From Umezawaea tangerina (lineage in GTDB: Bacteria; Actinomycetota; Actinomycetes; Mycobacteriales; Pseudonocardiaceae): DNA of 64,000 nucleotides. Position 1 is the first letter of the stretch, and every line of letters begins with the position of its first letter. A program made the translations under genes and the position numbers. Shown one piece after another: positions 1 through 64,000 of the stretch. The notes below the pieces were generated by a model. The model was not told where the DNA came from. It saw only the letters and a list, made by a program, of their open reading frames with translations, and did no database searches. The stretch spans positions 62,001-126,000 of the forward strand of contig NZ_PVTF01000005.1 in NCBI RefSeq assembly GCF_003002815.1, written 5' to 3'.

Positions 1-222
1 CCGACCGGCAACCTGGACTCGGCCGCGAGCCGGGACGTCCTGGAGCTGCTGCGGCGGTCGACCGGGTCGCTGGGCCGGACCGTCGTCGTGGTGACCCACG
101 ACCCGGTGGCCGCGGGCTACGCGGACCGGGTCGTGCTGCTCGCCGACGGCCGGGTCGCGGGCGAGCTGCACGGGTCCACGTCCCAGGACATCGCCGTAGA
201 GCCAGAAAAACTCGCCGGGTGA
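1..222 (+). CDS. ABC transporter ATP-binding protein, C-terminal fragment
   Basis: The window opens inside this gene; only the last 73 codons are present. The visible part starts just after the Walker B segment, at the D-loop region (PTGNLDSAAS), and has the switch histidine in VVVVTHDPVAAGYADRV followed by the usual LADGRV strand, as in the MacB/LolD class that pairs with FtsX-like permeases. Its TGA overlaps the GTG of the permease gene by four bases (GTGA), so the two are almost certainly one translationally coupled exporter operon. Substrate cannot be told. Confidence 0.9.
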   Translation, partial: PTGNLDSAASRDVLELLRRSTGSLGRTVVVVTHDPVAAGYADRVVLLADGRVAGELHGSTSQDIAVEPEKLAG

Positions 223-2699
223 AGGGGATGGGACTGGCGAAGAGCACCCTGCGGCAGATCCGCCGACGGCCGTCGCGACTGCTGCTCACCGGTGTCGCCC
301 TGCTCGTGGCGACCTCCTTCCTCTCCGGATCGGTGGTCCTGCGCTCGTCGCTGCGGGCCGCCGTGATCGGCGCCGGGGCGACGACCACGGCGTCGACCGA
401 CGTCGTGGTCACCACCGAGGACCGCGACACACCGCTGACCGACGACGACCTCACGCGGATCGCCGCAGCGCCCGGTGTGAACGGCGTGTCCCCCGTGACC
501 TACGGTCCGGTGCTCGTCGAGGGCACCGGCCGCGCCCCGAAGGCGTTGCACGGCATCGCGATGGAGGGCCCGATGAGCCCGGTGCGCCTTGTCGAGGGCA
601 CTCCCCCGCGGCGTCCCGACGAGGTCGCGCTGCCACCGGGGCTCGCCGAGCGGCTGCACGCCCGCGTCGGCACCTCCATCGTGGTGCACCCGACGTCCGC
701 ACCCGCGGTGACCGTCCGGGTCAGCGCGATCGCGGCTGTCCCCGACGGGCTGCGCTCGGCGGTGCTCACCACCCCCGCGAACGCGCGGACCTGGCTCGAC
801 ACCACCGGTTGGCAGCGGGTCGACACCACCTCGGCGGACCCCGCGGCCACCGTGCGGGCGATCGAGGCCGGACTCGGCGGCCAGGACGTCCTCGTCCGCA
901 CCGGGGCGGGCATCCGCGCGGAGGACGAGGCGCGGGCGCTGGAGTCGGTGGACTCGGTGTTCCTGCTGCTGCTCGCGTTCATCGCGGTCGCGCTGATGGC
1001 CGCCGCGGTGATCGTCTCCTCGACCTTCCGCGTGCTGCTCACCCGCGACCAGAAGCGGCTCGCGCTGCTGCGCTGCGTGGGAGCGCGGCCGGGGCAGGTC
1101 GTCCGGGCAGTGGTGACCGAGGCGGCGCTGTCCGGTCTGGTGGCCGGGGTCGCGGGCGCGGCACTGGCGGTCGGAGCGGTGCGTGGTGGCCTCGCGGTCG
1201 CGACGGCGAGCGGTGTCGCGAAGGTTCCCGCGCTGTCCCTCCCGTGGGCGGGCATCCCGTTGTGCGTGGCGGTCTCGGTGCTGCTCGCGGTCGTCGCCGC
1301 CCTCCCTGCGGCTCTCGCGGCCGCTCGCGTCCCACCGGTGGCGGCGCTGAGCGGTTCCGCCGTGCGCGACACGGCGGACCGGATCGGTGTCCCCCGCGTG
1401 CTGCTGGCCGCCGGATCGGTGGCGACCGCGGCGTTCCTCGGCGTCGTCGCCCACCTCGGCACCGGCGTGCCCGACGTCGTGGTCCTGTCCGCCGTCGGGT
1501 CCGGTCTGGCCCTGTTCGGCGGCCTGCTGGCGCTCGGCCCGTTGTTGCTGCGCAAGGCCGCACCGGTGCTCACCGCGGTGGGACGCGGGCTCGGCGGCCT
1601 GCCTGGCAGGCTCGCCGCGGGCAACGTCGTGCGCGTGCCCCGGCGCAGTGCCGCGTGCGCGGCGGTGGTGGCGTTGGGCACGACCATGGTCTGCGCGGTG
1701 CTGGTGGTGCTCGCGTCGCTGGAGGACGGCAGCCACGACAAGGTGTACGGCCGCTCCCCGAGCGACGCCGTGATCGCCTGCTGGTCCTCCGACGAGCAGG
1801 CAGCGATCTCCCCGGCCGTGGTCGACGCGGTGCGGGCGGTGCCCCTGGTCGGGGCGGTCGTACCGGTGCGGCGAACCACCGCGACCGTCGGGGCCTCGTC
1901 GACCCGGACGTCCGTCGGCTCCCCGGACCTGACCGTGCACCCCCGCCTCCCCCACCCCGATGGAGGCTGGTCACCCGGCCGGATCGCGTTGTCCCACCGC
2001 CAGGCCGAAGCGCTCGCCGCGGAGGTGGGCGAGCGGATCGCGGTGACCCTGTCCGGTCGCACCGCGACCGGTGTCGTCGCGATGGTGTTCCCGGACGACG
2101 TCCCGCTCGACGACGTCGTGCTCCACCCGGCCGACATGGCAGCGCTGGCACCGGAAGCCCCGATCCGCTCGCTGCTGGTGAACGCCGCCGACGGCGTCGA
2201 CCCCGCCGCGCTGCACGGCCCGCTCGACGCGGCCGTACCGCTGGATCCCTTGCTGCGACTCGACTTCCCGGCCGACGAACGGGCCGCCGACCAGGAGACC
2301 GTCGACGCGCTCCGCCTCGTCGCACTGGCCCTCGTCGGGCTCACCGTGCTGGTGTCGGTGGTCGGCGTCGCGGTGGCGCTGGGCCTTTCGGTGCTGGAAC
2401 GCACCCGCGAGGCCGGGGTACTGCGCGCCCTGGGCCTGCGCGGCTCCGGGCTGCGCTCCGTGATCGCCTGGGAGGCCGGTCTCCTCGCGCTCTGCGCGAT
2501 CGTTCCCGGCCTCCTGCTGGGTACCGGTTACGGCGCCCTGACCACCAGAGCGCTCCCGGACTTCGACGCGGTGACCGTGCCCTTCGGGCAACTCGCCGTC
2601 ACCGCCGCGTGCTCCCTGCTGCTCACCCTCCTCGCCGCCGTCATCCCCGCACGACGGGCGGCACGCACCTCACCGATGAGCGCGCTCCGGAACACGTGA
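219..2699 (+). CDS. FtsX-like ABC transporter permease
   Basis: This 826-residue protein has the MacB/FtsX permease layout: an N-terminal transmembrane helix (about residues 20-40), a periplasmic-type domain, three helices around 245-370, a middle pair around 390-440, a second extracellular region, and a last block of helices from about 690 with a C-terminal RRAARTSPMSALR end. The duplicated FtsX core indicates a full-length long-type permease. It is coupled to the ATPase upstream and probably exports lipid, peptide or antibiotic from the membrane. GTG at 219 gives the coupling; ATG at 228 is the alternative start. The gene ends 13 bp from the convergent ESX-like operon. Confidence 0.9.
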   Translation: MKGMGLAKSTLRQIRRRPSRLLLTGVALLVATSFLSGSVVLRSSLRAAVIGAGATTTASTDVVVTTEDRDTPLTDDDLTRIAAAPGVNGVSPVTYGPVLVEGTGRAPKALHGIAMEGPMSPVRLVEGTPPRRPDEVALPPGLAERLHARVGTSIVVHPTSAPAVTVRVSAIAAVPDGLRSAVLTTPANARTWLDTTGWQRVDTTSADPAATVRAIEAGLGGQDVLVRTGAGIRAEDEARALESVDSVFLLLLAFIAVALMAAAVIVSSTFRVLLTRDQKRLALLRCVGARPGQVVRAVVTEAALSGLVAGVAGAALAVGAVRGGLAVATASGVAKVPALSLPWAGIPLCVAVSVLLAVVAALPAALAAARVPPVAALSGSAVRDTADRIGVPRVLLAAGSVATAAFLGVVAHLGTGVPDVVVLSAVGSGLALFGGLLALGPLLLRKAAPVLTAVGRGLGGLPGRLAAGNVVRVPRRSAACAAVVALGTTMVCAVLVVLASLEDGSHDKVYGRSPSDAVIACWSSDEQAAISPAVVDAVRAVPLVGAVVPVRRTTATVGASSTRTSVGSPDLTVHPRLPHPDGGWSPGRIALSHRQAEALAAEVGERIAVTLSGRTATGVVAMVFPDDVPLDDVVLHPADMAALAPEAPIRSLLVNAADGVDPAALHGPLDAAVPLDPLLRLDFPADERAADQETVDALRLVALALVGLTVLVSVVGVAVALGLSVLERTREAGVLRALGLRGSGLRSVIAWEAGLLALCAIVPGLLLGTGYGALTTRALPDFDAVTVPFGQLAVTAACSLLLTLLAAVIPARRAARTSPMSALRNT

Positions 2700-2712
2700 C
2701 GGCGGCGAGTGC

Positions 2713-3132
2713 TCACCACGCGTCCTCGGACCTGAGCTCGTACGGCGGTTCCTCCGGGTCCGGGCCGCGACGGGCGGGTGGTGCGGCGGGCAGTGGTGGG
2801 GGTTCGGGGAGCCAGGCGGGGAGCTCGTCGATGACGCCCGCGTCGACCAGTCCGGCGTAGAGGTTGCGAACCTCGGCCCGTGCGCCGGCCGAGGCCTTCA
2901 GGACGGCGTAGGAGATCTGCCTCGCCAGCGCCTCGTCGTGGCGGGACGGACCCAGGTCGAGGCGGGTGAGCATGCCGGTGGCGTCCACGGCCACCTCGAC
3001 CCGGCCGTCGGGGGAACGTGCGGCGCCGGTCACCTCGCGAGTCCGGGCCAGCGCGTCGTCGAGGGCCTTCGCCGGGTTGCGGCGCATGGACCTCAGGAGG
3101 CGTTCGCGGAACTCGTCGTCCAGGCCCCTCAT
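2713..3132 (-). CDS. YbaB/EbfC-like protein of an ESX-associated operon
   Basis: A 139-residue protein whose N-terminal half (about residues 25-100, with SPDGRVEVAVDATGMLTRLDL) has the two-strand pattern of the YbaB/EbfC nucleoid-associated fold, followed by a proline-rich acidic tail. In actinobacteria such proteins (for example EspL-like ones) are often encoded beside type VII secretion substrates, which is the case here: its ATG overlaps the stop of the WXG-containing gene (ATGA). Role as DNA binder or secretion chaperone is inference. It is the last gene of a three-gene reverse-strand operon. Confidence 0.7.
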   Translation of the reverse strand: MRGLDDEFRERLLRSMRRNPAKALDDALARTREVTGAARSPDGRVEVAVDATGMLTRLDLGPSRHDEALARQISYAVLKASAGARAEVRNLYAGLVDAGVIDELPAWLPEPPPLPAAPPARRGPDPEEPPYELRSEDAW

Positions 3133-4088
3133 GTGCCGAGGCGGTTGGTGATGGCCGAAGCGCGGTCGGCCTGCCCGCCCTCTTCCGCCTTGCGCTCCAG
3201 CCACCCGTCCACGCCCGGTGTGCGGTGCTCGGGAACCAGCTCGGCGCCGGGGTCGCGGTCGAACGAGCCCACGTCGACCGGGAGCGCGGGCGGCGACGGG
3301 CGTTCGAGGTTCAGCTTGGCGAGCTTGTCCTCGACCTCGGTCCGCAGCGCGGACTTGACGCGGTCCTCCAGCTCGTCGCAGGCGTTGAGGAACTTGTGGC
3401 CGATCTGGCCGAACGTCTCGCCGTCCAGCGACTCCTTCAACGCCTCCGTGCCCGCCGCCACGACCACGTTGTACACGGCTCCCGCGAACGTCATCGCGAT
3501 CGCGAGCCCACCGCCGGTCGTGGACAGCGCCGCGGTCGCGATGACGCCCAGCGCGGTGATGACGACCTTCCAACCCGACGCGGAGTCCTCCTCCAGCTTC
3601 TGCGCCAGCGCGTCGAGGAACTGGTTCGCGAGCTTCACCCAGTCCTCGCGGGCGGACTTGATGATCGCCCCGTACGCGAGCACGGCCGCGGCCAGGCGCG
3701 TCGTGACGTCGCGCTCGTCGTTGACGTAGTCCATCAGCCGCGCGCCGTACATGGCGCACGCCTCCTGCGCCCTGCCCTCCCAGTTGCGGAAGATGTTGCC
3801 GCACGCGGTCTGGAACGCCTCCACGCCGTCGTCGATGTCGCGGGTGTTGCGCACCAGCGCTTCGTAGACGGCCGCGACGTCGTCCAACGACTGCCCGGAC
3901 AGCATCCGCGGGACCCGCATGAAGTCGTCGGCCGAACGGCCCGACAGCGGCAGGTCCTCCCCCGTCTGCGGCAGCCCGAAACCGACCTGCTTCCCGGTCA
4001 TGAACGCGGCCCAGTTCAGGTACTCGACGATGAAGGGCATCATCCCGCGCATGCCCTGCGTGAACACGGGATCCAGCTCGTCGGTCAC
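3129..4088 (-). CDS. WXG-containing type VII secretion-associated protein
   Basis: A 319-residue protein with a helical N-terminal region carrying a WxG turn (RNWEG, about residue 122) typical of ESX (type VII) substrates, then a glycine/alanine-rich hydrophobic stretch at roughly 170-215 (VVITALGVIATAALSTTGGG) that could insert in or cross a membrane, and a charged C-terminal tail. No recognised toxin domain follows. The start is GTG overlapping the TGA of the small upstream gene (GTGA). The three-gene layout suggests a secreted pair with a YbaB-like partner. No EccC or other secretion machinery gene is in the window. Confidence 0.6.
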   Translation of the reverse strand: MTDELDPVFTQGMRGMMPFIVEYLNWAAFMTGKQVGFGLPQTGEDLPLSGRSADDFMRVPRMLSGQSLDDVAAVYEALVRNTRDIDDGVEAFQTACGNIFRNWEGRAQEACAMYGARLMDYVNDERDVTTRLAAAVLAYGAIIKSAREDWVKLANQFLDALAQKLEEDSASGWKVVITALGVIATAALSTTGGGLAIAMTFAGAVYNVVVAAGTEALKESLDGETFGQIGHKFLNACDELEDRVKSALRTEVEDKLAKLNLERPSPPALPVDVGSFDRDPGAELVPEHRTPGVDGWLERKAEEGGQADRASAITNRLGT

Positions 4089-4408
4089 AGCGACCCCCTG
4101 AACCCGTCGGCCGCGCCCTCGTCCACCGCCCGGTACGTCCGCACGACATCCTCCAACGCCTCGCGGAACGCCTCCAGCGACCCGACGACCGCTCTCTGCC
4201 CCTCCACCGCCGCCGTGCTGGTCGACTCGTAGAGCGACATGGCCTGCACAGTGCTGAAGAACGCTCCCCCGCCGAACATCGCCGCCGCACGACCCTCGGT
4301 GATCGTCTCCAGGTCCGACACGACCTTGGTGAAGTGCTCGACCATCGGCACCACGTCGCGCACGATCCCGTTCTCGACGTCCTGGAGATCAGTCTCGAAA
4401 TCCGCCAT
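4085..4408 (-). CDS. Small ESX/WXG100-like protein
   Basis: A 107-residue, almost wholly helical acidic protein with length and helix-turn-helix hairpin character of ESX (WXG100/PE-like) substrates, though no clear WxG turn is visible. It is the first gene of the reverse-strand triad and is translationally coupled to the longer WXG-containing protein. A strong GAGGGGGG ribosome binding site lies nine bases before the ATG. It probably forms a helical-bundle heterodimer with the downstream product; that is inference from family behaviour. Confidence 0.55.
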   Translation of the reverse strand: MADFETDLQDVENGIVRDVVPMVEHFTKVVSDLETITEGRAAAMFGGGAFFSTVQAMSLYESTSTAAVEGQRAVVGSLEAFREALEDVVRTYRAVDEGAADGFRGSL

Positions 4409-4718
4409 CTGAGGCCCCCCTCATCGGATACCAGCAGCGTAACCACGCCACCCGCGCCCGACCGGCGTTTCGCACCGGTCCACCCGCACGGCGGAAAGCC
4501 CGCTCACCCGGATGCCCCCGAGAGCGGGACGTCCGACAACCTGCCAGACCGGCCTGTCATCAAGGCCGCGCCGTGGTCAGTATCAGAAAAACGCCCTAGT
4601 CATATGGGGAACACCGGTTGTGATGATCGTAGGTTTCCTGAGCTGCTTACGTGCGGCAGAGGAGGTACTCAGGACATCAAGAACAAGGCGGCCTCCGAAT
4701 GGTCACGACAGTGACCTG
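4409..4718. other. Intergenic region, no gene seen
   Basis: The 310 bases between the stop of purM and the start of the ESX-like operon hold no ORF with actinomycete codon bias. The segment is less GC-rich than its surroundings (for example around 4600-4730) and must contain the promoter of the ESX-like operon; I could not assign a -10/-35 pair or a terminator with confidence. Confidence 0.5.
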
Positions 4719-5777
4719 TCAATTATATTCACCCACCAGTTCCACACTGGTGCCGTCACTCGAATCCACCCGACCGACCACCCAGGCCGACAAACCGTGC
4801 TCGACCAGGACGTCCACCGCGGCGTCCGCACTGTCCGGCGCCACCACCGCCATCATTCCGACACCCATGTTGAAAGCCTTCTCCAACTCCTCCACAGCCA
4901 CTCCGCCAACTTCGCCCACCACTCCGAAAATCGGGTGCGGCGACCAGGTCGACCGATCTACCGTCGCCATGAGGCCTTCCGGCACCACACGGCCGAGGTT
5001 GCCGCCGATGCCTCCACCGGTGATGTGGGAGAAGGCGTGGACCTCGGCTCGGGCAACAAGATCGAGGCATGCCTTGCTGTAGATGGTCGTGGGCTCGAGC
5101 AGTTCTTCACCCACCGTCCGACCGAACTCGTCCACATGCCGCGACAGATCCCAACCAGCGTTGTCCAGCAACACCTTCCGCACCAACGAGTAACCGTTGG
5201 AATGCAGCCCCGACGAACCCATCGCGATGATCACGTCGTCGAGCCGGACCTTGTCCGCGCCGAGCACCGCATCCGCCTCGACGATCCCGGTGGCGGCACC
5301 GGCGACGTCGTACTCGTCCGGCGCCATCACACCTGGATGCTCTGCCGTCTCTCCGCCGATGAGGCTGCACCCGGCTTGCCGACAGCCGTCGGCGATACCC
5401 GAGACGATCGCCGCGATCCGGTCCGGGACCAGTTTCCCGCACGCGATGTAGTCGGTGAGGAAGAGCGGCTCAGCACCGCAGACCACCAGGTCGTCGGCTA
5501 CCATCGCGACCAGGTCGAGCCCGATGGTGTCGTGCTTGCCCAGTGCGCGAGCGATGGCCAGCTTGGTGCCCACACCGTCGGTCGAGGTCGCCAGCAGCGG
5601 TCGACGCATCCCTTTCAGGCGCGAGACGTCGAAGAGACCCGCGAAACCGCCGATCGCGGAGACAACCTCAGGCCGGTCGGTCGACGACACGGCCGCCCTC
5701 ATGAGGGCGACTGCCCGATCACCGGCTTCGATGTCGACACCGGAGCCCTTGTAGGTCATTCCACTTTCGACACTCAC
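4719..5777 (-). CDS. purM: Phosphoribosylformylglycinamidine cyclo-ligase (AIR synthetase)
   Basis: PurM closes the imidazole ring of FGAM with ATP to give AIR, step five of de novo purine synthesis, in the cytoplasm. The 352-residue product matches the family from end to end: GSGVDIEAGDRAV near the start, the ATP/Mg loop STDGVGTKLAIA, IGGETAEHPGVM, GSSGLHSNGYSLVRK, SHITGGGIGGNLGRV and FNMGVGMMAVV. I chose GTG at 5777 because AAAAGGGCG sits at normal distance before it and the length fits the family; ATG codons at 5759 and 5813 are alternatives. Unusually, purF, which normally precedes purM in actinobacteria, is absent; the neighbours are a divergent STAND gene and an ESX operon. All core motifs are intact. 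Confidence 0.93.
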   Translation of the reverse strand: MSVESGMTYKGSGVDIEAGDRAVALMRAAVSSTDRPEVVSAIGGFAGLFDVSRLKGMRRPLLATSTDGVGTKLAIARALGKHDTIGLDLVAMVADDLVVCGAEPLFLTDYIACGKLVPDRIAAIVSGIADGCRQAGCSLIGGETAEHPGVMAPDEYDVAGAATGIVEADAVLGADKVRLDDVIIAMGSSGLHSNGYSLVRKVLLDNAGWDLSRHVDEFGRTVGEELLEPTTIYSKACLDLVARAEVHAFSHITGGGIGGNLGRVVPEGLMATVDRSTWSPHPIFGVVGEVGGVAVEELEKAFNMGVGMMAVVAPDSADAAVDVLVEHGLSAWVVGRVDSSDGTSVELVGEYN

Positions 5778-6158
5778 CGAGACGCCCTTTTCTGTCACAG
5801 TTGGAATGCGCATGCCGAAACCGCGCCCACCGACGCATCCTCGACATCGCCTCACATTTCACAGCCATGCGTGATCGGCCATCAAGCACGGAACAGTCGG
5901 GCGGTACCATCTCACACGCTTGGCTCACCCGATCGAAAGGGGCATCGCCAACACAGTCCCATCCAGCCGGAAAATCACTCGTTCGTCGGCGTGGCGATCG
6001 CCCGACCAGAGGTAGCACTCTCCCGGATATTGCAGAGAAGCCGGCCACGTCATCGGTACCCTTGGTCTACATAGGGGGCGTACGCACCGAAGCCCGTCAA
6101 TCGGCGGATCAGTGACGCATGCCCCGCGACGGCGAATAGCCACCGGGTGTGAACACGA
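5778..6158. other. Divergent intergenic region between purM and STAND gene
   Basis: 381 bases between two divergent starts. Several short open frames occur on both strands but none has convincing coding character. The region must hold promoters for both purM and the STAND gene. No riboswitch-like structure was recognised; the PurR/purine riboswitch possibility could not be assessed by eye. Confidence 0.45.
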
Positions 6159-8444
6159 TTGACTGATCCGTCGAACGACCTGACGAACTCGATCAAGAAC
6201 GCCCTCAAGGGCATCGTGACGGGCAACGTCACCCAGATCGGCACGCTGCACGCCGGAGGAACGGCGACGGTGTTCGCGTGGCCGACACCACGCCAGCTAC
6301 CACGAAGCGTGGACCACTTCGTCGACCGGAACGAGGAGCAGGCATGCCTGGACTCGCTCGCGGTCCTGGGACGGCTTGGCTCGTCGGTAGCCGTAGCGAC
6401 GATCGTGGGCACCGCCGGGGTCGGTAAGACCGCGCTCGCGCTTCACTGGGCCCACAGTGTCGCGGCCGGATTCCCGGATGGGAGCCTCTACCTCAACCTG
6501 CGCGGCTTCGACCCCAGCAACGCACCGCTGGAGCCGGGTGAGGCCTTGAACCAGTTCATCAGAGCGATCGGCCTCCCTGGCCGTCACCCGATACCGCCGT
6601 CCCTGGAAGAGCGTGCCGCGCTGTTCCGGACACTGACCCAGGGCAGGCGGATGCTCGTCGTGCTCGACAACGCCCTCGACTCCGAGCAGGTGAGACCACT
6701 CATCCCGAGCAGTCCTGGCTGCTTCACCCTGGTCACCAGCAGGCACCGCCTCGGCGGTCTGGTGATCCGCGACGGTGCGAGCAGAGTGACCATCTCCCCG
6801 CTGTCGCGGTCGGACTCGGTGTCGTTGTTGACGAAACTGCTCCCGTCCCAGGTGGTCGCGGATGGCAGACCCGATGACCTGCCCACGTTGGCGGACCGGT
6901 GCGCACGGCTGCCGCTGGCGTTGCGGGTGGCCGCTGAGGTGGTGAGCCGGACGGAGTTCGTTCCCCTGAACGAGATCATCTCCCAGCTCGGCACCGAGTC
7001 GCAGTCGTTGGACACGCTCACCGTGCGCGATGACGAGGCCGCAGCCGTCGAATCGGTCTTCTCGTGGTCGTACCGGGCACTCTCCCACCGGGCGGCAAGG
7101 ACATTCCGACTGATCGGGCTGCACACAGGAGCTTCGATCACCGTACCCACCATCGCCGCGCTGCTGGGTGAAAGCGAGCGGGAGGCCCGCCAGGGAACGC
7201 AGGAGTTGGTGGACGCGCACCTGATCAAGGAAACAAGCCGGGACCGGTTCAGGCTGCACGATCTGTTGCGCGCGTACGCGATCCGGCGCGTCCACGAAGA
7301 GGAGTCGGCGGAGTTCCAACGGGCTGCCCGCGAGCGCGTCCTCTTCTGGTACCTCCACACTGCCGATCGCGCCAACCGCGTGCTGGCGCCGCATCGGCGG
7401 CACGTAGCCCTGCCCACACCACCACCCGGGGTCACGCCGCTGCACTTCACCAGCTACGAGTCGGCGATCGACTGGTGCGAGTCGGAACGGCTCAACCTCG
7501 TGTCGGCGATCCGGTCGGCAGAGGAGACGGGGTTCCCGGAGATCGGCTGGAAGCTGCCGGCAGTGCTCTTCAGCTTCTTCTACGTGCGCAACTACTCCGA
7601 CGACTGGGTCGCGTCGTACACCATCGGTTCACGCGTCGCTGCCCGGCTGTCGGACAGGGAGGCGGAGAGCGTGATGTCACACCGACTCGGCGTGGCGCAC
7701 AAGGAAGCCGGGCACTTCCAGGAAGCTCTCGCGCATTTCGAGCGCGCGCTCCGGCTTCGCGAGGAGATCGGTGACCGCGTTGGCGCCGCCACGGCGCTCA
7801 GCAACATCGGTTTGTGCGTCACCGGACTCGGCGAACCAGCCAGGGCGATCGACATCTTCCGCGAATCGCTGCGCATCTCCGAGGAGGTCGGCGACACGTG
7901 GACCAGGGCGTGGACGCTGCACAACCTCGGTGAAGCCCAGGTCGCCGCAGGTCGGCTCCCGGACGCGCTGGCTTCCGGACGGGAATCCCTACGATTGGCC
8001 GACACGTTGGACGACCAGATAGTCCAGGAGCTCGCGCTGCACCAACTCGGTGCGGCGTACCACCAGTCGGGTGACTACGCCGCCGCGGCGGCGCAGCACA
8101 TCAAAGCTCTTCAGATCAGCCGCAACCTAGGACACCGCGTGGTCGAGGCAGGCGTGCTGATGAACATGGGCGACACGCTGCGGTTGCAGGAGCACTACGC
8201 GGGCGCGTTAGCGGCCTACACCGAGGCATCGGTCCTCTACGAGGCCATAGGCGACCGGTCGACAACCGCGGAGATCCTGCTCAGGATCGCCCATGTGCTG
8301 ACCACAGGCAGTCTCGACCACACCGGGCAAGCACCATCGCTGCGTGCACGGGCCGCAGCGATCACCGCCGAGCTGAACTCTGCCACGCCGAACCGGCGAA
8401 GCATCTCGCCAGGTGGTCAGGCGGACGGTGGTACGCCGGACTGA
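6159..8444 (+). CDS. STAND NTPase with NB-ARC and TPR repeats
   Basis: 761 residues. After a short N-terminal segment (GIVTGNVTQIGTLHAGG, residues 18-34, a glycine-spaced motif often found before actinobacterial STAND modules) comes an NB-ARC ATPase: P-loop GTAGVGKT at 84-91, Walker B LVVLDNA near 170, sensor TSRHRLGGL near 195, and a winged-helix region. From about 480 to 730 there are tandem tetratricopeptide repeats (for example ALAHFERALRLREEIGDRVGAATALSNIG). It lacks the DNA-binding and BTAD domains of SARP regulators, so it is a signal-sensing switch rather than an AfsR copy. Start is TTG at 6159. Its 3' end overlaps the convergent M24-like gene by 28 bases. Confidence 0.85.
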   Translation: MTDPSNDLTNSIKNALKGIVTGNVTQIGTLHAGGTATVFAWPTPRQLPRSVDHFVDRNEEQACLDSLAVLGRLGSSVAVATIVGTAGVGKTALALHWAHSVAAGFPDGSLYLNLRGFDPSNAPLEPGEALNQFIRAIGLPGRHPIPPSLEERAALFRTLTQGRRMLVVLDNALDSEQVRPLIPSSPGCFTLVTSRHRLGGLVIRDGASRVTISPLSRSDSVSLLTKLLPSQVVADGRPDDLPTLADRCARLPLALRVAAEVVSRTEFVPLNEIISQLGTESQSLDTLTVRDDEAAAVESVFSWSYRALSHRAARTFRLIGLHTGASITVPTIAALLGESEREARQGTQELVDAHLIKETSRDRFRLHDLLRAYAIRRVHEEESAEFQRAARERVLFWYLHTADRANRVLAPHRRHVALPTPPPGVTPLHFTSYESAIDWCESERLNLVSAIRSAEETGFPEIGWKLPAVLFSFFYVRNYSDDWVASYTIGSRVAARLSDREAESVMSHRLGVAHKEAGHFQEALAHFERALRLREEIGDRVGAATALSNIGLCVTGLGEPARAIDIFRESLRISEEVGDTWTRAWTLHNLGEAQVAAGRLPDALASGRESLRLADTLDDQIVQELALHQLGAAYHQSGDYAAAAAQHIKALQISRNLGHRVVEAGVLMNMGDTLRLQEHYAGALAAYTEASVLYEAIGDRSTTAEILLRIAHVLTTGSLDHTGQAPSLRARAAAITAELNSATPNRRSISPGGQADGGTPD

Positions 8445-9346
8445 GCCTGCCGGTCGTGCTCGGCTACCGCCGCGGTCAGCTCACCGGGTAAGTAGCGCGC
8501 CATGTCGAACCGGGCGAAGAGCGGGGACAATCCCGCCAGCACGAGCTTCGCACCCCCGGTGAAGACGACGATGAAGTGGAAACTCGCCAGGACTCCCCGT
8601 CGACTGGTGATCTGCGGCTCCACGGTGAACGCCTCGTCACAGCCGATTCTCGCGCGCTGCCGTTCGGTCAGGAACCTCCGAGCACCGCTCATCGCCGCCG
8701 CCAGCGCAAGGTGGTCCTCGTCGCGCAACGCCGCCCGGACCGCGTCCTCGGGCTCCGCACCGAACCACGGCACCGTGTGCCCGATGTTGGTGTCCCCGGA
8801 GCGGTCCGTGGAACTGTGCGTGTCATTGGTGACCTCCCGCCGTCGCATTGCGGCGACCGCGTGGTCGTACAACTCCCGGTACTCCATGCCGACCTCGGCG
8901 TAGGCGACCGCGTCGAGCGTGACCTCCAAGGCGACGGTGATGTGGTCCTGGACCTCGGCGACGTCACCGCCGTACAAGGTGGCCTGGAAGTCACCGAGCA
9001 TCGCTGTGCGGCGATCGACTGGTGAGCAGTAGACGAACAGGAGACTGTCGCGGGTGGCGAACTTGTCGGGTCGTGGCCACTTGGCGTGGTCGCGCAGTGA
9101 GGTGAAGTTCGCACGGCGGTAGTCCGGGGGTGCGCCGACCAGCACACTCATACCGGCCGGTGGCGGCGCGTACCAACCGTGCGGTGTGACCGTGGGTGTC
9201 TTCGCGATCTCGGCTTGCCAGTTGTCGTGGAGATCGCGTTCGCTCAAGCCCGTGATGTCCCGCGAAAACACCGTTCCCAGCGCCGTGACCGCGCACGACC
9301 TCGCCGCCGTGATGGCCGTGACCTGGTCCTCACCGTCGCCGCGCAT
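8417..9346 (-). CDS. Probable M24 (aminopeptidase P/methionine aminopeptidase fold) protein
   Basis: A 309-residue protein that I place, with caution, in the M24 pita-bread fold. Supporting segments in order are an ITGLSERDL helix, GDFQATLYGGDVAEVQDH (two metal-ligand aspartates in the usual spacing), NIGHTVPW (the family's ligand histidine) and FTVEPQI followed by FHFIVVF (glutamate ligand and last strand). It would remove an N-terminal residue from peptides. Its start is three bases after the stop of the deformylase gene, so the two are co-translated, which fits a joint role in N-terminal processing. The fit is by pattern only and one glutamate ligand is not obvious. Confidence 0.5.
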   Translation of the reverse strand: MRGDGEDQVTAITAARSCAVTALGTVFSRDITGLSERDLHDNWQAEIAKTPTVTPHGWYAPPPAGMSVLVGAPPDYRRANFTSLRDHAKWPRPDKFATRDSLLFVYCSPVDRRTAMLGDFQATLYGGDVAEVQDHITVALEVTLDAVAYAEVGMEYRELYDHAVAAMRRREVTNDTHSSTDRSGDTNIGHTVPWFGAEPEDAVRAALRDEDHLALAAAMSGARRFLTERQRARIGCDEAFTVEPQITSRRGVLASFHFIVVFTGGAKLVLAGLSPLFARFDMARYLPGELTAAVAEHDRQAQSGVPPSA

Positions 9347-9349
9347 CAG

Positions 9350-9943
9350 CTACGACGAGTACTTCCAGGCAAGGCCGAGTTCGCGGTACTCGGCAACAGG
9401 GAGGAGCGGTGCGGAATCATCCATCCAGTCCGTGTACAACCGACCTTGCAGATGATCCACCTCGTGCGCGACGAGCCGGGCTGTACCGTGATCGAACCAC
9501 GTCGTGATGGTGGCACCGTCCAGCGTCAGGTATTCGACCTCGATGCACAACGGCCTGCGAACGCGGCCTCGGACGTCGAAAAAGCTCCAACAGCCTTCGT
9601 ACTGTTCGTCGGTCTCAGCGGACTGGCCGACGATCCTGGGGTTGAGCAGTTCGACCACGTCACCGTCCACGGTCCTCACCACAGCCGCCGCACGACCGAT
9701 CCCGCGTTGGGGCGCAGCGACCCCCATTCCCTTGGCGAAGCGGTGGATCCCGGTCGCCATGGTCATCGCCACATGGAGTTTGGCCACTACCTGCCGTGCT
9801 TCAGCCGCCTCCTCGGGGAGGTCGAACGGCCTGGCGACCTGCCGCAGAACGGGATTGTCCGCTTGGACGATTCCGATCTGGGCCATCTTCTCGCTCAGCG
9901 GGGTGTCGGCGTGCTCGGTCTTCTCGCGATGTACGGACTTCAT
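9350..9943 (-). CDS. def: Peptide deformylase
   Basis: A 197-residue peptide deformylase, which removes the formyl group from N-terminal formyl-methionine. All three motifs are present: GMGVAAPQ (72-79), EGCWS with metal-ligand Cys118, and HEVDH (160-164) with two ligand histidines and the catalytic glutamate. The third position of motif two is Trp instead of the common Leu. The ATG at 9943 is chosen because AGGAGG precedes it by eight bases. Placed between a PfkB kinase and an M24-like gene rather than beside fmt, it is probably a specialised extra copy. A 6-bp hairpin (10061-10074) lies at the end of the upstream kinase gene. Confidence 0.9.
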   Translation of the reverse strand: MKSVHREKTEHADTPLSEKMAQIGIVQADNPVLRQVARPFDLPEEAAEARQVVAKLHVAMTMATGIHRFAKGMGVAAPQRGIGRAAAVVRTVDGDVVELLNPRIVGQSAETDEQYEGCWSFFDVRGRVRRPLCIEVEYLTLDGATITTWFDHGTARLVAHEVDHLQGRLYTDWMDDSAPLLPVAEYRELGLAWKYSS

Positions 9944-10073
9944 GCGGTGAGACCTCCTGGGCCAGTCGGTCCCGAACAACCTGGGGCTCGAAGCACAACC
10001 CGAGTATTCCAGCGCCTGCCGCGTTGGCCAGACCACCACGGAGAGTCCACCCCATGGCGTACACCCTTGGGTG

Positions 10074-11036
10074 TCAAAGATCAGCAAACATCACCCGGTT
10101 GTGCATCGCATCGAACGCAGACCACTCAATCGGCGCATAGGACTGGCATCCGAGGCTCGTCACGCACAGCGTCCCGACCGCGGTGGCTACGGACAGGCAG
10201 TCCTCCAGTGGCCTGCCTTGAGCATAAAGGCCGCAGAACGCACCGGCGAAACCGTCTCCGGCACCAGTGGAATCCACGACCTGCACCGATGGTGGAGTGG
10301 CGGACATCGTCCGTCCTGCGCCGGCGCAGTACACCGGTCGGGGTCCGTCGGTGATGACGACCAACCGCGGCCCCAGATCCATCAACGCCGCGGCGGCGTC
10401 GGCCTTCGTGTCGAAACCCGCGACCCGGATGGCGTCCATCTTGGTGAAGACGAGATCGCCGCAGCTCATCATCTCGGCGAACTGCCGCGTACCCCAGGCG
10501 CTTTCGACGAAATACGGTTCCAGGTCGTAGGCGACCAACGCCCCGTGGCTCTGGGCCACCACGCCGATCTCCGTGCACCAAGCGGCGTCGATCGACACCG
10601 GGTAGACCACGTCCCAGCCCTCGGACAGGTGGGGAACGCAGTTCTCCGAGGCCGGCAGTGGCAGATCGCTCTCCAGGATGACGAGTACCTTCTCCCCCTG
10701 GTCGCTCAACAGGGTCAACGACGACCAGCTGCTCCTGTTCCCGAGGGTGACCGATCCCTGCAGGTCCACCCCCAGGCGTGTGAGGCCGTCCTGGATCCGC
10801 GCAGACTGCTCGTCGTCGCCGAAGACCGTCATGAACCGCGTCCTGGCGCCGAACTGTCGTGCTGCGACCGAGAAGTTCGCGCACATGCCCCCGACGAACC
10901 AGCCGAGGTCCTTGCCGTTGACCTTCTCCTCGGGTCTGGGAAGTGACCCGACCCGGAGGAAGCGGTCGGCCGAGACCACCCCGATGGACAGCAGTGCGGG
11001 CGGAGGCGACACGTGCTCGACATCCGACCCGACCAT
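10074..11036 (-). CDS. PfkB/ribokinase-family sugar or nucleoside kinase
   Basis: 320 residues with the ribokinase fold: N-terminal GGMCANFSVAARQFG (PfkB signature 1 region) and the C-terminal signature DSTGAGDGFAGAF (about residues 258-270) with the catalytic aspartate. It phosphorylates a sugar or nucleoside with ATP; the substrate is not predictable. AGGAGG lies eight bases before the ATG at 11036. It heads a same-strand set with the deformylase and M24-like genes, 130 bases upstream of the former, so co-transcription is likely but not certain. Confidence 0.85.
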   Translation of the reverse strand: MVGSDVEHVSPPPALLSIGVVSADRFLRVGSLPRPEEKVNGKDLGWFVGGMCANFSVAARQFGARTRFMTVFGDDEQSARIQDGLTRLGVDLQGSVTLGNRSSWSSLTLLSDQGEKVLVILESDLPLPASENCVPHLSEGWDVVYPVSIDAAWCTEIGVVAQSHGALVAYDLEPYFVESAWGTRQFAEMMSCGDLVFTKMDAIRVAGFDTKADAAAALMDLGPRLVVITDGPRPVYCAGAGRTMSATPPSVQVVDSTGAGDGFAGAFCGLYAQGRPLEDCLSVATAVGTLCVTSLGCQSYAPIEWSAFDAMHNRVMFADL

Positions 11037-11411
11037 CCCGGGAGCCTCCTACCTCGAGCGCCGCAACAGAGCATCCTCGCACGGTGGACTGAGCGCCGGT
11101 ATCCGCCATGGAGTCGACGGTCACCGGTTGATTCGGCTGCACGCCGATCACTGCCGGCCGACGGCGGAACCCACAGCTGCCCTGCACCACGGAGACATTC
11201 AGCGGTCGAGGCGCAGCCGTAGTCCACCCGCAGGCGAATCCCGCTGCGCAACAGAAGCGGCGGAATCGACTATTCCACGTCTCGACTGTCCATTGTCGAC
11301 AGTGGCCCGCGAAGCGACGGCGTTCGCGACCCGCCCCACCCGGCGAACAGCGAATCGGCAAGAACAGCGAGGCAACCTTCCAGACGGCCCAGGCGTGGCA
11401 AGGGGGCCGGG
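11037..11411. other. Divergent intergenic region, no gene seen
   Basis: 375 bases between the PfkB kinase and the GT39-like gene, both reading outwards. Short frames exist on both strands but show no conserved-looking protein. Promoters for both genes are expected here; I found no clear operator. Confidence 0.45.
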
Positions 11412-13160
11412 GTGATGCGCAACAAGGCGGTGGGCCCGGTGCGTTGGTGTGGAAGGACTTCCTGCTTGTCACTCACCTCGATCCCGCGACCGGTCACCAG
11501 CGAGGCGGTCCCCGAGGGCGCGCCACCCCGTACGGCGGGTGAGCACGGCCGCGGGCGGTGGGTGTTCGTGCTGGTCGTGGTCGTGTTGCTGGGCAGCATG
11601 GCGGCCGCGATGGTCACGGCCGCTGTGGAGCAGTCGCCGACCATCGACGAACCCGTGTACGTGGGAACCGCGGTGGTCTACCTGGAGCAGCACAGCCTGC
11701 GGTACAACCCCGAGCACCCTCCCCTGGGCAAGCTGGTCATCGCCGCCGGGCTGGCGTTCGCCGACGTGCGGTTCGACGCCGCCTTCGTCGGCGACCAGAC
11801 GCAGTTGGGCAGGCACGTCCTCTACGAGTCGGGCAACGATCCGCAGCGACTGCTGCTGTTCGCACGCCTGCCGATGATCGTGCTCACGCTGCTGTTCGGG
11901 CTGGTCGTCCTCGCGTTCGCCCGCGACCTGTTCGGTCCCACCGGCGGGCTGGTCGCGCTAGCCCTGTACGCGTTCTCGCCCGACGTCATCGCGCACGGGT
12001 CGCTGGCGACGTTCGACGTGCCCACGGCGGGGTTCCTGCTGACGTCGGTCTGGTCGTTGTGGCGGGCTCGCGGCCGACCGGTCCCGTACCTCGTGTTGGC
12101 GGGCCTCGCGCTCGGGGCGGCGCTGGCCACGAAGATGAGCGCCCTGGCCGCGGTTCCGGTACTGCTCGCCCTGGTCGTGTTGTCCGTGCGGCACACCGGC
12201 GATCCCGACTCGACCAGGTCCCGCGGGCTCCTCCGGCTCGGCGGTGCGGTCGTCGCGGTGGTGCTGGTCGCGGTCGCCGTGGTGTGGATCTCCTACCTGG
12301 TGGTGGATCCGCGGCTGCGGTGGGAGGCGCCGGGCGATCTGCCCGCCGCCCAGGGCCTGCGGGCGGTGGTGACCTGGCTGCCGTTCCCCCAGCCGTACCG
12401 GGACGGGATGCTCGTCCAGTTCGGCTTCGAGGACCGGGTGTGGGGCGGTTTCCTGTTCGGCAGGCACTACCTCGGATCACTCTGGTACTACCTGCCCGCC
12501 GCCCTGCTGGTGAAGACGCCGCTGGGCGCCATGGCGCTGTGGACGGCAGGTGCCGTCGCGCTGGTCGCGGTCCGCCGCCTGCGCCCGGTGGCGCCCTACC
12601 TGCTGGCCCCCACGGCGGTGCTGCTGGTCGCGGCCATGTCCGGCAACCGCGACCTCGGCGCCCGGTACGCGATCTTCGTGCCGGTCTTCCTGGCGGTCGC
12701 GGCGGCGGGTGTGGCGGCGGGTGTGGTCGGCACGCGGCGGCGGTGGGCGCGGGTCGTGGTGGCGGCACTGGTCGTCTTCACCGCGGTCAGCTCGCTGCGG
12801 ACGTTCCCGTACTACCTGCCGTACTCCAACGAGGCGTTCGGCGGCCCCGCGCGGACGCACCTGCGCCTGCACGACTCGAACGTCGACTGGGGCCAGGACC
12901 TGGGCAGGCTCGCCGACCGCCTGGCGCGGCGCTACCCCGGCGAACGGGTCTGGCTGGTCTACAAGGGCAGCGGCGTGCCCTCCCACTACGGCATCACCGC
13001 CTCCGACCCGCTCACAGCACCTCCCGACCGGGTGCACGGGCTGCTCGTCGTGTCGGACTCCTCGATCGCGAAGGCCGACGACCGCCTGGCCGCGCTGATC
13101 CGCGGCAGCACAGCGATCGACGCGGTCGGCCACTCCATCACGATCTTCCGCAGGCCGTAG
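11412..13160 (+). CDS. GT39-like membrane glycosyltransferase
   Basis: A 582-residue integral membrane protein with about ten hydrophobic helices between residues 48 and 465. The first extracytoplasmic loop has TIDEPVYV followed by YNPEHPPLGK, matching the acidic catalytic loop and EHPPLGK motif of GT-C family 39 (dolichyl/polyprenyl-phosphate-mannose mannosyltransferase-like) enzymes. It would transfer a sugar from a lipid carrier on the outer face of the membrane to protein or cell-wall glycan. A roughly 110-residue soluble C-terminal part follows the last helix. Start: GTG at 11412 or the adjacent ATG at 11415, after AAGGGGG. It stands alone and ends at a hairpin. Confidence 0.75.
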   Translation: MMRNKAVGPVRWCGRTSCLSLTSIPRPVTSEAVPEGAPPRTAGEHGRGRWVFVLVVVVLLGSMAAAMVTAAVEQSPTIDEPVYVGTAVVYLEQHSLRYNPEHPPLGKLVIAAGLAFADVRFDAAFVGDQTQLGRHVLYESGNDPQRLLLFARLPMIVLTLLFGLVVLAFARDLFGPTGGLVALALYAFSPDVIAHGSLATFDVPTAGFLLTSVWSLWRARGRPVPYLVLAGLALGAALATKMSALAAVPVLLALVVLSVRHTGDPDSTRSRGLLRLGGAVVAVVLVAVAVVWISYLVVDPRLRWEAPGDLPAAQGLRAVVTWLPFPQPYRDGMLVQFGFEDRVWGGFLFGRHYLGSLWYYLPAALLVKTPLGAMALWTAGAVALVAVRRLRPVAPYLLAPTAVLLVAAMSGNRDLGARYAIFVPVFLAVAAAGVAAGVVGTRRRWARVVVAALVVFTAVSSLRTFPYYLPYSNEAFGGPARTHLRLHDSNVDWGQDLGRLADRLARRYPGERVWLVYKGSGVPSHYGITASDPLTAPPDRVHGLLVVSDSSIAKADDRLAALIRGSTAIDAVGHSITIFRRP

Positions 13161-13172
13161 CCCACGACGCGG

Positions 13173-13199
13173 CCGGCCCGTCCACCTGTCGAGGGCCGG
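13173..13199. terminator. Possible bidirectional terminator hairpin
   Basis: Arms CCGGCCC and GGGCCGG (7 bp, 13-base loop) lie between the convergent ends of the glycosyltransferase gene and the small Cys-rich gene. No T-tract, as is common in actinomycetes. Confidence 0.45.
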
Positions 13200-13227
13200 T
13201 GCGTCGTGACGGCTCGCGCTCCCCGGT

Positions 13228-13533
13228 TCAGTACCGGTCGTCGCCGGTGGAGAACCGGCGCGCTTCACGCCTGCCCGCGTACCGCTGCCTGCGGTTGGCC
13301 TCCTTGACCATGCCCTGCCGCTCCTTCACGCAGACGCGCGAGGAGCAGCCCGAACAGCACGTACCGCCGAACAGCACGGTGTACGGGTGCTCCCAACGGC
13401 ACCGGGTGTCCGGAAGCTCCTTGGTCTGCCGCGGCGGCAGGTCGCAGTCGCCGAAGCGGTGGTCGTGGACCGGCCTGGGGTCGTGCTCCGCGGAGCGCAC
13501 CCAGAGCGGTTTCGTCTTGTCCGTGCGGGACAT
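13228..13533 (-). CDS. Small cysteine-rich conserved actinobacterial protein
   Basis: A 101-residue basic protein starting MSRTDKTKPLWVR, with a central HDHRFGDCDLPP segment, a CxxCxxxxC-like group (CCSGCSSRVC) and an Arg-rich C-terminal half ending in ARRFSTGDDRY. I recognise this type as a small conserved hypothetical of actinomycetes but know no function. The cysteine spacing could bind zinc or an iron-sulfur cluster. The ATG at 13533 has GAGAGGAA before it; longer upstream reading is less likely. It is a single gene. Confidence 0.75.
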   Translation of the reverse strand: MSRTDKTKPLWVRSAEHDPRPVHDHRFGDCDLPPRQTKELPDTRCRWEHPYTVLFGGTCCSGCSSRVCVKERQGMVKEANRRQRYAGRREARRFSTGDDRY

Positions 13534-14220
13534 CTCGTTCCTCTCGGAACCCGCCGCCCGCACCCCGGACCGTCCGGACGGGCGGCTAGATCCTCCGTCG
13601 CACGACCTCACCCCTTCCCTTGTTCCGAACCGATCGATCCGCGGATGCGGAAAGCCCTCAAGCGTAACGCGAACTCGTTCGGGAGTCGATCCCCCGCCAA
13701 GGCCGTCACCCTGCGAATCAATCGAAAGTTTCGTTCTCCAGTTCCCTACTCACCCACACCTATCACGATCCGGCACAACGGGCGACACACCCAAGTCGAG
13801 ACGCCGTGTCGAATGCCATTCGACAACGTCGCAGGTAGGGACACCTCAGGGAGCCACGAACCTCGCAAGCCCTTGCCGTTGACGACGGCAGCACAACTGG
13901 TTACATTGGCTCGAAACTTCAGGTGAAAATGCTAAAAGTTTGAGCGCCGACAATGACGTCGCGGAGGTGGGAAACCCCAGGTTGAGCATTTCCGCGCACG
14001 CACGGGCCACCACGCCCTGAAGGTTCGACCGCGATCCGACAACGCCGCGAACACGGCGACGTCCACCACCACGTCCACTGCCCCGTTCGAGACGAGCACT
14101 TCGCGCGGGCCGAATTGTTAACGCTAACACCGGAGTGGTGGCGGCACGACCAGAGCACCCTGCCTATCCCTGTCCCGCACCTCGGGCCCCACACGGCCCC
14201 CACGCCGAAGGAGAACCACC
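13534..14220. other. 687-bp intergenic region upstream of the GH62 gene
   Basis: No credible ORF. The part 13640-13960 is noticeably richer in A/T than the neighbourhood. The right end holds a LacI-type operator (14116-14129) and the ribosome binding site of the arabinofuranosidase gene. Confidence 0.5.
14116..14129. promoter_or_regulatory. LacI-family operator before the GH62 gene
   Basis: TGTTAACGCTAACA is a near-perfect palindrome with the central CG typical of LacI/GalR-family operators, 92 bases before the ATG. Such boxes commonly control plant-polysaccharide hydrolase genes in actinomycetes, so induction by arabinose- or xylose-containing oligosaccharides is likely. No LacI regulator gene is in the window. 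Confidence 0.7.
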
Positions 14221-15732
14221 ATGAACTCGATGGGCCAAGCCCCGTCGACAGCGCCACCCCGCCGTTCGGGTCGCCCGCGGCGGACCCGTTGGGGACGCGT
14301 GCTGATCACCCTGCTCGCGACCGCCCTCATGGCCGGGGCGGCGGTCGCGGTCGACACCGGTGTGGCGTCGGCGGCGACCGTCGACACGAGTGCGTGGTAC
14401 GTGCTGGTGAACCGCAACAGCGGCAAGGCGATGGACGTCTCCGGCACCTCCACCGCCGACGGCGCGGTGGTGCAGCAGTGGTCCCGCCACGACCTCGGGA
14501 ACCAGCAGTGGCAGTTCGTGGACTCCGGGAGCGGCTACTACAAGCTGAAGTCGAAGAACTCCGGCAAGGTCCTCGACATCGACAGCAAGTCGACCGCCGA
14601 CGGCGCGAAGGTCCAGCAGTGGGCGGACCTCAACGGGACCAACCAGCAGTTCAGCCTCACCGACACCGACAGCGGCTACGTCAAGCTGATCAACCGCAAC
14701 AGCGGCAAGGCGGTGGAGGTGACCGGCGCGTCGACCGCGGACGGCGCGGCCGTCGTCCAGAACGCCGACACGAACGGGACCAGCCAGCAGTGGCAGCTCG
14801 TCAAGCTGGACGCCCCGAGCGGCTCGTGCTCCCTCCCGTCCAGCTACCGCTGGTCGTCGACGGGGTCGCTGGCCAGCCCGAAGAACGGCTGGCTCTCGCT
14901 CAAGGACTTCACCAGCGTCGTCTACAACGGCAAGCACCTCGTCTACGGGTCGAACGTCAACTCGTCGGCGTCCTACGGCTCGATGAACTTCGGCACGTTC
15001 ACCAACTGGTCGGACATGGCCTCGGCGAGCCAGAACGGGATGAACTCCGGCACCGTCGCGCCCACGCTGTTCTACTTCGCGCCGAAGAACGTCTGGGTGC
15101 TCGCCTACCAGTGGGGCGGGACCGCGTTCAGCTACCGGACGTCGAGCGACCCGACCAACGCGAACGGGTGGTCGGCGCAGCAGACCCTCTTCACCGGCAG
15201 CATCCCCAACTCCAGCACCGGCCCCATCGACCAGACCCTGATCGCCGACGGCTCGAACATGTACCTGTTCTTCGCCGGTGACAACGGCAAGATCTACCGC
15301 GCGAGCATGCCCATCGGGAACTTCCCCGGCAGCTTCGGCTCGTCGTACACGCAGATCATGAGCGACACGCAGGCCAACCTGTTCGAGGCGGTCGAGGTCT
15401 ACAAGGTCAAGGACCAGAACCAGTACCTCATGATCGTCGAGGCGATGGGCTCCAACGGGCGCTACTTCCGCTCGTTCACGTCCAGCAGCCTCGGCGGGTC
15501 GTGGACGCCGCAGGCCGCCAGCGAGGGCAACCCCTTCGCGGGCAAGGCGAACAGCGGGGCCACCTGGACCAACGACATCAGCCACGGTGACCTGGTGCGC
15601 ACCAACCCCGACCAGACCAAGACCATCGACCCCTGCAACCTCCAGTTCCTCTACCAGGGCAAGGACCCGAGCGCGGGCGGCGACTACAACCGCCTGCCCT
15701 GGCGGCCCGGTGTGCTGACGCTGCAACGCTGA
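14221..15732 (+). CDS. Secreted GH62 alpha-L-arabinofuranosidase with N-terminal CBM13
   Basis: 503 residues. A twin-arginine-like basic stretch ([13 protein letters not shown]) and hydrophobic core give a signal peptide ending near ASA (about residue 52). Residues 55-195 are a ricin-type CBM13 module with three repeats, each with an N-S-G-K motif and a QQW/QQF strand. From about 205 follows a GH62 catalytic domain ([24 protein letters not shown], then [19 protein letters not shown]) that removes arabinose side chains from arabinoxylan outside the cell. The gene has GAAGGAG before the ATG, an upstream LacI-type operator and a strong downstream hairpin, so it is monocistronic. Confidence 0.92.
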
Positions 15733-15754
15733 TCGTCCGGCACAGCCCCGATCC

Positions 15755-15803
15755 GACCGCGTCGGGTCCTCCATCCACACCGGGTGGGGGACCCGACGCG
15801 GTC
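15755..15803. terminator. Strong hairpin terminator after the GH62 gene
   Basis: Perfect 15-bp stem, left arm GACCGCGTCGGGTCC and right arm GGACCCGACGCGGTC, with a 19-base loop, 23 bases after the stop codon. It can serve both convergent genes. Confidence 0.8.
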
Positions 15804-15841
15804 TTCGGCCGGTGCGCGGGAACGCCGATGGCACAGGCGGT

Positions 15842-16747
15842 TCAGAGGAAGCGGACGCCGGTCAGCTGTTCGGCCGCCGCCCAGAGCTCCTTGCCGACCG
15901 CCGGGTCGGCGGCCTCCCGGCTCAGCTTGGCGTTGGTGACCCGACCTCGCGTCTCCCCCAGTCCCGCCGGGCCGAAGAAGTCGCCGCCCCGCACCGCGGG
16001 ATCGGTCGCGGCGCGCAGCTGCGGCAGCGCGCCCTGCTCCACCGGCTGGGTGACCAGCAGACCGGCCATCGCGAGCACCTTCCCGACCCGGCCGCGGTGC
16101 TCCCAGGCCTTCGGCGTCAGGTTGGTGCGGGTGAGACCGGGATGGGCCAGCGCGCTCACGATCGACGACCCGACGGCACGCAGTCTGCGGTCCAGCTCCA
16201 GGCCGAAGACGGTGGTGGCGAGCTTGGACCGGCCGTAGGCGGTGGTCCCCCGGTAGCCGCGCACGAACTGCAGGTCGTCGAAGTCCAGGTGCGCGTTCTT
16301 GTGGGTGATCGAGCTGAGGCTGACCACCCTGGCCGCCCGAGCCGCGCCCAGGCCGTCCAGCAGCAGGCCGGTCAGCGCGAAGTGCCCCAACGCGTTGGTG
16401 CCCAACTGCAGCTCGAAGCCGTCGGCGGTCGTGCGGCGCGGTCCGAGCAGCTCGATCCCGGCGTTGTTGACCAGCAGGTCGACCACCGGGTGGTCCACCG
16501 CCATTCTCGCCGCGAACTCGCGCACGGAGTCGAGCGAGGCCAGGTCGAGCTCGCGCACCTCCACGTCGCCCCCGATCCGGCGGGCGGCGTCGTCACCGGC
16601 GGCGGTGTTGCGCACGGCCAGCACGACACGGGCACCGCGGCGGGCCAGCTCGGTGGCCGTCGCCAGGCCGAGACCCGAGTTCGCGCCGGTCACGACGGCG
16701 ACCCGGCCGCGCTGGTCGGGGATGCGGTCCGCGGTCCATCCGGTCAT
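15842..16747 (-). CDS. Short-chain dehydrogenase/reductase
   Basis: A 301-residue classical-type SDR: cofactor motif TGANSGLG near residue 18, NNAG near 88, and the active-site YGRSK (AYGRSKLATT) with Ser upstream (SLSS). The sequence resembles WW-domain-oxidoreductase/retinol-dehydrogenase-like SDRs of actinomycetes, substrate unknown. The ATG at 16747 has GAGGAG before it. It is divergently transcribed from an XRE regulator with a perfect inverted repeat between them, a usual sign that the regulator controls the SDR. Confidence 0.88.
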   Translation of the reverse strand: MTGWTADRIPDQRGRVAVVTGANSGLGLATATELARRGARVVLAVRNTAAGDDAARRIGGDVEVRELDLASLDSVREFAARMAVDHPVVDLLVNNAGIELLGPRRTTADGFELQLGTNALGHFALTGLLLDGLGAARAARVVSLSSITHKNAHLDFDDLQFVRGYRGTTAYGRSKLATTVFGLELDRRLRAVGSSIVSALAHPGLTRTNLTPKAWEHRGRVGKVLAMAGLLVTQPVEQGALPQLRAATDPAVRGGDFFGPAGLGETRGRVTNAKLSREAADPAVGKELWAAAEQLTGVRFL

Positions 16748-16761
16748 CTTCTTCTCCTCGT

Positions 16762-16786
16762 GTCGTCGTTGTGCGGCAACGACGAC
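16762..16786. promoter_or_regulatory. Inverted-repeat operator between SDR and XRE regulator
   Basis: Perfect 10-bp arms GTCGTCGTTG and CAACGACGAC with a 5-base spacer, 15 bases before the SDR start and 91 before the regulator. Likely binding site of the divergent XRE-family regulator. Confidence 0.65.
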
Positions 16787-16877
16787 GTTAGGAGCGACCT
16801 CGCACGGCTCGATCGTCCGCGGTTGCCCAGGTCTGCGGGACCTACCTTGGTCCGCCGGGTCGCGGCACACTGGCGGT

Positions 16878-17747
16878 ATGAACAGTTCTCGACCGCACGC
16901 GCGGGAGCTCGGAGACTTCCTGCGCGCCCGGCGCGGCCAGCTGCGTCCGCAGGACGTCGGCCTGGTACCGGGAGGCAGGCGCAAGGTCACCGGGCTGCGG
17001 CGCGAGGAACTGGCACTGCTCGCCGGGGTGAGCACCGACTACTACCAGCGGATGGAACAGGGCCGGGAGGTGCGCCCGTCCGACGACATCCTCAACGCGC
17101 TCGCCAGGGCGCTCGGTCTCGACGACAAGGAGTGCAGGCACCTGTTCGCGCTGGCCCGCGCCGCCCGGCGACCGGAGCCCACCAAGGCCGACCGCGGCAG
17201 GGAGCGGGTGCCGGACAGCACCCGGCGGCTGCTGCGGTTGATGGCCACACCGGCACTCGTGCTCGGCAGGCACCTCGACCTGCTCGACTGGAACGAGATG
17301 GCCGAGGCGCTGCTCGGATCCCCGGACGACTACCCGCCCGACCGGCTGAACATGCTCCTGCTGATGTTCGACGAGACGTTCACCGACCCGCGGACCTGCC
17401 CCGGCTGGGAGGAGCAGGCGCTGGAGTACATCGGCATGATGCGCAGCGCCGTCGCCGCCGACCCCACCCACCCCCGTGCCACCGCGATCGTGGGCGAGCT
17501 GAGCATCCGCAGTGCGGAGTTCCGCGGGCTGTGGGCCCGGCACGACGTCCGCGAGACGGTCAGCGGCACCAAGACCTTCCAGGTGCCGCAGGTCGGCGAC
17601 ATCGTCCTGGGGTGGGACACCTATCCCCTGCCGGGCAACCCCGGACCGGTGATGCTCGTCTTCACCGTCGAACCGGGCAGTGCCGACGCGGACCGCTTGC
17701 AGCTCCTCACCTCCTTGCACGCGACGCGCCCGACTCGCGTCGACTGA
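16878..17747 (+). CDS. XRE-family regulator with MmyB-like ligand-binding domain
   Basis: 289 residues. An N-terminal helix-turn-helix (LGDFLRARRGQLRPQDVGL to GVSTDYYQRMEQGR, residues 8-62) is followed by a PAS-like C-terminal domain (LLDWNEMAEALLG onwards), the MmyB/MltR-type architecture that commonly regulates an adjacent SDR. The divergent SDR gene and the palindrome between the genes fit this. The ATG at 16878 is the only good start. Ligand unknown. Confidence 0.88.
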   Translation: MNSSRPHARELGDFLRARRGQLRPQDVGLVPGGRRKVTGLRREELALLAGVSTDYYQRMEQGREVRPSDDILNALARALGLDDKECRHLFALARAARRPEPTKADRGRERVPDSTRRLLRLMATPALVLGRHLDLLDWNEMAEALLGSPDDYPPDRLNMLLLMFDETFTDPRTCPGWEEQALEYIGMMRSAVAADPTHPRATAIVGELSIRSAEFRGLWARHDVRETVSGTKTFQVPQVGDIVLGWDTYPLPGNPGPVMLVFTVEPGSADADRLQLLTSLHATRPTRVD

Positions 17748-17799
17748 CCACACCGGCCCGCCAGGGTCGAACACGAGAGGCCGGACTGCCGCCACGATC

Positions 17800-18000
17800 G
17801 CCGGAGTCGCGTTGATCGCGGCGGCCGTCGTCTTCCGGGCGGGCGAGGCGACAGCGGCCGCCGCGATGATGCCGGGGCACGTCATCGGGGCGGTGCTGGG
17901 GATCGCGGGCGGGAACATCGCGCTGGTGCTCGCCGGGATCGTGCTCGTGGCCACCGGCCGCCGACTGGGGCTCCGGGGTCCCGAGCCCGGTGACCGGCCG
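17800..18000 (+). pseudogene. Possible remnant of a two-helix membrane protein
   Basis: One plus-strand frame encodes two clear hydrophobic helices (IAGVALIAAAVVFRAG and VIGAVLGIAGGNIALVLAG) ending in a basic stretch, but it has no convincing start and no stop before running antisense into the dioxygenase gene. It may be a degraded small membrane protein or chance. Confidence 0.25.
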
Positions 18001-18957
18001 TCAGGTGATGTCGGGCGTCCCGTAGGTGTGGAACTCGGGCGGGATGCGCGCGCCCCAACCGGGTTTGGTCTCCCACCGGTCCGCGTCCCACACGAACGTC
18101 TCGTGGTCCGGGGCGAACACGAGGTACCCGCCGTTCGCGATCTCGACGCGGTTCCCGCCGGGTTCTCTGGTGTAGAGGTAGAAGCCCTGGATAGCCGTGT
18201 GCTGCGAGGGTCCGGCCTCGATGCGCACACCGGCGTCGGCGAAGATCGTGGCGGCGCGCAGCACCTCCTCGCGGCTGTCGACGCAGTAGGCGAGGTGGTG
18301 CAGCCTGCCGCTGCCGGTGGAGCGCTCCTGGGTGTAGATCAGCTCGTGCCCCTGGATGCTGCCGCTCATCCACGCGCCCGCCTCGGCGACGCCGTCCGGT
18401 CCGAGGACGACCTCGTAGGTGCGCAGCCCGAAACCGTCCTCCCAGAACTCCCGGCAGCGCCGGACGTCGCGGGCGAGCAGGTTGACGTGGTCGAGGCGGC
18501 GGACGTTGGCGCCCCGCCCCGCGTAGGCCTGCGGGGAGGTCGGCAGCGCGGGGGTGTCCGCGCCGGTCGGCACGTAGCGCTCGGTCTCGTAGTAGAGGCG
18601 GAAGGGGTGCCCGTCGGGGTCCTGGAATGAGTAGCAGGGGCCGATGGCGAACTCCTCGGTCCACGCACCGCCGTACCCGTGGGACTCGAGCCAGGCGACG
18701 CGCCGGTCCAGCGCCTCCGGGCTGCGGGTGCGCCAGGAGGCGTACTCCAGCCCGGCCTCGTGCGACGCGACGACCTTGAGGCTCCACCGCTCGTAGTCGC
18801 CGAACGTGCGCAGGTACGTCGCGTCGCCCTGCCGCGCGACGACGTCCATCCCGAGCAGGTCGACGAAGTACCCGACCGTCCGGTCCGGGTCGGGGGTGCG
18901 CAGGCAGTGGTGGCCCAGGTGGGCCAGGTCGTGGATCCTGCTCTCGGCGTCGGTCAC
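18001..18957 (-). CDS. Extradiol ring-cleavage dioxygenase (catechol 2,3-dioxygenase type)
   Basis: A 318-residue two-domain vicinal-oxygen-chelate protein. The C-terminal domain holds the Fe(II) triad His157 (LDHVNL), His221 (LHHLAY) and Glu272 (NRVEI), and the type I extradiol signature around 255-275. It opens a catechol next to the hydroxyls. Start is GTG overlapping the stop of the SnoaL-like gene (GTGA). It is third in an operon with an FAH-family hydrolase and a SnoaL-like protein, a compact meta-cleavage set. The natural aromatic substrate is unknown; no hydroxylase gene is adjacent. Confidence 0.9.
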   Translation of the reverse strand: MTDAESRIHDLAHLGHHCLRTPDPDRTVGYFVDLLGMDVVARQGDATYLRTFGDYERWSLKVVASHEAGLEYASWRTRSPEALDRRVAWLESHGYGGAWTEEFAIGPCYSFQDPDGHPFRLYYETERYVPTGADTPALPTSPQAYAGRGANVRRLDHVNLLARDVRRCREFWEDGFGLRTYEVVLGPDGVAEAGAWMSGSIQGHELIYTQERSTGSGRLHHLAYCVDSREEVLRAATIFADAGVRIEAGPSQHTAIQGFYLYTREPGGNRVEIANGGYLVFAPDHETFVWDADRWETKPGWGARIPPEFHTYGTPDIT

Positions 18958-19409
18958 AGTGCTCCTCCGGACGTCGCTCCGGGACCGGGCGCCAGTCCCG
19001 GCTCGCGGAAGACAGGGCGGATGACGCGCTCGGCGATGCGCCAGTCGCCGTCGCCACCGCGCGCGTACACGTCGGCGAAGTCGGCCACCTGGTAGAGGCC
19101 GACACCTCTCGGGTGCGCGGAGTTGCTCGCGAAGGTGTGCCAGCTCGAGAGCGCCGTGACGCGCCCGTCGCCCGCCGGGGTGAGCAGGAGGTTGCCCAGG
19201 CCGTGCCGGGTCGTGCGGGGGCCGGTGCGGGCCCGGAACGAGGCGATGACCGCCTCGACTCCGGTGAGCTCCCCGCCGGCGCCCACGTAGTGCACGTCCG
19301 GCGCCAGCACGTCGCGCAGGTCCTCGTAGCGGTGCCGGTCCAGCGACCAGGCGAACCGGGCGTTCAGGTCCGCGAGTGCGGCACGGGTCGCCGGGTCCAC
19401 GCCGGTCAC
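18954..19409 (-). CDS. SnoaL-like (NTF2-fold) protein
   Basis: 151 residues with the cone-shaped NTF2-like fold pattern: helix NARFAWSLDRHRYEDLRDVLAPDVHY, then a GxxAVIASFRAR helix and strands ending in DWRIAERVIRPVF. Such SnoaL_4-type proteins occur with ring-hydroxylating and ring-cleaving enzymes as isomerases, hydratases or oxygenase small subunits. GTG start overlaps the FAH-family stop, and its stop overlaps the dioxygenase start, so it is translationally coupled on both sides and probably acts on the same substrate. Confidence 0.8.
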   Translation of the reverse strand: MTGVDPATRAALADLNARFAWSLDRHRYEDLRDVLAPDVHYVGAGGELTGVEAVIASFRARTGPRTTRHGLGNLLLTPAGDGRVTALSSWHTFASNSAHPRGVGLYQVADFADVYARGGDGDWRIAERVIRPVFREPGLAPGPGATSGGAL

Positions 19410-20323
19410 CGGAGCACCACCGGGTTGGCCAGCAGCCCGATCCCGTCGATCTCGACCTCGACCGTGCCGCCGAGACGCGTCAGGTCGACGTTCTGCACGG
19501 CGCCGCCTTCCGCCGAGGGGCGCAGCGCGGTGCCCATGGCGATCACGTCACCCGGTTCCAGCGCCAGGTAGCGGGAGGCGAACGAGATCACCTCGGCGAC
19601 CCCGAAGCGGAGGTTCGCGGTGGTGTCGTCGGTGACCACCAGACCGTTGTGGCGACACCGGATCCGCAGGGTGTGCGGGTCGGGGACCTCGTCGGCGGTC
19701 ACCACCCACGGCCCGATCGGACCGAAGGTGTCGGTGCCCTTGTAGCGGGCGGGGTAGCTCACCCAGCTCTCGACGTGGCGCGCCGCGGCGGGGTCGTGGG
19801 GGTCGGGGTGGACCGCGCGGTAGTGGAAGGTGTCCTCCGCGCGCATGGTGGGCGAGGTCAGGTCGTTGAGGATCGTGTAGCCGAAGACGTGCGACCACGC
19901 CTCCGGGACGCCGATGTCCGAGCCCCCGGTCCCGATGACCACGGCGAGCTCGGGCTCGGGGTGCACGCGTCCGTAGTCGTCCCGCAGCCGGATCTCCTCG
20001 CCGTGGCCGATCAGCGAGGAGCTCGGCTTGGTGAACATCGCGGGCGTCCGCGGGCCGGACAGGATCCGCTGCGGGTTGGCGCTGTTGTTCAAGGCGACGC
20101 ACAGGACCTTGCCGGGGCGCCGTATCGGCGGCGCCCACCGCACCTCGGCGAGGAGCACCCGTTCACCGCGCGCCCGTGCGCGGGCCACGGTGTCCCCGTG
20201 TCCTTGGTCCGCAAGGGTTTCGGCCACGTCCTGGTAGCCGGGGACGACCGCTGCCGTGTGCTCGTCGACGGCGACGACGACAGCTGTCGCCGTCGCGCCC
20301 CGCCGCACGGTGCCCACTCTCAT
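19406..20323 (-). CDS. Fumarylacetoacetate hydrolase family protein
   Basis: A 305-residue FAH-family enzyme. The C-terminal domain has the metal-binding segment HPEPELAVVIG, GYTILNDLT, and the lid/active-site part WVVTADEVPDPHTL; the N-terminal domain starts MRVGTVRRG. Family members hydrolyse acylpyruvates or isomerise/decarboxylate ring-cleavage products, which fits the extradiol dioxygenase in the same operon. The ATG at 20323 has GGAGAA before it. It is first in the operon, and an inverted repeat lies about 50-70 bases upstream. Confidence 0.88.
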   Translation of the reverse strand: MRVGTVRRGATATAVVVAVDEHTAAVVPGYQDVAETLADQGHGDTVARARARGERVLLAEVRWAPPIRRPGKVLCVALNNSANPQRILSGPRTPAMFTKPSSSLIGHGEEIRLRDDYGRVHPEPELAVVIGTGGSDIGVPEAWSHVFGYTILNDLTSPTMRAEDTFHYRAVHPDPHDPAAARHVESWVSYPARYKGTDTFGPIGPWVVTADEVPDPHTLRIRCRHNGLVVTDDTTANLRFGVAEVISFASRYLALEPGDVIAMGTALRPSAEGGAVQNVDLTRLGGTVEVEIDGIGLLANPVVLR

Positions 20324-20369
20324 CGTGTTCTCCAGTCCGGGTGGTCCGACGATCTCACCACTGCCCCAC

Positions 20370-20391
20370 CTGTCGGGACAGTCACCGACAG
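20370..20391. promoter_or_regulatory. Inverted repeat upstream of the ring-cleavage operon
   Basis: CTGTCGG and CCGACAG (7-bp arms, 8-base spacer), with an internal CTGTC/GACAG palindrome at 20370-20381. It lies 47 bases before the FAH-family start in a 300-bp divergent region, a likely operator; no obvious cognate regulator gene is next to it. Nothing else was seen in 20324-20623. Confidence 0.5.
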
Positions 20392-20623
20392 ATGAGACGG
20401 CGTGCACGACATCATCGACGCGCAAGACCTGCCCGTCCACCTGGTGTGACGCAGAGCAAGTTGGCAGATACATGCCCTAGCGCACCTTGCGGGGCAGGGT
20501 TGCCACCCGCATCCAGGACGTTCTACTGTGAGAAACACGTCCCACTCAGTCGGACAGCAAGCACTGAACGAGACCGCCGCGTCCACGTCACGTGTGCGGC
20601 ACCACCGAGGAATGGAGTGCGTT

Positions 20624-21490
20624 GTGCACGTCGTCACGGGAGCCACGGGAGCTTTGGGACGCCTGGTCGTCGAGAAGCTGCTCGACCGCGTGCCCGCCTC
20701 GGAGGTGCGCGCCACCGGGCGCCGCCCCGAAGCCCTCGACGACCTCGTCGGCAGCGGGGTCGACGTGTGCCGGGCCGATTACGACGACCCGGCGTCGTTG
20801 CGGTCGGCCTTCGCCGGGGCCGACCGCGTGCTCTTCGTCTCGGGCAACGAGGTCGGCAAGCGCCTCGACCAGCACCAGGCGGTCGTGGACGCGCTGGCCG
20901 AGGCCCGAGTCGGCCTGGTCGCCTACACCAGCATCCTGAACGCGACGACGTCGGACATCGTGCTGGCGCGGGAGCACGCCGCCACCGAGCGGATGCTCGC
21001 GGACGCGGGCGTCCCGCACGTGCTGCTGCGCAACGGCTGGTACCTGGAGAACTTCACGATGTCGTTGGCGGACCAGGTCGACCACGGGATGATCGGCGCG
21101 TCCGGTGCGGGGCGGATCGCCGCGGCCACCCGCGCCGACTACGCCGAGGCCGCCGCCGTCGTGCTGACCGGGGCCGGGACGACCGCGGGCGAGGTGTTCG
21201 AGCTCGGCGGTCCGGGGTTCACCCGCGCGGAGCTGGTCGCCCACATCGGTCGTTGCGCGGGCCGGCCGGTGTCCTACACCGACCTGTCCGAGCAGGCCCT
21301 CACCGAGCCGCTGCTCGCCTCGGGGGTCCCCGACCACCTCGCCCGCCTGATCGCCGACAGCGACCGCGGCGCGGCGGCCGGGTGGCTGGACGCCGGTGAC
21401 GACCTCGAACGCCTGCTGGGCCGCCCGGCCGAACCCTGGACCGACTTCATCGCCGCCGCGGTGCGGTCGGCGCTCGACACCGCCGCCTGA
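20624..21490 (+). CDS. NmrA-like NAD(P)-dependent oxidoreductase (QorB type)
   Basis: 288 residues of atypical SDR/NmrA fold: cofactor loop VTGATGALGRLVVEKL right at the start, ATGRRP, then AYTSILNA and RNGWYLENF. It resembles NAD(P)H:quinone oxidoreductase QorB and related NmrA proteins. I chose GTG at 20624 because GGAG lies six bases upstream and the protein then begins directly with the first beta strand; ATG at 20612 is the alternative. It is followed, 81 bases on, by a serine hydrolase gene on the same strand. Confidence 0.85.
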   Translation: MHVVTGATGALGRLVVEKLLDRVPASEVRATGRRPEALDDLVGSGVDVCRADYDDPASLRSAFAGADRVLFVSGNEVGKRLDQHQAVVDALAEARVGLVAYTSILNATTSDIVLAREHAATERMLADAGVPHVLLRNGWYLENFTMSLADQVDHGMIGASGAGRIAAATRADYAEAAAVVLTGAGTTAGEVFELGGPGFTRAELVAHIGRCAGRPVSYTDLSEQALTEPLLASGVPDHLARLIADSDRGAAAGWLDAGDDLERLLGRPAEPWTDFIAAAVRSALDTAA

Positions 21491-21571
21491 CGGGCGTTGC
21501 CCTGGCGAGCAGCCACACCACGGCCGCCGCGCGGTGGCCGCACGACCCCGACACGAAAGCTGGCAGCGAGG

Positions 21572-22666
21572 ATGAGCAGTGCGGTGGAGAACGCGGTGGA
21601 CGAGGCGCTGTCGCGCGGAGAGGTGGGCGTGCAGGTCGCCGTGTACCACCAGGGCAAGCTGGTGGTGGACGTCTGCGCCGGGAACACGCGCGTCGGCGGG
21701 GAACCCGTCGACTCCGGCACGGTGTTCTGGGTCGCGTCGGCGGGGAAGGTGTCCACCGCGACCGCGCTCCACCGGCAGGTGGAACGGGGCCTCGTCGACT
21801 ACGACCAGACGATCTCGTCGGTCTGGCCGGAGTTCGGTGCCCGCGGCAAGGGGTCGTCCACCGTTCGCGACGCCCTCACCCACCGCGTCGGCCTGGCCGA
21901 GCTGCCGGGCGACGCGACCCCGGAACGCCTCGGGGACTGGGAGTGGACGACCGGTCGGCTCGCCGGCTCCGCGCCGAGCCGCGAACCGGGCGAGCGCAAC
22001 GCCTACCACGCGCGGACCTGGGGCTTCATCGTCGGGGAGATCATCCGCCGGGTGGACCCGGTACACCGCTCGTTCGAGGACGTCGACCGCGCGGAAGTCC
22101 TTGCACCGCTGGGCGTCGACGAGGTCTGGCACCGTCTCCCCGAGTCCGTGCACGACCGCGTCGCGGTGATGAAGGGCGACATCCTGAGCGGCGACGAGGG
22201 GTCCTTCACCGTCACCGAGGACCACGAGATCAACACCGCGGAGTACCGGCGGCGGGTGGATCCCAGCGGGGCGTGGACGACCGCACGCGCCGGTGCCCGG
22301 TTGTGGGCGCTCTACGCGCAAGGCGGGGAGCTGGACGGGGTCCGACTGCTGCCCGCCGACCGCGTAGAGACCTTCCTGGCTCCCCGACCGGGCGGCTTCG
22401 CGGCGGGTGGACTGGTCGGTGCGCGGGGCGTCATCGGGCAAGGTGGGCTGATGCTCGGCGGCGAGGTCCCCTCGCACGCCGACGTCCTCGGGTTCGGCGA
22501 CCGCGTCCTGTGGCACCCCGGCGCAGGAGGGGCGCTCGGCTTCGCCGACCTCGACGCCGGGCTGGCCGTCATGATCTGCCACAACGAGTTCTTCGACGAG
22601 CGGCACCTGGAGCGGCACCCGTTCGCCCCGATCGTGCGCGCCGTCTACGCCGACGTCGTCGGCTGA
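21572..22666 (+). CDS. Beta-lactamase-fold serine hydrolase
   Basis: 364 residues of the serine beta-lactamase/EstB/DD-peptidase-like family. The SxxK nucleophile motif is SAGK (Ser56, Lys59); a YxH motif (NAYHARTWG) supplies the tyrosine; the C-terminal part has WHPGAGGALGFAD instead of a KTG box. No signal peptide, so it is a cytoplasmic esterase-type enzyme rather than a beta-lactamase. The gene ends at a strong hairpin shared with the convergent Endo H-like gene. Confidence 0.85.
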   Translation: MSSAVENAVDEALSRGEVGVQVAVYHQGKLVVDVCAGNTRVGGEPVDSGTVFWVASAGKVSTATALHRQVERGLVDYDQTISSVWPEFGARGKGSSTVRDALTHRVGLAELPGDATPERLGDWEWTTGRLAGSAPSREPGERNAYHARTWGFIVGEIIRRVDPVHRSFEDVDRAEVLAPLGVDEVWHRLPESVHDRVAVMKGDILSGDEGSFTVTEDHEINTAEYRRRVDPSGAWTTARAGARLWALYAQGGELDGVRLLPADRVETFLAPRPGGFAAGGLVGARGVIGQGGLMLGGEVPSHADVLGFGDRVLWHPGAGGALGFADLDAGLAVMICHNEFFDERHLERHPFAPIVRAVYADVVG

Positions 22667-22669
22667 CCG

Positions 22670-22708
22670 CCGTGAGGGGCGTGACCAGGACGGCGACGCC
22701 CCTCACGG
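22670..22708. terminator. Bidirectional terminator hairpin
   Basis: Perfect 13-bp stem, CCGTGAGGGGCGT and ACGCCCCTCACGG with a 13-base loop, between the convergent serine-hydrolase and Endo H-like genes. Confidence 0.8.
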
Positions 22709-22727
22709 GATCAGGTGGTGCCGAACG

Positions 22728-23618
22728 CTATCCGGTGTAGCGGGCGTCCGTGCCGTAGAGCTCCTTGGTGAACGAGGAGATGTAGGTGTGCACGTCCGGA
22801 GCGCCGAGGTTGTAGGTCAGGTAGACCCCGTAGCCCTCGCTCACCGTCCGCCTCGCGAGGCTGGCGGCGGTGCTGGTGGACGTCGAGCTGATCTGGACGG
22901 CCGCGGGCGAGAGCCTGGACTTGGGCAGTGCCATGCCCGGCACGCTCCACGTGCCGTAGTAGGGGTTCCAGGCGTAGTCGAACTTCGACGTGATGTCGAC
23001 GCCCCCGTAGGACAGCCGCGACGCCGCCGGGCCGATGTTGTAGAGCGTGATGAGCTTCGTGGGCATCGCCGCGCGCAACGCCGTGACCAGGTACACGAAC
23101 GAGCTCGCGTTCGGCTGCCCGGTGCCGTTCTTGCCGTACTCGGAGTACTCGTCGTCGAAGTCGATGCCGTCGAGCCCGTAGCGGGTCACGGTGTCGGACA
23201 GCTGCTTCGCGAACGCCTCGGCGGACTGCTTGGTCGGGAAGTTGGCGAACCCGGCACCCTCGTGGTTGCCGAGGATCGACAGCGTGACCTTGATGCCCTT
23301 GGCCTGCAGGGGCCGGACCTCGGTGGCCACGTTGTCCAGCACGCGCTGCACGTTCGGGTTGAAGTACAGGTAGGCCGACTTCGTGGTGGTGTTGTAGTTG
23401 ATGTTGGCGGCGAAGATCACGCCGATGTCGAAGACGTTGCCGCCGCCGTTGGCCAACGCGTACTTGCCCACGTTCAGCATGCTGTTGTTGTTCACCTCGA
23501 CGTACGCCACGGAGACCGGCCCGGTCTTCGCGAACGCGCTCGCCGTGGTCGTGGTCCCGCTGGTCATCAGTAGGACCGCCGCTACGAGCGCTCCGATCCG
23601 ACGAACTCCGGACACCAT
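22728..23618 (-). CDS. Secreted GH18 endo-beta-N-acetylglucosaminidase (Endo H-like)
   Basis: 296 residues: a signal peptide (about 1-30), then a single GH18 barrel closely resembling streptomycete Endo H as I remember it (VAYVEVNNNSMLNVGKY, AGFANFP, NIGPAASRLSYGG, WNPYYGTW). The catalytic DGIDFDDE (150-157) has Asp155 and Glu157 in the positions of the Endo H acid/base pair. The enzyme cuts the chitobiose core of high-mannose N-glycans on glycoproteins outside the cell. The ATG at 23618 has GGGAG nine bases before it and gives a normal signal peptide; upstream in-frame ATGs are less likely. Monocistronic. Confidence 0.93.
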   Translation of the reverse strand: MVSGVRRIGALVAAVLLMTSGTTTTASAFAKTGPVSVAYVEVNNNSMLNVGKYALANGGGNVFDIGVIFAANINYNTTTKSAYLYFNPNVQRVLDNVATEVRPLQAKGIKVTLSILGNHEGAGFANFPTKQSAEAFAKQLSDTVTRYGLDGIDFDDEYSEYGKNGTGQPNASSFVYLVTALRAAMPTKLITLYNIGPAASRLSYGGVDITSKFDYAWNPYYGTWSVPGMALPKSRLSPAAVQISSTSTSTAASLARRTVSEGYGVYLTYNLGAPDVHTYISSFTKELYGTDARYTG

Positions 23619-23772
23619 GTGATCAACTCCCATCGACTGGGGTTGGCAGGGATGTCCAGCGAACCAGCAGCGAAGTCCCACCGTCCACGAGTCACCACAC
23701 GTCTGTCCGGTGAGTTGTCCGTTCACCGCGGGCCGGTCGACCGGTCCTCGCGGTGGTCCGAACCGATGCCGC

Positions 23773-24408
23773 TCATCGACCGGTCCTTCCTCCCGTCTCC
23801 CCGGAATCCGCTGGAGCGGGCGGTGGGAAGAGCATGTCCAGCACGTGGGTGAGGATCGCGGCGGCGTCGGCGGACGGGACGACGGTGTCGCGCAGGGCGA
23901 GTCCGATGCCGAGGGCGCCGAGCATCACGACGGCCTGGTGCGGTGGCATCGCGGGCCGCACGCGCAAGCGTTCGCAGTGGGTGGTGAGCAGGGCGACGAC
24001 CTGCTCGTCGTGGCGCCGCTGGACCGCGGCCACCAGGGCGGCCGTCTCCGGCTGCTGGGCCGTCGCGGCGAGCACCTCCGCCGCGGCCGCGCTCCACCTG
24101 GCCGCGTCCTCGTCCAGCAGGCCCGCGGGGAACAGGGCCGCGACCAGCTCGTCACGGGTGCCGGCGCGCGCGAGGGACTCGCCCAGCCACTGGACGTGCG
24201 CCTCGGCGTGGCCGCTCACGATCGCCAGCCACAGCCCTTCCTTGCCGTCGAAGTGCTTGTACAGCGCGCCACGGGTGTACCCGGCGTCGGCGGCGATCTC
24301 CTCGACCGTCGCCGCCAGGTACCCCCGCCGCAGGAACACCTTCCGCCCCGCGTCGAGCAGCTGCTCGTGGGTGCGCCGCTGCTGCTCCGCGCGTGTCAGC
24401 CTGACCAT
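23773..24408 (-). CDS. TetR-family regulator
   Basis: 211 residues with the TetR N-terminal DNA-binding domain (RTHEQLLDAGRKVFLRRGY, then VEEIAADAGYTRGALYKHFDGKEGLW, residues 11-55) and a helical ligand domain. It is divergent from a small membrane-protein gene; the 60-bp gap contains an inverted repeat. Start ATG 24408, GTG 24414 alternative. The C-terminus is short and proline-rich. Confidence 0.9.
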   Translation of the reverse strand: MVRLTRAEQQRRTHEQLLDAGRKVFLRRGYLAATVEEIAADAGYTRGALYKHFDGKEGLWLAIVSGHAEAHVQWLGESLARAGTRDELVAALFPAGLLDEDAARWSAAAAEVLAATAQQPETAALVAAVQRRHDEQVVALLTTHCERLRVRPAMPPHQAVVMLGALGIGLALRDTVVPSADAAAILTHVLDMLFPPPAPADSGETGGRTGR

Positions 24409-24419
24409 GTCCACCCATT

Positions 24420-24455
24420 CAGTAACGGACTGTTTCTGGATACATGATGTTACTG
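24420..24455. promoter_or_regulatory. Inverted repeat between TetR and small membrane-protein genes
   Basis: CAGTAAC (24420-24426) and GTTACTG (24449-24455) form perfect 7-bp arms 22 bases apart in the divergent promoter region, a candidate TetR operator. The right arm overlaps a TACTGT -10-like hexamer for the rightward gene. Confidence 0.5.
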
Positions 24456-24468
24456 TACGGTCGGTCGC

Positions 24469-24693
24469 ATGGACTTCCTGGCACCCGTGGCCACGTTCGC
24501 CTGCGTACCCGTGAGCCTGGCCGTGTTCGCCTGGTTCGCCGTGCGGGCCCGGCGCCGGGGCAGCGGCCACTCGCTGATGGCGCCGTTCGAGGACATCTGG
24601 GACCCGAGCGCTCACCGGACGCACATCGAGATCCAGGTCCAGGAGAACCGGACCACCAGGGCGCCCTCACCCGGCGACCCACCCCCGCCCTGA
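24469..24693 (+). CDS. Small single-helix membrane protein
   Basis: 74 residues: one transmembrane helix (about 5-27, ending in RARRRG) and a soluble tail with FEDIWDPSAHRTHIEIQVQ. I recall similar small proteins of unknown function in actinomycetes, often next to a TetR gene. No ribosome binding site is visible, and a TACTGT hexamer lies 13 bases before the ATG, so a leaderless transcript is possible. Probably controlled by the divergent TetR regulator. Confidence 0.65.
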   Translation: MDFLAPVATFACVPVSLAVFAWFAVRARRRGSGHSLMAPFEDIWDPSAHRTHIEIQVQENRTTRAPSPGDPPPP

Positions 24694-24707
24694 AGCCCGA
24701 CGACCCG

Positions 24708-25280
24708 TCAACCGTCGGTGCACGTGGGCCAGTGGTCCACCGCCCACGCCGACCAGTCCGACCACCCCGCCGGAGGGGCCGGGATCTCGCCGCCGTCGAG
24801 CTCGGCGGTGTCGGGCACCTGGAACTGCTCCCGCCACGCGTCCACGTCGGCCTCGCTCATCGGGAACGTCTCGTGCGGCGTCGTCTCCTGGCGGTGTGCG
24901 ATGCGGGCGAGCTGGACGTCCTTGTCCACGGGCAGGTAGACGACCTGGCACGCCGCCCCGACCGACCGGGCCAGCCACCGCAGCGCGGACCGTTCGTCGC
25001 GGCCCCACAGCCCGAAGTCGAGCACGACGCCGATCCCCACGCGCAGCGCCTGCAGGGCCAGCGAGATGAACCGGCCCTCGACCACCCAGCGCTTGCCGTC
25101 GGCCATCGAGTCCCCGAACAGCGGGACCATCCAGTGGTCAGGCGTCAGCCGCAGCGCTCGGCGGGCCACCGCGAGCTCTTTCGCCCTGGTGGTCTTCCCC
25201 GCCGCCGGCAGCCCGACCATCAGGACGAGCGTGGCCGCGTGTCCACCTGAGGACGCGATCGGATCGGAACGCTGAGACAT
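24708..25280 (-). CDS. AAA_33-type P-loop kinase
   Basis: 190 residues with an N-terminal Walker A GLPAAGKTT (about 21-29), LTPDHWM, and a DFGLWGRDERSALRWLA helix, the pattern of small ATP-binding kinases of the zeta-toxin/chloramphenicol-phosphotransferase/polynucleotide-kinase-like group. It may phosphorylate a small molecule or nucleotide; no antitoxin-like partner is next to it. The ATG at 25280 is preceded by GGGGAG. Convergent with the small membrane-protein gene, 14 bases apart. Confidence 0.8.
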   Translation of the reverse strand: MSQRSDPIASSGGHAATLVLMVGLPAAGKTTRAKELAVARRALRLTPDHWMVPLFGDSMADGKRWVVEGRFISLALQALRVGIGVVLDFGLWGRDERSALRWLARSVGAACQVVYLPVDKDVQLARIAHRQETTPHETFPMSEADVDAWREQFQVPDTAELDGGEIPAPPAGWSDWSAWAVDHWPTCTDG

Positions 25281-25755
25281 GACTCCCCTGACCAGGAAAC
25301 GCCGGTACCGTCGAGACCTGCTCGCCGCCGGAGCCCGCGCGATCGAGCAGGCCATTGTGGACGGTGTGGAACGTTCGCACGAGAGCGTTGCGGGCGTCAA
25401 CGGCCTCGCGCACGGCGCGTTCGAGCGACCCCGAAGCACGACCGGCGAGGATGACGGTGTCGATGTCGATGTCGACCAGGGCGTCCGAACCGTCGGCGGT
25501 GTCCGGCGCGACACGGCACCGCACTCCACCATTCAGCCGAAATCCTCTACCCGTTCCCATCAACGACCGCGTCGAATTCCCCCATTTCAACAGAAGGCCG
25601 ACCGGGGCGTCGTGATGTCAACAGCGCGACCGGATCCTGTCCGGACAGTTCATGACACCAGGACAAATGTTTCCCCGCGGTCGAAACACGGGTTGTGCAC
25701 GTGGCGGACCCTGCGATGATGACCACTCCCCGACTGTGCGAATCAAGGAGTCGGA
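25281..25755. other. 475-bp region with no secure gene
   Basis: A minus-strand frame around 25300-25530 encodes protein-like sequence (ALVDIDIDTVILAGRASGS, ERAVREAVDARNALVRTFH) but runs into the kinase gene out of frame with no good ribosome binding site, so it is at best a broken gene. The right part (25560-25755) is less GC-rich and contains the promoter of the expansin-like gene with AAGGAG before its ATG. Confidence 0.35.
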
Positions 25756-26169
25756 ATGCGGAAAACCATCAAGTCGTTGACCCTGCTCACCGCCGCTGTC
25801 GCGCTTTCCGCGTCAACCGTCGGCACCGCCTGGGCCGACATTCCGTTCGACAGGCCGGTCACCGGCAACGCCACCTACTACGACGCCGCGGGCTTCGGCG
25901 CCTGCGGCACGCAGATCGACGCGCGGACGCAGCTGCTGGTCGCCGTGCCCGCCTCGTACTGGACCACGGCGAACCCCAACAACGACCCGCTGTGCCGCGG
26001 CGTGTCCGTCCGGGTCACCTACAACGGCCGGACCGTCACCGTGCCGGTCGCGGACAAGTGCCCGAGCTGCGACAGCGGGCACATCGACCTCAGCCAGCCC
26101 GCGTTCTCCCGGCTCGCCGACACCGCCCTGGGCAACATCCCGGTGACGTGGTCGTTCGTGCGCTCGTGA
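25756..26169 (+). CDS. Secreted expansin-like (double-psi beta-barrel) protein
   Basis: 137 residues: signal peptide to about residue 27 (ending TAWA), then a small barwin/RlpA-like double-psi beta-barrel, with GNATYYDAAGFGACG at the start, ADKCPSC, and HIDLSQPAF near the end, where expansins carry their conserved aspartate. Four cysteines could form two disulfides. Such stand-alone domains bind or loosen cell-wall polysaccharide without hydrolysis. AAGGAG precedes the ATG. A thaumatin-like gene follows 50 bases later on the same strand. Confidence 0.85.
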   Translation: MRKTIKSLTLLTAAVALSASTVGTAWADIPFDRPVTGNATYYDAAGFGACGTQIDARTQLLVAVPASYWTTANPNNDPLCRGVSVRVTYNGRTVTVPVADKCPSCDSGHIDLSQPAFSRLADTALGNIPVTWSFVRS

Positions 26170-26219
26170 CGCGCCGGGAACCGGAGGAAGCACGCACCCA
26201 CCCCGAACGGAGTCGAACC

Positions 26220-26969
26220 ATGCTTTCCGTTGTGTTGAAACGACTTCTGCTCACGCTGGTGGTGATCGCCTCGGCCCTCACCGTGGGCACGGCCGACGCC
26301 GCCACCAACCACACGGTCACCTTCGTCAACCGCTCCGGGCAGACGGTGTGGGTGGGCAGCACGGTCAACGCCGACGGGTCGGTCAACTTCACCACCCTGC
26401 CGACCCTCGCCAACGGGCAGTCGGCGACGGTGACGGTCCCGGAGTCGGCCGAGCCGGGGCACTGGCGGGGCAAGTTCTTCGCCAGGCAGGGCTGCACCGG
26501 CACGTCCGGCCAGAACTTCCACTGCGTCGTCGGCGACTGCGGCGTCCAGGCCAACCGCTGCACCACCGGCGAACAACCCGCCAGCCTCGCCGAGTTCAAC
26601 TTCGACACCCGTGACAGCCTCGCCCCCTGGTACAACGTCAGCTACGTCAACGCCTTCTCGCTGCCGATCACCATCGAGTCCGTGGGCGCGACCATCCCAC
26701 CCGGCTCGAACTCCTGCGCCACGGCGGGGTGCACCACCAACGTCCTGCCCTTCTGCCCGCCGGAGAACCTCCGCTACGGCCCCAACGGCGCCGCGATCAA
26801 CTGCGTCAACCCCAACCGCGACGCCCCGACCAGCTACAGCAACGCCGTCAAGGCCAAGTGCCCCAAGGCCTACGCCTGGTCCAAACAGGACACCGAGCCC
26901 GGTAACCAGACCGTGTTCCAGTGCGCCAACTGCCGCGGCTTCACCGTCACCTTCCACGGCGGCTCCTGA
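26220..26969 (+). CDS. Secreted thaumatin-like protein
   Basis: 249 residues: signal peptide (about 1-27, ending ADA), then a thaumatin/PR-5-like beta sandwich starting HTVTFVNRSGQTVWVGS, with many paired cysteines (about a dozen), LAEFNFD in place of the usual lectin-like strand and a C-terminal DTEPGNQTVFQCANC. Plant homologues bind beta-glucan and are antifungal. The ATG at 26220 has GGAG before it. Likely co-expressed with the expansin-like gene upstream, and followed by a strong terminator. Confidence 0.85.
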   Translation: MLSVVLKRLLLTLVVIASALTVGTADAATNHTVTFVNRSGQTVWVGSTVNADGSVNFTTLPTLANGQSATVTVPESAEPGHWRGKFFARQGCTGTSGQNFHCVVGDCGVQANRCTTGEQPASLAEFNFDTRDSLAPWYNVSYVNAFSLPITIESVGATIPPGSNSCATAGCTTNVLPFCPPENLRYGPNGAAINCVNPNRDAPTSYSNAVKAKCPKAYAWSKQDTEPGNQTVFQCANCRGFTVTFHGGS

Positions 26970-26985
26970 TCGGCGACCAGCACAC

Positions 26986-27030
26986 CGAGCCGGGCTCGCC
27001 GTCCCCTGCGACGACGGCGAGCCCGGCTCG
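26986..27030. terminator. Strong bidirectional terminator hairpin
   Basis: Perfect 18-bp stem (left arm 26986-27003, right arm 27013-27030, starting CGAGCCGGGC) with a 9-base loop, between the thaumatin-like gene and the convergent SDR gene. Confidence 0.85.
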
Positions 27031-27063
27031 ACCACGTTCCCCGGTCGTCACGTCCGTGCGTCG

Positions 27064-27942
27064 TCAGTCACCTGCGAGAGGGGCGAGGCGCAGGCCGAGG
27101 TCCCGGACGGCGCGGGCCAGATCCGGCGCGGTGGCACCGCGCGGCGCGGCGGCGGGCCTGCCGTCGCGGCCGATGACCAGCCCGGTCCGGTCGTCGAGCG
27201 AGGGATCGGTGGCCGCGACGATCGACGACCACGCGGCCTCGGCCGGGGTGCCGCCGGTGGTCTTGCGGAACGCGCGCAGGACAAGGGGCCAGAAGGGCCG
27301 CAGCCACGGGGCGACGACTCGGGACGAGCGCATGGTGCCGGTGGTCATGTCGGTGACCGCTCCCCCAGGGTCGGCGGCGAACACCGAGACCCCGGTTCCC
27401 CTCAGCCGTTCCGCCAGGTCGAGGGTGTGGACGAGGTTGGCGAGCTTGGCGCGGCCGTACGCGTGGAGCCCGTAGTAGCCACCGGGGACCTCGGCCGCGT
27501 CGAACCGGCGGGCGCCGATCCGCACGGAGCCGGAGGTGATGTTGACGACGCGGCTGGGCGCGCCGTCCCGCAGACTCGGCAGCAGCAGTTCGGTGAGCAG
27601 GTACGGGGCCAGGTGGTTGAGCACGAAGGTCGCCTCGATCCCCTCCGGGCCGACGCGGCGGTCGTCGAACATCGCGCCCGCGTTGTTGACCAGCACGGTC
27701 AGCCTCCCCTCGGCCGCCACCTGCCCGGCCAGCGCCCGCACGGACGCCAAGGAGACCAGGTCCGCGGCGAGGAACCGGGCCGTCGCACCGGTTCCGGCGG
27801 CGTCGAGCCGTTCCACCGCGCGTTTCCCGCGGTCCGGGTCCCGGCCGACGACGGTCACCTCGTAACCTGCCGCGGCGAGCCCAGCCGCGGTCTCCAGACC
27901 GATGCCGCCGGTGCCCGCGGTCACCACTGCTCGACGGCTCAT
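27064..27942 (-). CDS. Short-chain dehydrogenase/reductase
   Basis: A 292-residue SDR with TAGTGGIGLE (cofactor loop; the usual first Gly-x-x-x-Gly is slightly altered), NNAGAMF, NITSGS and HAYGRAK (catalytic Tyr/Lys). ATG at 27942 has AGGGA before it; a GTG at 27978 overlapping the upstream hydrolase stop is an alternative. It is last in a MarR-hydrolase-SDR operon, so the hydrolase product may be its substrate. Specificity unknown. Confidence 0.87.
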   Translation of the reverse strand: MSRRAVVTAGTGGIGLETAAGLAAAGYEVTVVGRDPDRGKRAVERLDAAGTGATARFLAADLVSLASVRALAGQVAAEGRLTVLVNNAGAMFDDRRVGPEGIEATFVLNHLAPYLLTELLLPSLRDGAPSRVVNITSGSVRIGARRFDAAEVPGGYYGLHAYGRAKLANLVHTLDLAERLRGTGVSVFAADPGGAVTDMTTGTMRSSRVVAPWLRPFWPLVLRAFRKTTGGTPAEAAWSSIVAATDPSLDDRTGLVIGRDGRPAAAPRGATAPDLARAVRDLGLRLAPLAGD

Positions 27943-27974
27943 GTCCCTCGCTTCCCCTGGGTGGTGCGCCGCGG

Positions 27975-28952
27975 TCACAGGCCCTGCAACGCCAGGACGC
28001 GACCGGCGACGGCGCGACGGCTGACGGCCGCCGCGGGGGCGAACGTGTCGAACGCGTGCGGTACCCCTGGGTACTGGACCAGCTCGACCGGGACACCCGC
28101 GCGGCCGAGTCGGTCCGCGTAGCCGATGTCCTCCTCGCGGAAGAGGTCGAGCTGTCCGGTCTCGATGTACGCGGGTGGCAGGCCGCGCAGGTCCGCCGCC
28201 CGTGCGGGCGCGGCGTGACCAGGGGTGTCGGGACCGCCCGCCGACCTGCCCAACAGGCAGGTCCAGCCGGTGAGGTTGTCGGCGGCGGTCCAGGTGGCGA
28301 CGCCGTCGAGGTCAGGGTGGGCGACGGTCGTGCGGTCGTCGAGCATGGGCTGGATCAGGATCTGCGCGGCCGGTGCGGGGCCGCCGCGGTCGCGCGCGAG
28401 CAGCGCGACGCCCGCGGCCAGTCCCCCACCCGCGCTGTCCCCCATGACCGCGATGCGGCTCGGGTCGACGCCGAGACCGGGGGCGTTGGCGACCGCCCAC
28501 CGGAGGGCCGCGTAGCAGTCCCGCACGGGGACCGGGTGCGGGTGCTCGGGTGCCAGCCGGTACCCGACCGACAGCAGCGGCACCCCGGAGAGCCCGGCGT
28601 AGGCGCGGCAGCGCGAGTCGTGGGTGTCGAGGCCGCCCAGGAACATGCCGCCGCCGTGGAGGTGGACGGCCAACGCGGGCGACCGGACCTCCGCGGGCCG
28701 GTACAGGCGCATCGGGATCGCCGCGCCGTCCTCGGCCGGGGCAGCGCACGGCGTCACGACGACGCCGTCCGGAGCCGTCCACAGGGCCGCCTGGGCGGTG
28801 ATGGCCGCGCCGAACAGCTCGCGCCGAGCACGCCAGTCCCCTGGCGCCGGCGGCGGGACGCCCTTCATCGCCTCGCGGACCGGGGCGAGGGCGGCCGCGA
28901 TCTCGGCGTCCAGGGCGACCACCACTCGGTTCCTCCTCGTACCGCTCGTCAT
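27975..28952 (-). CDS. HSL-family alpha/beta hydrolase
   Basis: 325 residues of the hormone-sensitive-lipase family: oxyanion HGGG (HLHGGGMFLGG), nucleophile GDSAGGG, acid in the QLDLFREED region and catalytic His in VPHAFD. It hydrolyses esters in the cytoplasm. ATGA overlap with the MarR stop couples them. The protein is clearly related to the hydrolase at 59225-60175 (shared LDDRTT and PPAYIE-GQLD segments), so the window holds two paralogues. Confidence 0.88.
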   Translation of the reverse strand: MTSGTRRNRVVVALDAEIAAALAPVREAMKGVPPPAPGDWRARRELFGAAITAQAALWTAPDGVVVTPCAAPAEDGAAIPMRLYRPAEVRSPALAVHLHGGGMFLGGLDTHDSRCRAYAGLSGVPLLSVGYRLAPEHPHPVPVRDCYAALRWAVANAPGLGVDPSRIAVMGDSAGGGLAAGVALLARDRGGPAPAAQILIQPMLDDRTTVAHPDLDGVATWTAADNLTGWTCLLGRSAGGPDTPGHAAPARAADLRGLPPAYIETGQLDLFREEDIGYADRLGRAGVPVELVQYPGVPHAFDTFAPAAAVSRRAVAGRVLALQGL

Positions 28953-29398
28953 GCCTGCCGGGGGAACCGGTCCAGGGCCGCGAGCACGGCCCTGGCGAAC
29001 CGGTCCCCGGTGTCCGCGGGCACCGCGTCGGCGATGGCGGCGTCGGCCTCGTCGACCACGGCCTGTCCGACCAGCCGCAACCGCAGGCCCTCGTCGGTCA
29101 CCCGCAACATCGCGGTGCGGCCGCGCCCCGGCTCGGTGACCCGCTCGACCGCTCCCAACTGCTCCAGGAGCCGCAGCGTGCCCTGCACGCTCTGCGGCGT
29201 GACGCCGGCGCGGCGCGCGAGCTCGCTGTAGGAGATGCCGGGCCTGCGGTGCAGGTGTCCCAGCGCCGAGAGGTGGCGAAGGGCGATGCCGTGCTCGCGC
29301 AGACCGTCCTCGACGTGCTCGCGGACCCGCCTGCCGAGTGCCATCACCAGGAACGCCGCGCTCAGCGGCGGCCCGGTGTCCGGAGCGCCGCCGGTCAC
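28949..29398 (-). CDS. MarR-family regulator
   Basis: 149 residues with a winged helix (ALGHLHRRPGISYSELARRAGVTPQSVQGTLRLLEQLGAVER, then the wing GRGRTAMLRVT). First gene of the MarR-hydrolase-SDR operon, GTG start with GAGGAC before it. A nested palindrome in the divergent region before the 29493 gene is the probable autoregulatory site. Ligand may be a substrate or product of the flanking hydrolases. Confidence 0.9.
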   Translation of the reverse strand: MTGGAPDTGPPLSAAFLVMALGRRVREHVEDGLREHGIALRHLSALGHLHRRPGISYSELARRAGVTPQSVQGTLRLLEQLGAVERVTEPGRGRTAMLRVTDEGLRLRLVGQAVVDEADAAIADAVPADTGDRFARAVLAALDRFPRQA

Positions 29399-29431
29399 GT
29401 CCTCGCCCGCAGACCGGGTGTTGTGCTCATG

Positions 29432-29474
29432 AGTTACAGTCTGCCTGAAAGTGAGTTTCAGTCAAGCTGCAACT
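29432..29474. promoter_or_regulatory. Nested palindromic operator of the MarR regulon
   Basis: Two inverted repeats share one axis at 29453: inner CTGAAA and TTTCAG with a 5-base spacer (29445-29461), and outer AGTTACAG / CTGCAACT with one mismatch (29432-29439, 29467-29474). It sits midway between the MarR and alpha/beta-hydrolase starts and probably controls both. Confidence 0.65.
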
Positions 29475-29492
29475 GATCGGGATGGACTGGAC

Positions 29493-30560
29493 ATGGCGAG
29501 CACACCCCGAGTCCCGCTGTCCGTGCGGGCGCAGGGAGCCGTGGTCGGACTGCTGGGCCGACTGCCCGCCGCGGTGCGGGCGCGGATGGCCGGGCCGGAG
29601 ATCGTCGTCGACGACGCGCGACTGGCCGTCGACGCCCGCCTGCTGATCCGGTCGCTGGGAGCCGGGAAGTCGGCGCTCGTGGTCGACGACTCGCCGGAAC
29701 TCTCCCGCGCCGCACTCGACCGCAACGCACCGGTGCTGCGGGCGGGCAGGCGCCCGTCACGGGCCGTGGTGACGTCCGACGTGCGGTTGCGCGGGCCGCA
29801 GGGGCCGCTGGAGGCGACCCTGTACGCACCGACCTCCGCCGGTGGTCGTTCCGGGGCGCTGGTGTTCTTCCACGGCGGGGGCTGGGTGATCGGCAGTCGG
29901 GCCGGGTACGACCACGTGTGCCGGTTCCTCGCCGAGCGCACCGGCCACCGGGTGCTGTCGGTGGACTACCGGCTCGCGCCGGAGGACCCGTTCCCGGCGG
30001 CGGTGGACGACGCGCTCGCCGCCTTCGACGACGCGGTCGCGCGCGCCGACGAGCTCGACGTCGACCCGGACCGGATCGTCGTCGGCGGGGACAGCGCGGG
30101 AGCCACCCTCGCCGCGGTGGCCGCCCGTCGCGCCGCCGACCGCGCCGACGGGCCCGTCCCGACAGGCCAGTGGCTGCTGTACCCGGCCACCGACCTCGCG
30201 GCGCGACACCCGTCGCGCGACCGGTTCGGCCGGGGTTTCCTGCTGACCGACGAGGACGTCGTCTGGTTCCAGGACCACTACGCGCCCTCCGGGGTCGACC
30301 GCACCGACCCGCTCGTGTCGGTGCTCTACGGCACCGTCGCGGCGGCGACCCCGCCCGCCCACCTGGTCACCGCCGGGTTCGACCCGCTGCGCGACGAGGG
30401 CGAGCGGTACGCGGAGAAGCTGCGGGCGGCGGGCGTACCGGTCGAGGCCGTGCGCGAGGCCGACCTGCCGCACGGCTTCCTCCCCTTCGTCCACCTGGGT
30501 CCCCGCTTCGGCGAAGCCGTGACCGCGAGCGCCGAGGCCCTTCGACGGATGCTGGACTGA
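29493..30560 (+). CDS. HSL-family alpha/beta hydrolase
   Basis: 355 residues. An N-terminal helical cap of about 95 residues precedes the alpha/beta hydrolase core with HGGGWVIG, SVDYRLAPEDPFP, GGDSAGATLA (nucleophile Ser) and LPHGFLPF (catalytic His). An ester hydrolase of unknown substrate, divergent from the MarR operon and likely under the same palindrome. ATG 29493 is used; no strong ribosome binding site is visible. Confidence 0.88.
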   Translation: MASTPRVPLSVRAQGAVVGLLGRLPAAVRARMAGPEIVVDDARLAVDARLLIRSLGAGKSALVVDDSPELSRAALDRNAPVLRAGRRPSRAVVTSDVRLRGPQGPLEATLYAPTSAGGRSGALVFFHGGGWVIGSRAGYDHVCRFLAERTGHRVLSVDYRLAPEDPFPAAVDDALAAFDDAVARADELDVDPDRIVVGGDSAGATLAAVAARRAADRADGPVPTGQWLLYPATDLAARHPSRDRFGRGFLLTDEDVVWFQDHYAPSGVDRTDPLVSVLYGTVAAATPPAHLVTAGFDPLRDEGERYAEKLRAAGVPVEAVREADLPHGFLPFVHLGPRFGEAVTASAEALRRMLD

Positions 30561-30572
30561 CCTCCGCCCGCA

Positions 30573-30599
30573 CCGCGCCTCCGCCAGGTCCTGGCGCGG
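30573..30599. terminator. Possible terminator hairpin
   Basis: CCGCGCC and GGCGCGG (7 bp) with an inner CGCCAGG/CCTGGCG element between the convergent hydrolase and SDR-like genes. Confidence 0.45.
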
Positions 30600-30601
30600 G
30601 A

Positions 30602-31225
30602 TCAGCGGCCGCCGAGGGTGACCGCCGTGCCCAGGTGCTCACCGCCGGTCAGCCGGGCGACCAGGAACTCCGCCAGGTCGGCGCGCGGGATGGCACGGGC
30701 CTTGCCGGGGCCGCCGGACGGGATGACCTCGATGCGCCCCGTGGCGGGCTTGTCGGTCAGGACGGCGGGACGGGTGATGACCCAGTCGAGCCCGCTCTCC
30801 CGCACCGCGGCCTCCATGGTCGCCTTGTCCGGCGTGGAGGCGCGCAGGAACGTGGCCACCACGATCCTGACGAGGAACGGCGTGTTCGCGATGCTGTCGC
30901 CCACGCCGACCGACGAGGTGACGACGAGCCTGCGGACGCCGTGGAGCCGCATCGCCGCGATGATCGTCTTCGCCACGCCCGTCTCGAGCGTCGTGCGCTT
31001 GTACGGGGTCTTGCCGCCGACGGTGTCGATCACGGCGTCCTGACCGGCGACGGCGGCCCCCACGACGTCGGCGTCACGGGCGTCACCCGCGTGCACCCGG
31101 ACGCCCGGCACGTCGTAGCCGTCGGCGGTGCGGACGAAGGCGGTGACCTCGTGGCCCGCCTCCACGGCCTTCGCGACGACGGCACGGCCCGTCTTCCCCG
31201 CGGCTCCCACGACAAGGACCTTCAC
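30602..31225 (-). CDS. NAD(P)-binding NmrA/SDR-like protein
   Basis: 207 residues of atypical SDR fold (flavin reductase/NmrA-like): VLVVGAAGKTGRAVVAKAV at the N-terminus, VTSSVGVGDS and DWVITRPAVLTD. GTG start with AGGAGG six bases before it. Divergent from a TetR regulator with two repeated operators in between, so probably the regulated target. Substrate unknown. Confidence 0.87.
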   Translation of the reverse strand: MKVLVVGAAGKTGRAVVAKAVEAGHEVTAFVRTADGYDVPGVRVHAGDARDADVVGAAVAGQDAVIDTVGGKTPYKRTTLETGVAKTIIAAMRLHGVRRLVVTSSVGVGDSIANTPFLVRIVVATFLRASTPDKATMEAAVRESGLDWVITRPAVLTDKPATGRIEVIPSGGPGKARAIPRADLAEFLVARLTGGEHLGTAVTLGGR

Positions 31226-31336
31226 TTCTGCCTCCTGGTTCCGGCGCGGATCCGCGTCCGACAGGCGCCGACCGGGCGCTGATCCGTCCAGCGCCCGACG
31301 ACCGCACAGCGGCCGCCGCTACGCTCCTCCGAGTGC

Positions 31337-31355
31337 GATTGCAGCCTGTGCAATC
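31337..31355. promoter_or_regulatory. TetR operator copy 1
   Basis: Perfect palindrome GATTGCA-GCCTG-TGCAATC (7-bp arms, 5-base spacer) between the divergent NmrA-like and TetR genes. A second copy lies 33 bases on, about three helical turns. Confidence 0.75.
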
Positions 31356-31369
31356 ACCGTAGCACGACT

Positions 31370-31388
31370 GATTGCACACAGTGCAGTC
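31370..31388. promoter_or_regulatory. TetR operator copy 2
   Basis: GATTGCA-CACAG-TGCAGTC, the same site with one mismatch, ending 14 bases before the TetR start, so binding here would block the regulator's own promoter. Confidence 0.7.
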
Positions 31389-31402
31389 GCTATGCTCCGG
31401 CC

Positions 31403-32011
31403 ATGTCGAGATGGCGACCAGACGGAGCCGACCGCCTCCAGGCAGCGGCGTTCGACCTCTTCGACGAGCAGGGGTTCGAGGGCACGACGGTCGCCGAGAT
31501 CGCCCGACGGGCGGGGCTCACCCAGCGGACCTTCTTCAACCACTTCCCCGACAAGCGCGAGGTGCTCTTCAACCTCAGCTCCGCGTTCGAGCGGGAGGTC
31601 GTGGACGGGATAGCGGGCCACCGCGACGGGTCGCCACCGCTCGACGTCGTCGTGGCGGCCCTGCAACTCGCCTCCGACGCGACGTTCGAGGGCCGACGGG
31701 CAGCGGTGACCCGACGCCACAACATCATCCGCGCCAACCCGGACCTGCTGGAGCGCGAGCTCGGCAAGCAGGCCGCGCTCACCGACGCCATCGCCACCGC
31801 GCTGCGGGAGCGAGGCCTCGCCCCCGACACGGCCGTCCTCGCCGCCGGCGCGGGAATGCTGGTCCAGCAGACGGCGGTCCGGAGCTGGATCCTCGCCGAC
31901 GACGGCACCCCGTTGCGCCGCCACCTCTCCGACGCGCTGCGCGCACTGCGGACCACCGTCGCCCCCGCGTCGCCCGACCCCGGACTCCTCCACGGGGGCG
32001 GCGGGAAGTAG
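31403..32011 (+). CDS. TetR-family regulator
   Basis: 202 residues, TetR N-terminal domain (LQAAAFDLFDEQGFEGTTVAEIARRAGLTQRTFFNHFPDKREVLF read across residues 12-56; the TQRTFFNHFPDK form is common in actinomycetes) and a helical ligand domain. Divergent from the NmrA-like reductase, with two matching palindromes in between that it very likely binds as an autorepressor. Confidence 0.9.
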   Translation: MSRWRPDGADRLQAAAFDLFDEQGFEGTTVAEIARRAGLTQRTFFNHFPDKREVLFNLSSAFEREVVDGIAGHRDGSPPLDVVVAALQLASDATFEGRRAAVTRRHNIIRANPDLLERELGKQAALTDAIATALRERGLAPDTAVLAAGAGMLVQQTAVRSWILADDGTPLRRHLSDALRALRTTVAPASPDPGLLHGGGGK

Positions 32012-32116
32012 GGCACTCGACCGCGACGTCCGGCCCAACCCGTCGCGAGATCGCGGGTGCGCGGTCCCACGCCAACGCGGTCACCCGGACGCCCGCGCCC
32101 CGGTGGCGCGGCCGTC

Positions 32117-34873
32117 TCAGGCGAGCGTCGCCAGGAAGGCGAACCCGGCCGAGACGCGGTCCAGCTCGGGGGCGTCGGGCTGGTGCGCGGTGTAGTAGTC
32201 GCGCGCCCGGTGCCACCACCGGCGGGCCTCCTCGTGCGCGCCCATCTCCCGGTAGCACTCGCCGAGGTTCGTCGACACGAACGCGACCGCGCGGACGTCC
32301 CCGCACGCCTCGAACATCCCCACCGCCCGCCTGCCGTGCTCGACGGCTCGGGTGTACTCCCCCGTCAGGTAGTCGACGTGGCAGAGGTTCGCCTCGGCGA
32401 ACGCCTCGGAGTCGAGGTTGCCGTACTCGTGGGCCAGTCCGGCGCTGCGCAGGAGGTGGCGGCGCGAAGCCCCGAGGTCGCCCAGTTTCGCGTGGCAGAA
32501 GCCGATCATGGTGTACGTCCGGACCGCCAGCCTCGGGTCCACCTCCGGACCGATCAGCTCGAGCACCCGCCGCGCGTGCCGCAGTTCGGCGCCGAAGTCG
32601 CCGTCGGACTCGTGCACGCCTCCCATGATGTAGTGCAGCGCGGCCAGTTGGTGGGCGTCGCCCACGCGTTCGGCCAGTGCCATCGCCTCGGGCAACGCGG
32701 CGCGGGCGAGGTCGGGCCGCCGGGCGATGACGGCGGCGCTGGCGAAGTGCCGGTGCGCCATCAGCGTGGCCACCGGGTCGTCCAGCCGCTCGGCGGCGGC
32801 CAGCGCGAGCCTCGCGTCGGCCAGGCTCTCCAGCAGGTGGCCGCGGCGCTTGCGCAGGTCGTTCAGCACGAAGGCCAGCTGCCAGACCCTGGTGTGCAGA
32901 CCGAGTTCCACCGCCAGGCCGACCGCCGCCGAGAGGCACGCGTGCTCGGCGTCGAACCACCGCCAGGCGGCGTCGGCGTCCGCGTGCTGCTGCGGCACGC
33001 ACCCGGCCACGGGCTCGCCGAGCTCGACCAGCTGCTTGACCGGTTCGACCACCCGGTCGGCCAGCGCGACGGTGTGCAGGTAGAAGTCCACGACCCGGTG
33101 CAGCGCCTCGGCGCGCACGGCCTCCGCGAGGCGGCGCCCCGCCTCGTCGGAGGCGAACAGCCGCACCAGGTCGTGCATCCGGTAGCGCCCGTCCGCGGTC
33201 TGCGCCACCAGGTTCGCCGACACCAGCGCGCGCAGCAGCTGCCGGGTCCGTGCGGGCGGCAGGCCCGCCAGCGCCGCGGCGGCGGCGAGCGCGATGTCCG
33301 GTCCCGGTGCGAGGCCGAGCAGGGCGAACAGGTCGGCGGCCGGTGGGGTGAGCATCCGCACGGACCAGGAGAACACCGACCGCAGGCTCAGCCCGGTCTC
33401 GCCGGTGTCCAGCCCGTCGAGGCGGTCCGCCTGGTCGCGCAGCTCCTCGGTGAGCAGGGACAACGGCACCTCGGGGTGGGCACGGGCGCGTGCCGCCACG
33501 ATGCCCAGCGCGAGGGGGAGCCCGGCGCAGTGGCGGACGATCTCGGCCACCGCCTCCGGCTCCGCGGCGACCCGGTCCCGGCCCGCGACGAGGGTGAGCA
33601 GGTCGTTCGCCTCGGCGCCGGACAGCATGTCCAACCCGACCGGTCGAGCACCGTGGGTGGCGACCAGCCCGGTGAGCCGGTGCCTGCTGGTGATCACCAC
33701 CTTGCACTCCCGCGTGCCCGGCAGCAGCGGCGCGACCTGCTCGGTGTCCGCCGCGTTGTCCAGGACGACCAGCACCCGCCGTCCGGCGATGGCACTGCGG
33801 TAGAGCCCGAACCGCGCCTGCGGGTCGCTCGGCACCGCGCTCGTGTCCACGCCCAGCGCCTGCAGGAACCCGAGCGCGGCGACGCTCGCCCGCACCGGCT
33901 CACCGGACGGGTCGAACCCGCGCAGGTCCGCGTAAAGCTGGCCGTCGGGGAACGCGTCCGCGTTGTGCGCCGCCCACCGCAGCGCCAGCCACGTCTTGCC
34001 GACACCGCCGATGCCGCTGACCGCGACCACGTCACCCGTGTCCGGTTCCGCGTCCAGCGCCGCCAGCAGGTCGACACGACCGGCGAACGACCGCGGCGCG
34101 GCGGGGAGCTGGCGTGGCACGGCCCGGGCCGGTGCCACGGGTTCGGCGCCCAGGACCTCCCGTTGCAGCTGTTGCAGCGCCACGCCGGGGTCCGCCCCCA
34201 GCTCCTCGACGAGCAGCCGCCGGATCCTCTCGTACTCCCGCAGCGCGTCACCCTGCCTGCCCGCGCGGTGGTGCGCGAGGACGAGCTGGCCCGCCACGCG
34301 TTCGTCCAGGGGGTGCTCCGCCGCCAGCCCGGACAGCTCGGCGACGAGCCCGACGTGGTCGTCGCCGCGCAGCCGGATGTCGACCAGGTCGAGCCGGGCG
34401 GCGAGCCTACGTCCCTCGAAGGCGTCGCGCAGCCCGGCGATCCACTCCGTGTCCAGACCCGCGAACGCCGGGCCCGTCCACAGCGCGAGCGCCTCGGTCA
34501 GCAACGCGGCCGCGTGCCGGTCGTCCGGCGCCGACACGGCTTCGGCGTGCAGGGCGCGGAAGCGGTGCAGGTCGATCGTCGCGGGATCCGCCGTGAGCTG
34601 GTACCCACCCGGCCGCTGCACGATGGCCACCCCGTCCACACCGGACAGCGCCACGCGGATCCGGGAGAGGTAGCTGTACAGGGCCTCGCGCGGAAGTCGC
34701 GGCGGATCCTCACCCCACACCCGGTGGGCCAGCGTGTCGGTCGACACGACCTGGTTCACGTCGACGAGCAGCGCCACCAGCACGCACCGCTGCCGGTGCC
34801 GGGTGATCTCGACCTCCCGCCCCGCCACCACGACCCGGAACCCACCGAGCAACCGGAACGACAAATCCCCCAT
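32117..34873 (-). CDS. AfsR/SARP-family regulator with NB-ARC and TPR domains
   Basis: 918 residues in the AfsR order: N-terminal OmpR-type winged helix (FRLLGGFRVVVAGREVEI to VQRPGGYQL, 1-95), BTAD domain (to about 245, ending LQQLQREVLG), NB-ARC ATPase with P-loop SGIGGVGKTWLAL near 295 and Walker B VLVVLDNA, then TPR repeats to the C-terminus. It is a transcriptional activator of the kind that controls antibiotic genes or development. The ATG at 34873 starts the protein directly at the winged helix. No biosynthetic cluster is adjacent; whether it controls the GTPase cluster upstream on the same strand is unknown. Confidence 0.92.
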   Translation of the reverse strand: MGDLSFRLLGGFRVVVAGREVEITRHRQRCVLVALLVDVNQVVSTDTLAHRVWGEDPPRLPREALYSYLSRIRVALSGVDGVAIVQRPGGYQLTADPATIDLHRFRALHAEAVSAPDDRHAAALLTEALALWTGPAFAGLDTEWIAGLRDAFEGRRLAARLDLVDIRLRGDDHVGLVAELSGLAAEHPLDERVAGQLVLAHHRAGRQGDALREYERIRRLLVEELGADPGVALQQLQREVLGAEPVAPARAVPRQLPAAPRSFAGRVDLLAALDAEPDTGDVVAVSGIGGVGKTWLALRWAAHNADAFPDGQLYADLRGFDPSGEPVRASVAALGFLQALGVDTSAVPSDPQARFGLYRSAIAGRRVLVVLDNAADTEQVAPLLPGTRECKVVITSRHRLTGLVATHGARPVGLDMLSGAEANDLLTLVAGRDRVAAEPEAVAEIVRHCAGLPLALGIVAARARAHPEVPLSLLTEELRDQADRLDGLDTGETGLSLRSVFSWSVRMLTPPAADLFALLGLAPGPDIALAAAAALAGLPPARTRQLLRALVSANLVAQTADGRYRMHDLVRLFASDEAGRRLAEAVRAEALHRVVDFYLHTVALADRVVEPVKQLVELGEPVAGCVPQQHADADAAWRWFDAEHACLSAAVGLAVELGLHTRVWQLAFVLNDLRKRRGHLLESLADARLALAAAERLDDPVATLMAHRHFASAAVIARRPDLARAALPEAMALAERVGDAHQLAALHYIMGGVHESDGDFGAELRHARRVLELIGPEVDPRLAVRTYTMIGFCHAKLGDLGASRRHLLRSAGLAHEYGNLDSEAFAEANLCHVDYLTGEYTRAVEHGRRAVGMFEACGDVRAVAFVSTNLGECYREMGAHEEARRWWHRARDYYTAHQPDAPELDRVSAGFAFLATLA

Positions 34874-34948
34874 ATCCCCATTTCCCTCGGAGAACACCGG
34901 GCGAGGTCGGCGCACGCCCAACGCGACACCATAGGCCGGCGACGACCT

Positions 34949-35065
34949 CTACGGACGCGGGTTGGGCGAGTGGTTGTCAGCGTCGATGTAGTACACCCAG
35001 GTGTCGAGGATCAGCCCGGTGGTGATGATCGACCATGTTTCCTCGGCGATCTGACGGGCCTGACA
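34949..35065 (-). pseudogene. Possible gene fragment
   Basis: A 38-codon minus-strand frame with stops on both sides encodes protein-like sequence (QIAEETWSIITTG, LILDTWVYYIDADNHSPN) but has no start. It looks like the C-terminal remnant of a lost gene at the left edge of the GTPase cluster; it could also be chance. The rest of 34874-35129 shows nothing. Confidence 0.25.
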
Positions 35066-35129
35066 CTACCCAGGCGACTCGCCGGGTTCGATGCGCCCGC
35101 CCTGCGACTCCCCTCGTCGCTTTCGTTCT

Positions 35130-36251
35130 TCAGGAGTGGGGTGAGTGGCCTGCACCCGGGTCGTGGGTGTGCCAACTGGAGTGCCACCAGTCGTGGTGGC
35201 CGGGAGCTTGGTCCAGGTTGTCGTGCGGCGTGGTGGGCAGCGGATGTTGGTCACCGTGGTGATGGCCGTCGTGAGATTGACCGCCGGGCCCGTTGTGGTG
35301 CAAGTCGTGCCGGTGGTGGAGGTCTTGAGGGCTTGCGTGTTGGTGATGTGGTTCGGGGTGGTGGGGGTCGAGGTGGTGTTGGGCCCCGTGATGCGCCGTG
35401 TCGTGGTCGGGGTGGGATGCATGGTGGTCAGGGCGACGGTCGAAGGTGTCGTCGTTCACTTTGGACGAGTGGCCGTGGGATCTGTGGTGGCCAGTGGTGT
35501 GATCCGGCTCGGCGACCGTCCATTCCTGCACCTTCGACGACGCCGCAACGACGTGGCGGGCGGCAATGGCGATCTGGACCACGGCGATGGAGGGCAGAGC
35601 GTAGTCGCTCAGCGCTCGTCGGGTCGCGGTCTCGCCCCAGCGGACCCCTCCGGGGTGGGGGTCCGGCGCCGGCCCCGCCTTGGGTACGTGCAGCCACGCC
35701 TCGGTCGCGTAGTTCTTCTCCGGCACCGACAGCTCGACCAAGCGGAAGTCATCGGCCGTGAGACCTGGTGGATGCAGCGCGACGATCTCCTCGTGCAGCT
35801 GCGGTGTCAGGGCCACCACGAGATCGCTGTCCTCGGCGTCCTCCAGCGCCGCCCGCACACCGGGTGCGTCGAGCATTCGGTTGACCCGTACGATTCCATC
35901 GCCGAGGTAGCCGTTCGCCGAGCGCCGCAACGGGCTCTGGGTCAACGCGGCGCGCATCCGCATCCGACCGAACGCGCCGGTTACCAGGTTCAGGTGGTAG
36001 AGCCCGTCGCGCAGGCCGAGGATGAGGGCGGCGACCACTTCGGGATCACCCGCCCAAGCGGGGAAGACGACCAGATGCCCGTCCCCCTGTTCCTGCCGCT
36101 GCACCCGTACCTTGGTGACGCCGCACCGGCGCAACGCGTATCCGATCAGCCGCTGCAGCCGGTTCTGGGCGTCCCGCTGGCCCCGGTAGTTGTGGGTGCT
36201 GTACTTGCGCAGGTCCACTGAGAGGATCAGTCGGACCCGGCCGTCGAACAT
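35130..36251 (-). CDS. Nucleotidyl-cyclase-fold protein with histidine-rich tail
   Basis: 373 residues. Residues 1-190 look like a class III nucleotidyl cyclase fold: SVDLRKYS with metal-type Asp13, QGDGHLVVF with Asp57, and GYLGDGIVRVNRML (115-127) where cyclases have their G-x-x-V-N-x-A-x-R-L helix. Similar single-domain proteins with VDxxxYS/GDG motifs are common in actinomycetes without known activity. After about residue 250 comes a disordered tail with 36 histidines in 123 residues plus many Asp, likely metal-binding. The ATG shares one base with the stop of the dynamin-like gene (TGATG). Last gene of the left operon. Whether it makes a cyclic nucleotide is unknown. Confidence 0.65.
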   Translation of the reverse strand: MFDGRVRLILSVDLRKYSTHNYRGQRDAQNRLQRLIGYALRRCGVTKVRVQRQEQGDGHLVVFPAWAGDPEVVAALILGLRDGLYHLNLVTGAFGRMRMRAALTQSPLRRSANGYLGDGIVRVNRMLDAPGVRAALEDAEDSDLVVALTPQLHEEIVALHPPGLTADDFRLVELSVPEKNYATEAWLHVPKAGPAPDPHPGGVRWGETATRRALSDYALPSIAVVQIAIAARHVVAASSKVQEWTVAEPDHTTGHHRSHGHSSKVNDDTFDRRPDHHASHPDHDTAHHGAQHHLDPHHPEPHHQHASPQDLHHRHDLHHNGPGGQSHDGHHHGDQHPLPTTPHDNLDQAPGHHDWWHSSWHTHDPGAGHSPHS

Positions 36252-38206
36252 CAGGTCACCACCAGCTCGTCCACCAGGTCGCCGAGGTCCCTGATCGCAC
36301 GCCGTACTGTGCGGTCGACCTCCTGGTATTCGGCCTTGCGCCGGTCGACCTCCTCGGCTCCCGACTCGGTCGCCTGCCTCGCCTCCCGCACCGACCGCTC
36401 CACCGCGGCGAGCCGGTTGGCCATGCCGGTGGAGACCGCCTCCTCGATCGGTTCGATGTGCTCCTCGGCGAGCTGGCCCGCAACCTTTCGCGCCAGCTCC
36501 GGCGCCTTGAGCCGCAGCTGCTTGGCCAGTTCTGCGCCCACGTTCGCGCGGATCTTCCGTTCGACCCCGCTGAGCCCGCTCTTGCCCTGCACCAGTGCTT
36601 GGACGACCAGCATGCCCGCCAGGGTGGGCAGGCCGAACGGGGTGAACATCCACGCCGTGTAGATCGCCAAGGTTGGCAGCAACGTGCGCAGTGCCTCCTT
36701 CGGACCGAACCTGGCACCGATGAGGCCACCCGCCAAGCCTCCGAAGGCGAGTCCGCCGACCGCACCGATGAACCGCAGCAGCGGTGTCTCCTCGCTGCTG
36801 TCGGTCATCGAGTCCGCCCGCGCGATGCCGCTGAGAGCGGTCCGCAGTTTCTCCAGGTTCGCCTCGAACGTGCACAGGCGGGTGTTGAGCTGCTTGGTGA
36901 CGGCCTCCATCTCGCGCACGACCAGCGGCCCCAGGCGCTCCTCCGCCCACCGAACCATGCGTTCCTCGACGATGTTCAGCGTGCTCTGGGCGATCTCGGT
37001 CGCCGCGTTCTCAGCTCGTTCCTTGACCTTCCACGGCACCAGGGTCAGCGTGGTCTCCACAGGAGCCTCGACCGCGATGCCCTGCACTTCGCCCGCAATA
37101 GCCCTCAGCCCCTCGGCGAGCAGGGACTCGATCCGTCCCTCGACCATGGCCCGGTGGTTGGCCAGCTCGGCGGAGATCTGCTGCGCCTCCTTCTCCAGTG
37201 AGCGCAGCGGTTGCTGGGCCTCCTCCCACTTGCGCGCCAAGTCCTCGGACTTGACGTCGAGCAGCGCCAGCTGCTGCGGCACGGTGCGGTGCAGTTCCTG
37301 TGCCAAGCCTCGAAGCGTGTTGACCCTCGGCAGCATCTTGGCCCGGTGCCGGTCCCGCACGAGAAAGGTCTCCATCGCCTTCTCCAGTGCCTCGACCCCG
37401 GATTCGACGAACCGGGCCTTGTCCCCGGCCACCTTCGCGCGGAGCGCGCCACGGGCGTCGACGAAGAAGGTGCGGTCGGCGTCGGTGTCCTTCTCGCGAA
37501 CCCCGGCGATGCGTGCCCGCGCATCGCTCATGACGGTGGCGCGTTCGTCCTCGTCGATGTCGTCGAAGCGGGTGAACACGAAGAACGGGTCGTGTGCCCT
37601 GAGGTGGTTCTTGAGGAACTGGGTCTCCGCCGTGCTCATCGACGCGATCGCATGCTGCACGAACACCACGGCGTCCGCGCGACGCAGCTCCGTCTGGGTG
37701 ATGTCGTCGCGGCTGTTGTGCACGTTGAGTCCTGGTGAGTCCACGATCACCACGTTGTGCCTGCACAGCTCCAACCGCCAGAACACCTCGGCCAACCGGT
37801 ACGGGTTGTCCTTGTCCGGGTCGGCGGTGTCCACGGTGATCCGGTTGCCCAACTCCTTGGGGTCGACCTCGACCGGAGCCGCCGTGGTGTCCGTCGGCCA
37901 GAGCCTGGCCAACCGCTGCTCCCTGTACTTGACGTAGGTGATCACAGCGGTGGTCTCGACCGCCTTGACCGGCAACACGGGTTCGCCGAGCAGCGAGTTG
38001 ACCAGTGTGGACTTGCCGCGGTTGAAGTCGCCCACGAACATCACCCGGAACGCGTCGTCCTTGGCGATCTCGGCCTCTTCGGCGATGGCTTCCGCGTTGT
38101 CGCCCAGTTGGCCCGCGGCCCGCCCCAACTGCTCGCAGATGGCCAGAAGACGGTCCCGCTGGTCATCCGCGGCCGCGAAGCCGTCCGTCTGCGGTGCTGT
38201 GGACAT
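36251..38206 (-). CDS. Dynamin-like GTPase (third of three)
   Basis: 651 residues. GTPase domain: G1 GDFNRGKS (59-66), G2 threonines in VETTAVIT, G3 DSPG (156-159), G4 position TRFD (212-215, Arg in place of Lys). A long helical stalk with coiled-coil character follows (about 290-460), then a hydrophobic hairpin at 478-540 (FIGAVGGLAFGGLAGG, IYTAWMFTPFGLPTLAGM) and another helical region to the end. This is the bacterial dynamin-like layout with a membrane-inserting paddle. The ATG shares a base with the upstream stop (TGATG). Likely assembles on membranes with the two GTPases encoded just upstream. Confidence 0.85.
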   Translation of the reverse strand: MSTAPQTDGFAAADDQRDRLLAICEQLGRAAGQLGDNAEAIAEEAEIAKDDAFRVMFVGDFNRGKSTLVNSLLGEPVLPVKAVETTAVITYVKYREQRLARLWPTDTTAAPVEVDPKELGNRITVDTADPDKDNPYRLAEVFWRLELCRHNVVIVDSPGLNVHNSRDDITQTELRRADAVVFVQHAIASMSTAETQFLKNHLRAHDPFFVFTRFDDIDEDERATVMSDARARIAGVREKDTDADRTFFVDARGALRAKVAGDKARFVESGVEALEKAMETFLVRDRHRAKMLPRVNTLRGLAQELHRTVPQQLALLDVKSEDLARKWEEAQQPLRSLEKEAQQISAELANHRAMVEGRIESLLAEGLRAIAGEVQGIAVEAPVETTLTLVPWKVKERAENAATEIAQSTLNIVEERMVRWAEERLGPLVVREMEAVTKQLNTRLCTFEANLEKLRTALSGIARADSMTDSSEETPLLRFIGAVGGLAFGGLAGGLIGARFGPKEALRTLLPTLAIYTAWMFTPFGLPTLAGMLVVQALVQGKSGLSGVERKIRANVGAELAKQLRLKAPELARKVAGQLAEEHIEPIEEAVSTGMANRLAAVERSVREARQATESGAEEVDRRKAEYQEVDRTVRRAIRDLGDLVDELVVT

Positions 38207-40059
38207 CAGTTCCCTCTCTCGGAAAGGTCGGTGGCGGTACGGTCGAGATCAGCGCGGACGCGAGTAGCCAGAGCCTGCGTTGCGAAGGCGAAAGCCACCC
38301 AGTCAGTGGCATCCACGGGGTCGACTGCGGTTAGGACGTCCGCGTAGGACCGCTGCCACATCTCGTGGGAGCCATGGAGGTGCCCGACGACGTCGCCGTA
38401 CAGTTCCTCGACGGTGGTGACGGCGGTCGCGCCGAAGGCGCTGATGCTCTCGTCCACGGTCCGCACAAGCAGCGCGTCGATCTGCCGCCTCTGCGACTCG
38501 GTGGCCGAGCGGATCGCCCTCTCCGCGATCAGACTGCTGAGCACGCTGAACCCGATGGTGTAGATCATCGGCAGGCGCGCGTGCCGGGCGGCGGCCACGA
38601 GGTAGCCCAGGGCGGCGCCACCTTGGGCACCCACCCTGGCGGCCAGGCGCAGCTTGCTCAGGTCGTCGACCGCGGCGGTAGGTTGACCAGGGGCGGACTC
38701 CAAGCCCAACGCGCGCGGCACGGGAGACGGGTGCGCCTCGGGCAGGCCGCGGCGGACCGCGGCGTCGAGCCAATCGGTGTCCTGGGACAGACGCGCGAGC
38801 ATCGCGCGTTCGACTGCCTTGGCCATCACGGAGAGGTGCCAGCGGAGGCGGGTGGGCAGTTCCCGCTGCCACCAAGCGTGCGGGTCGCGTGCCGCCTCCA
38901 GTTCGTTCTGCAGGCTCGCCATGACGCTGGTGCGTTCCCCGTCCAGCAAGTCCTGGACGCGGCGAGCGGTGTCGAGCTGTCGCGACTGGACGCCGATGCG
39001 CAGCTCCGACCAGACCTGCTCCTCCTCGGCCAGATCCGCTTCAGCGCGGGCCGCGTGTTCGCGTTGTTCGGCCTCGGAGAGCCGGGCGAGCGCGGCGGCC
39101 TCCGTGGCGAGCCTGGCCATGGTGTCGCAGTGGTCGGCCACCGTCGCCGCGATCCGGCGGTCGCGCCACCTTCCGCGGTCGGCCTGTGTTGCCCAGCCGC
39201 CCACCAGCGACCGCAGGGCTGTTGCCCGATCGTCGTCCTCCTCCGGGTGCGGCGCAGTCAGGATAGGCAGCGCGCCGCGACCGGGTAGCGCGGCCAGCCG
39301 CTCACGCAGGTCGTCGACGATGCTGTCGCGATCGTCCGCATCGACCCTGTCGAGCATCGTCACGACAACCGCGATGTTCGGCAAGTGGCGGCAGAGCAGT
39401 TCTTCTTCCAGGAGCAGGCGTTCGGTGATGCCCAACGGTGAGATCGCCGAGATCACGAACAGCGCTCCGTCCGCCCCGGCCACCGACCGGCGCAGCCGCT
39501 CGACGTCAGGCTCATCGCCGCTGTTGGCACCAGGGGTGTCGACGAGTTCGAGGTCCATGTCGGTGAGCCAGGTACCCGCCACGTCGGCGACCACGCTGGA
39601 CGGGACGGAGTCGCCGTCGGAGTCGTCCACCAGCAACTCGCGCCACACGGCCCGTTCATCCAGTTCCGCAACCTGCGAACTCTTGTCGGGCCATGTCAGC
39701 CGCAGCGCCTCAGCGTGGTCTACGCCGCGCACTGCGATGTCGACCTGCGCGCCAGGAGACTGGCCGGTGGGCAGCAGTTTGCGTCCGATGAGAGTGTTGA
39801 CCAGGGTGGACTTGCCGCGGTTGAACTCGCCGACCACAGCCACTCGGAACGCAGGACGACCCCGCTGCGCAGCCAACGAATCCAACGCCTCGGTGATGGT
39901 GTCGAGGTGGTGGCGTTCGGCGAGATCGCGCGCCTCGCGAAGCCAACCCGGCAGCCGACGGGCCAGTGACGACCTTGTGGTCCGGGCGCGAGGACCAACG
40001 CGGCCCACGTCGGTCTCCGCAGACGTCGTCTTCTCGGTGTTGGTCTGTTCGGTGTTCAT
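38206..40059 (-). CDS. Dynamin-like GTPase (second of three)
   Basis: 617 residues. After a charged N-terminus, the GTPase domain has G1 GEFNRGKS (77-84) and G3 DTPG (174-177); the G4 position reads TMLD (234-237), lacking the usual Lys, so guanine specificity may be weak or come from a partner. Helical stalk at about 320-440, a small hydrophobic region near 510-540 (GYLVAAARHARLPMIYTIG) and a helical end. ATG at 40059 overlaps the stop of the first dynamin-like gene (ATGA). Members of bacterial dynamin pairs often differ in this way and form heteromers; that is known for the family and only inferred here. Confidence 0.83.
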   Translation of the reverse strand: MNTEQTNTEKTTSAETDVGRVGPRARTTRSSLARRLPGWLREARDLAERHHLDTITEALDSLAAQRGRPAFRVAVVGEFNRGKSTLVNTLIGRKLLPTGQSPGAQVDIAVRGVDHAEALRLTWPDKSSQVAELDERAVWRELLVDDSDGDSVPSSVVADVAGTWLTDMDLELVDTPGANSGDEPDVERLRRSVAGADGALFVISAISPLGITERLLLEEELLCRHLPNIAVVVTMLDRVDADDRDSIVDDLRERLAALPGRGALPILTAPHPEEDDDRATALRSLVGGWATQADRGRWRDRRIAATVADHCDTMARLATEAAALARLSEAEQREHAARAEADLAEEEQVWSELRIGVQSRQLDTARRVQDLLDGERTSVMASLQNELEAARDPHAWWQRELPTRLRWHLSVMAKAVERAMLARLSQDTDWLDAAVRRGLPEAHPSPVPRALGLESAPGQPTAAVDDLSKLRLAARVGAQGGAALGYLVAAARHARLPMIYTIGFSVLSSLIAERAIRSATESQRRQIDALLVRTVDESISAFGATAVTTVEELYGDVVGHLHGSHEMWQRSYADVLTAVDPVDATDWVAFAFATQALATRVRADLDRTATDLSERGN

Positions 40060-41900
40060 GTCGTTGCCCTTCCTACGACCGCTTCTGCTGGTGGTCCGCT
40101 CAGCGCTGCGCGCAGCCGCCCGATCTGCTCCCGACGCTCGCGCGCCTGTTCCGCCATCCGCGTGGCGGCGGTGATGAAGTCCGCCAACCGTTCCCGAGAC
40201 CGCGCTTCCCGCCACGCCAGGTCGTCCACATCGGACAGCCAAGCCCTTAGGTAGGCAACGCGAATGTGGTCGACCCGGTCGGCGTGGTCCGCGAGGACGC
40301 GCTTCACCGCGGCTTCGACGATCACCGCGACCTCGGTCCGCACCTCGGCGACCACAGGGGTGGCCTGGGCGAGGAAACGGGTGCGCTGAGTCTCGGTACC
40401 GGGAATACCCACGACGCTGCCGAACAGGGCACCCAGCACGGTGCCGACCACTGGGATCGGGATCATCACGGTGCCCGCGGCGGCGCCCAGGGCCGCACCG
40501 CCGCCTGCACGGAGAGCGGCGGAGTTCGACAGCCTGGTGCCGACAGCGGTGAGAGCGTCGTTGACCTTGGTCAGGTCGGGCGCGGCAGGCGCCGCCGCGG
40601 CGACCGGAGGTGGAGCGGGTACGGCCGTGTGGGCGTCGGCCAAGCGGGCAAGCCGGGCGAACTGGTCGATGAACTCCTCGGAGAGAGCCGTCGCCGAGCA
40701 CGAAAGCGCCTGGTCGATGCGGGTGATCACATCGGTGACCGCGGTGTGGGCAGCACTGTGCAGGCACTCTCGCACCGCCTCGATGGCCGCAGCCGCCATC
40801 TCGGCCGCGGTGGTGACCGAGCCCTGCTCCACAGCCTCGCGCATCCGGTCAACGAGGTCGGAGGCGAAGTAGCGGTGAGCGGCGGTGCCCCATGCAAGAC
40901 TGACAGCGTCGACGCCAGCCGCCACCGCGTCCTGCGCCCACGTCGCGAGGAACGCCCGAAGGTCCGGGAGGGACAGCCCGGCCAACTCCTGCTCCGCCGC
41001 AGCCAGCCGCGTACCGCGCCGGACCGCGGCCTGCTCGACCGTGCGCAGCAACTCGGTGAGCAGACTCGACAACGTCGCGGCGATCGCCGCCTGCCTTCGT
41101 CGGGCGGTCAACGCCACAAGCCCTGCCTCGACATCGGCGAACGGCATGCCCGCGTCGGGTTCGTCGACCGTGCGCAGTACCGCTTGCGGCACGCAGGGGA
41201 ACACCACGGGCTCCTCCACGCCCAACTCCCGCAACCGACGCGCGGTCACCTCCAGCACCTCGGCGCGCTCGTGCGGTTCCACCATGTCGATCTTGGTGAG
41301 CAAGAAGGCGCAGCGATCGCGGTGGTCCCGCAGCGGTCCGGACAGGAATTCGGCCAGCGTTCGGGACATCGCGGCTACCGCAGGGACGACCACGAGCACC
41401 AGGTCCGCGCTTTCGGCGGCGGCGACAGCCCGTTCGCGGTGCCCCGCGTCGTCGACGCTGAAGCCGGGGGTGTCGGTGATGGTGACGCCATCACCGAGCA
41501 AGGGGGTGGGCCAGCACAGTTCGAGGTCGTGGAGACCGTCGGCGGCATCGGTGGTGAGTGCATGGCGCAACGCGCTCGCCAAGTCCTCGACCCAACAGGT
41601 GCGACCGCCGGTGAGACGGGCTTGGGGGCCGTGTCGGATGGTCAAGGTGGTACGGGTCGCGACGAGCGCGGACGAGGGCAGCAGCCGCTGCCGCAGGAAC
41701 GCGTTGAGCAGCGTGCTCTTGCCACTGGAGGTCTCACCGAGTACCGCGATGTGCAACTCCGGGTCGCCCATGCGCGCCCGCACCCGCGCTACCGCGGCAT
41801 TCGCCCACTCACTGCGCCCACGCGGCAGGTCGACCTGCCCGAGTGCGGCGACGATCCAGTCCAGGTGTTCGCCGTACTCACGCGGTCCTATCACGCCCAT
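40056..41900 (-). CDS. Dynamin-like GTPase (first of three)
   Basis: 614 residues. GTPase motifs are complete: G1 GETSSGKS (55-62), G2 ATRTTLTI, G3 DTPG (143-146), G4 TKID (202-205). The long helical middle part leads to a glycine/alanine-rich hydrophobic hairpin near 470-505 (AALGAAAGTVMIPIPVVG, TVLGALFGSVVG), then a helical C-terminus rich in Arg. First gene of the left operon, with GGAAGGGGG before the ATG, facing the 553-bp divergent control region. It is the most canonical of the three. Confidence 0.87.
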   Translation of the reverse strand: MGVIGPREYGEHLDWIVAALGQVDLPRGRSEWANAAVARVRARMGDPELHIAVLGETSSGKSTLLNAFLRQRLLPSSALVATRTTLTIRHGPQARLTGGRTCWVEDLASALRHALTTDAADGLHDLELCWPTPLLGDGVTITDTPGFSVDDAGHRERAVAAAESADLVLVVVPAVAAMSRTLAEFLSGPLRDHRDRCAFLLTKIDMVEPHERAEVLEVTARRLRELGVEEPVVFPCVPQAVLRTVDEPDAGMPFADVEAGLVALTARRRQAAIAATLSSLLTELLRTVEQAAVRRGTRLAAAEQELAGLSLPDLRAFLATWAQDAVAAGVDAVSLAWGTAAHRYFASDLVDRMREAVEQGSVTTAAEMAAAAIEAVRECLHSAAHTAVTDVITRIDQALSCSATALSEEFIDQFARLARLADAHTAVPAPPPVAAAAPAAPDLTKVNDALTAVGTRLSNSAALRAGGGAALGAAAGTVMIPIPVVGTVLGALFGSVVGIPGTETQRTRFLAQATPVVAEVRTEVAVIVEAAVKRVLADHADRVDHIRVAYLRAWLSDVDDLAWREARSRERLADFITAATRMAEQARERREQIGRLRAALSGPPAEAVVGRATT

Positions 41901-42453
41901 CCCCCTTCCCTCACCCGAACCACCCGATCATCTGTCTATTGAGGACACAATGACATCCGACGTTGCACCTTTGCCGGCAAGCGCGGATATCGAGTACCGT
42001 GCCGGCTTTCCCCGCCCTACCTCGAAAGATGCGATTTCGACCACGACAGGGAATCCCCGTCGTGAACATTCGACTGCACTCGACCGGACGCCTCAGCGAA
42101 CTCGAGCAAGAGTGTTCGCCGGATGCTGACAGCACACAGCTCAACACTGTGAACAGCGAATACATCCGATCGAAGATCCTAGGCGGGCGAACCCGCAACA
42201 TGACTCACCGTGTCCGCAACGCCCTATCAACCACGTCCCTTCAACCGTGCCCAGGATGCCCCCGAACCTAACCGCCGAAGACTCAGCTTCCGTCGTTTCG
42301 ATCCGAACATCCGTTACAGCCAAGAGAAGTCCGCAGAACTGCGGCTCAAACAAGACGTCTCCGCCGCCATGTCATGAGATGTAACGACAGCGACGTGATT
42401 CGCGAACTTCGCGGTGGAGAAAAAGCGCAAGGCTGGACGAGAGGGCGTGGCGC
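41901..42453. promoter_or_regulatory. Divergent control region of the GTPase/Hsp70 cluster
   Basis: 553 bases between the two operons' first genes, lower in GC than both flanks, with no convincing ORF on either strand. It must carry both promoters. The clearest structure is a 23-bp inverted repeat at 42042-42064. Nothing resembling a regulator gene or small RNA could be defined. Confidence 0.6.
42042..42064. promoter_or_regulatory. 23-bp inverted repeat in the divergent control region
   Basis: CACGAC-A-GGG-AAT-CCC-C-GTCGTG: arms of ten bases with one mismatch each side of a 3-base centre. Either an operator or a hairpin; it lies 142 bases from the left operon and 390 from the right. Confidence 0.5.
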
Positions 42454-44844
42454 ATGGCGTTAGGCGGTCCAGGCGGCGATTTCGGTGAGATCGCCGCCTT
42501 TGCGAACGAGGTTCGCGAAGCAGTCGAGTCCGTCTTCGACCACGCCGAGCTCCACGACGAGAGGGAGCGGGTTCTCGGTCTCGCACGGTCGCTGGCCGAC
42601 AACGCTGTGTGCGAGGTCTCGTACGGCGTTTTCGCAGAGTCGTCTGCCGGCAAGTCACTGCTGCTCGGGGCTCTGCTGGGCAACCCGTTGCTGCTGCCGG
42701 TGGACAGCCGCACCGTCACGTGCAACATCACCGAACTCCGGTTGCGCCCGGCGGCCGTGCGAGTAGCCACCATCGTCGGAGCGCGGGTCGAGTACCTCAG
42801 CGACGATGAGGTGCACGACTACGTCCGGCACTTGGCCCACAAAGTGGGGGGCCTGGTCAGAGGGGCGGGCGGTGACCTTTCCACCGTGCAGGACATCACT
42901 TACAACTGGTCCGGCCTGCACCGGTTGCGGCAGGTGCTCGACACTCCGGAGTCTTTGCGGTTGCCACCGAACGGGTTGGTGGATCTGCGCACCGAGGTCG
43001 ACGAGATGCTAAGGGCGGAGGAATCCCTGCGGGCCCGTGGCGTCAACCCTGGTGCGACGGAAGACCTGGTCACCCCTGATGGCTTTTTCGACGCCGCAGC
43101 GATGAGCGCGCTCATCGACCACGGTGAGCCTGGAAACGGGGGTACGCAGCGCGCGGGTGAGCAGGCGCTGGTGCGCAAGGTGGTCGCCGAGGTGGAGATC
43201 CCCGTCGACGTGTGGGAGGCCGCCAAGCTGTTCGGCGCCGCGGTGAAGCTGGTGGACATCCCCGGTTCGCTGAGCAGCCGTCGACCAATACGCGACGAGT
43301 ACCTACGAGTGCGCGAGCTCGACACCGTCGACACCGCGCTGTTCTTCCTCGACTCCCGCCCCGGCAGCACCCATGAGTCTCGCGCCCTGCAAGACCTGAT
43401 GAGCTCGGGAAAGCGGGACGGCGACCTGCTCCGCGACGCAGTCCTCGTGGTGGCTGCCAAGTTCGACCTCATCCCCGAAGTACCGGGGCTCCTGCTCGAT
43501 GAACCTCCGGTCGACGCAGAGGAGACGGCCGTCCTGAGCCGCTCGGTCGTGTTGCAGCAGCTCGTGACGGCATCCAGGAACTTGCTACCGCCCGGCCACG
43601 ACGAACGAATCTTCTTCGTCTCGCCCTACGTCACGATGGCACTGGCGGACGAACTCGACCTCGGTTGGGACGCAGACCAGGTCGTCGCACACTTGCGCGC
43701 GAGTCAAGAAGTGACCTCGGCACGTGACAAGGCACTTCGCTGGCGCGAGGTCGGGCACGTTCCCGGTCGGCTGGGCGAGGGGCTGACGGCGTTCACCGTC
43801 GATGGTGGCCTGCGCCGCCTCCGCGACGGCATGACGAGCCACGCCGCGCACCACGGGGTCGCCCAGGCACTTGACCGGTTGCGCCGCCAAGCGGACGAGC
43901 TCGGCACCGCCTTCCAGCGGTTGGAGCGCCATCGCGTGGACCTCGGGCCGGTACCGACCGGGGACGACGATGTCCGACTGCTGTTCGAGCGCGTCCTGGG
44001 CGAGCTGGCCGACCGCGTCACGGAAGCACGGAAAGCGCTGCCAAGGCGACTGGCCGACCCCGAAGCCCTCCCGTCGATCGGCGCCTCCCCCGGAGAACGG
44101 GTGCGCCAGTTGGCGGAGCGCACCGTGTACGACTGGCCGGAGTGGAAACAACTCTTCGAGAACCTGACCGACGGCATGGTGCGGGTGACAGCTTCGAAAC
44201 CACTGGGCGACATGTGGGCGGACTTGTTCGACGATGCTGCCGCACCCGTTTTGGTCAAGGATTTCGAGGGGCGGTACCGCGAAGCCTGCGCCGAGGTGGC
44301 CACTTCGTTGACGAGGCTGGTCGAGGACCGTGTGGAGACCTACCTGGACGAAAGCGCACTGATCACCTCGGGCCAACACGACCTGATCGGCAGTGTGCTC
44401 ACCGAGTCGGTCTTCCGACGGCTGGGCCACGACCTCGGAGGCCGCAGGCTCGCGGTCGCGGTCAACGCGCTCTCGCACCTGGAAGTGCTGGTGGGCAACG
44501 TCCGCAAAACGCTGTCGACCACGACCTCCGAAGTCGATGACCGCTACTTCCCCCTGGACCCGACGCGCGCACTGCCGTGGCACCAGGACTCGCCACGACG
44601 GGGCAGCGAGTCCTATACCGGCATCGGCCAGGTGCTGCGGCTCCGACAGACGATGGTCGACGCCGTGATCGCCGCGTGCCGCAGCACCCTCGCCGCAGTC
44701 CTCTCCACAGCCGCCGACCAGCTCGAACGCGATCTTCGTGGGTTGGAGAGAACGTTCGGAACCATCAACCAGGACTCCGTGCACTGGATCGCTCTTGTCA
44801 CCGAGGCACGCCGCGCGGACGGCACTGAGGAGATCGTGCGATGA
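42454..44844 (+). CDS. Large P-loop GTPase, SrfC-like
   Basis: 796 residues. Unusual GTPase: Walker A AESSAGKS (61-68), G3 DIPG (268-271, preceded by VKLV), G4 position AKFD (335-338). A 200-residue insertion separates G1 from G3. The rest is long and helical without a clear membrane hairpin. Size, the SAGKS-type loop and the following Hsp70-fold gene recall the SrfC (putative virulence factor) plus SrfB pair, but I cannot run the comparison. GAGAGGG lies nine bases before the ATG; the stop overlaps the next start (ATGA). First gene of the right operon. Confidence 0.6.
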   Translation: MALGGPGGDFGEIAAFANEVREAVESVFDHAELHDERERVLGLARSLADNAVCEVSYGVFAESSAGKSLLLGALLGNPLLLPVDSRTVTCNITELRLRPAAVRVATIVGARVEYLSDDEVHDYVRHLAHKVGGLVRGAGGDLSTVQDITYNWSGLHRLRQVLDTPESLRLPPNGLVDLRTEVDEMLRAEESLRARGVNPGATEDLVTPDGFFDAAAMSALIDHGEPGNGGTQRAGEQALVRKVVAEVEIPVDVWEAAKLFGAAVKLVDIPGSLSSRRPIRDEYLRVRELDTVDTALFFLDSRPGSTHESRALQDLMSSGKRDGDLLRDAVLVVAAKFDLIPEVPGLLLDEPPVDAEETAVLSRSVVLQQLVTASRNLLPPGHDERIFFVSPYVTMALADELDLGWDADQVVAHLRASQEVTSARDKALRWREVGHVPGRLGEGLTAFTVDGGLRRLRDGMTSHAAHHGVAQALDRLRRQADELGTAFQRLERHRVDLGPVPTGDDDVRLLFERVLGELADRVTEARKALPRRLADPEALPSIGASPGERVRQLAERTVYDWPEWKQLFENLTDGMVRVTASKPLGDMWADLFDDAAAPVLVKDFEGRYREACAEVATSLTRLVEDRVETYLDESALITSGQHDLIGSVLTESVFRRLGHDLGGRRLAVAVNALSHLEVLVGNVRKTLSTTTSEVDDRYFPLDPTRALPWHQDSPRRGSESYTGIGQVLRLRQTMVDAVIAACRSTLAAVLSTAADQLERDLRGLERTFGTINQDSVHWIALVTEARRADGTEEIVR

Positions 44845-47792
44845 CCCGAACCGGATCCGAAGAGCACGACAGGTTCTCATGGCCGCAGAACCCGTGGTGG
44901 TCCTCACCCCCGACCGAAAACCTGAGTGACCCGGAGCATCCGGCTCCGGAACCTGAAACCCGCGGAGTGCGGACCGCTGACCGCATCAGACCTGGCTACG
45001 GCGGAAGGGCCGCCTTCGACCTGGGCACGACCACCTCCACGGTGACGGTGTGGGACCCGCAGGAGGCGACCTACCCATCGCTGTCGCCGGTCCAGCGGCA
45101 CAAGCTCGCCGACGCGTTCGCCGACCTGTTCGACCAGGAACCTCCTGGAGGCAGCGGTTTGCGGATCGCGTGGCGCGAGTTCGGGTGCAGCGTGGCCGAC
45201 AAGCTGTCCCCGGTGCCGGGGCGGGTCGAACGGGTGGGGACGGCAGAACGGCTGCGCACCAGGGACGGGCACCGCACTGCTCTCGACACCGTGATCACCG
45301 AGTTGGAGCGGGCTTGTGTGAACGGCACATCGGAAATGCGCCGGTACCTCACCCCTCAGTTGGCCCGGTGTTACCGGGAAGCACTCGCTGTGCCACCGCT
45401 GGACTCCCTGCGCTATCACCGCGCGTACTTGGAGGGCCGGACCCACGACGAACTGCCGAGCGTCGTGTGGGACACCCACGAGCAGAACGCCAGGCGCTTC
45501 CGACTGGGCAGCAGACCGGAGTCGGACGGGCAGCTGTGGGAACCGGTCGCCTACCGCGGGTTGAAGCAGCAGCTCGGGCGGCGTACACCCCGCCAGTTCG
45601 GGTCGTCCGACGGCCCTACCCTCGACCAGCTGATGACCGGTGCCCTGAACGACCTCACCTACCGCACCAACCGCTACCTCGAGAACTTCCGGACAGAACT
45701 CAACCTGATCCGCGGTGAGCTCGTCGACGTGGTCCTCACCTATCCGACGATGGCACCGTTGTCGGCTCGGAACAAGTTGCGGTCCATGATGGGCCAAGTC
45801 GGGATCCTCACCCTCGACACGAGCTTCGACGAGGCGGTCGCCGCCGCGATGTTCTACGTCCTGCGCTCGGTCGGCGGGCGCACGGACATGGCCGTCGAGT
45901 CGTTCTCGTCCCGGTGCGATCCCGTCCCCGGCGAGAACCTCACGCCCGACGGACGCCCCACGGCTTGGCAACAGCACGTCCTGATCGTGGACGTCGGCGG
46001 GGGTACGGTCGACATTGCGCTGATCAGACTGGGTCTGCGCGATGAGACCGACCGCACGGCCCCCGGTGCGGACTCGCCGCATTACGGTAGGTACTTCCGA
46101 CTCAAACCGACCCTGCTCGGTACCACCGGGGACAGTCAACGCGGCGGTGACTTCGTCACGCTACAGGTCTTCCGGTGGATCAAGGTGCTGCTGGCGAACC
46201 ACGTGCTGATGTCCTCCCCGCGGGTGGCGGAGTCGGTGCGCGACCAACTGGGCAGGCGGTACTTCGACGCCTACGACGTGTACTTGCCGGACAAGCTGGT
46301 CACTTCGGCGCTGGACGTCCTGTCGGACCTGAGCCAGGCTGCCGCGGCAGCGGGCCACGTAGTGCCCACCCAGTGGCGGGACACCACCCCTGGCCTTCGT
46401 GGTTCTGCCGCCGAGCGCGAGCAGCTGTTCACCAAGCTCTGGGAGATCGCGGAACAGGCCAAGATCGACCTGGGGGTGCACGAGACGGTCGAGGTCGACG
46501 ACATCGCGCTGCGGGCGGTGTTCGACTCGTTGCGTGAGATGCACGAAGCGGTCGGTGGCGAGTCGCTCACGGCGCCGCGGATCTTGCTGCGGCAGCAGGA
46601 CTTCGTCCACCTGCTCGAACCGGAAATCCGGCAGACCATGAACCTGGCCGCCGACCTGGTCGCCACGCGCCTGCCGAACGACCAGCTGCACCAGGTCGTG
46701 CTCACCGGACGGGGGTCGCTGCTGCCGCAGGTCCGCGCCCAGCTCGTGCAGGCGCTCTCGAGGTGGTTCACGGAGGAGCCGGTGCCGCGGCCGGTTCCCC
46801 CGATCCTGAGCTACGGCGACGCCTACGCCAAGCACGCGGCGTCCATCGGCGCCTGCTGGGCATCCACTGTGGACCGCAGGACTCAGGAGAACGTGCGAGC
46901 GCGGTTGGCCGACGGCGTCACCTGGTTGACAGTGGAGGTGGACAACCTCTTCCGCTCGATGCCCGCCGCGTTCGTGGTCCCGGCCGCGGCCGAGATCGGA
47001 CCGAGTGGTACGACGCCGCTGTTCGGCATGGACGCGGAGCTGCGACCAACCGAAGCCGGCGGCGAACCGGTCGTGCGAGCCGGATGGGTGCAGTACCAGA
47101 ACCCGTTCCGGGTGGACCGGCTCAAGGCGTTCGAGATCTCCCACCAGTGGGCGTACCTGCGGTTGGAGGAGTTCTTCAAGGTGGAGGAACTCGATGGCCA
47201 CAAGTTCGGCCCCGCACTGGCCCGCGAGCTCTTCGTCCAGGTCGAGGCGTCCGCAAGCCTGGAGATGTGGGCACTGGTGTGCCGCGGCGGGGTCCCGGAC
47301 ATCACTCTCCCCCATGCATCCACGTCGATGCGGCTGGTTGAGCCCGTTGATCGGTTCGACGTGGTACTGGACGACGTCGTGGCGGATCCCACCATCACCG
47401 GCTTCATGGACGACTCCATGCCAGAGCCCGTGTTCACCGCGGGTGATGCTTTCGACTGCGTCCTCGTGGTGGGCGGAAGCCGCCGCCGTGCCAAGATCAG
47501 TGGACCTCTGGAAGTCCCGCAAGCCCACGGATGGCGGTTTCACAGATCAACCGGCGGCAACTACGCCGAGCCTGTCGTGATCCCGGCACCTGACTGCGCA
47601 GACGGCTTGCGCCACCACGCGGTGCTCGACGAGACGGGGATCCTCCACGTTGTCGCAGGGCCGCCGCCCTACCGTGCAGCGCAGAACCTCCAAGAGCTCC
47701 TCGACTCGCCTGGTTCGGTCCTGCGGCTGATGATGACCTCGGCCGAACCGGACTACCAGTCGCAGAGCGACCCGTTCACCGGACTCCAATGA
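44841..47792 (+). CDS. Hsp70/actin-fold ATPase, SrfB-like
   Basis: 983 residues with a complete actin/Hsp70 ATP-binding set: phosphate 1 AAFDLGTTTSTVTVWD (Asp60), VVLTYPT (connecting strand), phosphate 2 LIVDVGGGTVDIAL (Asp384), GDSQRGGDFVT, the helix WEIAEQAKIDLG and the adenosine motif VVLTGRGSLLPQV (619-631). The 350-residue C-terminal part is not a DnaK substrate domain. Length near that of SrfB proteins and pairing with a large GTPase support an SrfB-like assignment. Coupled by ATGA overlaps on both sides. It may act as an ATP-driven assembly factor for the GTPases. Confidence 0.75.
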   Translation: MTRTGSEEHDRFSWPQNPWWSSPPTENLSDPEHPAPEPETRGVRTADRIRPGYGGRAAFDLGTTTSTVTVWDPQEATYPSLSPVQRHKLADAFADLFDQEPPGGSGLRIAWREFGCSVADKLSPVPGRVERVGTAERLRTRDGHRTALDTVITELERACVNGTSEMRRYLTPQLARCYREALAVPPLDSLRYHRAYLEGRTHDELPSVVWDTHEQNARRFRLGSRPESDGQLWEPVAYRGLKQQLGRRTPRQFGSSDGPTLDQLMTGALNDLTYRTNRYLENFRTELNLIRGELVDVVLTYPTMAPLSARNKLRSMMGQVGILTLDTSFDEAVAAAMFYVLRSVGGRTDMAVESFSSRCDPVPGENLTPDGRPTAWQQHVLIVDVGGGTVDIALIRLGLRDETDRTAPGADSPHYGRYFRLKPTLLGTTGDSQRGGDFVTLQVFRWIKVLLANHVLMSSPRVAESVRDQLGRRYFDAYDVYLPDKLVTSALDVLSDLSQAAAAAGHVVPTQWRDTTPGLRGSAAEREQLFTKLWEIAEQAKIDLGVHETVEVDDIALRAVFDSLREMHEAVGGESLTAPRILLRQQDFVHLLEPEIRQTMNLAADLVATRLPNDQLHQVVLTGRGSLLPQVRAQLVQALSRWFTEEPVPRPVPPILSYGDAYAKHAASIGACWASTVDRRTQENVRARLADGVTWLTVEVDNLFRSMPAAFVVPAAAEIGPSGTTPLFGMDAELRPTEAGGEPVVRAGWVQYQNPFRVDRLKAFEISHQWAYLRLEEFFKVEELDGHKFGPALARELFVQVEASASLEMWALVCRGGVPDITLPHASTSMRLVEPVDRFDVVLDDVVADPTITGFMDDSMPEPVFTAGDAFDCVLVVGGSRRRAKISGPLEVPQAHGWRFHRSTGGNYAEPVVIPAPDCADGLRHHAVLDETGILHVVAGPPPYRAAQNLQELLDSPGSVLRLMMTSAEPDYQSQSDPFTGLQ

Positions 47793-48853
47793 GCAGCCAC
47801 CGGTGCTTGGAGGAGGTGCTGCGAGCCGCGCTGGACGGGTCGTCGGCGACTACGGCCCGTGCGGCTGTGGCCGGTGCGGTGGCCGCTCTGCGCAGCGCGA
47901 CAGACGCTCCCGACGACGTGACCAGAGCAGCAGACCTGCTCGCGTCACTGCTGGCGGACGACCACGATTCGAACAGCTCCGACCCGATACCGATCGTCAG
48001 CCCTGGTCCGGTTCAAACTCTGGCCGCGACTTTCGAGGCCGACCCCGAAGTCTCGGTGTGGCTGGGCGACACGGCGGTGAGCACCACTGCGGAGGGTACG
48101 ACATGGGAGCGTCTGTGGTTGTCGATGCTCCGGCTGCCACCCGACCTCGCGGATGCCTGGCGGCGACGAGCGCGAGCCTTGCCCCGTGACAACGCGGACC
48201 TGCCGTGGCAGGAGGTTCCGGGTACCTCCGAGGTGCTCGTGGAGCCGGGGTTCGGGGTCCCGGGACTGCGGGAGTCGTCCGATGCCCTTCCACTCGGTGC
48301 GGAAGCCCTGCCGGACCGGTTCGCGGACCTGCGCGCGGTGGCAGGTCAGGTACTCGCGATGGCCGGGCACGACCCGGCCCTGCACCATGCCCTGGAGAGC
48401 AGGCGACGACAGGACTTCCACTCCCTCGCCGAGCCGAAGAACCTCAAGGACTTCAGGCGCGACGCCGCCAACCGGTTCTCCTACCTCGCCGACGCCCCCG
48501 TGGGATCAGTGCGCGAGCTGCGTGAACTGGTGCTCGTCGACGAGTTGCTCAACTCGGTGGTCCACGTGCCTCCCGCGCACCCCGAGAGCTGGTGGGGCAG
48601 GCTTGGGAAGCGATCTCGCGCGGTGCTCACCGAGTCGGCGTCCGCGTTGCGCGGAGGTCCGGACGTGGTCGAGGTCCGGGTCATCCCGCCGGGCCCGTTC
48701 GACGCTCAGCGCGCCTGGGTCGGCAAGCACAACCTCTCGTGCCCGGTCCCCGGACGTCCACCCAGCCAGATCCTCGCCTGCCTGCGCGTCCACCTCCGCG
48801 CAGGTGGGGAGGACCATGCCGGCCGGGTCATCTACGTCCGGGACGAACCATGA
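47789..48853 (+). CDS. Unknown protein of the GTPase/Hsp70 cluster
   Basis: A 354-residue soluble protein with no motif I recognise. The N-terminal 60 residues are Ala-rich helices, the middle has LADAWRRRARALPRD and a helical RQDFHSLAEPKNLKDFRRDAANRFSYLAD segment, and the C-terminus has short strands (VEVRVIPPGPFDA, GRVIYVRDEP). By position it could correspond to a third component (SrfA-like or adaptor), but there is no sequence evidence for that. ATGA overlaps join it to the Hsp70-fold gene and the next GTPase gene. Confidence 0.7.
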   Translation: MSSHRCLEEVLRAALDGSSATTARAAVAGAVAALRSATDAPDDVTRAADLLASLLADDHDSNSSDPIPIVSPGPVQTLAATFEADPEVSVWLGDTAVSTTAEGTTWERLWLSMLRLPPDLADAWRRRARALPRDNADLPWQEVPGTSEVLVEPGFGVPGLRESSDALPLGAEALPDRFADLRAVAGQVLAMAGHDPALHHALESRRRQDFHSLAEPKNLKDFRRDAANRFSYLADAPVGSVRELRELVLVDELLNSVVHVPPAHPESWWGRLGKRSRAVLTESASALRGGPDVVEVRVIPPGPFDAQRAWVGKHNLSCPVPGRPPSQILACLRVHLRAGGEDHAGRVIYVRDEP

Positions 48854-49587
48854 GGATCCTTTTCCTCGGCAGGTCCCGGGTCGGGAAGACCTCGGTGATC
48901 GCACGAGGACTCGCCGAGCTCACGCTTCTCCTGGGTTCACGCACCACCGTGGACGACCGAGTGCGGCTCGGCCGGGTCCGACGGGCCGTCGATCGAGGGC
49001 GCCCTCCCAGACCAACGCGTGGCCTCCCGGTCTACCGAACCCGGCTGCGTGACAGGACGTGGCTCGACTGCGCCGACCACGACGGCAGGCTGCTGGAGCG
49101 CTCCGCTGCGGACGAGCGGATGCTCGCCGCGCCCTCCATGGCCGAGGCGCTGGTGCTGACTGTCGACGCGCCGTCGTTGACCAGGGTCTCGGCGTCAAGT
49201 GACGTGGCACGCCTGGCCGTCGTCGTACGGCGGTGGATCCACGAACGCGGTCCTTCGGGTACGGAGCCCTCGCGTCTGCTGCCTGTCGTGCTGGCGATCA
49301 CGCACATGGACCAGTTGGACAAGAACAAGACCCTCGAGGAGGTGGTGGCGCTGTTCGACCCCCTACGGGCGGTGGGCGCGACGAGCTCGCGGATCACCGG
49401 GCTCACCGTGTCTGTCAACGCGGGCTCACCCAGTGGGCACTGCGCGTTGCCGCTGTTGTGGGGGCTCCGCCACGGCATACCCGCGATGGCGAATGAGGTC
49501 ACTGCCGTGTGGCCCGTCGGCCCGCTACCGGCTTGGTCGTGGGGTAGCAACGGATTCGACCGGAAGAGGGCGACTTGGCATCCATAA
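48850..49587 (+). CDS. Small P-loop GTPase-like protein
   Basis: 245 residues: G1 GRSRVGKTS (7-15) right at the N-terminus, WLDCADHDG as probable Walker B/G3, EALVLTVDA strand, and ITHMDQLD at the G4 position (His in place of Lys). A compact Ras-like/TRAFAC domain without other modules. ATG overlaps the preceding stop. It is paired with a second P-loop protein whose TTG start lies 13 bases before this stop; the two may form a heterodimer, as in double-GTPase conflict systems. Confidence 0.7.
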   Translation: MRILFLGRSRVGKTSVIARGLAELTLLLGSRTTVDDRVRLGRVRRAVDRGRPPRPTRGLPVYRTRLRDRTWLDCADHDGRLLERSAADERMLAAPSMAEALVLTVDAPSLTRVSASSDVARLAVVVRRWIHERGPSGTEPSRLLPVVLAITHMDQLDKNKTLEEVVALFDPLRAVGATSSRITGLTVSVNAGSPSGHCALPLLWGLRHGIPAMANEVTAVWPVGPLPAWSWGSNGFDRKRATWHP

Positions 49588-50615
49588 CCGTGACGATGTT
49601 GGGCGCTTCCGGGTCCGGCAAGACAACATACCTCCACGGCATGTTCACGCAGCTCGCACGCGGGTCGGGCGACTTCGGCCTGTTCGAGCGCGATCCCGAC
49701 CTGGAACTGGATCTCATCGAGGGGTGGCGGGCGCTCGCCGAACACGGCGTGGTGCCCGAGGCCACGGATGAGAACCCGCGGTTCTACGAGTTCGTCCTCC
49801 AGCACCGCGAGCACACCGCGGCTACCATGAGCTGGGCCGACTTCCGCGGCGGAGCCCTGTTCACCCGTTCGGACCAGCACAGCGACGTGCTCCGCCTGCG
49901 TTCGCGGCTGATGGAGTCGGACTCCATCCACCTGGTCCTGGACGGCGGCACGCTCGCCGAAGCCCGGCTCCCGCACGACGTCCCCCGTCTCGCGACCACG
50001 CTCGGCGCCGAACGCATGTCGACGCTGGTCCGGGGCGTGGTCGACGCGCGAGCAGCACAAGGGCTCGCGCTGCCGTCGATCGTCGTGCTGATCACCAAGG
50101 CCGACCGGATCGTCAACGCTGCCCATGCCAACGGCGTGCCGCACGACAAGCGGCTGGCGGAGGTCATCGTGGCCGTCATCGACATGCTGCCAGTCCTGAG
50201 CCGGACGAGGCTCACCGCGATGGTGTGCCCGGTGCAGGTCGGCTGGTTCGGCGAAGCCGAGCACAACATCGACCCCGCGCGCGTCGACACCCAACGGTTG
50301 CACCAGCCCATCCTGTTCAGCGCGCGGCACCAGCACTTCACGGAGGAGTTCCGCCAACGGGCGGTGATCACCAGGCTGACCGGAGAGGTTGCCGCGCGGC
50401 AAGCCGAACTGGACGCCCTGCTGGTGCACCCGTTCCGGCTCCCAGGCAGGCGCTCCAAGGTGGAGTCCTCGCTGCGGGAAGCCCGGACTCGGCTCGCCGC
50501 CGCGGAACACGCCCGCGCGACGGCCGCCTACTGGTCCTCCGTGCTGGCCAGCAAGATCGACACCGACGTACCTATCATCCACGAGGGCAGGCACGTTCAA
50601 AGGGGCTCGGCATGA
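49575..50615 (+). CDS. P-loop GTPase, TRAFAC-like
   Basis: 346 residues: G1 GASGSGKT (10-17), G3 DFRG (89-92), G4 TKAD (174-177), all in order with typical spacing, so probably a true GTPase. A C-terminal helical region follows (RLTGEVAARQAELDALL, SSLREARTRLAAAEHARAT), likely a coiled coil for interaction. Start is TTG at 49575 with GAAGAGGG before it, overlapping the previous gene by 13 bases. The stop overlaps the next ATG. Confidence 0.75.
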   Translation: MASITVTMLGASGSGKTTYLHGMFTQLARGSGDFGLFERDPDLELDLIEGWRALAEHGVVPEATDENPRFYEFVLQHREHTAATMSWADFRGGALFTRSDQHSDVLRLRSRLMESDSIHLVLDGGTLAEARLPHDVPRLATTLGAERMSTLVRGVVDARAAQGLALPSIVVLITKADRIVNAAHANGVPHDKRLAEVIVAVIDMLPVLSRTRLTAMVCPVQVGWFGEAEHNIDPARVDTQRLHQPILFSARHQHFTEEFRQRAVITRLTGEVAARQAELDALLVHPFRLPGRRSKVESSLREARTRLAAAEHARATAAYWSSVLASKIDTDVPIIHEGRHVQRGSA

Positions 50616-51373
50616 CCGACAACACCTGGTCGCCCGTGGTCTACGCACGCATCCCCGCACACGACAACTGGTGGCGAACCGTACCGAACGGCACCAGCAT
50701 CCCGGTGTCAGGCTGGTTGGCCACGGTCGTGCACGCCGTTGTGCAGGGCGGCCGCGACCTGCGTTTCGGTCCGCGCTTCCTGCTGGCGCGCCGTGATGGG
50801 TGGTGTGTGGTCGGCGTCGCGTGCCAGGCCGCCGAACTCAGCGACTCGATGCATTCCGACGGCGCACGGGAACTTTACACCTTCGTCGGTTGGCACGGCA
50901 CCGGACCCCCACCCGAACTCACCACGCTGCGCAAGCACTTCCACACCTGGGCAGGCGTGGAGTACCACCGCTGGATGAGTCCGGTGTGGACGCATTCGGC
51001 AGCGGAGTCCGTTTCCCCGCAGATCGTTCAGTCCGGACCAGCACCGTGGCCGCTTCCCTTGACCGCTGATCCCCGCTCATCCGAGTGCCCACCGCCGGAA
51101 CCCGCAGTAGTGCACGTCTGGCCGGAGGCGCAAGCCGACCCGCTGTGGCGAGCGGCCGCCATGACTGACGGGCTCGTTACCGTGATCGGCCTCCGAGTGA
51201 CCCGATCGACCATGCAACCCGGCATTACGCATGCCACGTCAGCCGACACGACCGACCGGCGAAGAATTCCCACCAGCCATGTCGACCACAGCGCCGCGCC
51301 CACCAAGACCTCCCCGAAGACGAGCCGCATAGCCCGCCTGGTGGTCGACCTGGTGCGTCGCCGATCCCGCTGA
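50612..51373 (+). CDS. Unknown protein, last gene of the right operon
   Basis: 253 residues. The first 130 form a compact domain rich in Trp and His (YARIPAHDNWWRTVPNG, FGPRFLLARRDGWCVVGVACQ, YTFVGWHGTG, HTWAGVEYHRWMSPVWT), the rest is a proline-rich linker and a basic end (VVDLVRRRSR). No family recognised. The ATG overlaps the P-loop gene stop (ATGA). In this position it could be the effector or a sensor of the system, which is speculation. Confidence 0.65.
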   Translation: MTDNTWSPVVYARIPAHDNWWRTVPNGTSIPVSGWLATVVHAVVQGGRDLRFGPRFLLARRDGWCVVGVACQAAELSDSMHSDGARELYTFVGWHGTGPPPELTTLRKHFHTWAGVEYHRWMSPVWTHSAAESVSPQIVQSGPAPWPLPLTADPRSSECPPPEPAVVHVWPEAQADPLWRAAAMTDGLVTVIGLRVTRSTMQPGITHATSADTTDRRRIPTSHVDHSAAPTKTSPKTSRIARLVVDLVRRRSR

Positions 51374-51818
51374 TGACCTCGACCGGTGTCCGCCGAGAAC
51401 AGCACCTCGATCGACCAGAACACCACCACCGGCTCGGACAGCGACAACAGCCCTGCGGCAGGCCCAGAACCCGCCATCGGCATATGGACCTGCTACCGGA
51501 GCTGAGTAGTGGCCTCTTCCGCATGGACCGTGCGGCGGGATCCCGCTGAGTGGTGTGGACTCCTGTCATCCGCGCCGGATATCGCTGCTGTCGATGAGCC
51601 GTAGCGCGGCTGCCCTCGCAGCCAGTCGCGCGCAGGAGTGACCGGGGCGAGGAAGAACGGCAGGCTCACGCTCGAGATGGCCTCCAACAGGAGCTTCTCG
51701 GGCTGGTGCAGGTGGACCGTGGCGAGTCCCATCCCGGCCTGTTCCGCGACCCGCCGGTGTTTGCCCCGAGTGGACAGTGCGCGAGTGCGGGTTTTCGGCC
51801 CTGTGGTCGACGAGCGGG
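51374..51818. other. Region between the GTPase cluster and the STAND gene
   Basis: 445 bases between two convergent genes. The only coding-like signal is a TetR remnant on the minus strand at about 51630-51780; the rest shows no gene and no clear terminator. Confidence 0.45.
51630..51780 (-). pseudogene. TetR-family regulator remnant
   Basis: One minus-strand frame reads RRVAEQAGMGLATVHLHQPEKLLLEAI, which lines up with the TetR helix-turn-helix (VAEQAGVGxATVYRHFPxKEALLEAV pattern), but the first helix and any start codon are missing, the usual Tyr/Phe positions are His/Gln, and the ligand domain stops after about 25 residues. A decayed fragment marking past rearrangement at the cluster edge. 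Confidence 0.45.
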
Positions 51819-53798
51819 CTAACCACGGGGGCTGCCCGTTTCGCGGTCCCACAACAACTCCGCCAGCTGTGCGACCGCCTTGTCCCGGTGCCGCCGGTAG
51901 GTGTTGAACGACAGGTGCAGCGAGTCCGCCACGTGCTCCTGGACGCCGACCGGTCGCAGGAACGTGCGGTCGACGACCACGCCGAGCTCGGGCTTCAGCG
52001 CGGCGGTGGCCTCGGTGAGCAGGTCCCGCAGGGTCTCGGTGGGCGTGCGGTCGGCTCGGCCGTCCTCGCGGACCATCCGCGTGCGCAGCAACGGGTTCGA
52101 CCGCAGGAGCTCCGGTGTGCGCAAGGCGCGCAGGGCGGAGCGGACGGCGTCGGTGAACTCCGGTCGGGACAGCACCGCTTCGGCGAGGACCTGCCCGGCG
52201 GGTCGGGTCGGGGCGCCGATCCGACGGGCGTGCAGCACGTCGGCCATGCCCACGACGCCGGTCCGGCGCCAGTCGTGCGCGAACACCGGGAACCGCGTCC
52301 CGCCGACGGTGTAGTCGGCGGCGGCCCAGAAGTCGAGGGACTCCATGGCGGGCGTCCACAGCTCGGCGTCGGCGAACGCGCCCACGAAGCTCCACGCCAT
52401 GTCGTCGCCGACCAGGACGTCCAGCATCTGCCACGCGACGAACAGCGTCAGCGACGGTGACGGGCGTTGCCCGTGGTCGCGGTCGAGGAAGAAGCGCCAG
52501 GCGCGGACGCGTTCACCGGAGCGCGGCGGCCCGTGGCGCTCCGCGTACTCCCACATCGCGTCGGCGCCGGGGTCCACACCGGAATCGGCCGCGGTCAGGT
52601 CGAGGCACGCGCCGAAGCCCCGCGGTTCACCGGTCTCGGCGCGGAAGACCCGGAAGGACTCGGGCCGGCGCCGCATCCAGTGCGCCACCAGCTCGGCCTG
52701 CTCGCTCCCCTGCCACTCGGCGGTCATGGCGGCGATCGGTGCCCGGTCGCCGTCGCGCAGCCCGTCGGCGCGGGTCCGCATCGGCGGCGGCAGCGAAGCC
52801 AGTGCGGCGTAAGGGGACCGTGCGCCGTTCAGCACGACGGTCAGCACCACCAGGTCCAGCCGCTCGCGCTCACCCGCGGTCGCCCGGACCTGGTCGTGGA
52901 AGAACGCGAGCTTGCGGCGGTACAGGTCGGCGTACCGGACTGGGTCGCGCCAGCGCAGGTCGGCGGTGATGGCGTCGCGGACCACGTCGTGCGGGTAGAG
53001 CCCGTAGGGGGACTCGTCGACGAACGCCTGCGTCCGCAGCCAGGCGAACAGCTCGCCCGCGTCTCCGTCGGCCAGCGCGCGCAGCAGGTCCTCGGTCGTG
53101 ACGGCCGACAGCGCGCACACCTCCAGCGCCGTGCGGTGCCGGGTGCTCGGCACCTCGTCGACCAGCTGCGCCAGCAGGGCGCCCACCACGTCCGGCAGGT
53201 CGTCCAGGGTGCGCGGCACGGCGCCGCGCCGCACGGCGTCCACCATCATCGACAGGGTCAGGGGATGACCACGGCTGATCTTCAGCAACCGGTCGTGCAG
53301 ATCCGGCGGAACGCCCTGGGCGGTCAGGTGAGCGCGACCGTCCTCAGTGGACAGGTTGCCGAGCGCGACGACCCGCGTCACCTCCCGCCAGGCCGGGTCC
53401 GCGCGCCACCGCGGTCCGGGCCCCCGCCTCCCGGCGATCACCACCAGGCAGGACGCCGGGAGCGACGACAGGTAGTGCTCGCGGATCCAGTCGTCGACCG
53501 GCTCCAGCAGTTCGTAGGTGTCGATCAGCAGCACCGCGAGCGCGTCGTCGGCGAGGACGGGCAGCGCTCCCCGCCCGAGCGCCAGGTGCCGGGCGTCGAC
53601 CCGCACCGGCTCGAAGCCCTTCTCGGCGGCCAGGTCGGCGAACACGTCGAGCAGCGCGCTCTTGCCCACCCCGCCGACCCCGTGCACGAAGATCACGCCG
53701 GGGGCGCCCAGCGCGTCCCGGAACACGGCGGTCTCCTCGTCCCGGCCCGTGAAAGACCGCCGCCGCAACTCCCGCAGGGTCTGCCCGAGTGAGGTCAC
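51819..53798 (-). CDS. STAND/AAA ATPase regulator
   Basis: 659 residues: N-terminal RSFTGRDEE sensor entry, P-loop GVGGVGKS (40-47), Walker B LAVLLIDTYELLE, then a helical arm. There are no TPR repeats; the last 100 residues (RTFLRPVGVQEHVADSLHLSFNTYRRHRDKAVAQLAELLW) form a winged-helix-like end conserved in actinomycete ATP-binding regulators. GTG at 53798 is the first sensible start. It may be a transcriptional switch for the divergent cyclase-family gene or stand alone. Confidence 0.82.
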   Translation of the reverse strand: MTSLGQTLRELRRRSFTGRDEETAVFRDALGAPGVIFVHGVGGVGKSALLDVFADLAAEKGFEPVRVDARHLALGRGALPVLADDALAVLLIDTYELLEPVDDWIREHYLSSLPASCLVVIAGRRGPGPRWRADPAWREVTRVVALGNLSTEDGRAHLTAQGVPPDLHDRLLKISRGHPLTLSMMVDAVRRGAVPRTLDDLPDVVGALLAQLVDEVPSTRHRTALEVCALSAVTTEDLLRALADGDAGELFAWLRTQAFVDESPYGLYPHDVVRDAITADLRWRDPVRYADLYRRKLAFFHDQVRATAGERERLDLVVLTVVLNGARSPYAALASLPPPMRTRADGLRDGDRAPIAAMTAEWQGSEQAELVAHWMRRRPESFRVFRAETGEPRGFGACLDLTAADSGVDPGADAMWEYAERHGPPRSGERVRAWRFFLDRDHGQRPSPSLTLFVAWQMLDVLVGDDMAWSFVGAFADAELWTPAMESLDFWAAADYTVGGTRFPVFAHDWRRTGVVGMADVLHARRIGAPTRPAGQVLAEAVLSRPEFTDAVRSALRALRTPELLRSNPLLRTRMVREDGRADRTPTETLRDLLTEATAALKPELGVVVDRTFLRPVGVQEHVADSLHLSFNTYRRHRDKAVAQLAELLWDRETGSPRG

Positions 53799-53928
53799 GC
53801 CCCGACTGTAACCACCGCCGCCGCCACGAGGTTGGGCACCGGATGGGCACCGGACCGGGCTGGTGGTCGCGCCCCCGCCCGGTGACGATCTTGCCGCGAG
53901 CACCTCGCTCCTCCCACCGACGAAGGAC

Positions 53929-54819
53929 ATGACCATCGTGGACCACAACGCTGCCGACTTCCCGACCAACTGGGGGCGCTGGGGCGGCTCCGACCAGCTC
54001 GGCACCATCAACCTGATCACCGCGGAGGCCCGCGCGCGCGGCGCCTCGCAGGTGCGCACCGGCGTGTCGGTGTCACTGGCCAGGAAGACCCCGACCGCAC
54101 CGCTGATGGGCGGGCCCATGGCGGGCCTGCGGGCGGACACCACGGGCGTGCAGACCATCATGTCGTTCACCGGCGCGCCGCCGCTGGCCATGGCCGAGCT
54201 GATGCTCATCACGACGCACCACCCCGAGGTCACGCACCTGGACGCGCTGTCGCACATGGTCGTGGACGGGCAGGTCTACCCCGGCATCCCCCGGTCCGAG
54301 AGCTCCGGGCCCGCCGGGGTGACCCACGGCGCCGCGGACGTGTTCGCCGACGGGATCGTGACGCGGGGTGTGCTGCTCGACCTGGCTCCGGGCGGCAAGC
54401 TGCCCGACGGGCACGCGGTCACGGCGGGCGACCTGGAGGCCGCGGAGACGCGGGTGGGCGTCGAGGTGACCTCGGGCGACGCCCTGGTCGTGCGGGCGGG
54501 CTGGGACCGCGTCCCCGACCACGGCCGGGCGCTGCCGGGGATGACGTCGGGCGCGGTCCGCTGGATGCACGAGCGCGGGATCGCCGTCTACGCCGGGGAC
54601 ATCGGGGACGCCTCTCCCCCGTTGCCGGGCGACTTCCCCGGCGCTTTGCACCGGTTGGGGTTGGGCAGGCTCGGCCTCGTGCTGGTCGACGGTGCCCGCA
54701 GCGAGGAGCTGGTCCCGGTCTGCGAGGAGCACGGCCGGTACACGTTCCTGTTCGCGGCCGCCGTTCCCCGCATCCTCGGCACCACCGGCCTACCGGTGAA
54801 CCCGCTCGCCGTCTTCTGA
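53929..54819 (+). CDS. Cyclase-family (kynurenine formamidase-like) hydrolase
   Basis: 296 residues with the cyclase/KynB metal motif HHPEVTHLDALSHM (the family's H-x-G-T-H-x-D-x-P-x-H in slightly changed form) and later GDIGDASPP. The family hydrolyses arylformamides or related lactones/amides with divalent metals. ATG 53929 with AAGGA; GTG 53938 is an alternative. It is convergent with an IclR gene and close to nitrilase and dehydratase genes, so it may belong to the same nitrogen-compound pathway. Confidence 0.8.
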   Translation: MTIVDHNAADFPTNWGRWGGSDQLGTINLITAEARARGASQVRTGVSVSLARKTPTAPLMGGPMAGLRADTTGVQTIMSFTGAPPLAMAELMLITTHHPEVTHLDALSHMVVDGQVYPGIPRSESSGPAGVTHGAADVFADGIVTRGVLLDLAPGGKLPDGHAVTAGDLEAAETRVGVEVTSGDALVVRAGWDRVPDHGRALPGMTSGAVRWMHERGIAVYAGDIGDASPPLPGDFPGALHRLGLGRLGLVLVDGARSEELVPVCEEHGRYTFLFAAAVPRILGTTGLPVNPLAVF

Positions 54820-54829
54820 CGACCGCGGT

Positions 54830-55588
54830 TCAGGACGGGACAGGTCGGGCGAGGGCTTCCGCGACCGCCGCGGCGGTGCGGCGCACCTTGGCCGCGGCGA
54901 GGGCCAGGTTGACCGCGCCGGTCCGCGCGGCCACCGAGATCGCGGCCACCGCGACACCGGCGCCGTCGCGGATCGGCGCCCCCACGCAGACCAGGTCGGC
55001 GCGCAGCTCACCGCGGTCGACCGCGACGCCCTGCGACCGGACCCGGCCGATCTCCGCGAGCAGGTCCTCGCGGCGGGTGATCGTCGACCGGGTCGCCGCC
55101 TCGAGGTCCGCCTCCACCACGTCGGCCACCACCTCCGCCGCGGAGAAGGCCAGGATCGCCTTGCCGACCGCCGAGAGGTGGATCGGCATCCGGCCGCCGA
55201 CCACCGACGGCGCCGGGCTCGGCCGCCCGCCGACCAGCTTCTCCAGGTAGACCACGTCGGTGCGGTCGCGCACGGCCAGGTGGACGGTGCCGCCGGTGGC
55301 GGTCATCAGGTCCTGCATGTGCGGAAGGGCGACGGCGCGGAGGTCGGGCCTGCCCGAGGCGCGCATGCCGAGCTCGAACAGGAGCAGCCCGAGCCGGAGC
55401 AGGTCGCCGTCGCGTTCCACCGCGCCGATCCGGATCAACGGCTCGAGGAGGTCGTGGACGGTGGTCTTCGGGTACCCGGCCCGCCGGGCCAGCTCGCCGA
55501 GCGACACCGAGCCCCGCTCCGGGAACGCCATCAGGATGCCGAACGCGCGATCCACCGGAGCACGCCCGTTCGGTTGAGCCGAACGCAT
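54830..55588 (-). CDS. IclR-family regulator
   Basis: 252 residues: N-terminal winged helix (AFGILMAFPERGSVSLGELARRAGYPKTTVHDLLEPLIRIG read over residues 14-54) and the C-terminal effector domain with MPIHLSAVGKAILAF and VCVGAPIRDGAGVAVAAISV. Divergent from the nitrilase gene, 30 bases apart, so almost certainly its regulator. Confidence 0.9.
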   Translation of the reverse strand: MRSAQPNGRAPVDRAFGILMAFPERGSVSLGELARRAGYPKTTVHDLLEPLIRIGAVERDGDLLRLGLLLFELGMRASGRPDLRAVALPHMQDLMTATGGTVHLAVRDRTDVVYLEKLVGGRPSPAPSVVGGRMPIHLSAVGKAILAFSAAEVVADVVEADLEAATRSTITRREDLLAEIGRVRSQGVAVDRGELRADLVCVGAPIRDGAGVAVAAISVAARTGAVNLALAAAKVRRTAAAVAEALARPVPS

Positions 55589-55618
55589 GCCTGGACCATA
55601 CTCCGCGCGGTGGCCACG

Positions 55619-56587
55619 ATGGCCCGCATGCCCCTGGTCAGCGTGGTCCAAGCGACACCCGTCCCCGACGATCCCGGCGCGACGGTCGACAAGGTCGGCG
55701 AGCTCGTCGGCGCGGCGCGGGCGGAGGGCGCCGAGCTCTGCCTGCTGCCGGAGGCCTTCGTCGGCGGCTACCCCAAGGGGAGCACGTTCGGCGGGTACGT
55801 GGGCGGCCGGACCGACGCCGGGCGGGAGGAGTTCGGGCGGTACTGGGAGTCGGCGATCACCGTGCCGGGGCCGGAGGCGGGCAGGCTGGCCGAGGTGGCC
55901 AGGTCGAACCGGGTGCACCTGGTGGTCGGTGTCGTCGAGCGCGCGGGCGGCACGCTGTACTGCGCGGTGCTCACCTTCGGCCCGGACGGCGCGCTGGTCG
56001 GCAAGCGGCGCAAGCTGATGCCCACGGGCGCGGAGCGGATGGTCTGGGGCTTCGGCGACGGGTCCACCCTCCAGGTCCACGACACCGCGCTGGGCCGCCT
56101 GGGCGCGGTGATCTGCTGGGAGAACTACATGCCGCTGCTGCGCACCACGATGTACCACAAGGGCATCGAGATCTACTGCGCGCCGACCGCCGACGGACGT
56201 CCGACCTGGGTCTCGACGATGCGGCACATCGCCGTGGAGGGCCGGTGCTTCGTGCTGTCCTGCAACCAGTTCGCCCGGCGCTCCGACTTCCCCGCGCACC
56301 AGCAGAACCTGGTCGGGGCCCAACCCGACGACGTCGTCGCCACCGGCGGGAGCTGCATCGTGGGCCCGCTCGGCGAGATCCTGGCCGGGCCCGCGTGGGA
56401 CGGCGAGCAGACCCTGTTCGCCGAGATCGACCTGGCCGCGCTGCCGCGGGCGCGGTACGACTTCGACGCGGTCGGCCACTGCGCCCGCCCGGACGTGTTC
56501 CGGCTGACCGTCGACCAGACCGTCCGCGAGGCGGTCGCCTACGCGTCGGACCAGGACCCGACCGCCGACCCGAGGAGCACCCGATGA
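55619..56587 (+). CDS. Nitrilase
   Basis: 322 residues of the true nitrilase branch. Catalytic triad Glu45 (LLPEAFVGGYPKG), Lys132 (KRRKLMPTGAER) and Cys166 (GAVICWENYMPLLR), with the CWEN context of nitrilases rather than amidases. It turns a nitrile into acid and ammonia in the cytoplasm. ATG 55619 or 55628 (a GTG at 55610 is possible). The stop overlaps the start of the dehydratase gene (ATGA), so both form one IclR-controlled operon. Confidence 0.9.
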   Translation: MARMPLVSVVQATPVPDDPGATVDKVGELVGAARAEGAELCLLPEAFVGGYPKGSTFGGYVGGRTDAGREEFGRYWESAITVPGPEAGRLAEVARSNRVHLVVGVVERAGGTLYCAVLTFGPDGALVGKRRKLMPTGAERMVWGFGDGSTLQVHDTALGRLGAVICWENYMPLLRTTMYHKGIEIYCAPTADGRPTWVSTMRHIAVEGRCFVLSCNQFARRSDFPAHQQNLVGAQPDDVVATGGSCIVGPLGEILAGPAWDGEQTLFAEIDLAALPRARYDFDAVGHCARPDVFRLTVDQTVREAVAYASDQDPTADPRSTR

Positions 56588-57531
56588 CCGGAACAGCGCT
56601 CCCGGCGGAGGTCGGCAGGCAGGCCGTCCGCTCGGCCGCGGAGATCATCGCGCCCCACGTCCGGCGCACGCCCGTGCTGCGGGTGGCGACCGGCTCTGCG
56701 GTGGTCACGATCAAAGCGGAGTCCCTGCAGGTCACCGGCTCGTTCAAGGTGCGGGGAGCGCTGAACACCGTGCTCGGCGCCGAGCTTTCGGCCGACGGGG
56801 TCGTCACGGCCAGCGGCGGCAACCACGCCATCGCGGTCGCCTACGCCGCCCAGCGCAGGGGTACGCCCTGCCGGGTCTACGTGCCGGAGATCTGCCCACC
56901 GGTCAAGCGCCGCAAGATCGCCGAGCTGGGCGCGGACCTGGTCGTCGGCGGCCTGGTCTACGCGGAGTGCGCCGAGGCCGCCGCCGAGTGGGCGGCCCGG
57001 ACCGGCGCGCTGGACGTGCACGCGTTCGACCGGGAGTCGGTCATCGCCGGTCAGGGAACCGTGGGCGCGGAACTTCAGGAGCAGCACCCCGCGGCGGACA
57101 CCGTGCTGGTGCCGGTGGGCGGCGGCGGCCTGGTGGCGGGCATCGCGGCCTGGTACGGCGACACCGCGCGGGTGGTCGGCGTGGAACCGGAGTCGTGCCC
57201 GACGCTGACCACCGCGCTCGCCGTGGGCGAACCCGTGGACGTGAGCACCGGCGGCCGGGCCGCCGACTCCCTCGGCGCGCGCAGAGTCGGACGACTCGCG
57301 CTGGCCACGGCCGTCCGCCACGGGCTGCGGACGGTGACGGTCGACGACGCGGCGATCCTGGCCGCCCAGCGCTTCCTGCTGGAGCGGGTCGGGCTGCTGG
57401 TGGAGCCCGGCGGCGCGACCGCTTTCGCCGCCGTCCTCAGCGGCGCCTACCGGCCCGCGGACGGCGAGCAGGTCGCGGTGGTCGCCTCCGGCAGCAACGC
57501 CGACCTCGCCGCACTCGTCCCGGCCGGGTAG
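56584..57531 (+). CDS. Threonine/serine dehydratase-like PLP enzyme
   Basis: 315 residues, fold type II PLP enzyme: Schiff-base Lys55 in TGSFKVRGAL, ASGGNHAIAVAY, and phosphate-binding GGGGLVAG. No regulatory C-terminal ACT domain, so it is of the catabolic type (threonine, serine or 3-hydroxyaspartate dehydratase, or racemase). Coupled to the nitrilase, suggesting removal of ammonia from a hydroxy-amino acid made from a nitrile. Followed by a strong hairpin. Confidence 0.88.
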   Translation: MTGTALPAEVGRQAVRSAAEIIAPHVRRTPVLRVATGSAVVTIKAESLQVTGSFKVRGALNTVLGAELSADGVVTASGGNHAIAVAYAAQRRGTPCRVYVPEICPPVKRRKIAELGADLVVGGLVYAECAEAAAEWAARTGALDVHAFDRESVIAGQGTVGAELQEQHPAADTVLVPVGGGGLVAGIAAWYGDTARVVGVEPESCPTLTTALAVGEPVDVSTGGRAADSLGARRVGRLALATAVRHGLRTVTVDDAAILAAQRFLLERVGLLVEPGGATAFAAVLSGAYRPADGEQVAVVASGSNADLAALVPAG

Positions 57532-57589
57532 CCCGTCCGGTGTGAAGGCCGATGGCCCTCGCGGCCGGGATGGCAGTACCGCCCGGCCT

Positions 57590-57627
57590 CTTCCGCCCCG
57601 CAGGCGCGCCGGCCTGCGGGGCGGAAG
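57590..57627. terminator. Terminator hairpin after the nitrilase-dehydratase operon
   Basis: Perfect 15-bp stem CTTCCGCCCCGCAGG / CCTGCGGGGCGGAAG with an 8-base loop, 58 bases after the dehydratase stop. Confidence 0.8.
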
Positions 57628-58143
57628 ACCGCGAGGACGTGCTCACGGCGGGACCGCACGGTGGTGGCCGAGCAGCCCGTCGCCCCTCGCTGACGCCTTC
57701 CACCTCGGAGCGCCGGTGGGCCGTGCTGGACACCCGTGAGCACCGCGGGACGTGGACACCGGACACCGTCGCGGCACAGGATCCGTGCCAGGACGACGGT
57801 GCCGTCCACGGACTCCGAGGACCGGTCGATGAGCATTCCGCCTCCCGCCGAGCGGGGGCGCCTCGGCGGAGGCGTCCTGCTCGACGTCGAGGCGACCGGT
57901 GGTCCCGCGTCCCCCACGGCCACGGCCGGCAGCACCGCGGCGGGCCGGCCGGAGGAGGGATCCGTGTTCGGCTCCGGGTCCCCGGCCGCAGTCAGCGCCC
58001 GCGTGGGTGAAGTGCGCCCCACGCGCCTGTTCTCGGACTCCCCCTGCCGTCCACGTCGACTGTTACCCGACGCCCGCCGGGTGGCCCGCGCCGGGCGGTG
58101 ACGACCCCTTGTCCGGTCGCGCGCGGCTCCGGAGGTGACGGAG

Positions 58144-58173
58144 ACCACCTGCTTCGAATTCGAAGCAGGTGGT
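58144..58173. promoter_or_regulatory. 30-bp perfect palindromic operator
   Basis: Perfect palindrome centred on 58158/58159: the left arm ACCACCTGCTTCGAA and its complement. Its core TGCTTCGA-N2-TCGAAGCA (58150-58167) recurs 39 bases downstream. Likely binding site of a TetR/MarR/HxlR-type repressor of the quinone-oxidoreductase gene; no such regulator gene is adjacent. Confidence 0.8.
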
Positions 58174-58188
58174 AGCGTGATCCTCAGT

Positions 58189-58206
58189 TGCTTCGAACTC
58201 GAAGCA
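58189..58206. promoter_or_regulatory. Second copy of the operator core
   Basis: TGCTTCGA-AC-TCGAAGCA, identical arms to the first site, ending 32 bases before the ATG. It probably overlaps the promoter. Confidence 0.75.
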
Positions 58207-58238
58207 CAATCCCACTCGAACGAAGGCGAGGCCCTCTC

Positions 58239-59183
58239 ATGAAGGCAGTGCGGTTCCACGACTACGGCACCCCCGAGGTCCTGCGCTACGAGGACGTGGA
58301 CCAGCCGGTCCCCGGTGCCGGGCAGGTCCGCGTCCGGGTCGCCGCGACGTCGTTCAACCCGATCGACGCCAGCGTCCGCGCGGGCAACATGCAGGGCCCC
58401 ATGCCGGTGGTCCTGCCGCACACCCCCGGCCGCGACGTCGCGGGCACGGTCGACGCGCTCGGCGACGGCGTGGACGGCCTGGCGGTCGGCGACGAGGTCG
58501 TCGGGTTCCTGCCGATGACCGACGACGGCGCGTCGGCGGAGTACATCCTGGTCCCGGCCGAGATCCTGACCCCCGCGCCCACGAGCGTCCCGCTGTCGGA
58601 CGCGGCGGCGTTGCCGCTGGTGGGGCTGACCGCGTGGCAGGCGCTGTTCGACCACGGCAAGCTCGCCGTCGGGCAACGCGTGCTGGTCAACGGCGCGGGC
58701 GGCGCCGTAGGCGGTTACGCCGTGCAGCTGGCCAAGTGGGCGGGCGCGCACGTGGTCGCCACGGCCAGTCCGCGCAGCGCCGAGCTCGTCAAGGCCCACG
58801 GCGCCGACGAGGTCGTCGACCACACCTCCGCCGACGTGGTCGGGGCGGTGTCCGAGCCGGTCGACGTCGTGCTCAACCTCGCGCCGGTCGCCCCGGAGCA
58901 GCTGGCCGCGCTGGCCACCGTCGTCCGGCCCGGCGGTGTCGTGGTGAACACGACCGTGTGGATGCCCGCGCCCGACGACGAGGAGCGCGGTGTGCGCGGC
59001 GTCAACCTGTTCGTGCGCAGCGACGCCGAGCAGCTCGCCCGGCTGGTGGGACTGGTCGACGGCGGCGACCTGCGCGTCGAGGTCGCCCGGCGCGTGCCGC
59101 TGGCGGAGCTGCCCGCGCTGCACACCCAGGCCGCCGAGGGCGCCTTGGCCGGCAAGGTCGTCGTCCTCGTGTCCGGCGCCTGA
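58239..59183 (+). CDS. NADP-dependent quinone oxidoreductase (zinc-free MDR)
   Basis: 314 residues of the medium-chain dehydrogenase family: MKAVRFHDYGTPEVLRYEDV start, NPIDASVRAG, GRDVAGTV, and nucleotide loop NGAGGAVGGYAVQLAKWAG; no zinc ligands. It probably reduces quinones or enals with NADPH. Two identical palindromes lie upstream, so it is tightly repressed. A hydrolase gene follows 41 bases later. Confidence 0.9.
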   Translation: MKAVRFHDYGTPEVLRYEDVDQPVPGAGQVRVRVAATSFNPIDASVRAGNMQGPMPVVLPHTPGRDVAGTVDALGDGVDGLAVGDEVVGFLPMTDDGASAEYILVPAEILTPAPTSVPLSDAAALPLVGLTAWQALFDHGKLAVGQRVLVNGAGGAVGGYAVQLAKWAGAHVVATASPRSAELVKAHGADEVVDHTSADVVGAVSEPVDVVLNLAPVAPEQLAALATVVRPGGVVVNTTVWMPAPDDEERGVRGVNLFVRSDAEQLARLVGLVDGGDLRVEVARRVPLAELPALHTQAAEGALAGKVVVLVSGA

Positions 59184-59224
59184 TCACCTCACACACCCGA
59201 ACGAACCCTGACAAGGACACAGCC

Positions 59225-60175
59225 ATGTCGTTGAACCTGGATCCCGAGATCGCCGAGGCACTCGCCCCGATGGCAGGAGCCATGGCGGGCTTCACCCCGC
59301 CCGCGGTGGGCGACGTGCCGGGGCGCCGCGCCTTCTGGGAGCCGATCATCGGCTCCGCGAGCACGGCCCAGCCGATCCCCGCCGACGTGACGACGACCGA
59401 CCACGACATCACGACGGACGACGGCACGCGGATCACCGCGCGCTGGTACACCAAGCCCGACGCGACGCCGGGCCCCGCGGTGCTGTTCTTCCACGGCGGC
59501 GGCTACATCTTCGGCCACATCGGCCTGTTCGACGGACCCGTCTCCCGCTACGTGGCCGCCAGCGGCGTCCCCATGCTGTCGGTCGAGTACCGCCGCGCCC
59601 CCGAGCACCCGTTCCCCACACCGCTGGAGGACGCCTACGCCGCACTGGTCTGGCTGCACGAGAACGCCGCCGGGCTGGGCGTGGACCCCGACCGGATCGG
59701 CGTCATGGGCGACAGCGCGGGCGGCGGTCTGGCCGCGGCACTGGCGATCCTCACCCGCGACCGCGGTGGGCCGGCGATCGCCCGGCAGATCCTGGTCATG
59801 CCGATGCTCGACGACCGCACGACCACCCCCGACCCGCACATCGAGCCGTACGTGCTGTGGTCCTACGACGACAGCCGCACCGCCTGGCCCGCCCTGCTCG
59901 GCGACGCCGCGGGCGGACCCGACGTCCCGCCCACCGCGGCACCGGCCCGGCTGGAGGACGCCACCGGCCTGCCGCCCGCGTACATCGAGGTCGGCCAGCT
60001 CGACGTGTTCCGCGACGAGGACACCGCCTACGCCACCAAGCTCAGCCGGGCGGGCGTCCAGGTCGAGTTCCACCTGCACCCCGGCGCACCGCACGAGTTC
60101 GACTCGATCGCGTTCACCTCCGACGTCGCCCGCCGCGCCATCGCCGACCGCGTCCGCGTGCTCAAGTCGATCTGA
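59225..60175 (+). CDS. HSL-family alpha/beta hydrolase
   Basis: 316 residues: HGGGYIFGH, EYRRAPEHPFP, GDSAGGGLAAAL, QLDVFRDED and APHEFDS give the full HSL set (oxyanion, nucleophile Ser, Asp, His). AAGGA precedes the ATG. Co-transcribed with the quinone oxidoreductase and clearly paralogous to the hydrolase at 27975-28952. Ends at a hairpin. Confidence 0.9.
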   Translation: MSLNLDPEIAEALAPMAGAMAGFTPPAVGDVPGRRAFWEPIIGSASTAQPIPADVTTTDHDITTDDGTRITARWYTKPDATPGPAVLFFHGGGYIFGHIGLFDGPVSRYVAASGVPMLSVEYRRAPEHPFPTPLEDAYAALVWLHENAAGLGVDPDRIGVMGDSAGGGLAAALAILTRDRGGPAIARQILVMPMLDDRTTTPDPHIEPYVLWSYDDSRTAWPALLGDAAGGPDVPPTAAPARLEDATGLPPAYIEVGQLDVFRDEDTAYATKLSRAGVQVEFHLHPGAPHEFDSIAFTSDVARRAIADRVRVLKSI

Positions 60176-60181
60176 CACCGC

Positions 60182-60220
60182 GCGCGTTCGCCCTTCCCCC
60201 AAGGAGATGGGCGAACGCGC
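60182..60220. terminator. Terminator hairpin
   Basis: Perfect 12-bp stem GCGCGTTCGCCC / GGGCGAACGCGC with a 15-base loop, right after the hydrolase stop. The 100 bases after it, to the next gene, include a short coding-like frame (ITGSTNALVAAIREVERVAGR) that may be a gene remnant. Confidence 0.75.
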
Positions 60221-60322
60221 CCCTGGCGGCCCGGCCGCTTCGCCTACGAGATCACGGGTTCCACCAACGCGCTGGTGGCCGCGATCCGCGAGGTGGAGCG
60301 GGTGGCGGGCCGCGGCGAGTCC

Positions 60323-61123
60323 TCAGTGGACCGGTCCGGTCGGGCCCCGGTCCGGCGCGGTCCACACCCGGTGTTCCCGCATCCGGGACCTGAGCACGTC
60401 GAACTCGCACCCCGGCGCGTCCGGGTCGAAGCCGTGCTCGATCAGCCAGCGCGAGGCCACCAGGCCGCGCAACGACCACCAGGCGCGGATCACGTCCCGG
60501 TCCGCGTCGGCTCCGTAGCCGACCAGCAGGTCGTCCAGGCGTTCCTCGTGCCCGAGCGTCAGGGTGGCGAGGTCGAACATGGCGTCGCCGGGCGCGGCCT
60601 CCGACCAGTCGATGATGCCGGTGACCTCGTCGCCGTCGACGAACACGTGGGTGATCTGCAGGTCCCCGTGGATGAACGCCGGTGTCCACGGCCGGAGCGC
60701 GGCCTCGGCGATCCCGCGGTTGTGCCGGACCACCTCGGCGGGCAGCACGGCGTTGGCCAGCAGCCACTCGCACTCCCGGTCGAGCTCCGCTGCCACGTCG
60801 TCGAGCCCACGGCCCGGCCACGGCGGCAAGGGCGCGTCGTGCAGCCTCCGGATGGCGGCGCCCGCGGCCGCCCACGCCGCGGGCGACGCCGTCGACGGTT
60901 CGCCGAGCAGCCCCAGCGCCTTGCCCGGCACGGCGGCGATCGCGAGCACGGGAGGCTCGTGCCAGAGGACCGCCGGGGTCGGTACCGGCACCACGGCCAT
61001 CGCCCGCACCTCGACCTCGGCGTGCGCCGGGTCCACGTCCACCTTCAGGAACACCCCGCCGACGCGCAGCGTCGTGCGCTGGCTGTGGGCCACGACGACC
61101 TCGATCTCCTCCACACCGGGCAT
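60323..61123 (-). CDS. Aminoglycoside phosphotransferase-like kinase
   Basis: 266 residues of the APH/choline-kinase fold. Catalytic loop FIHGDLQITH (the usual Asn after HGDxxxx is His here) and metal-binding GIIDWSEAAPGD are present, with a reduced N-terminal lobe. Small-molecule kinase; resistance function cannot be assumed. Single gene. Confidence 0.85.
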   Translation of the reverse strand: MPGVEEIEVVVAHSQRTTLRVGGVFLKVDVDPAHAEVEVRAMAVVPVPTPAVLWHEPPVLAIAAVPGKALGLLGEPSTASPAAWAAAGAAIRRLHDAPLPPWPGRGLDDVAAELDRECEWLLANAVLPAEVVRHNRGIAEAALRPWTPAFIHGDLQITHVFVDGDEVTGIIDWSEAAPGDAMFDLATLTLGHEERLDDLLVGYGADADRDVIRAWWSLRGLVASRWLIEHGFDPDAPGCEFDVLRSRMREHRVWTAPDRGPTGPVH

Positions 61124-61164
61124 CCTGGACGGGGACGGCCGCCGCTGTCGCCGGATTTAGCGCC

Positions 61165-62286
61165 TCAGGACGCCGGGGCCTGGGCCGGACCCACGAAGTG
61201 GACCTCCGGGAACCGCGGTGACGGGCACTCGAGCAGCGGCTGGGGCCGGTGCCGCAGGTGCAGGTCGGTGAACGCGGCCACGTAGGCGCGGTCGATCTCG
61301 ACGACGCGGGCGCCGGGCAGCGCCGCGGGCGGCAGGCCGAGCCATTCGGTGAGCACCGCCGCGTCGCTGAACGAGGTGTGCGTCGCCCGCGGCACCTGCA
61401 GCCAACGGCGCCAGCCGGTCAGGTGGGCCCACGTCCGGTCCCAGTCCGGGCGGTCCCCCGGCGCGCCGTTCTCCCCGCCCAGCATCAGGAACGGGCGCGC
61501 CAGGTCCTCGGGCGGTGCCGGTTGGAACGAGCCGTCCATGTTGATCCCGGCGTCCACCCTCGGGTCCACGAGCATCATCGCGGCGGCGGCCGATCCGCCG
61601 ATCGAGTGGCCCGCGACCTCGATCCGGTCGGGGTCGACCAGCCGTCCGTAGCGGGGGTCGGCGAGCAGCCGGTCCAGCACGAACGAGAGGTCCAGCACCC
61701 GGCTGGCGGTGATCGCCGTCCCGCTCGTCCCTCCCTTGCACACCACGCACGGGGCCACGTGACCGTCGGGGAACGTGACCGCGGCGCCCTCGTAGGTGTG
61801 GTCGACGCCGGCCACGACGTAGCCGCGGCCGGCGAGGTCCTCGGCGAGGGAGGTGAGCGTCCAGCGGGGGAAGGCAAGTCCCGGCGAGAGCACGACCAGC
61901 GGCGACCGGCCGGGCAGCGGTGGCGCGTCGGTCCGCGAGTGGGTGCCCACCCCGGCCAGGGCGTCGGGAGGCGCGGTGGTGATGCCGTACAGCTCCAGCA
62001 GCAGCCGGGACTCCTCGGCCGTGGCGTAGGGCGCGCGGTCGCCGCGGTCCGCGACGGCCGGGTACCACAGGGAGACCATCAGCTCCCGCGGTCCGGTCGG
62101 CACCCAGGGGTCCGTCCGGTCCTGGTCGACCAGGTGCAGGTCGGTCCGGCCGACCGGGTGCGGTCCGGTCGGCGCGGGCAGGACCCACTGGTCCGGTGTG
62201 GCGGTGGCGGGCGCGGCCAACGCCACGACCGCGACCGCGGCGGCGATGGCCGCGGCCGTCCTGCGCATCAACTGGTTCGGAGTCAT
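61165..62286 (-). CDS. Secreted alpha/beta hydrolase (PAF-acetylhydrolase/lipase-like)
   Basis: 373 residues: signal peptide to about residue 29 (ALAAPATA), PLVVLSPGLAFPRW oxyanion region, nucleophile GHSIGGS, ATHTSFSD catalytic His. It resembles actinomycete secreted esterases/platelet-activating-factor acetylhydrolase-like proteins. ATG 62286; GTG 62289 is directly before it. Divergent from the histidine kinase gene, 112 bases apart, so possibly its target. Confidence 0.85.
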   Translation of the reverse strand: MTPNQLMRRTAAAIAAAVAVVALAAPATATPDQWVLPAPTGPHPVGRTDLHLVDQDRTDPWVPTGPRELMVSLWYPAVADRGDRAPYATAEESRLLLELYGITTAPPDALAGVGTHSRTDAPPLPGRSPLVVLSPGLAFPRWTLTSLAEDLAGRGYVVAGVDHTYEGAAVTFPDGHVAPCVVCKGGTSGTAITASRVLDLSFVLDRLLADPRYGRLVDPDRIEVAGHSIGGSAAAAMMLVDPRVDAGINMDGSFQPAPPEDLARPFLMLGGENGAPGDRPDWDRTWAHLTGWRRWLQVPRATHTSFSDAAVLTEWLGLPPAALPGARVVEIDRAYVAAFTDLHLRHRPQPLLECPSPRFPEVHFVGPAQAPAS

Positions 62287-62398
62287 CACGGTGGCGACGG
62301 TAGGGAGGCGCGCTGTGCCGGGGCATCGGTCTTCCGCCGGGCGGGCACCCCGACTTTCGTCAGGGGCAAGGGATCGCGCCGCTTTGTAGGGTGGGTCG

Positions 62399-63733
62399 AT
62401 GGGTGTTCGGGGAGCGGATCCGGTGTGGGCGCCGGTGCTGGTGCTGTCGGCCGGGTTGTCGCTCTCGGTGGCGCTGACGTTCGACGGCGGCGGCTGGCTG
62501 GCGGTGCCGATGGCGGTGCTGGGCTACCCGGCGGGCAGGCGGATGACGTCCGTTCCGCTCGCGTTGCGGGTGTTCGGCGCCGTGCTGTGCACCGGGCTCG
62601 CGCTGGCGCTCTGGCGTTCGCCCGACCCGTTCGCGGACTGGCTCTCGGTGCTGTTCGTCGAGTTCTCCGCGTCGGTGCTGCCGTGGTCGCTCGGCCGCTA
62701 CCAGCGGCTGCGCGCCGAGCAGCGCGAGCACGAGCGGGCCGCGGTCGCCGAGCAGGCCAGGCTGCGCGAGCGGGAGCGGATCGCGCGGGACGTGCACGAC
62801 TCGATCGGCCACGAGCTGGCGCTGATCGCGTTGCACGGCGGGGCGCTGGAGCTCGCGGCGGACCTCACCGACGAGCAGAAGCGGGCGGCGGGCGAGGTGC
62901 GGGCCGGGGCGGTCCGGGCCACCCACCGGCTGCACGACATCGTGCAGGTGTTCGGCGGCGCGGCCTCCCTTCGGCCCGCCGACGAGAGCATCGACGACCT
63001 GGTCCGCCGCGCGTCGCAGGCGGGTCTGCGGGTCCGCCTCCGGCACGTCGGCACGGCACCCGCGTGGTCGCCGATGACCAGGCAGGCCGCCCACCGCGTG
63101 GTCCAGGAGTCGTTGACCAACGCCACCCGGCACGCTCCGGGCGCGCCGGTCACCGTCACGATCGCGCGCCGGGACGACGGCACCCGAGTCGAGGTCGTGA
63201 ACGAGCCGGCGGCGCGGTCGGACGGCGGCACGGGGACCGGGCTGGGGCTGATCGGGCTGGCGGAGCGGGTCCGCCTCGCGGGCGGGCGGTTGTCCGCGGG
63301 GCCGCGGCCCGACGGCGGCTGGGCGGTGACCGCCGTGCTGGCCGACGGCACCGGGCCGTGGCGGGACGCGGGCCCGCCGGACCCCGCCCCCGACGGCAGG
63401 CGGTGGATCGCCGCGCCGCCGCTCGGCGTCGGGCTCGCGCTCGTCGTCGTGCTCGCCGTCCTCCAGGTGGTCACGGTGACGCGGACCGGGCTCGCCGACG
63501 ACCGGTTCGCGGACCTGCGGTCCGGGCTGACCCGCGCGGACGTCGACCGGCTGCTGCCGCCCGACGACCTCGGTCCGGCCCCGAGGGTGCTCGCCACCCC
63601 GCCCCGGCCCGAGGACGCGAGCTGCGTCTACTACCTGGCGGGCGACAACCTGCTCGACCTCGACCCCGACGCCTACCAGCTCTGCTTCGTCGACGACGTG
63701 CTGGTGGCGAAGAACCGGCTGGAGAGGGCGTAG
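62399..63733 (+). CDS. NarL-type sensor histidine kinase with extra C-terminal membrane domain
   Basis: 444 residues. Three to four N-terminal helices (about 10-95), HisKA_3 dimerisation helix with phospho-acceptor His133 (RIARDVHDSIGHELAL), then the HATPase with VVQESLTNATRHA and GTGTGLGLIGLAERV. Unusually, after the ATPase domain come one more transmembrane helix (about 340-362) and an 80-residue domain with two cysteines (SCVYYLAGDN, YQLCFVDD) and a SmpA/BamE-like pattern (FADLRSGLTRADVDRLL). It pairs with the response regulator four bases downstream. Confidence 0.9.
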   Translation: MGVRGADPVWAPVLVLSAGLSLSVALTFDGGGWLAVPMAVLGYPAGRRMTSVPLALRVFGAVLCTGLALALWRSPDPFADWLSVLFVEFSASVLPWSLGRYQRLRAEQREHERAAVAEQARLRERERIARDVHDSIGHELALIALHGGALELAADLTDEQKRAAGEVRAGAVRATHRLHDIVQVFGGAASLRPADESIDDLVRRASQAGLRVRLRHVGTAPAWSPMTRQAAHRVVQESLTNATRHAPGAPVTVTIARRDDGTRVEVVNEPAARSDGGTGTGLGLIGLAERVRLAGGRLSAGPRPDGGWAVTAVLADGTGPWRDAGPPDPAPDGRRWIAAPPLGVGLALVVVLAVLQVVTVTRTGLADDRFADLRSGLTRADVDRLLPPDDLGPAPRVLATPPRPEDASCVYYLAGDNLLDLDPDAYQLCFVDDVLVAKNRLERA

Positions 63734-63737
63734 CGCG

Positions 63738-64000
63738 GTGCCCCCGATCCAGGTGCTCGTGGCCGACGACGAGGTGATGGTCCGCTCGGGCATCCGGGCG
63801 ATCCTGGCCACCGACGACGGCATCGAGGTCGTCGCCGAGGCCGCCGACGGGCGCCGGGCGGTCGAGCTGGTGCGCGCCCACCGCCCCGACGTGGCGCTGC
63901 TGGACATCCGGATGCCCGAGCTCGACGGGCTCGCCGCGGCCGACGAGATCGCCGTGGTGGCCCCGGTGACCAGCGTCATCGTGCTCACCACGTTCGGCCA
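63738..64000 (+). CDS. NarL/LuxR-type response regulator, N-terminal part
   Basis: Truncated by the window end: 87 codons of the receiver domain are visible, with VLVADDEVMVRSGIRAIL (acidic pair), LLDIRMPELDG (phospho-acceptor Asp) and VIVLTTFG (switch Thr). GTG start with GAGAGGG before it, four bases after the kinase stop. It should continue into a LuxR-type DNA-binding domain. Confidence 0.92.
   Translation, partial: MPPIQVLVADDEVMVRSGIRAILATDDGIEVVAEAADGRRAVELVRAHRPDVALLDIRMPELDGLAAADEIAVVAPVTSVIVLTTFG

Follow-up and report, generated by a model that had tools for sequence, protein, structure and literature searches.

The ten genes between positions 35130 and 51373 of the window, the 64,000-nucleotide stretch of Umezawaea tangerina DNA analysed here, probably encode a new variety of membrane-acting defence system that joins three modules seen separately elsewhere. 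We put at roughly one half the probability that they form a composite three-module conflict-system island, gated by a nucleotide signal and by NTPases and acting at the membrane against phage or envelope damage, a reading that builds on direct observations of gene content, gene order, profile-level folds and module recurrence. The initial annotation had named membrane-acting defence, vesicle formation and secretion as candidate functions. Defence is the best-supported candidate, since in relatives these gene types have a PycTM-like effector, cNMP-binding Crp regulators and CHAT proteases as neighbours, whereas secretion and vesicle formation lose ground with Srf scores that fall below cut-off.

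Gene organization and module recurrence

All ten reading frames are present in two divergent operons, and the tight coupling proposed in the initial annotation is borne out, with all eight within-operon junctions overlapping by 1-13 bases (Table 1). Every one of the ten products has a homologue outside the window in small local comparisons, the weakest at blastp E 2e-6 for g8 and a best E of about 1e-9 for g10, and the frames are therefore not chance. We refer to the left operon (g4-g3-g2-g1) as module A, to the core of the right operon (g5-g6-g7) as module B or core B, and to g8-g9-g10 as module C. The GC content of the cluster is 0.680, against 0.725 and 0.744 in the flanks. The left-flank gene is a member of a large regulator family with 88 matches in its own genome.

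Table 1. Features of the cluster in window coordinates, with product assignments made at the level of sequence profiles
Feature	Coordinates	Strand	Predicted product or feature
g1	35130..36251	-	373 aa, class III cyclase-fold protein, His/Asp-rich C-terminal tail
g2	36251..38206	-	651 aa, dynamin-like GTPase
g3	38206..40059	-	617 aa, dynamin-like GTPase
g4	40056..41900	-	614 aa, dynamin-like GTPase
divergent intergenic region	41901..42453	.	promoters of both operons presumed here, from position alone
g5	42454..44844	+	796 aa, SrfC-like large GTPase
g6	44841..47792	+	983 aa, SrfB-like Hsp70/actin-fold ATPase
g7	47789..48853	+	354 aa, third protein of core g5-g6-g7
g8	48850..49587	+	245 aa, degenerate small P-loop GTPase, first of DO-GTPase-like pair
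g9	49575..50615	+	346 aa, TTG start, DO-GTPase-like small GTPase
g10	50612..51373	+	253 aa, new domain family

The proposal that the ten genes constitute a single unit does not survive comparison with relatives, in which the three modules recur separately. Module A stands alone in genome G277, where none of the right-operon genes was detected in the 59 kb read; core B has no detected dynamin nearby in five of its six other loci and no nearby cyclase in three of all seven; and g8-g10 are found separately on cyanobacterial plasmids, with the g10 family confined, among 148 genomes of the class, to the one from which the window comes. These distributions favour the view that two or three independent systems, each possibly a defence system, lie side by side and that the ten genes do not cooperate, a serious possibility that we hold at less than even odds; it is compatible with the other readings, and the odds of the readings do not sum to one. 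Against it, g5 to g10 form a single run of overlapping genes, and Anabaena plasmid pANA01 carries an Hsp70 gene, the GTPase pair, g10-type genes, two dynamins and a CHAT gene close together. The two halves of the cluster do split in relatives, but they are not unrelated, since a g1-type cyclase lies near core B again in G353, G1065 and G957.

The left operon: dynamins and a cyclase-fold protein

As the initial annotation supposed, the left operon encodes three dynamin-like GTPases; g2, g3 and g4 score 94.4, 67.1 and 83.8 bits, respectively, all above the Dynamin_N cut-off of 27. The best PADLOC match of each is LeoA (E 5.6e-20 for g2 and 1.6e-13 for g4, in rows that carry no cut-off), and the LeoBC rows are weaker. 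At G277 all four genes of the operon have homologues in identical order with 39-49% identity (48.7% over 638 aa for g2, 49.3% over 548 aa for g3 and 39.5% over 628 aa for g4), and the operon closes with a gene for a PycTM-like membrane effector, accompanied by a divergent Crp/Fnr-type gene. The effector-like protein is 42% identical to a PycTM-like protein of G353 and, in a tiny local comparison, 26% identical (E about 1e-6) to a 'Pycsar system effector family' protein; the PycTM label is a weak one, with no Pfam family for the G277 protein and a PADLOC E of 0.0013 for that of G353.

The window's own genome has three further dynamin pairs, two of them in an IniB/IniA/IniC-like layout. Their presence would agree with a membrane-housekeeping or stress machine performing dynamin-type repair like Bacillus DynA or mycobacterial IniA/IniC, rather than defence, and DynA is itself reported to be tied to membrane surveillance against antibiotics and to phage resistance (PMC8844932). 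We nonetheless consider a housekeeping role unlikely in view of the sporadic spread of these genes: among 150 family genomes g6 matches only in its own genome and, weakly and over a short length, in one other, and g4 has no match at E 1e-12 in either of two same-genus genomes. Moreover, the cluster is a low-GC island whose relatives have effector-type neighbours, and a tree whose deep support is low (85/88 at the holding fork, with g3 and g4 on long branches) places g2-g4 apart from the clades formed by the other dynamin pairs of this genome. A dynamin pair in G353 was rejected as confirmation of the window dynamins; the tree separates the two, and they are not orthologues. Because these G353 dynamins near core B are non-orthologous, the link between dynamins and core B depends on the window.

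The description of g1 as a cyclase-fold and His-rich protein stands. Its metal-type aspartates D13 and D57 are invariant in all six aligned homologues and present in G277, and the His-rich tail is kept in all three g1-type proteins compared at full length. Positions 8-131 give a weak profile match to the cyclase Ma1120 (E 0.0026), which ranks below matches to RecA concatemers that were set aside as a presumed artefact. Class III cyclases carry a transition-state asparagine, and in the alignment this residue is apparently missing from the g1 family; given this apparent loss, g1 may only bind nucleotide. At E up to 1, no PADLOC family, PycC included, matched g1 or its homologue in G353, and no informative NCBIfam name emerged for the plasmid cyclases, the G353 cyclase or the PycTM-like proteins.

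Cyclases of the g1 type are common: two genomes of the same genus have eight copies apiece, and g6 was detected in neither. Four of the seven core-B loci (the window, G353, G1065 and G957) have one within 10 kb of the core. For the six core-B loci with whole genomes, the chance of at least four such neighbours is about 2e-7, a figure that presumes uniform placement, although defence genes cluster, and that uses a copy-count profile which itself includes the four clustered cyclases. Ten plasmid matches were found for the cyclase, four of which (H2, H3, H9 and H10) lack usable annotation. Three of the six annotated matches, on near-identical plasmids, adjoin an annotated Pycsar effector; the remaining three have a MoxR gene nearby, a Crp gene, and neither type, respectively. 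The near-identical ones are Streptomyces plasmids that also carry Crp next to the cyclase and the effector, and in the MoxR case, again on a Streptomyces plasmid, the cyclase ends a protein with a SAV_2336 N-terminal domain.

The right operon: an Srf-like core and a paired GTPase module

The large protein g5 had been guessed to be an SrfC-like GTPase, and its remote matches agree. It scores 13.2 bits with PF10139 (cut-off 28.1) over profile positions 6-63 and 20.8 bits with Dynamin_N, both below the Pfam cut-offs, and a three-row profile matches the bacterial dynamin 2j68 with E 0.001; by these profiles, g5 is a remote dynamin/SrfC-type GTPase. For g6 the suggested Hsp70/actin fold is likewise sustained, with a three-row profile matching Hsp70 chains at profile positions 387-408 and 528-658, collinear on Hsp70 (best E 6e-5). 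Its PF07520 score is 9.8 bits, and those of the G353 and Nocardia proteins are 15.1 and 13.2 bits, against a cut-off of 27.1; for PF10139 the G353 counterpart of g5 scores 14.9 bits (cut-off 28.1), and that of Nocardia has no row at E up to 1. Structure predictions, each made from an alignment with the Nocardia homologue only, gave unusable models (mean pLDDT 29.5 for g6 and 39.6 for g5). An SrfABC-related apparatus for secretion or vesicle formation is very improbable even though PF10139 and PF07520 are hit at corresponding positions by g5, g6 and their relatives and SrfA, SrfB and SrfC are reported to form a heteromeric complex (PMC6950479), for every Srf score is below cut-off, none of the ten products matches a secretion-system Pfam family and the relatives' neighbours indicate conflict systems.

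Besides the window, core B occurs in six loci (G353, G1086, G957, G1065, G905 and Nocardia), each with homologues of g5 and g6. The g7 protein has no Pfam match; it is matched by sequence in four of these loci (G353, G1086, G957 and G1065), and G905 and Nocardia have a frame at the same position with no sequence match. Across the seven core-B stretches a Crp-type regulator is present in three and a CHAT protease in three, one of the latter barely at the cut-off. In the window itself, tblastn with the relatives' proteins turned up nothing related to PycTM, CHAT, Crp or DUF4407.

Two weak g6 matches were dropped, one in G332 and the other in G119, where none of the ten proteins has a match in the surrounding 16-kb stretch. 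Scans of genome contigs found no match with g6 alone and one locus with a two-row g6 profile. In a separate scan that gave 14 matches in genomes, 12 of them (E 5.7e-5 to 8.1e-4, over 64-117 positions) were set aside as presumed ordinary Hsp70-type genes. PF07520 was found in none of 149 phylum genomes and 14 controls, a blank that does not prove absence. No match was obtained by plasmid tblastn for g6, its G353 homologue, g5 or g8, and no relative was found in viral contigs scanned with g6, g5, g10 and GTPase profiles.

The two small P-loop GTPases of the initial annotation are corroborated by cyanobacterial plasmid GTPases. Three plasmid proteins match g9 with 25-29% identity (E 1e-26 to 9e-20), and g8 matches a Calothrix plasmid GTPase (the blastp E of 2e-6 given above). 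The PF19993 score of g9 is 26.6 bits (cut-off 27), and g8 has no DO-GTPase domain match; a 337-aa Anabaena relative scores 57 bits for the DO-GTPase domain. The g8, g9 and g10 types stand in identical order on three cyanobacterial plasmids, with the g10 homologue directly behind the g9-type gene on all three. The best Pfam match of g10 itself is to an unrelated family (E 0.14), and its three cyanobacterial homologues match no Pfam and no NCBIfam family.

Proposed mechanism and relation to known systems

We infer an anti-phage action, an active cyclase, cooperation of the modules in this genome, and the following scheme. The three dynamins of module A would work at the cell membrane and be linked to the cyclase-fold protein, which would make or bind a nucleotide signal; the SrfC-like GTPase and SrfB-like Hsp70/actin-fold ATPase of module B would form an NTP-driven sensing and assembly switch; and the DO-GTPase-like pair of module C would, with its partner domain, provide a second switch. 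Infection or envelope damage would be sensed by module B, module C or both, NTP hydrolysis would release the switch and the cyclase would alter its nucleotide signal. Dynamin assembly at the inner membrane would follow, with one of two outcomes: the membrane would be sealed and phage release delayed, or it would be breached and the cell would die; neighbouring cells would be spared in both cases. Acting from the membrane, Bacillus DynA is reported to delay phage lysis (PMC8844932). More tentatively, and at clearly less than even odds, the system may be a signal-gated dynamin defence in which three dynamins and a His-tailed cyclase are switched in this strain by an SrfB/SrfC-like Hsp70-GTPase engine and, as a second switch, by paired GTPases, with a PycTM-like effector in relatives.

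The G277 operon offers a compact set of three dynamins, a cyclase, a PycTM-like effector and a Crp-type gene, which would allow a nucleotide signal and dynamins to be studied together. Bacterial dynamins in phage resistance are known, with DynA and the LeoA models of a defence library as examples. If the signal-gated dynamin defence is true, dynamins would be regulated effectors of nucleotide-signal immunity and Srf-type Hsp70-GTPase pairs, which core g5-g6-g7 puts into a conflict-system setting, would belong to immunity. The g10 protein adds a domain with no Pfam or NCBIfam model that is common to this genome and to Cyanobacteriota.

With the LeoA/LeoBC dynamin systems, which we take to be the Eleos system, the cluster shares several dynamin-family GTPases per operon and the LeoA match of g2; it differs in having three dynamins with a cyclase, among which no gene stands out clearly as LeoBC-type. 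The likeness to Pycsar (PycC with PycTM or PycTIR) lies in the class III cyclase fold of g1 with both metal aspartates and in the PycTM-like protein adjoining the cyclase in G277 and G353, and its metal-binding C-terminal region has a parallel in a zinc finger reported for clade D PycC (PMC11224242). In contrast to Pycsar, three dynamins precede the cyclase, a PADLOC PycC match and apparently the canonical asparagine are absent, and searches of the window for PycTM relatives or motifs came up empty. Pfam, which presumably contains GAP1 models, gave GAP1, GASH or FNIII matches for none of the ten products, and the new g10 domain is present instead. Paired GTPases that resemble the DO-GTPase type and an Hsp70-fold gene in the operon nevertheless recall the DO-GTPase/GAP1 systems of Kaur et al. 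2020 (PMC7159879), a paper whose main text does not use the word 'dynamin' and which describes such systems as nearly completely absent from cyanobacteria. A large GTPase adjoining an Hsp70-fold ATPase, plus a third gene, recalls SrfABC, but the PF07520 and PF10139 scores are below cut-off, the order is C-B-third and relatives have conflict-type neighbours. The cluster fails at least one decidable defining test of each of Pycsar, SrfABC and DO-GTPase/GAP1, and it appears akin to the Pycsar, DO-GTPase and LeoA-type dynamin systems.

Composition and origin of the cluster

The ten genes are arranged as two divergent operons separated by a spacer of 553 bases, in agreement with the initial annotation. 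With the likely starts of g1, g3, g8 and g10, which lie well within their longest open frames, neighbouring genes overlap by 1 to 13 bases at each of the eight junctions inside the operons. The GC content of the cluster is 0.680, compared with 0.725 in the 16 kb to its left and 0.744 in the 12.6 kb to its right, and g6 has no match in either same-genus genome; sequence composition and distribution thus suggest that the cluster is an acquired island. Directly downstream of g1 is an AfsR/SARP-type regulator (BTAD, NB-ARC, TPR) from a large family (88 matches in this genome), and an AAA_16/STAND-like ATPase frame, in which AAA_16 scores under its cut-off, lies just past the right operon and faces it.

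Coordinates of the cluster and of associated features
Feature	Source	Position	Strand
AfsR/SARP-type regulator	window	32117-34921	minus
Left operon, g4-g3-g2-g1	window	35130-41900	minus
Right operon, g5 to g10	window	42454-51373	plus
AAA_16/STAND-like ATPase frame	window	51819-54257	minus
Further dynamin pair (L016)	own genome	C5:546 kb	
Further dynamin pair (L018)	own genome	C1:814 kb	
Further dynamin pair (L017)	own genome	C1:55 kb	
Hsp70-WD40 fusion	G353	L014:3801-5864	
Second cyclase-family protein beside CHAT	G1065	L046:11063-11905	
Second cyclase-family protein beside CHAT	G957	L048:12627-13268	
Annotated anti-phage dCTP deaminase	Geminocystis plasmid	L056:28347-30230	

The products of g2, g3 and g4 match dynamins in Pfam, with LeoA as the top PADLOC family, bearing out the prediction of three dynamin-like GTPases. 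The SrfC-like g5 has weak Pfam matches to both Dynamin_N and SrfC, and its three-row profile matches the bacterial dynamin 2j68 (E 0.001); judged by sequence, it is a divergent dynamin relative. The SrfB score of g6 is under the cut-off, but its profile matches Hsp70 chains over positions 387-408 and 528-658, which are collinear on Hsp70 (best E 6e-5), and the Hsp70/actin fold proposed for this ATPase therefore has support from sequence. The g1 protein weakly matches the cyclase Ma1120, and both Asp residues of class III cyclases are present in every aligned homologue; it apparently lacks the canonical Asn, which is part of the class III cyclase motif. Its His/Asp-rich tail is kept in genomes G277 and G353. 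The g9 product is a putative, borderline DO-GTPase and g8 probably a degenerate one, while g7 and g10 match no named family in Pfam.

Separable modules in other genomes

A search of 74 genomes of the class with g2 gave a single strong outside match (49%), in G277, where homologues of g4, g3, g2 and g1 occur in unchanged order (39.5%, 49.3%, 48.7% and 42.1% identity) with the same one-base overlap of g2 and g1. A gene for a PycTM-like protein of 163 aa starts three bases past the cyclase and is followed by a divergent Crp/Fnr-type gene. This protein matches no Pfam family, and its name rests on 42% identity to a G353 protein that scores as PycTM in PADLOC (E 0.0013) and on a weak match to an annotated Pycsar effector with a PycTM score of its own (E 7e-10). 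One flank of the operon has an ABC transporter pair together with a sugar kinase, the other a sigma factor and DnaG, and no homologues of g5-g10 were found in the 59 kb read around it. The modules are separable, conservation of the ten genes as one unit is not supported, and the single complex of all ten products first proposed is unproven. The window's own genome has three further dynamin pairs, two of which (L016 and L018) are accompanied by an acidic protein and an apparent LuxR-type regulator, a layout that we take to resemble IniB-IniA-IniC.

The SrfB-like protein of the right core (g5-g6-g7) is rare: two of 296 and two of 396 genomes screened from the phylum matched it strongly, as did two of 397 from the order and six of 296 from the class, each count including the own genome and G353; one Nocardia bovistercoris contig provides an additional match. 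An SrfC-like gene is immediately 5' of the SrfB-like gene in all seven loci (weakly matched in G1086, E 4.6e-5 over 124 aa), and g7 has a sequence match in four of the six others and is assigned by position only in G905 and Nocardia. Upstream of the core in five of seven loci is a DUF4407-type membrane protein, identified by Pfam in Nocardia and by tblastn in G905, G1065, G957 and, over 81 aa, G353. Crp-type cNMP-binding regulators are present in three of the seven stretches read, and CHAT proteases in three (one barely at the cut-off, 24.1 vs 24 bits); one of the seven has a PycTM-like gene. In four of seven, a g1-type cyclase is found no more than 10 kb from the core. Given 25 cyclase-family copies across the six whole genomes, the chance that at least four have one as close as 10 kb to the SrfB-like gene is about 2e-7 under uniform placement, a figure that ignores defence-gene clustering and whose copy-count profile includes the four clustered cyclases. 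The family is not cluster-specific, with 8 copies in each same-genus genome. Next to the CHAT protease of both G1065 and G957 is a second cyclase-family protein, which is degenerate and seemingly without the Asp motifs. In G353 an Hsp70 domain fused to WD40 repeats directly follows the dynamin pair and is 30% identical to the Hsp70 of the Anabaena plasmid described below.

The order g8-like GTPase, g9-type GTPase, g10-type protein recurs on three cyanobacterial plasmids, from Anabaena sp. 90, Calothrix sp. PCC 6303 and Geminocystis sp. NIES-3708. On the Anabaena plasmid the set comes after genes for Hsp70 and a CHAT protein and is followed by two dynamins, and on that of Calothrix, Hsp70 and dynamin genes are ~10 and 17 kb away. 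The Geminocystis stretch read contains no annotated Hsp70 or dynamin; an annotated anti-phage dCTP deaminase lies ~9 kb from its g9-g10 genes, and a dGTPase adjoins the deaminase. In the tree, each Anabaena dynamin groups with one from G353 (support 99/96 and 99/97), and neither groups with g2-g4. The g10 family occurs in one of 148 class genomes, the own genome, and a search with the Anabaena protein found no further plasmid.

The g1-type domain is also present on Streptomyces plasmids. On three (L049, L083, L084) its neighbours are an annotated Pycsar effector and a Crp regulator, and on another a gene for an AAA ATPase along with a Crp regulator. On a further plasmid it forms the end of a SAV_2336 N-terminal-domain protein, and a MoxR gene lies alongside; one plasmid cyclase has no Crp, Pycsar-effector, AAA or MoxR neighbours. 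The first three are near-identical islands (Crp, Pycsar effector, g1-type cyclase and a 1750-aa TPR protein) with transposases and an integrase nearby.

Proposed function and comparison with described systems

The relatives include a nucleotide cyclase or sensor, cNMP-binding regulators, PycTM-like membrane proteins and CHAT proteases, which are components of abortive-infection systems. The Pycsar effectors PycTM or PycTIR are activated by a cyclic nucleotide (PMC11224242), and Bacillus DynA accumulates at the membrane of infected cells and postpones lysis (PMC8844932). We infer that the dynamins would be the membrane-acting arm and may either seal or breach the membrane; the cyclase would set or read a nucleotide signal, while both the Hsp70-GTPase core and the pair of GTPases may act as switches. 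Among the functions considered at the outset, a defence-type, membrane-acting role is the best supported, with roughly even odds.

The novelty of the cluster is provisional because the literature search covered open-access papers; within these we found no paper joining SrfC, SrfB and dynamin, and none on an operon of dynamin-like, Hsp70-like and cyclase genes in bacteria. Pycsar and dynamin systems are listed apart in PMC11811056. Kaur et al. (PMC7159879) describe DO-GTPase systems with GAP1 and report that cyanobacteria lack them almost entirely; their main text does not contain the word dynamin, and the SAV_2336/MoxR plasmid layout recalls their MoxR-centred systems.
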